Of a stretch of DNA of 22,134 nt, positions 1-22,134 are shown in pieces. Under the pieces are notes generated by a model. The model was not told the origin of the DNA. It worked only from the letters and a program-made list of their open reading frames with translations, and did not search any database. Location of the stretch: assembly GCF_000003605.2 (NCBI RefSeq), contig NW_003148705.1:1-22134 (forward strand), written 5' to 3'. Position 1 is the stretch's first letter; each line of letters opens with the position of its first letter. This stretch comes from Saccoglossus kowalevskii (Eukaryota; Hemichordata; Enteropneusta; Harrimaniidae). The translations under genes were made by a program, and so were the position numbers.

Positions 1-13
1 CACATATTATATT

Positions 14-160
14 GTGTGATGGTGACTGAGATGATAGAAGACTAGCCCATACTTATTATATTGTTTGACGGTGACTGAGATTATAGAAGACTAGCTCATA
101 CATATCATATTGTGTGACGGTGACTGAGATGATAAAAGACCACCCCATACATAATTAATT
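14..160. repeat. HOR block A, copy 1
   Basis: Three diagnostic monomers make 147 bp. The first has GTGTGATGG and ACTTATT. The second has GTTTGACGG, gattatag, agctcatac and ATATCATATT. The third has gataaaag, accacccc and ends ATAATTAATT in place of the usual TATTATATT. The same trio recurs 16 times in the window and serves as the clearest landmark of the higher-order repeat. Confidence 0.93.
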
Positions 161-307
161 GTGTGACGGTGACTGAGATGATAGAAGACTAGCCCATACC
201 TGTTATATTGTGTGACGGTGACTGAGATGATAGAAGAATATGCCATACCTATTATATTGTGTGACGGTGACTGAGATGATAGAAGACTAGCCCATGCATA
301 TTATATT
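161..307. repeat. Three-monomer spacer between A1 and A2
   Basis: Three monomers: one with CCTGTTATATT, one with gaatatgcc, and one ending catgcatatt, which is the usual lead-in to block A. With A1 this makes a 294-bp (6-monomer) step to A2. The CCTGTT and gaatatgcc order matches the tail of E blocks near 1861-1960, so this looks like an E tail reduced to three monomers. Confidence 0.85.
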
Positions 308-454
308 GTGTGATGGTGACTGAGATGATAGAAGACTAGCCCATACTTATTATATTGTTTGACGGTGACTGAGATTATAGAAGACTAGCTCATACATATC
401 ATATTGTGTGACGGTGACTGAGATGATAAAAGACCACCCCATACATAATTAATT
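308..454. repeat. HOR block A, copy 2
   Basis: Same three diagnostic monomers as at 14-160, 294 bp (6 monomers) downstream of it. It is followed by a full-length CD block. Confidence 0.93.
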
Positions 455-1336
455 GTGTGACGGTGACTGAGATGATAGAAGACTAGCCCATACATATTAT
501 ATTTTGTGACCGTCACTGAGATGATAGAAGACTAGCCCATACCTATTATATTGTTTGACGGTGACTGAGATGATAGAAGGCTAGCCCATACCTATTATAT
601 TGTGTGACCGTCACTGAGATGATAGAAGACTAGCCCATACATATTATATTGTGTGGTAGTGACTGAGATAAAAGAAGACTAGACCATACATATTATATTG
701 TTTGACGGTGATTGAGATGATAGAAGACTAGCCCATACATATTATATTGTGTGGCAGTGACTGAGATGATAGAAGACTAGCCCATACCTATTATATTGTG
801 TGACCGTCACTGAGATGATAGAAGACTAGCCCATACATATTATATTGTGTGACCGTCACTGAGATGATAGAAGACTAGCCCATACCTATTATATTGTTTG
901 ACGGTGACTGAGATGATAGAAGAATAGCCCATACCTATTATATTGTTTGATGGTGACTGAGATGATAGGAGAATAGGCCATACCTATTATATTGTGTGAC
1001 AGTGACTGAGATGATAAAAGACTAGCCCATACCTATTATATTGTGTGACGGTGGCTGAGATGATAGAAGACCAGCCCATACATATTATATTGTGTGGCAG
1101 TGACTGAGATGATAGAAGACTAGCCCATACCTATGATATTGTGTGACGGTGACTGAGATGATAGAAGAATAGACCATACCTATTATATTGTGTGACGGTG
1201 ACTGAGATGATAGAAGACCAGCCCATACATATTATATTGTGTGACGGTGACTGAAATGATAGAAGACTAGCCCATACATATTATATTGTGTGACGGTGAC
1301 TGAGATGATAAAAGACTAGCCCATACCTATTATATT
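455..1336. repeat. HOR block CD, copy 1, full length (18 monomers)
   Basis: This is the reference CD block. Palindromic GTGACCGTCAC lies in monomers 2, 4, 8 and 9 (starts 506, 604, 800, 849). Other marks in order: GTGGTAG or GACAG (5), GTGATTG (6), GTGTGGCAG (7), gaatagccc (10), GTTTGATGG with ataggagaatagg (11), gataaaag (12), GGTGGCTG (13), GGCAG with CCTATGATATT (14), gaatagacc (15), gaccagccc (16), CTGAAATG (17), gataaaag (18). The unusual ataggag and gaatagacc variants are shared with 9864-10647. Confidence 0.9.
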
Positions 1337-1630
1337 GTGTGATGGTGACTGAGATTATAGAAGACTAACTCATACGTATTATATTGTGTGACAGTGACTG
1401 AGATGATAGAAGATCAGCCCATACATATTATATTGTATGACGGTGACTGAGATGATAGAAGACCAGCCCATACCTATTATATTGTTTGATGGTGACTTAG
1501 ATTATAGAAGACTAGCCCATACATATTATATTGTGAAACGGTGACTGAAACGATAGAAGACTATCCCATACATATTATATTGTGTGGTAGTGACTGAGAT
1601 AAAAGAAGACTAGCCCATACCTATTATATT
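1337..1630. repeat. HOR block B, copy 1 (6 monomers)
   Basis: Diagnostic order: GTGTGATGG with gattatag and CATACGTATT; GACAG with gatcagccc; GTATGACGG with gaccag; GTTTGATGG with gattatag; GTGAAACGG with ctgaaacg (starts 1533); GTGTGGTAG with gataaaag. The next monomer begins ATGTGACGG, which always marks the B/E border. Confidence 0.9.
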
Positions 1631-2218
1631 ATGTGACGGTGACTGAGATGATAGAAGACCAGCCCATACGTATTATATTGTGTGACGGTGACTGAGATGA
1701 TAGAAGACTAGCCTATGCATATTATATTGTGTTATGGTGACTGAGATGATAGGTGACTAGCCCAAATGTATTATATTGTGTGATGGTGACTGCGTTGATA
1801 AAAGACCAGCCCATACGTATTATATTGTTTGACGGTGACTGAGATTATAGAAGACTAGCCCATACCTGTTATATTGTGTGACGGTGATTGAGATGATAGA
1901 GGAATATGCCATACCTATTATATTGTGTGACGGTGACTGAGATGATAGAAGACTAGCCCATGCATATTATATTGTGTGATGGTGACTGAGATGATAGAAG
2001 ACTAGCCCATACATATTATATTGTGTGATGGTGACTGAGATGATAGAAGACTAGCCCATACATATTATATTGTGTGACGGTGACTGAGATGATAGAAGAC
2101 TAGCCCATACATATTATATTGTGTGACGGTGACTGAGATGATAGAAGAATAGGCCATACATATTATATTGTGTGACGGTGACTGAGATGATAGAAGACTA
2201 GCCCATGCATATTATATT
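1631..2218. repeat. HOR block E, copy 1, shortened (12 monomers)
   Basis: Starts with the ATGTGACGG monomer. It contains the E landmark pair GTGTTATGG with ataggtgac, then GACTGCGTTG with gataaaag (1729-1826), followed by CCTGTT and gaggaatatgcc monomers, and ends with catgcatatt before the next A. It is six monomers shorter than the E blocks at 11824 and 13588. Confidence 0.86.
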
Positions 2219-2365
2219 GTGTGACGGTGACTGAGATGATAGAAGACTAGCCCATACTAATTATATTGTTTGATGGTGACTGAGATTATAGAAGACTAGC
2301 TCATACATATCATATTGTGTGACGGTGACTGAGATGATAAAAGACCACCCCATACATAATTTATT
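2219..2365. repeat. HOR block A, copy 3, variant
   Basis: The A trio with private changes. The first monomer has GTGTGACGG and ACTAATT rather than GTGTGATGG and ACTTATT. The second starts GTTTGATGG, and the third ends ATAATTTATT. ACTAATT is shared only with the A copy at 10844, which points to a long-range relationship. Confidence 0.9.
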
Positions 2366-3052
2366 GTGTGACGGTGACTGAGATGATAGAAGACTAGCCC
2401 ATACATATTATATTTTGTGACCGTCACTGAGATGATAGAAGACTAGCCCATACCTATTATATTGTTTGACGGTGACTGAGATGATAGAAGACTAGCCCAT
2501 ACCTATTATATTGTGTGACCGTCACTGAGATGATAGAAGACTAGCCCATACATATTATATTGTGTGACAGTGGCTGAGATGATAGAAGACTAGGCCATAC
2601 ATATTATATTGTTTGACGGTGATTGAGATGATAGAAGACTAGCCCATACATATTATATTGTGTGAGCAGTGACTGAGATGATAGAAGACTAGCCCATACC
2701 TATTATATTGTGTGATGATGACTGAGATGATAGAAGACCAGCCCATACATATTATATTGTGTGGCAGTGACTGAGATGATAGAAGACTAGCCCATACATA
2801 TTATATTGTGTGACGGTGACTGAGATGATAGAAGACCAGCCCATACATATTATATTGTTTGACGGTGACTGAGATGATAGAAGACCAGCCCATACATATT
2901 ATATTGTGTGGCAGTGACTGAGATGATAGAAGACTAGCCCATACATATTATATTGTGTGACGGTGACTGAGATGATAGAAGACCAGCCCATACCTATTAT
3001 ATTGTTTGACGGTGACTGAGATTATAGAAGACTAGCCCATACATATTATATT
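2366..3052. repeat. Truncated CD block with local expansion
   Basis: CD monomers 1-7 are present, with palindromes at 2417 and 2515 and a CAGTGGCTG change at 2562. The array then becomes a local alternation of GTGTGGCAG and gaccagccc monomers (2710-3052). The monomer at 2660-2709 is 50 bp because it reads GTGTGAGCAGTG, one base more than GTGTGGCAGTG. It is one of three indels in the window. Confidence 0.85.
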
Positions 3053-3444
3053 GTGTGACGGTGACTGAGATGATAGAAGAATATGCCATACCTATTATAT
3101 TGTGTGACGGTGACTGAGATGATAGAAGAATTGGCCATACCTATTATATTGTGTGACGGTGACTGAGATGATAGAAGAATATGCCATACCTATTATATTG
3201 TGTGACGGTGACAGAGATGATAGAAGACGAGTCCATACATATTATATTGCGTGACGGTGACTGAGATGATAGAAGAATATGCCATACCTATTATATTGTG
3301 TGACGGTGACTGAGATGATAGAAGAATAGGCCATACCTATTATATTGTGTGACGGTGACTGAGATGATAGAAGAATAGGCCATACCTATTATATTGGGTG
3401 ACGGTGACTGAGATGATAGAAGACTAGCCCATACCTATTATATT
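3053..3444. repeat. Block F, copy 1: gaatatgcc/gaatagg run (8 monomers)
   Basis: Eight monomers mostly carrying gaatatgcc or gaataggcc at bases 27-35, with gacgagtcc at about 3228, ATTGCGTGACGG at about 3250 and TTGGGTGACGG near 3395 as private marks. The same marks recur exactly 1,323 bp downstream. Confidence 0.86.
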
Positions 3445-3591
3445 GTGTGTTGGTGACTGAGATGATAGAAGACTAGCCCATACTTATTATATTGTTTGAC
3501 GGTGACTGAGATTATAGAAGACTAGCTCATACATATCATATTGTGTGACGGTGAATGAGATGATAAAAGACCACCCCATACATAAATAATT
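3445..3591. repeat. HOR block A, copy 4, decayed ending
   Basis: First monomer starts GTGTGTTGG and the third has GTGAATGAG and ends ATAAATAATT. GTGTGTTGG and GTGAATGAG are shared with the A copy 1,323 bp downstream, showing common descent by a segmental duplication. Confidence 0.9.
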
Positions 3592-4375
3592 GTGTGACGG
3601 TGACTGAGATGATAGAAGACTAGCCCATACATATTATATTTTGTGACCGTCACTGAGATGATAGAAGACTAGCCCATACCTATTATATTGTTTGACGGTG
3701 ACTGAGATGATAGAATACTAGCCCATACCTATTATATTGTGTGACCGTCACTGAGATGATAGAAGACTAGCCCATACATATTATATTGTGTGACAGTGAC
3801 TGAGATGATAGAAGACTAGGCCATACATATTACATTGTTTGACGGTGATTGAGATGATAGAAGACTAGCCCATACATATTATATTGTGTGGCAGTGACTG
3901 AGATGATAGAAGACGAGCCCATACCTATTATATTGTGTGACCGTCACTGAGATGATAGAAGACTAGCCAATACCTATTATATTGTTTGACGGTGACAGAG
4001 ATGATAGAAGACCAGCCCATACATATTATATTGTGTGACGGGGACTGAGTTGAAAGAAGACTAGGCCATACATATTATATTGTGTGACGGTTACTGAGAT
4101 GAAAGAAGACTAGCCCATACATATTATATTGTGTGATGATGACTGAGATGATAGAAGACCAGCCCATACATATTATATTGTGTGATGATGACTGAGATGA
4201 TAGAAGACCAGCCCATACATATTATATTGTGTGGCAGTGACTGAGATGATAGAAGACTAGCCCATACATATTATATTGTGTGACGGTGACTGAGATGATA
4301 GAAGACCAGCCCATACCTATTATATTGTTTGACGGTGACTGAGATTATAGAAGACTAGCCCATACATATTATATT
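3592..4375. repeat. Truncated CD block, partner of 2366-3052
   Basis: CD monomers 1-8 are recognisable, with palindromes at 3643, 3741 and 3937, a gaatactag change and TATTACATT. Then come gtgacagag (3984) and two unusually divergent monomers: GGGGACTGAGTTGAAAG at 4033 and GGTTACTGAGATGAAAG at 4082. Two GTGTGATGATG monomers (4131, 4180) and the GGCAG/gaccag/gattatag trio lead into the next F block. Confidence 0.85.
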
Positions 4376-4767
4376 GTGTGACGGTGACTGAGATGATAGA
4401 AGAATATGCCATAATTATTATATTGTGTGACGGTGACTGAGATGATAGAAGAATAGGCCATACCTATTATATTGTGTGACGGAGACTGAGATGATAGAAG
4501 AATATGCCATACCTATTATATTGTGTGACGGTGACAGAGATGATAGAAGACGAGTCCATACATATTATATTGCGTGACGGTGACTGAGATGATAGAAGAA
4601 TATGCCATACCTATTATATTGTGTGACGGTGACTGAGATGATAGAAGAATAGGCCATACCTATTATATTGTGTGACGGTGACTGAGATGATAGAAGAATA
4701 GGCCATACCTATTATATTGGGTGACGGTGACTGAGATGATAGAAGACTAGCCCATACCTATTATATT
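4376..4767. repeat. Block F, copy 2 (8 monomers)
   Basis: Nearly the same as 3053-3444 at a 1,323-bp offset, including gacgagtcc, ATTGCGTGACGG and TTGGGTGACGG. Private changes include ATAATTATT in the first monomer and GGAGACTGAG near 4481. Confidence 0.87.
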
Positions 4768-4914
4768 GTGTGTTGGTGACTGAGATGATAGAAGACTAGC
4801 CCATACTTATTATATTGTTTGACGGTGACTGAGATTATAGAAGACTAGCTCATACATATCATATTGTGTGACGGTGAATGAGATGATAAAAGACCACCCC
4901 ATACATAAAAAATT
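4768..4914. repeat. HOR block A, copy 5, decayed ending
   Basis: Shares GTGTGTTGG and GTGAATGAG with copy 4. The last monomer ends ATAAAAAATT, a further step away from ATAATTAATT. Confidence 0.9.
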
Positions 4915-5796
4915 GTGTGACGGTGACTGAGATGATAGAAGACTAGCCCATACATATTATATTTTGTGACCGTCACTGAGATGATAGAAGACTAGCCCAT
5001 ACCTATTATATTGTTTGACGGTGACTGAGATGATAGAATACTAGCCCATACCTATTATATTGTGTGACCGTCACTGAGATGATAGAAGACTAGCCCATAC
5101 ATATTATATTGTGTGACAGTGACTGAGATGATAGAAGACTAGGCCATACATATTACATTGTTTGACGGTGATTGAGATGATAGAAGACTAGCCCATACAT
5201 ATTATATTGTGTGGCAGTGACTGAGATGATAGAAGACGAGCCCATACCTATTATATTGTGTGACCGTCACTGAGATGATAGAAGACTAGCCCATACATAT
5301 TATATTGTGTGACCGTCACTGAGATGATAGAAGACTAGCCCATACCTATTATATTGTTTGACGGTGACTGAGATGATAGAAGAATAGCCCATACCTATTA
5401 TATTGTTTGACAGTGACTGAGATGATAGAAGAATAGGCCATACCTATTATATTGTGTGACGGTGACAGAGATGATAAAAGACTAGCCCATACCTATTATA
5501 TTGTGTGACGGTGGCTGAGATGATAGAAGACCAGCCCATACATATTATATTGTGTGGCAGTGACTGAGATGATAGAAGACTAGCCCATACCTATGATATT
5601 GTGTGACGGTGACTGAGATGATAGAAGAATAGGCCATACCTATTATATTGTGTGACGGTGACTGAGATGATAGAAGACCAGCCCATACATATTATATTGT
5701 GTGACGGTGACTGAAATGATAGAAGACTAGCCCATACATATTAAATTGTGTGACGGTGACTGAGATGATTAAAGACTAGCCCATACCTATTATATT
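4915..5796. repeat. HOR block CD, copy at full length (18 monomers)
   Basis: All 18 CD monomers in the reference order. Palindromes start at 4966, 5064, 5260 and 5309, the same 98-196-49 bp spacing as in copy 1. Its first half shares gaatactag, TATTACATT and gacgagccc with 3592-3983. Private changes include gatgattaaag and TATTAAATT near the end. Confidence 0.9.
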
Positions 5797-6090
5797 GTGT
5801 GATGGTGACTGAGATTATAGAAGACTAGCTCATACGTATTATATTGTGTGACAGTGACTGAGATGATAGAAGATCAGCCCAAACATATTATATTGTATGA
5901 CGGTGACTGAGATGATAGAAGACCAGCCCATACCTATTATATTGTTTGATGGTGACTGAGATTATAGAAGACTAGCCCATACATATTATATTATGAAACG
6001 GTGACTGAAACGATAGAAGACTAGCCCATACATATTATATTGTGTGGTAGTGACTGAGATAATAGAAGACTAGCCCATACCTATTATATT
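5797..6090. repeat. HOR block B, copy 2
   Basis: Six B monomers in the standard order. The fifth, normally GTGAAACGG, reads ATGAAACGG at 5993. The distance from the A ending to this monomer is identical to that in the first full unit (1,088 bp). Confidence 0.9.
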
Positions 6091-6825
6091 ATGTGACGGT
6101 GACTGAGATGATAGAAGACCAGCCCATACATATTATATTGTGTGACGGTGACTGTGATGATAGAAGAATAGGCCATACCTATTATATTGTGTGACGGTGA
6201 CTGAGATGATAGAAGACTAGCCCATACGTATTATATTGTGTGACGGTGACTGAGATGATAGAAGACAAGCCCATACCTATTATATTGTGTGACGGTGACT
6301 GAGATGATAGAAGACTAGCCTACACATTTTATATTGTGTGACGGTGACTGAGATGATAGAAGACTAGCCTATACATATTATATTGTGTGATGGTGACTGA
6401 TATGATAGAAGACTAGCCCATACATATTATATTGTGTGACGGTGACTGAGATGATAGAAGACTAGCCCATACCTATTATATTGTGTGACGGTGACTGAGA
6501 TGATAGAAGACTAGCCCATACGTATTATATTGTTTGACGGTGACTGAGATGATAGAAGACTAGCTCATACATATTATATTGTGTGACGGTGACTGAGATG
6601 CTAGAAGAATAGGCCATACCTATTATATTGTGTGATGGTGACTGAGATGATAGAAGACTAGCCCATACATATTATATTGTGTGACGGTGACTGAGATGAT
6701 AGAAGAATATGCTATACCTACTATATTGTGTGACGGTGACTGAGATGATAGAAGAATATGCCATACCTATTATATTGTGTGACGGTGACTGAGATGATAG
6801 AAGACTAGCCCATGCATATTATATT
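6091..6825. repeat. HOR block E variant (15 monomers)
   Basis: Begins with ATGTGACGG and GACTGTGATG monomers like other E blocks, but lacks the GTGTTATGG/GCGTTG pair. It carries TACACATTTTATATT (near 6321), a variant related to TATACATTTT at 17251 and 20534, and ends with gaatatgctatacctac (near 6706-6722), gaatatgcc and catgcat monomers. Confidence 0.83.
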
Positions 6826-6972
6826 GTGTGATGGTGACTGAGATGATAGAAGACTAGCCCATACTTATTATATTGTTTGACGGTGACTGAGATTATAGAA
6901 GACTAGCTCATACATATCATATTGTGTGACGGTGACTGAGATGATAAAAGACCACCCCATACATAATTAATT
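6826..6972. repeat. HOR block A, copy 6
   Basis: Standard A trio with ACTTATT, ATATCATATT and ATAATTAATT. It is followed by a G block instead of CD. Confidence 0.93.
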
Positions 6973-7462
6973 GTGTGACGGTGACTGAGATGATAGAAGA
7001 CTAGCTCATACCTATTATATTGTGTGACCGTCACTGAGATGATAAAAGAATAGGCCATACATATTATATTGTGTGACGGTGACTGAGATGATAGAAGACT
7101 AGCCCATACATATTATATTGTGTGACGGTGACTGAGATTATAGAAGACTAGCCCATACATATTATATTGTTTGACGGTGATTGAGATGATAGAAGACTAG
7201 CCCATACATATTATATTGTGTGACGGTCACTGAGATGATAGAAGACTAGCCCATACCTATTATATTGTGTGACGGTGACTGAGATGATAGAAGACTAGCC
7301 CATACATATTATATTGTGTGACGGTGACTGAGATGATAGAAGAATATGCTATACCTACTATATTGTGTGACGGTGACTGAGATGATAGAAGAATATGCCA
7401 TACCTATTATATTGTGTGACGGTGACTGAGATGATAGAAGACTAGCCCATGCATATTATATT
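6973..7462. repeat. Block G, copy 1 (10 monomers)
   Basis: Order: agctcatacc; GTGACCGTCAC with gataaaagaatagg (7024); two plain monomers, the second with gattatag; GTTTGACGGTGATTG; GTGACGGTCAC (7220); plain; gaatatgctatacctac (7348); gaatatgcc; catgcat. It matches the 12-monomer G blocks at 18145 and 21232 minus two monomers. The first monomer is the junction: it joins a plain start to the agctcatacc end of the third monomer of those copies. Confidence 0.86.
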
Positions 7463-7609
7463 GTGTGATGGTGACTGAGATGATAGAAGACTAGCCCATA
7501 CTTATTATATTGTTTGACGGTGACTGAGATTATAGAAGACTAGCTCATACATATCATATTGTGTGACGGTGACTGAGATGATAAAAGACCACCCCATACA
7601 TAATTAATT
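7463..7609. repeat. HOR block A, copy 7
   Basis: Standard A trio, 637 bp (13 monomers) after copy 6. The A-G pair is therefore a tandem duplication in origin. Confidence 0.93.
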
Positions 7610-8392
7610 GTGTGACGGTGACTGAGATGATAGAAGACTAGCCCATACATATTATATTTTGTGACCGTCACTGAGATGATAGAAGACTAGCCCATACCTA
7701 TTATATTGTTTGACGGTGACTGAGATGATAGAAGGCTAGCCCATACCTATTATATTGTGTGACCGTCACTGAGATGATAGAAGACTAGCCCATACATATT
7801 ATATTGTGTGACAGTGACTGAGATGATAGAAGACTAGGCCATACATATTATATTGTTTGACGGTGATTGAGATGATAGAAGACTAGCCCATACATATTAT
7901 ATTGTGTGGCAGTGACTGAGATGATAGAAGACTAGCCATACCTATTATATTGTGTGACCGTCACTGAGATGATAGAAGACTAGCCCATACATATTATATT
8001 GTGTGACCGTCACTGAGATGATAGAAGACTAGCCCATACCTATTATATTGTTTGACGGTGACTGAGATGACAGAAGAATAGCCCATACCTATTATATTGT
8101 TTGACGGTGGCTGAGATGATAGAAGACCAGCCCATACATATTATATTGTGTGGCAGTGACTGAGATGATAGAAGACTAGCCCATACCTATGATATTGTGT
8201 GACGGTGACAGAGATGATAGAAGAATAGGCCATACCTATTATATTGTGTGACGGTGACTGAGATGATAGAAGACCAGCCCATACATATTATATTGTGTGA
8301 CGGTGACTGAAATGATAGAAGACTAGCCCATACATATTATATTGTGTGATGGTGACTATGATGATAAAAGACTAGCCCATACCTATTATATT
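7610..8392. repeat. HOR block CD, 16 monomers, one base short
   Basis: Palindromes at 7661, 7759, 7954 and 8003. Two monomers are missing: the GTTTGACGG start of monomer 11 runs into the GGTGGCTG of monomer 13, forming a hybrid near 8100. The GGCAG monomer at 7904-7951 is 48 bp because it has ctagccatac, one C fewer than ctagcccatac. Its last monomer reads GACTATGATG, shared with 10991-11529. Confidence 0.88.
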
Positions 8393-8686
8393 GTGTGATG
8401 GTGACTGAGATTATAGAAGACTAGCTCATACGTATTATATTGTGTGACAGTGACTGAGATGATAGAAGATCAGCCCATACATATTATATTGTATGACGGT
8501 GACTGAGATGATAGAAGACCAGCCCATACCTATTATATTGTTTGATGGTGACTGAGATTATAGAAGACTAGCCCATACATATTATATTGTAAAACGGTGA
8601 CTGAAACGATAGAAGACAAGCCCATACATATTATATTGTGTGGTAGTGACTGAGATGATAGAAGACTAGCCCATACCTATTATATT
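8393..8686. repeat. HOR block B, copy 3
   Basis: Six B monomers in standard order. The fifth reads GTAAAACGG (8589), a variant shared with the B copies at 11530 and 13392, which groups the three as one lineage. Confidence 0.9.
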
Positions 8687-9716
8687 ATGTGACGGTGACT
8701 GAGATGATAGAAGACCAGCCCATACATATTATATTGTGTGACGGTGACTGTGATGATAGAAGAATAGGCCATACCTATTATATTGTGTGACGGTGACTGA
8801 GATGATAGAAGACTAGCCCATACGTATTATATTGTGTGACGGTGAATGAGATGATAGAAGACAAGCCCATACCGATTATATTGAGTGACGGTGACTGAGA
8901 TGATAGAAGACCAGCCCATACGATATTATATTGTGTGACGGTGAGTGAGATGATAGAAGACCAGCCCATACCTATTATATTGTGTGATGGTGACTGAGAT
9001 GATAGAAGACTAGCCCATACGTATTATATTGTGTGACGGTGAATGAGATGATAGAAGACAAGCCCATACCGATTATATTGAGTGACGGTGACTGAGATGA
9101 TAGAAGACCAGCCCATACATATTATATTGTGTGACGGTGACTGAGATGATAGAAGACTAGCCTATGCATATTATATTGTGTTATGGTGACTGAGATGATA
9201 GGTGACTAGCCCATATGTATTATATTGTGTGATGGTGACTGCGTTGATAAAAGACCAGCCCATACCTATTATATTGTGTGACGGTGAGTGAGATGATAGA
9301 AGACCAGCCCATACCTATTATATTGTGAGACGGTGACTGAGATGATAGAAGAATATGTCATACCTATTATATTGTGTGACGGTGACTGAGATGATAGAAG
9401 ACTAGCCTATACATATTATATTGTGTGATGGTGACTGAGATGATAGAAGACTAGCCCATACATATTATATTGTGTGACGGTCACTGAGATGATAGAAGAC
9501 TAGCCCATACCTATTATATTGTGTGACGGTGACTGAGATGATAGAAGACTAGCCCATACGTATTATATTGTTTGACGGTGACTGAGATTATAGAAGACTA
9601 GCCCATACCTGTTATATTGTGTGACGGTGACTGTAATGATAGAAGAATAGGCCACACCTATTATATTGTATGACGGTGACTGAGATGATAGAAGACTAGC
9701 CCATGCATATTATATT
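8687..9716. repeat. HOR block E, long form (21 monomers plus 1 base)
   Basis: Contains ATGTGACGG, GACTGTG, gacaagccc with CCGATT (twice), GTGTTATGG (9178), GCGTTG, GTGAGTGAG, GTGAGACGG with gaatatgtc, GTGACGGTCAC (9474), CCTGTT and GGCCACACC monomers, then catgcat. The monomer at 8883-8932 is 50 bp because it reads CATACGATATTATATT. The gtgaatgag/gacaagccc/CCGATT group appears twice 196 bp apart (from 8835 and from 9031), a four-monomer local duplication. Confidence 0.86.
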
Positions 9717-9863
9717 GTGTGATGGTGACTGAGATGATAGAAGACTAGCCCATACTTATTATATTGTTTGACGGTGACTGAGATTATAGAAGACTAGCTC
9801 ATACATATCATATTGTGTGACGGTGACTGAGATGATAAAAGACCACCCCATACATAATTAATT
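9717..9863. repeat. HOR block A, copy 8
   Basis: Standard A trio preceded by the usual catgcat monomer. Confidence 0.93.
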
Positions 9864-10647
9864 GTGTGACGGTGACTGAGATGATAGAAGACTAGCCCAT
9901 ACCTATTATATTGTTTGACGGTGACTGAGATGATAGAAGACTAGCCCATACCTATTATATTGTGTGACCGTCACTGAGATGATAGAAGAATAACCCATAC
10001 ATATTATATTGTGTGACAGTGACTGAGATGATAGAAGACTAGACCATACATATTATATTGTTTGATGGTGATTGAGATGATAGAAGACTAGCCCATACAT
10101 ATTATATTGTGTGGCAGTGACTGAGATGATAGAAGACTAGCCCATACCTATTATATTGTGTGACCGTCACTGAGATGATAGAAGACTAGCCCATACATAT
10201 TATATTGTGTGACCGTCACTGAGATGATAGAAGACTAGCCCATACCTATTATATTGTTTGACGGTGACTGAGATGATAGAAGAATAGCCCATACCTATTA
10301 TATTGTTTGATGGTGACTGAGATGATAGGAGAATAGGCCATACCTATTATATTGTGTGACAGTGACTGAGATGATAAAAGACTAGCCCATACATATTATA
10401 TTGTGTGACGGTGGCTGAGATGATAGAAGACCAGCCCATACATATTATATTGTGTGGCAGTGACTGAGATGATAGAAGACTAGCCCATACCTATGATATT
10501 GTGTGACGGTGACTGAGATGATAGAAGAATAGACCATACCTATTATATTGTGTGACGGTGACTGAGATGATAGAAGACCAGCCCATACATATTATATTGT
10601 GTGACGGTGACTGAAATGATAGAAGACTAGCCCATACATATTATATT
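9864..10647. repeat. HOR block CD, 16 monomers, joined to E without B
   Basis: Matches copy 1 (455-1336) including ataggagaatagg and gaatagacc, but lacks monomer 2 (TTTTGTGACCGTCAC) and the last monomer (18). Palindromes remain at 9964, 10160 and 10209. It runs from the CTGAAATG monomer straight into the E monomer with GCGTTG. Confidence 0.88.
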
Positions 10648-10843
10648 GTGTGATGGTGACTGCGTTGATAAAAGACCAGCCCATACGTATTATATTGTTT
10701 GACGGTGACTGAGATTATAGAAGACTAGCCCATACCTGTTATATTGTGTGACGGTGACTGAGATGATAGAGGAATATGCCATACCTATTATATTGTGTGA
10801 CGGTGACTGAGATGATAGAAGACTAGCCCATGCATATTATATT
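10648..10843. repeat. E remnant (4 monomers) after a B deletion
   Basis: Starts with GTGTGATGGTGACTGCGTTG, which in other units follows GTGTTATGG. Then come gattatag with CCTGTT, gaggaatatgcc, and catgcat. It matches 1778-1973. The intervening ten monomers found at 1288-1777, including all of block B, are absent. Confidence 0.87.
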
Positions 10844-10990
10844 GTGTGACGGTGACTGAGATGATAGAAGACTAGCCCATACTAATTATATTGTTTGATG
10901 GTGACTGAGATTATAGAAGACTAGCTCATACATATCATATTGTGTGACGGTGACTGAGATGATAAAAGACCACCCCATACATAATTAATT
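10844..10990. repeat. HOR block A, copy 9, variant
   Basis: Carries GTGTGACGG and ACTAATT in its first monomer and GTTTGATGG in its second, as in copy 3 at 2219, but keeps the standard ATAATTAATT ending. Confidence 0.92.
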
Positions 10991-11529
10991 GTGTGACGGT
11001 GACTGAGATGATAGAAGACTAGCCCATACATATTATATTTTGTGACCGTCACTGAGATGATAGAAGACTAGCCCATACCTATTATATTGTTTGACGGTGA
11101 CTGAGATGATAGAAGACTAGCCCATACCTATTATATTGTGTGACCGTCACTGAGATGATAGAAGACTAGCCCATACATATTATATTGTGTGACAGTGGCT
11201 GAGATGATAGAAGACTAGGCCATACATATTATATTGTTTGACGGTGATTGAGATGATAGAAGACTAGCCCATACATATTATATTGTGTGGCAGTGACTGA
11301 GATGATAGAAGACTAGCCCATACCTATTATATTGTGTGACCGTCACTGAGATGATAGAAGAATAGGCCATACCTATTATATTGTGTGACGGTGACTGAGA
11401 TGATAGAAGACCAGCCCATACATATTATATTGTGTGACGGTGACTGAAATGATAGAAGACTAGCCCATACATATTATATTGTGTGATGGTGACTATGATG
11501 ATAAAAGACTAGCCCATACCTATTATATT
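10991..11529. repeat. HOR block CD, compact form (11 monomers)
   Basis: Monomers 1-7 are followed by a hybrid at 11334 that starts as monomer 8 (GTGACCGTCAC, palindrome at 11336) and ends as monomer 15 (gaataggcc), then 16, 17 and 18. Seven monomers are missing. CAGTGGCTG at 11187 is shared with 2562, and GACTATGATG with 7610-8392. Confidence 0.89.
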
Positions 11530-11823
11530 GTGTGATGGTGACTGAGATTATAGAAGACTAGCTCATACGTATTATATTGTGTGACAGTGACTGAGATGAT
11601 AGAAGATCAGCCCATTCATATTATATTGTATGACGGTGACTGAGATGATAGAAGACCAGCCCATACCTATTATATTGTTTGATGGTGACTGAGATTATAG
11701 AAGAATAGCCCATACATATTATATTGTAAAACGGTGACTGAAACGATAGAAGACTAGCCCATACATATTATATTGTGTGGTAGTGACTGAGATAATAGAA
11801 GACTAGCCCATACCTATTATATT
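11530..11823. repeat. HOR block B, copy 4
   Basis: Six B monomers. Private CATTCATATT follows gatcagccc, the fourth monomer has gaatagccc, and the fifth reads GTAAAACGG (11726). Confidence 0.9.
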
Positions 11824-12705
11824 ATGTGACGGTGACTGAGATGATAGAAGACCAGCCCATACATATTATATTGTGTGACGGTGACTGTGATGATAGAAGA
11901 ATAGGCCATACCTATTATATTGTGTGACGGTGACTGAGATGAGAGAAGACTAGCCCATACGTATTATATTGTGTGACGGTGACTGAGATGATAGAAGACA
12001 AGCCCATACCGATTATATTGTGTGACGGTGACTGAGATGATAGAAGACCAGCCCATACATATTATATTGTGTGACGGTGACTGACATGATAGAAGACTAG
12101 CCTATGCATATTATATTGTGTTATGGTGACTGAGATGATAGGTGACTAGCCCATATGTATTATATTGTGTGATGGTGACTGCGTTGATAAAAGACCAGCC
12201 CATACCTATTATATTGTGTGACGGTGAGTGAGATGATAGAAGACCAGCCCATACCTATTATATTGTGAGACGGTGACTGAGATGATAGAAGAATATGTCA
12301 TACCTATTATATTGTGTGACGGTGACTGAGATGATAGAAGACTAGCCTATACATATTATATTGTGTGACGGTGACTGAGATGATAGAAGACTAGCCTATA
12401 CATATTATATTGTGTGATGGTGACTGAGATGATAGAAGACTAGCCCATACATATTATATTGTGTGACGGTGACTGAGATGATAGAAGACTAGCCCATACC
12501 TATTATATTGTGTGACGGTGACTGAGATGATAGAAGACTAGCCCATATGTATTATATTGTTTGACGGTGACTGAGATTATAGAAGACTAGCCCATACCTG
12601 TTATATTGTGTGACGGTGACTGTGATGATAGAAGAATAGGCCACACCTATTATATTGTATGACGGTGACTGAGATGATAGAAGACTAGCCCATGCATATT
12701 ATATT
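11824..12705. repeat. HOR block E, 18 monomers
   Basis: A good reference E block: ATGTGACGG; GACTGTG; CATACGT; gacaag with CCGATT; gaccag; CTGACATG with cctatgcat; GTGTTATGG (12118); GCGTTG; GTGAGTGAG; GTGAGACGG with gaatatgtc; two cctatac monomers; GTGTGATGG; plain; CATATGT; gattatag with CCTGTT; GGCCACACC; GTATGACGG with catgcat. Near-identical to 13588-14469, differing for example by gagagaag near 11941. Confidence 0.9.
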
Positions 12706-12852
12706 GTGTGATGGTGACTGAGATGATAGAAGACTAGCCCATACTTATTATATTGTTTGACGGTGACTGAGATTATAGAAGACTAGCTCATACATATCAT
12801 ATTGTGTGACGGTGACTGAGATGATAAAAGACCACCCCATACATAATTAATT
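12706..12852. repeat. HOR block A, copy 10
   Basis: Standard A trio. Confidence 0.93.
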
Positions 12853-13391
12853 GTGTGACGGTGACTGAGATGATAGAAGTCTAGCCCATACATATTATAT
12901 TTTGTGACCGTCACTGAGATGATAGAAGACTAGCCCATACCTATTATATTGTTTGACGGTGACTGAGATGATAGAAGACTAGCCCATACCTATTATATTG
13001 TGTGACCGTCACTGAGATGATAGAAGACTAGCCCATACATATTATATTGTGTGACAGTGACTGAGATGATAGAAGACTAGACCATACATATTATATTGTT
13101 TGACGGTGATTGAGATGATAGAAGACTAGCCCATACATATTATATTGTGTGGCAGTGACTGAGATGATAGAAGACTAGCCCATACCTATGATATTGTGTG
13201 ACGGTGACTGAGATGATAGAAGAATAGGCCATACCTATTATATTGTGTGACGGTGACTGAGATGATAGAAGACCAGCCCATACATATTATATTGTGTGAC
13301 GGTGACTGAAATGATAGAAGACTAGCCCATACATATTATATTGTGTGACGGTGACTGAGATGATAAAAGACTAGCCCATACCTATTATATT
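12853..13391. repeat. HOR block CD, compact form (11 monomers), different junction
   Basis: Monomers 1-6, then a GGCAG monomer that starts as number 7 and ends CCTATGATATT like number 14, then 15-18. Seven monomers are missing, as at 10991, but the junction is one monomer earlier and palindromes 8 and 9 are both lost. Palindromes remain at 12904 and 13002. The first monomer has the rare gaagtctag. Confidence 0.89.
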
Positions 13392-13587
13392 GTCTGATGG
13401 TGACTGAGATTATAGAAGACCAGCCCATACGTATTATATTGTTTGATGGTGACTGAGATTATAGAAGAATAGCCCATACATATTATATTGTAAAACGGTG
13501 ACTGAAACGATAGAAGACTAGCCCATACATATTATATTGTGTGGTAGTGACTGAGATAATAGAAGACTAGCCCATACCTATTATATT
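13392..13587. repeat. HOR block B, copy 5, contracted (4 monomers)
   Basis: The first monomer reads GTCTGATGG, gattatag, gaccagccc, CATACGTATT, so it mixes marks of B monomers 1 and 3. B monomers 2 and 3 (gatcag, GTATGACGG) are gone. The rest, with gaatagccc and GTAAAACGG (13490), matches copy 4. Confidence 0.88.
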
Positions 13588-14469
13588 ATGTGACGGTGAC
13601 TGAGATGATAGAAGACCAGCCCATACATATTATATTGTGTGACGGTGACTGTGATGATAGAAGAATAGGCCATACCTATTATATTGTGTGACGGTGACTG
13701 AGATGATAGAAGACTAGCCCATACGTATTATATTGTGTGACGGTGACTGAGATGATAGAAGACAAGCCCATACCGATTATATTGTGTGACGGTGACTGAG
13801 ATGATAGAAGACCAGCCCATACATATTATATTGTGTGACGGTGACTGACATGATAGAAGACTAGCCTATGCATATTATATTGTGTTATGGTGACTGAGAT
13901 GATAGGTGACTAGCCCATATGTATTATATTGTGTGATGGTGACTGCGTTGATAAAAGACCAGCCCATACCTATTATATTGTGTGACGGTGAGTGAGATGA
14001 TAGAAGACCAGCCCATACCTATTATATTGTGAGACGGTGACTGAGATGATAGAAGAATATGTCATACCTATTATATTGTGTGACGGTGACTGAGATGATA
14101 GAAGACTAGCCTATACATATTATATTGTGTGACGGTGACTGAGATGATAGAAGACTAGCCTATACATATTATATTGTGTGATGGTGACTGAGATGATAGA
14201 AGACTAGCCCATACATATTATATTGTGTGACGGTGACTGAGATGATAGAAGACTAGCCCATACCTATTATATTGTGTGACGGTGACTGAGATGATAGAAG
14301 ACTAGCCCATACGTATTATATTGTTTGACGGTGACTGAGATTATAGAAGACTAGCCCATACCTGTTATATTGTGTGACGGTGACTGTGATGATAGAAGAA
14401 TAGGCCACACCTATTATATTGTATGACGGTGACTGAGATGATAGAAGACTAGCCCATGCATATTATATT
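13588..14469. repeat. HOR block E, 18 monomers, partner of 11824-12705
   Basis: Repeats the 11824 block monomer for monomer at a 1,764-bp offset, with GTGTTATGG at 13882. It has CATACGT where the partner has CATATGT, and gatagaag where the partner has gagagaag. Confidence 0.9.
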
Positions 14470-14616
14470 GTGTGATGGTGACTGAGATGATAGAAGACTA
14501 GCCCATACTTATTATATTGTTTGACGGTGACTGAGATTATAGAAGACTAGCTCATACATATCATATTGTGTGACGGTGACTGAGATGATAAAAGACCACC
14601 CCATACATAATTAATT
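14470..14616. repeat. HOR block A, copy 11
   Basis: Standard A trio, 1,764 bp after copy 10. Confidence 0.93.
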
Positions 14617-15253
14617 GTGTGACGGTGACTGAGATGATAGAAGACTAGCCCATGCATATTATATTGTGTGATGGTGACTGAGATGATAGAAGTCTAGCCC
14701 ATACATATTATATTTTGTGACCGTCACTGAGATGATAGAAGGCTAGCCCATACCTATTATATTGTTTGACGGTGACTGAGATGATAGAAGACTAGCCCAT
14801 ACCTATTATATTGTGTGACCGTCACTGAGATGATAAAAGACTAGCCCATATATATTATATTGTGTGACAGTGACTGAGATGATAGAAGACTAGACCATAC
14901 ATATTATATTGTTTGACGGTGATTGAGATGATAGAAGACTAGCCCATACATATTATATTGTGTGGCAGTGACTGAGATGATAGAAGAATATGCCATACCT
15001 ATGATATTGTGTGACGGTGACTGAGATGATAGAAGAATAGGCCATACCTATTATATTGTGTGACGGTGACTGAGATGATAGAAGACGAGTCCATACATAT
15101 TATATTGTGTGACGGTGACTGAAATGATAGAAGAATATGCCATACATATTATATTGTGTGACGGTGACTGAGATGATAAAAGACTAGGCCATACCTATTA
15201 TATTGTCTGACGGTGACTGAGATGATAGAAGACTAGCTCATACCTATTATATT
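14617..15253. repeat. Mosaic CD block (13 monomers)
   Basis: The first monomer is duplicated: one copy ends catgcat, the next has the rare gaagtctag shared with 12853. Palindromes lie at 14717 and 14815. The CD order then continues as 7/14 hybrid, 15, 16, 17, 18 and a B1-like monomer. However, the bases at 27-35 are replaced by F-type words: gaatatgcc (14960 monomer), gacgagtcc (15058), gaatatgcc on the CTGAAATG monomer (15107) and ctaggcc on the gataaaag monomer (15156). This looks like CD backbone overprinted with F variants. Confidence 0.82.
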
Positions 15254-15890
15254 GGGTGACGGTGACTGAGATGATAGAAGAATAGGCCATACCTATTATA
15301 TTGTGTGACGGTGACTGAGATGATAGAAGAATAGGCCATACCTATTATATTGTGTGACGGTGACTGAGATGATAGAAGAATAGGCCATATCTATTATATT
15401 GTGTGACGGTGACTGAGATGATAGAAGAATAGGCCATACCTATTATATTGTGTGACGGTGACTGAGATGATAGAAGAATATGCCATACCTATTATATTGT
15501 GTGACGGTGACTGAGATGATAGACGAATAGGCCATACCTATTATATTGTGTGATGGTGACTGAGATGATAGAAGACTAGCCCATACATATTATATTGTGT
15601 GACGGTGACTGAGATGATAGAAGACCAGCCCATATCTATTATATTGTTTGACGGTGACTGAGATTATAGAAGACTAGCCCATACATATTATATTGTGTGA
15701 TGGTGACTGAGATGATAGAAGAATATGCCATACCTATTATATTGTGTGACGGTGACTGAGATGATAGAAGAATAGGCCATACCTATTATATTGTGTGACG
15801 GTGACTGAGATGATAGAAGAATATGCCATACCTATTATATTGTGTGACGGTGACTGAGATGATAGAAGACTAGCCCATGCATATTATGTT
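15254..15890. repeat. Block F, copy 3 (13 monomers)
   Basis: Starts with GGGTGACGG, then a run of near-identical gaataggcc monomers to about 15547, one with gaatatgcc and one with gatagacgaatagg. Plain, gaccag and gattatag monomers follow, then gaatatgcc/gaatagg again and a catgcat monomer with ATTATGTT. The first six monomers are the most uniform stretch of the window. Confidence 0.85.
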
Positions 15891-15988
15891 GTGTGATGGT
15901 GACTGAGATTATAGAAGACTAGCTCATACATATCATATTGTGTGACGGTGACTGAGATGATAAAAGACCACCCCATACATAATTAATT
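15891..15988. repeat. HOR block A, copy 12, one monomer short
   Basis: Only two monomers. The first begins GTGTGATGG like A monomer 1 but continues gattatag, agctcatac, ATATCATATT like A monomer 2. Exactly 49 bp is lost, with the junction inside the conserved GGTGACTGAGAT stretch. Confidence 0.91.
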
Positions 15989-16821
15989 GTGTGACGGTGA
16001 CTGAGATGATAGAAGACTAGCCCATACATATTATATTTTGTGACCGTCACTGAGATGATAGAAGACTAGCCCATACCTATTATATTGTTTGACGGTGACT
16101 GAGATGATAGAATACTAGCCCATACCTATTATATTGTGTGACCGTCACTGAGATGATAGAAGACTAGCCCATACATATTATATTGTGTGACAGTGACTGA
16201 GATGATAGAAGACTAGGCCATACATATTACATTGTTTGACGGTGATTGAGATGATAGAAGACTAGCCCATACATATTATATTGTGTGGCAGTGACTGAGA
16301 TGATAGAAGACTAGCCCATACCTATTATATTGTGTGACCGTCACTGAGATGATAGAAGACTAGCCCATACATATTATATTGTGTGACCGTCACTGAGATG
16401 ATAGAAGACTAGCCCATACCTATTATATTGTTTGACGGTGACTGAGATGATAGAAGAATAGGCCATACCTATTATATTGTGTGACGGTGACAGAGATGAT
16501 AAAAGACTAGCCCATACCTATTATATTGTGTGACGGTGGCAGAGATGATAGAAGACCAGCCCATACACATTATATTGTGTGGCAGTGACTGAGATGATAG
16601 AAGACTAGCCCATACCTATGATATTGTGTGACGGTGACTGAGATGATAGAAGAATAGGCCATACCTATTATATTGTGTGACGGTGACTGAGATGATAGAA
16701 GACCAGCCCATACATATTATATTGTGTGACGGTGACTGAAATGATAGAAGACTAGCCCATACATATTATATTGTGTGACGGTGACTGAGATGATAAAAGA
16801 CTAGCCCATACCTATTATATT
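15989..16821. repeat. HOR block CD, 17 monomers
   Basis: Palindromes at 16040, 16138, 16334 and 16383 in standard spacing. Monomers 10 and 11 are merged (GTTTGACGG start with gaataggcc end). Marks gaatactag and TATTACATT group it with the blocks at 4915 and 18880. A private GGTGGCAGAG replaces GGTGGCTGAG. Confidence 0.89.
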
Positions 16822-17115
16822 GTGTGATGGTGACTGAGATTATAGAAGACTAGCTCATACGTATTATATTGTGTGACAGTGACTGAGATGATAGAGGATC
16901 AGCCCATACATATTATATTGTATGACGGTGACTGAGATGATAGAAGACCAGCCCATACCTATTATATTGTTTGATGGTGACTGAGATTATAGAAGACTAG
17001 CCCATACATATTATATTGTGAAACGGTGACTGAAACGATAGAAGACTAGCCCATACATATTATATTGTGTGGTAGTGACTGAGATAATAGAAGACTAGCC
17101 CATACCTATTATATT
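16822..17115. repeat. HOR block B, copy 6
   Basis: Six B monomers in standard order with GTGAAACGG at 17018. A private gaggatcag replaces gaagatcag. Confidence 0.9.
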
Positions 17116-17997
17116 ATGTGACGGTGACTGAGATGATAGAAGACCAGCCCATACATATTATATTGTGTGACGGTGATTGTGATGATAGAAGAATAGGCCA
17201 TACCTATTATATTGTGTGACGGTGACTGAGATGATAGAAGACTAGCCTATACATTTTATATTGTGTGACGGTGACTGAGTTGATAGAAGACTAGCCTATA
17301 CATATTATATTGTGTGATGGTGACTGAGATGATAGAAGACTAGCCCATACATATTATATTGTGTGACGGTGACTGAGATGATAGAAGACTAGCCCATACG
17401 TATTATATTGTTTGACGGTGACTGAGATGATAGAAGACTAGCCCATACATATTATATTGTGTGACGGTGACTGAGATGATAGAAGACTAGCCTATACATA
17501 TTATATTGTGTGATGGTGACTGAGATGATAGAAGACTAGCCCATACATATTATATTGTGTGACGGTGACTGAGATGATAGAAGACTAGCCCATACGTATT
17601 ATATTGTTTGACGGTGACTGAGATGATAGAAGACTAGCCCATACATATTATATTGTGTGACGGTGACTGAGATGATAGAAGAATATGCCATACGTATTAT
17701 ATTGTGTGACGGTGACTGAGATGATAGAAGACTAGCCCATACATATTATATTGTGTGACGGTGACTGAGATGATAGAAGAATAGGCCATACCTATTATAT
17801 TGTGTGATGATGACTGAGATGATAGAAGACTAGCCCATACATATTATATTGTGTGACGGTGACTGAGATGATAGAAGAATATGCTATACCTACTATATTG
17901 TGTGACGGTGACTGAGATGATAGAAGAATATGCCATACCTATTATATTGTGTGACGGTGACTGAGATGATAGAAGACTAGCCCATGCATATTATATT
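17116..17997. repeat. HOR block E variant (18 monomers)
   Basis: Starts ATGTGACGG, then GTGATTGTGATG. It lacks GTGTTATGG/GCGTTG, as at 6091. TATACATTTT lies at 17249. A group of cctatac, GTGTGATGG, plain, CATACGT and GTTTGACGG monomers appears twice (about 17262-17455 and 17458-17651), a four-monomer duplication. It ends with gaatatgctatacctac (near 17876-17892), gaatatgcc and catgcat. Confidence 0.84.
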
Positions 17998-18144
17998 GTG
18001 TGATGGTGACTGAGATGATAGAAGACTAGCCCATACTTATTATATTGTTTGACGGTGACTGAGATTATAGAAGACTAGCTCATACATATCATATTGTGTG
18101 ACGGTGACTGAGATGATAAAAGACCACCCCATACATAATTAATT
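17998..18144. repeat. HOR block A, copy 13
   Basis: Standard A trio leading into a G block. It lies 3,087 bp before copy 15. Confidence 0.93.
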
Positions 18145-18732
18145 GTGTGACGGTGACTGAGATGATAGAAGACTAGCCCATACATATTATATTGTGTGAC
18201 CGTCACTGAGATGATAGAAGACTAGCCCATACCTATTATATTGTTTGACGGTGACTGAGATGATACAAGACTAGCTCATACCTATTATATTGTGTGACCG
18301 TCACTGAGATGATAAAAGAATAGGCCATACATATTATATTGTGTGACGGTGACTGAGATGATAGAAGACTAGCCCATACATATTATATTGTGTGACTGTG
18401 ACTGAGATTATAGAAGACTAGCCCATACATATTATATTGTTTGACGGTGATTGATATGATAGAAGACTAGCCCATACATATTATATTGTGTGACGGTCAC
18501 TGAGATGATAGAAGACTAGCCCATACCTATTATATTGTGTGACGGTGACTGAGATGATAGAAGACTAGCCCATACATATTATATTGTGTGACGGTGACTG
18601 ATATGATAGAAGAATATGCTATACCTACTATATTGTGTGACGGTGACTGAGATGATAGAAGAATATGCCATACCTATTATATTGTGTGACGGTGACTGAG
18701 ATGATAGAAGACTAGCCCATGCATATTATATT
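18145..18732. repeat. Block G, copy 2 (12 monomers)
   Basis: Reference G block: plain; GTGACCGTCAC (18196); GTTTGACGG with gatacaag and agctcatacc; GTGACCGTCAC with gataaaag (18294); plain; GTGACTGTGAC with gattatag (18390 monomer); GTGATTGATATG; GTGACGGTCAC (18490); plain; CTGATATG with gaatatgctatacctac; gaatatgcc; catgcat. Confidence 0.88.
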
Positions 18733-18879
18733 GTGTGATGGTGACTGAGATGATAGAAGACTAGTACATACTTATTATATTGTTTGACGGTGACTGAGAT
18801 TATAGAAGACTAGCTCATACATATCATATTGTGTGACGGTGACTGAGATGATAAAAGACCACCCCATACATAATTAATT
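18733..18879. repeat. HOR block A, copy 14
   Basis: Standard A trio, 735 bp (15 monomers) after copy 13. The private ctagtacatac in the first monomer replaces ctagcccatac. Confidence 0.92.
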
Positions 18880-19761
18880 GTGTGACGGTGACTGAGATGA
18901 TAGAAGACTAGCCCATACATATTATATTTTGTGACCGTCACTGAGATGATAGAAGACTAGCCCATACCTATTATATTGTTTGACGGTGACTGAGATGATA
19001 GAATACTAGCCCATACCTATTATATTGTGTGACCGTCACTGAGATGATAGAAGACTAGCCCATACATATTATATTGTGTGACAGTGACTGAGATGATAGA
19101 AGACTAGGCCATACATATTACATTGTTTGACGGTGATTGAGATGATAGAAGACTAGCCCATACATATTATATTGTGTGGCAGTGACTGAGATGATAGAAG
19201 ACTAGCCCATACCTATTATATTGTGTGACCGTCACTGAGATGATAGAAGACTAGCCCATACATATTATATTGTGTGACCGTCACTGAGATGATAGAAGAC
19301 TAGCCCATACCTATTATATTGTTTGACGGTGACTGAGATGATAGAAGAATAGCTCATACCTATTATATTGTTTGACGGTGACTGAGATGATAGAAGAATA
19401 GGCCATACCTATTATATTGTGTGACGGTGACAGAGATGATAAAAGACTAGCCCATACCTATTATATTGTGTGACGGTGGCTGAGATGATAGAAGACCAGC
19501 CCATACATATTATATTGTGTGGCAGTGACTGAGATGATAGAAGACTAGCCCATACCTATGATATTGTGTGACGGTGACTGATATGATAGAAGAATAGGCC
19601 ATACCTATTATATTGTGTGACGGTGACTGAGATGATAGAAGACCAGCCCATACATATTATATTGTGTGACGGTGACTGAAATGATAGAAGACTAGCCCAT
19701 ACATATTATATTGTGTGACGGTGACTGAGATGATAAAAGACTAGCCCATACCTATTATATT
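18880..19761. repeat. HOR block CD, full length (18 monomers)
   Basis: All 18 CD monomers in order. Palindromes at 18931, 19029, 19225 and 19274. Private changes are gaatagctc in monomer 10 and CTGATATG in monomer 15. Carries gaatactag and TATTACATT. Confidence 0.91.
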
Positions 19762-20055
19762 GTGTGATGGTGACTGAGATTATAGAAGACTAGCTCATAC
19801 GTATTATATTGTGTGACAGTGACTGAGATGATAGAAGATCAGCCCATACATATTATATTGTATGACGGTGACTGAGATGATAGAAGACCAGCCCATACCT
19901 ATTATATTGTTTTATGGTGACTGAGATTATAGAAGACTAGCCCATACATATTATATTGTGAAACGGTGACTGAAACGATAGAAGACTAGCCCATACATAT
20001 TATATTGTGTGGTAGTGTCTGAGATAATAGAAGACTAGCCCATACCTATTATATT
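19762..20055. repeat. HOR block B, copy 7
   Basis: Six B monomers in order, GTGAAACGG at 19958. Private GTTTTATGG replaces GTTTGATGG, and GTAGTGTCTGAG replaces GTAGTGACTGAG. Confidence 0.9.
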
Positions 20056-21084
20056 ATGTGACGGTGACTGAGATGATAGAAGACCAGCCCATACATATTA
20101 TATTGTGTGACGGTGACTGTGATGATAGAAGAATAGGCCATACCTATTATATTGTGTGACGGTGACTGAGATGATAGAAGACTAGCCCATACGTATTATA
20201 TTGTGTGACGGTGACTGAGATGATAGAAGACAAGCCCATACATATTATATTGTGTGACGGTGACTGAGATGATAGAAGACTAGCCTATGCATATTATATT
20301 GTGTTATGGTGACTGAGATGATAGGTGACTAGCCCATATGTATTATATTGTGAGATGGTGACTGCATTGATAAAAGACCTGCCCATACCTATTATATTGT
20401 GTGACGATGACTGAGATGATAGAAGACCAGCCCATACCTATTATATTGTGAGACGGTGACTGAGATAATAGAAGAATATGCCATACCTATTATATTGTGT
20501 GACGGTGACTGAGATGATAGAAGACTAGCCTATACATTTTATATTGTGTGACGGTGACTGAGATGATAGAAGACTAGCCTATACATATTATATTGTGTGA
20601 TGGTGACTGAGATGATAGAAGACTAGCCCATACATATTATATTGTGTGACGGTGACTGAGATGATAGAAGACTAGCCCATACGTATTATATTGTTTGACG
20701 GTGACTGAGATGATAGAAGACTAGCCCATACATATTATATTGTGTGACGGTGACTGAGATGATAGAAGAATATGCCATACCTATTATATTGTGTGACGGT
20801 GACTGAGATGATAGAAGACTAGCCCATACATATTATATTGTGTGACGGTGACTGAGATGATAGAAGAATAGGCCATACCTATTATATTGTGTGATGGTGA
20901 CTGAGATGATAGAAGACTAGCCCATACATATTATATTGTGTGACGGTGACTGAGATGATAGAAGAATATGCTATACCTACTATATTGTGTGACGGTGACT
21001 GAGATGATAGAAGAATATGCCATACCTATTATATTGTGTGACGGTGACTGAGATGATAGAAGACTAGCCCATGCATATTATATT
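20056..21084. repeat. HOR block E, long form (21 monomers)
   Basis: Has both E sub-types: GTGTTATGG (20301) followed by GTGAGATGG with GACTGCATTG (a change from GCGTTG) and gacctgccc, then GTGAGACGG with gaatatgcc. After these comes the TATACATTTT sub-type (20531) found at 17249. It ends with gaatatgctatacctac (near 20963-20979), gaatatgcc and catgcat. It therefore links the two kinds of E block. Confidence 0.86.
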
Positions 21085-21231
21085 GTGTGATGGTGACTGA
21101 GATGATAGAAGACTAGCCCATACTTATTATATTGTTTGACGGTGACTGAGATTATAGAAGACTAGCACATACATATCATATTGTGTGACGGTGACTGAAA
21201 TGATAAAAGACCACCCCATACATAATTAATT
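21085..21231. repeat. HOR block A, copy 15
   Basis: A trio with private ctagcacatac in monomer 2 and CTGAAATG in monomer 3. Confidence 0.92.
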
Positions 21232-21819
21232 GTGTGACGGTGACTGAGATGATAGAAGACTAGCCCATACATATTATATTGTGTGACCGTCACTGAGATG
21301 ATAGAAGACTAGCCCATACCTATTATATTGTTTGACGGTGACTGAGATGATACAAGACTAGCTCATACCTATTATATTGTGTGACCGTCACTGAGATGAT
21401 AAAAGAATAGGCCATACATATTATATTGTGTGACGGTGACTGAGATGATAGAAGACTAGCCCATACATATTATATTGTGTGACTGTGACTGAGATTATAG
21501 AAGACTAGCCCATACATATTATATTGTTTGACGGTGATTGATATGATAGAAGACTAGCCCATACATATTATATTGTGTGACGGTCACTGAGATGATAGAA
21601 GACTAGCCCATACCTATTATATTGTGTGACGGTGACTGAGATGATAGAAGACTAGCCCATACATATTATATTGTGTGACGGTGACTGAGATGATAGAAGA
21701 ATATGCTATACCTACTATATTGTGTGACGGTGACTGAGATGATAGAAGAATATGCCATACCTATTATATTGTGTGACGGTGACTGAGATGATAGAAGACT
21801 AGCCCATGCATATTATATT
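21232..21819. repeat. Block G, copy 3 (12 monomers)
   Basis: Repeats 18145-18732 at a 3,087-bp offset, including gatacaag (21348), GTGACTGTGAC (21477 monomer), GTGATTGATATG and GTGACGGTCAC (21577). Palindromes GTGACCGTCAC at 21283 and 21381. Confidence 0.9.
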
Positions 21820-21966
21820 GTGTGATGGTGACTGAGATGATAGAAGACTAGCCCATACTTATTATATTGTTTGATGGTGACTGAGATTATAGAAGACTAG
21901 CTCATACATATCATATTGTGTGACGGTGACTGAGATGATAAAAGACCACCCCATACATAATTAATT
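21820..21966. repeat. HOR block A, copy 16
   Basis: Standard A trio with GTTTGATGG starting monomer 2, 735 bp after copy 15. Confidence 0.92.
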
Positions 21967-22134
21967 GTGTGACGGTGACTGAGATGATAGAAGACTAGCC
22001 CATACATATTACATTTTGTGACCGTCACTGAGATGATAGAAGACTAGCCCATACCTATTATATTGTTTGACGGTGACTGAGATGATAGAAGACTAGCCCA
22101 TACCTATTATATTGTGTGACCGTCACTGAGATGA
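21967..22134. repeat. Start of another CD block, cut by window end
   Basis: CD monomers 1-3 and part of 4, with palindromes at 22018 and 22116 and a TTACATTTTG change. It lacks the gaatactag mark of its 3,087-bp partner at 18880, so the copies diverge here or exchange ended before this point. Confidence 0.88.

Follow-up and report, generated by a model that had tools for sequence, protein, structure and literature searches.

What kind of order can a tandem array of 49-bp monomers hold, and how might such order arise? The window analysed here (22134 bp) is the entire contig C3887, and a single head-to-tail array fills all of it:

1..22134, plus strand: 49-bp tandem array in a single orientation, TRF consensus ACATATTATATTGTGTGACGGTGACTGAGATGATAGAAGACTAGCCCAT

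TRF reports one main row (2-22134, period 49, 451.7 copies, 89% matches). Both contig ends fall within the array, and the contig is repeat only, without flanks. A relaxed monomer pattern gives 442 forward and 0 reverse matches. Cut into monomers, the array yielded 453 rows with 169 distinct sequences among them; two rows are partial, one of 1 base at the start and one of 33 bases at the end. Start-to-start lengths (n=451, first row omitted) are 49 bp in 448 cases, 50 bp in two and 48 bp in one. The contig thus holds ~452 tandem copies, within the hundreds to thousands expected of a satellite.

The array is noncoding. It contains no ORF of at least 80 aa, which speaks against a coding repeat, and it probably lacks sequence-specific function. 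A bacterial, viral or plasmid origin was rejected because no sequence matches were found: phage and plasmid sequences did not match a query of 2205 of the 22134 bases, viral and genome contigs held no exact match to one 20-letter pattern, and genome contigs held none to a second pattern. A search of bases 1-4000 of 22134 gave no RNA family at E = 1 or below, and there were 0 inverted repeats (at least 12) within 11600-14700. Six monomer words of 15-18 letters occurred in no paper in the literature searched; six of 13-14 letters matched two papers, which judging by their titles and opening abstract lines concern unrelated topics. A relationship to the 36-bp array in contig C3886 was likewise rejected, the best local match between the units being 6 bases.

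Blocks of the array are duplicated within it. There are 74 near-identical internal duplicates, covering 92.5% of the window, whereas three monomer-shuffled arrays contain 0. The 45 duplicates listed of the 74 are 97.4-100% alike at many different offsets, and 1 of these 45 is identical throughout. The duplicate scan skipped most off-register offsets by design; a separate check of register without that filter placed all identical 30-, 40- and 60-base word pairs in the window at offsets of 0, 1 or 48 modulo 49. The duplicates include near and distant pairs:

17413..19047 and 20500..22134 (reaching the contig end), plus strand: duplicate pair, offset 63 monomers, 99.3% alike over 1635 bp
11648..12879 and 13412..14643, plus strand: duplicate pair, offset 36 monomers, 99.8% alike over 1232 bp
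2781..3968 and 4104..5291, plus strand: duplicate pair, offset 27 monomers (shorter unit form), 99.2% alike over 1188 bp
4664..6322 and 18629..20287, plus strand: distant duplicate pair, offset 285 monomers, 98.7% alike over 1659 bp
204..1694 and 18629..20119, plus strand: distant duplicate pair, offset 376 monomers plus one base, 98.4% alike over 1491 bp
15898..16461 and 18789..19352, plus strand: identical pair, offset 59 monomers, 564 bp

The block at 11648..12879 (plus strand) includes a run of 12 identical monomers.

The monomers also follow a common order. When the array was threaded on a ring of 48 monomers, seeded from monomers 385-432, ordered threading scored 530, whereas none of 100 shuffles exceeded -455. 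Rings built from single units fit the monomers outside them, with scores of 269 and 162.5 against shuffle maxima of -333.5 and -268.5. One of these rings was tested on 339 and the other on 242 of the 453 rows, none of them in the seeding unit, with 300 array shuffles and 300 ring-order shuffles as controls; in this threading, real order and shuffles could not be told apart by jump count alone. Uninterrupted runs in ring order include:

18525..21464, plus strand: longest run, 60 monomers; it contains the ring seed (monomers 385-432), and its fit is partly by construction
4658..6274, plus strand: second-longest run, 33 monomers
198..1667, plus strand: run of 30 monomers

Monomers are 98.0% identical to their assigned ring place, compared with 89.4% over all pairs. 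Two marks of a higher-order repeat (HOR) are therefore present: recurrence in fixed order beyond that of shuffled monomers, and corresponding monomers more alike across units than monomers within a unit. Indeed, ring threading and the contrast between duplicates and shuffles bear out the initial annotation, which had proposed that diagnostic monomers recur in fixed order.

That annotation had also described a recurring interval from block A to a GTGAAACGG monomer, of 22 monomers in three of seven units and 21, 20, 15 and 13 in the other four. We recovered the same values. Counted back from each GTGAAACGG-type monomer to monomer three of the closest block A before it, the seven intervals are 22, 22, 20, 15, 13, 21 and 22 monomers (1078, 1078, 979, 735, 637, 1029 and 1078 bp between monomer starts), and the three 22-monomer intervals belong to the units with block A at 308, 4768 and 18733. 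The claimed distance of 1,088 bp in three units stands as 22 monomers. As a length it was measured from one literal string to another (445 to 1533 and 18870 to 19958); the two strings do not start at the same position within their monomers, hence the difference from the 1078 bp between monomer starts. The literal GTGAAACGG occurs in three of the seven GTGAAACGG-type monomers; ATGAAACGG occurs in one and GTAAAACGG in three.

Unit length, by contrast, is not constant. An idealised unit of 45 monomers (~2.2 kb) had been proposed, and as a period it fails. The 16 H-cluster anchors are spaced 6, 39, 25, 27, 42, 13, 46, 23, 38, 36, 28, 44, 15, 48 and 15 monomers apart (n=15), never 45; seven spacings lie at 36-48 monomers, four at 23-28, three at 13-15 and one at 6. 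These anchors are cluster-based, a looser criterion (at least 46 of 49 columns alike) mixing in look-alikes. Lag 45 gives a mean identity of 0.896 and 0.98% exact matches, compared with 0.894 and 1.14% over all pairs. The number of monomers per unit thus varies, and the array is an irregular HOR, in which monomer order is conserved and unit length variable. Autocorrelation beyond one monomer, suggested earlier as a check, is only partly positive because of this variable unit length. Levels were set by the maximum over lags 1-300 in each of 500 shuffles, and no mean identity at lags 1-60 rises above the 99% level. For exact matches, lag 36 exceeds the 99% level but not every shuffle, and lags 63, 215, 230, 253, 285 and 293 exceed every one of the 500 shuffles. 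Lag 285 beats every shuffle for mean identity also.

This architecture is real, and of an already known kind. In passages of PMC5615363, corresponding monomers of alpha satellite are > 95% alike and different monomers 70-90%. The 49-bp array resembles primate alpha satellite in having divergent monomers in conserved order (98% versus 89%). It differs in monomer length, 49 bp rather than about 170 bp, and has up to 48 monomers between anchors where alpha satellite has 2 to 34 per unit; its unit length is also more variable than that of a regular HOR. Nor does it show the features that define alpha satellite, an about 170-bp monomer with a CENP-B box in part of the monomers: the monomer is 49 bp, with 0 sites within one mismatch of a relaxed CENP-B-box core. 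The depth of the HOR had been called unusual for so short a monomer. By monomer number this is fair, human alpha-satellite units being described with 2 to 34 monomers in parts of PMC5615363 and PMC8122249, but passages of PMC5615363 also report complex HORs from mouse, swine, bovids, horse, dog, elephant and insects. Like the 49-bp array, those have higher-order units that are not simple and regular; as that source's text describes them, interspersed and/or inverted monomers give them their shape and extraneous sequence is often included, whereas our array keeps one orientation and an unbroken 49-bp register. Our array suggests that deep higher-order structure can exist without a nucleosome-sized monomer or a primate centromere.

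How might such an array have arisen? We think it probable, at roughly 0.8, that it began as divergent monomers and became a variable-unit HOR through later copying and trimming of blocks by unequal exchange (or slippage). Monomers would first have drifted ~10% apart. Blocks about 13 to 63 monomers long would then have been copied and trimmed repeatedly without leaving the 49-bp register, which kept monomer order conserved and made unit length variable. As to the molecular route, sister chromatids or homologues may have exchanged unequally, or template slippage may have led to the same result. Unequal exchange had been named as the origin of HORs in the initial annotation, and it agrees with what we see: ~10% difference between monomers and ~2% from the ordered place have a natural source in exchange. 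The same pattern could also come from gene conversion or from circular copies that were reinserted.

Block size leaves a signature. Neighbouring monomers are not more alike than any two (0.9004 versus 0.8994), and there are no 10-monomer duplicates with an offset below 10. Simulated blocks with a mean of 30-60 monomers reproduce this neighbour and offset pattern, with a coverage of 0.81-0.99 (observed 0.878); a mean of 12 is intermediate (0.48-0.78). Blocks with a mean of 1-4 do not reproduce it, giving a coverage of 0.05-0.46 and 10-35% identical neighbours (observed 0.9%). These comparisons used 451 of the 453 rows, both partial end rows being omitted. In one set the mutation rate was coarsely tuned and each final setting run in 6 replicates; a second set had 10 per setting at hand-picked rates. 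The simulations thus agree best with copying and deletion in which blocks span tens of monomers, and show, within the model, that small-block copying does not give the array's pattern. A steady neutral process gave no joint fit to all statistics: with large blocks, identical monomer pairs reached 0.014-0.076 (observed 0.0115), overall identity was too high, or divergence was too great. From this failure, in simulations that covered the steady process only, we infer that at least a two-phase history was needed.

The junctions lend this account little help. Crossing over inside monomers should leave hybrid monomers, yet a hybrid is better than a clean boundary at only 8 of 40 junctions (41 threading jumps, first rows dropped); the median breakpoint interval of 28 bp is too wide to discriminate in most cases. 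An exchange hot spot inside the monomer was considered and rejected, because the somewhat higher breakpoint density near the arbitrary monomer boundary is where threading places jumps.

Its short, well-marked monomers let the array record the sizes of its past exchanges, among which blocks of tens of monomers prevail and single-monomer copying is almost absent. In arrays of this sort one can thus measure the minimum exchange length of tandem DNA. A bolder proposal, which we regard as doubtful, is that a 49-bp array at one locus of a compact vertebrate genome built an HOR of up to 48 monomers, exceeding the 34 per unit reported from human alpha satellite, through exchanges that nearly always moved tens of monomers at once (about 0.6-3 kb) and hardly ever a single one. 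If true, minimum exchange length would be set by homology or repair-tract length, and not by monomer size.

Is the array a satellite at all? Its satellite status is unproven, as every copy found sits in one contig. It could instead be a minisatellite (VNTR) of unusual length, confined to one locus and containing variant repeats, made by the same exchange mechanism, a serious contender to which we give somewhat below even odds. Matches to the relaxed pattern number 442 in the readable part of the 572-Mb assembly, parts of which read N, and 442 in the window alone; an exact 31-mer has 89 matches, all in the array's contig. However, the contig ends inside the array, so that 22 kb is part of it and the flanks lie beyond. 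Moreover, copies could be hidden, since other contigs, sampled in six 10-kb stretches, are wholly N in two of these and 71% N in one; the relaxed pattern would miss more diverged copies, and satellite arrays are commonly absent from assemblies. Vertebrate minisatellites have 10-100 bp monomers with interspersed variant repeats. The 49-bp array is like them in monomer size, in variant copies along one array and possibly in occupying one locus, and unlike them in exceeding 22 kb and in its ordered blocks of tens of monomers.

A selected role, such as that of a centromere, might maintain the order, as HORs are typical of primate centromeres according to passages of PMC5615363. We consider this improbable, for the units freely gain and lose monomers and copies were found in one contig only. 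There are also 0 CENP-B-box-like sites within one mismatch of a relaxed core (0.43 expected), a weak point given that centromeres without a CENP-B box exist. Nucleosome phasing (3 x 49 = 147 bp) was rejected: lags 3 and 6 are not raised, and WW dinucleotide power is 4.9 at 9.8 bp compared with 366 at 24.5 bp.

It is very unlikely that the array is the 49-bp satellite of a nematode contaminant, Toxocara canis, although that satellite's monomer is also 49 bp (in the text of PMC9894435 available) and our repeat is found nowhere else in the readable assembly. The likeness is one of monomer length alone, and a contaminant with a large satellite would usually be represented by several contigs. In the assembly the mitochondrion is of vertebrate type and the repeats are mostly TTAGGG-type, with no pure TTAGGC repeat among the places listed, two of which contain a single TTAGGC. 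By these two features the host resembles a vertebrate, and the array most likely belongs to a vertebrate nuclear genome. Mitochondrion and telomere-type repeats characterise the assembly, and not the array's contig itself. Finally, that the block order is an artefact of collapsed or mis-joined reads, as a contig of pure repeat without flanks might suggest, is most improbable given that the 45 duplicates listed of the 74 are 97.4-100% alike, with only one identical throughout, and lie at many offsets.

The window spans contig C3887 from end to end, in an assembly of 572,110,611 bases and 4830 contigs, and adds a new case to the irregular higher-order tandem arrays. In Tandem Repeats Finder a single array of period 49 (451.7 copies, 89% matches) accounts for everything except the first base. 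Wrap-around alignment gives 453 rows, or cut monomers, including two partial end rows; 169 are distinct, and across all rows 16 bases are inserted and 15 deleted. Of these 31 indels, 26 are 13 insertion–deletion pairs in a single monomer type, with TAATTAATTG replacing TATTATATTG. The window holds no open reading frame of at least 80 residues, and its bases 1–4000 have no Rfam match. A common variant has GTGACCGTCAC for GTGACGGTGAC (42 monomers, for example 599–632); GTGACGGTCAC, its exact reverse complement, is found in four and GTGACCGTGAC in none. Inversion of a short palindrome's centre would account for this pair of changes.

Near-identical stretches form 74 pairs covering 92.5% of the window, whereas three monomer-shuffled arrays yielded none. 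The duplicate scan skipped most off-register offsets by design, and a separate, unfiltered word check was made. Identical words of 30, 40 and 60 bases all pair at offsets of 0, 1 or 48 modulo 49, and the 49-bp register is therefore real. Among the closest of the 74 pairs are:

Offset 36 monomers: 99.8% identity over 1232 bp
Offset 63 monomers: 99.3% identity over 1635 bp
Offset 27 monomers: 99.2% identity over 1188 bp
Offset 59 monomers: 100% identity over 564 bp

The initial annotation proposed that diagnostic monomers recur in a fixed order of blocks (A, CD, B, E), with an idealised unit of 45 monomers. The order is borne out. A ring of 48 monomers, seeded from monomers 385–432 and then refined on the entire array, was used for threading, in which rows are placed along the ring with skips allowed. 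The array scored 530, whereas 100 shuffles averaged −489 and reached −455 at most; 401 of the 453 rows differ from their assigned place by no more than two mismatches. Because this ring was seeded and refined within the array, we also threaded single-unit rings, without retraining, on outside rows only. These scored 269 (339 rows) and 162.5 (242 rows), the respective maxima being −333.5 and −268.5 over 300 array shuffles plus 300 ring-order shuffles. It is fit that distinguishes real from shuffled arrays here; jump number alone fails to do so (32 versus shuffle minima of 31 and 26; 24 versus 23 and 17). The ring length of 48 is the longest anchor interval, and a 46-monomer interval works equally well in outside-row threading.

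The spacing from block A to the GTGAAACGG-type monomers could be recounted directly. There are seven such monomers in the window, three carrying the literal GTGAAACGG and four a one-base variant; each distance runs back to monomer three of the closest block A before it:

Start 1521: 22 monomers
Start 5981: 22 monomers
Start 8577: 20 monomers
Start 11714: 15 monomers
Start 13478: 13 monomers
Start 17006: 21 monomers
Start 19946: 22 monomers

The recount matches the earlier list exactly (22 in three units; 21, 20, 15 and 13 elsewhere), and the three 22-monomer intervals fall in the units that had been named. The reported interval of 1,088 bp separates the literal strings themselves (445 and 1533, for example). 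Measured between monomer starts it is 1078 bp, as the strings do not start at the same position within their respective monomers.

The fixed 45-monomer unit, by contrast with the order, did not survive. The 16 monomers of cluster H, which mark recurrences of the order, are spaced 6, 39, 25, 27, 42, 13, 46, 23, 38, 36, 28, 44, 15, 48 and 15 monomers apart (36–48 in 7 of 15, 23–28 in four, 13–15 in three and 6 in one), so that there is no constant unit, and lag 45 gives no signal in autocorrelation. Against 500 shuffles, with the maximum taken over lags 1–300, mean identity at lags 1–60 is always under the 99% level (0.9058); lag 285 (0.9118) is the sole lag among those listed up to 300 to exceed the largest shuffle (0.9072). 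The share of exact matches at lag 36 (0.0504) passes its 99% level (0.0494), and lags 63, 215, 230, 253, 285 and 293 lie above every shuffle (largest, 0.0581). Plain autocorrelation, the test originally suggested, is a weak instrument for this array. The cluster string is one recurring word, roughly ABFHB-CACEIECCA-DAAEDABBJMAJLKADAN-ABOPASBBBBAFV, and autocorrelation is weak because different parts of the word are absent at each recurrence.

The array is informative chiefly about the size of the blocks exchanged. Neighbouring monomers resemble each other no more than any random two do (identity 0.9004 and 0.8994); adjacent monomers are the same in 0.9% of cases, compared with 1.15% over all pairs, and the window contains no 10-monomer duplicates at offsets below 10. 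We simulated tandem duplication, deletion and point mutation with varied mean block size. Blocks averaging 1–4 monomers gave 10–35% identical neighbours and long-duplicate coverage of 0.05–0.46; blocks averaging 12 gave coverage of 0.48–0.78; and blocks averaging 30–60 gave 0.81–0.99 with nearly no short offsets (observed coverage, 0.878). No steady single setting fitted all statistics, large blocks producing an excess of either identical monomer pairs or divergence, and we therefore read a two-phase history from the data. Monomers would first have drifted ∼10% apart, and blocks of tens of monomers would then have been copied and trimmed. Published accounts describe higher-order repeats as adjacent monomers amplified jointly and name unequal crossing-over among the mechanisms of satellite amplification and homogenisation (PMC5615363, PMC10048060). 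We infer that a route of this kind, such as unequal crossing-over, acted in the window. A hybrid junction monomer is favoured at 8 of 40 junctions, the remainder being mostly uninformative.

Human alpha satellite, as summarised in PMC5615363, is organised in units of 2 to 34 monomers, each ∼170 bp (34-mer also in PMC8122249), with corresponding monomers >95% alike and within-unit monomers 70–90%. Two-level identity is common to both arrays, whereas that of the window has more and shorter monomers and less regular units. The same source reports complex higher-order repeats in several mammals and insects. A 49-bp satellite is mentioned among the eliminated DNA of Toxocara canis (PMC9894435), its agreement with our monomer being known for length only; the present assembly does not look like a nematode's. 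A literature search by topic and monomer letters, with subscription journals mostly outside its coverage, did not find the monomer in print.

A relaxed pattern that tolerates three mismatches or fewer matches the readable genome at 442 forward and 0 reverse sites; the window alone contains 442, leaving none elsewhere in a search that would miss more diverged copies. The first 10 kb of contigs C1 and C1000 read wholly N and that of C2 71% N, which limits claims of genome-wide absence. Given these N stretches and the diverged copies that would be missed, a single locus for the array is no more than a possibility. The neighbouring contig C3886 (75,304 bp) opens with a 36-bp tandem array (277 copies in positions 1–10000, 92% alike) in which CpG is almost absent (observed/expected 0.04); internal duplicates cover 32% of this 10 kb, compared with 78% of the window's first 10 kb.

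Elsewhere in the assembly, matches to a telomere-type pattern number 78 forward and 196 reverse (reversed control, 16 and 30), and TTAGGG repeats predominate among the matches listed. The last contig, C4830 (17,037 bp), is mitochondrial. Under the vertebrate code, frames in its first 10 kb read as ATP6, COX3, ND3, ND4L, ND4, ND5 and cytochrome b, and that of COX3 aligns with cytochrome c oxidase subunit 3 chains of known structure (E 1.7e-129). From the telomere-type repeats and this mitochondrial contig we infer a vertebrate host, and the 572-Mb assembly size makes a ray-finned fish probable. Two further features are:

C4830 1–671: 141-bp repeat, 4.8 copies, 99%
C4830 7491–8470: unusual gene order following cytochrome b, with tRNA-Pro and an ND6-like frame on the minus strand

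Beyond the latter, ARAGORN, some of whose 13 calls may be spurious, places tRNAs for Thr, Trp, Asp and Phe.
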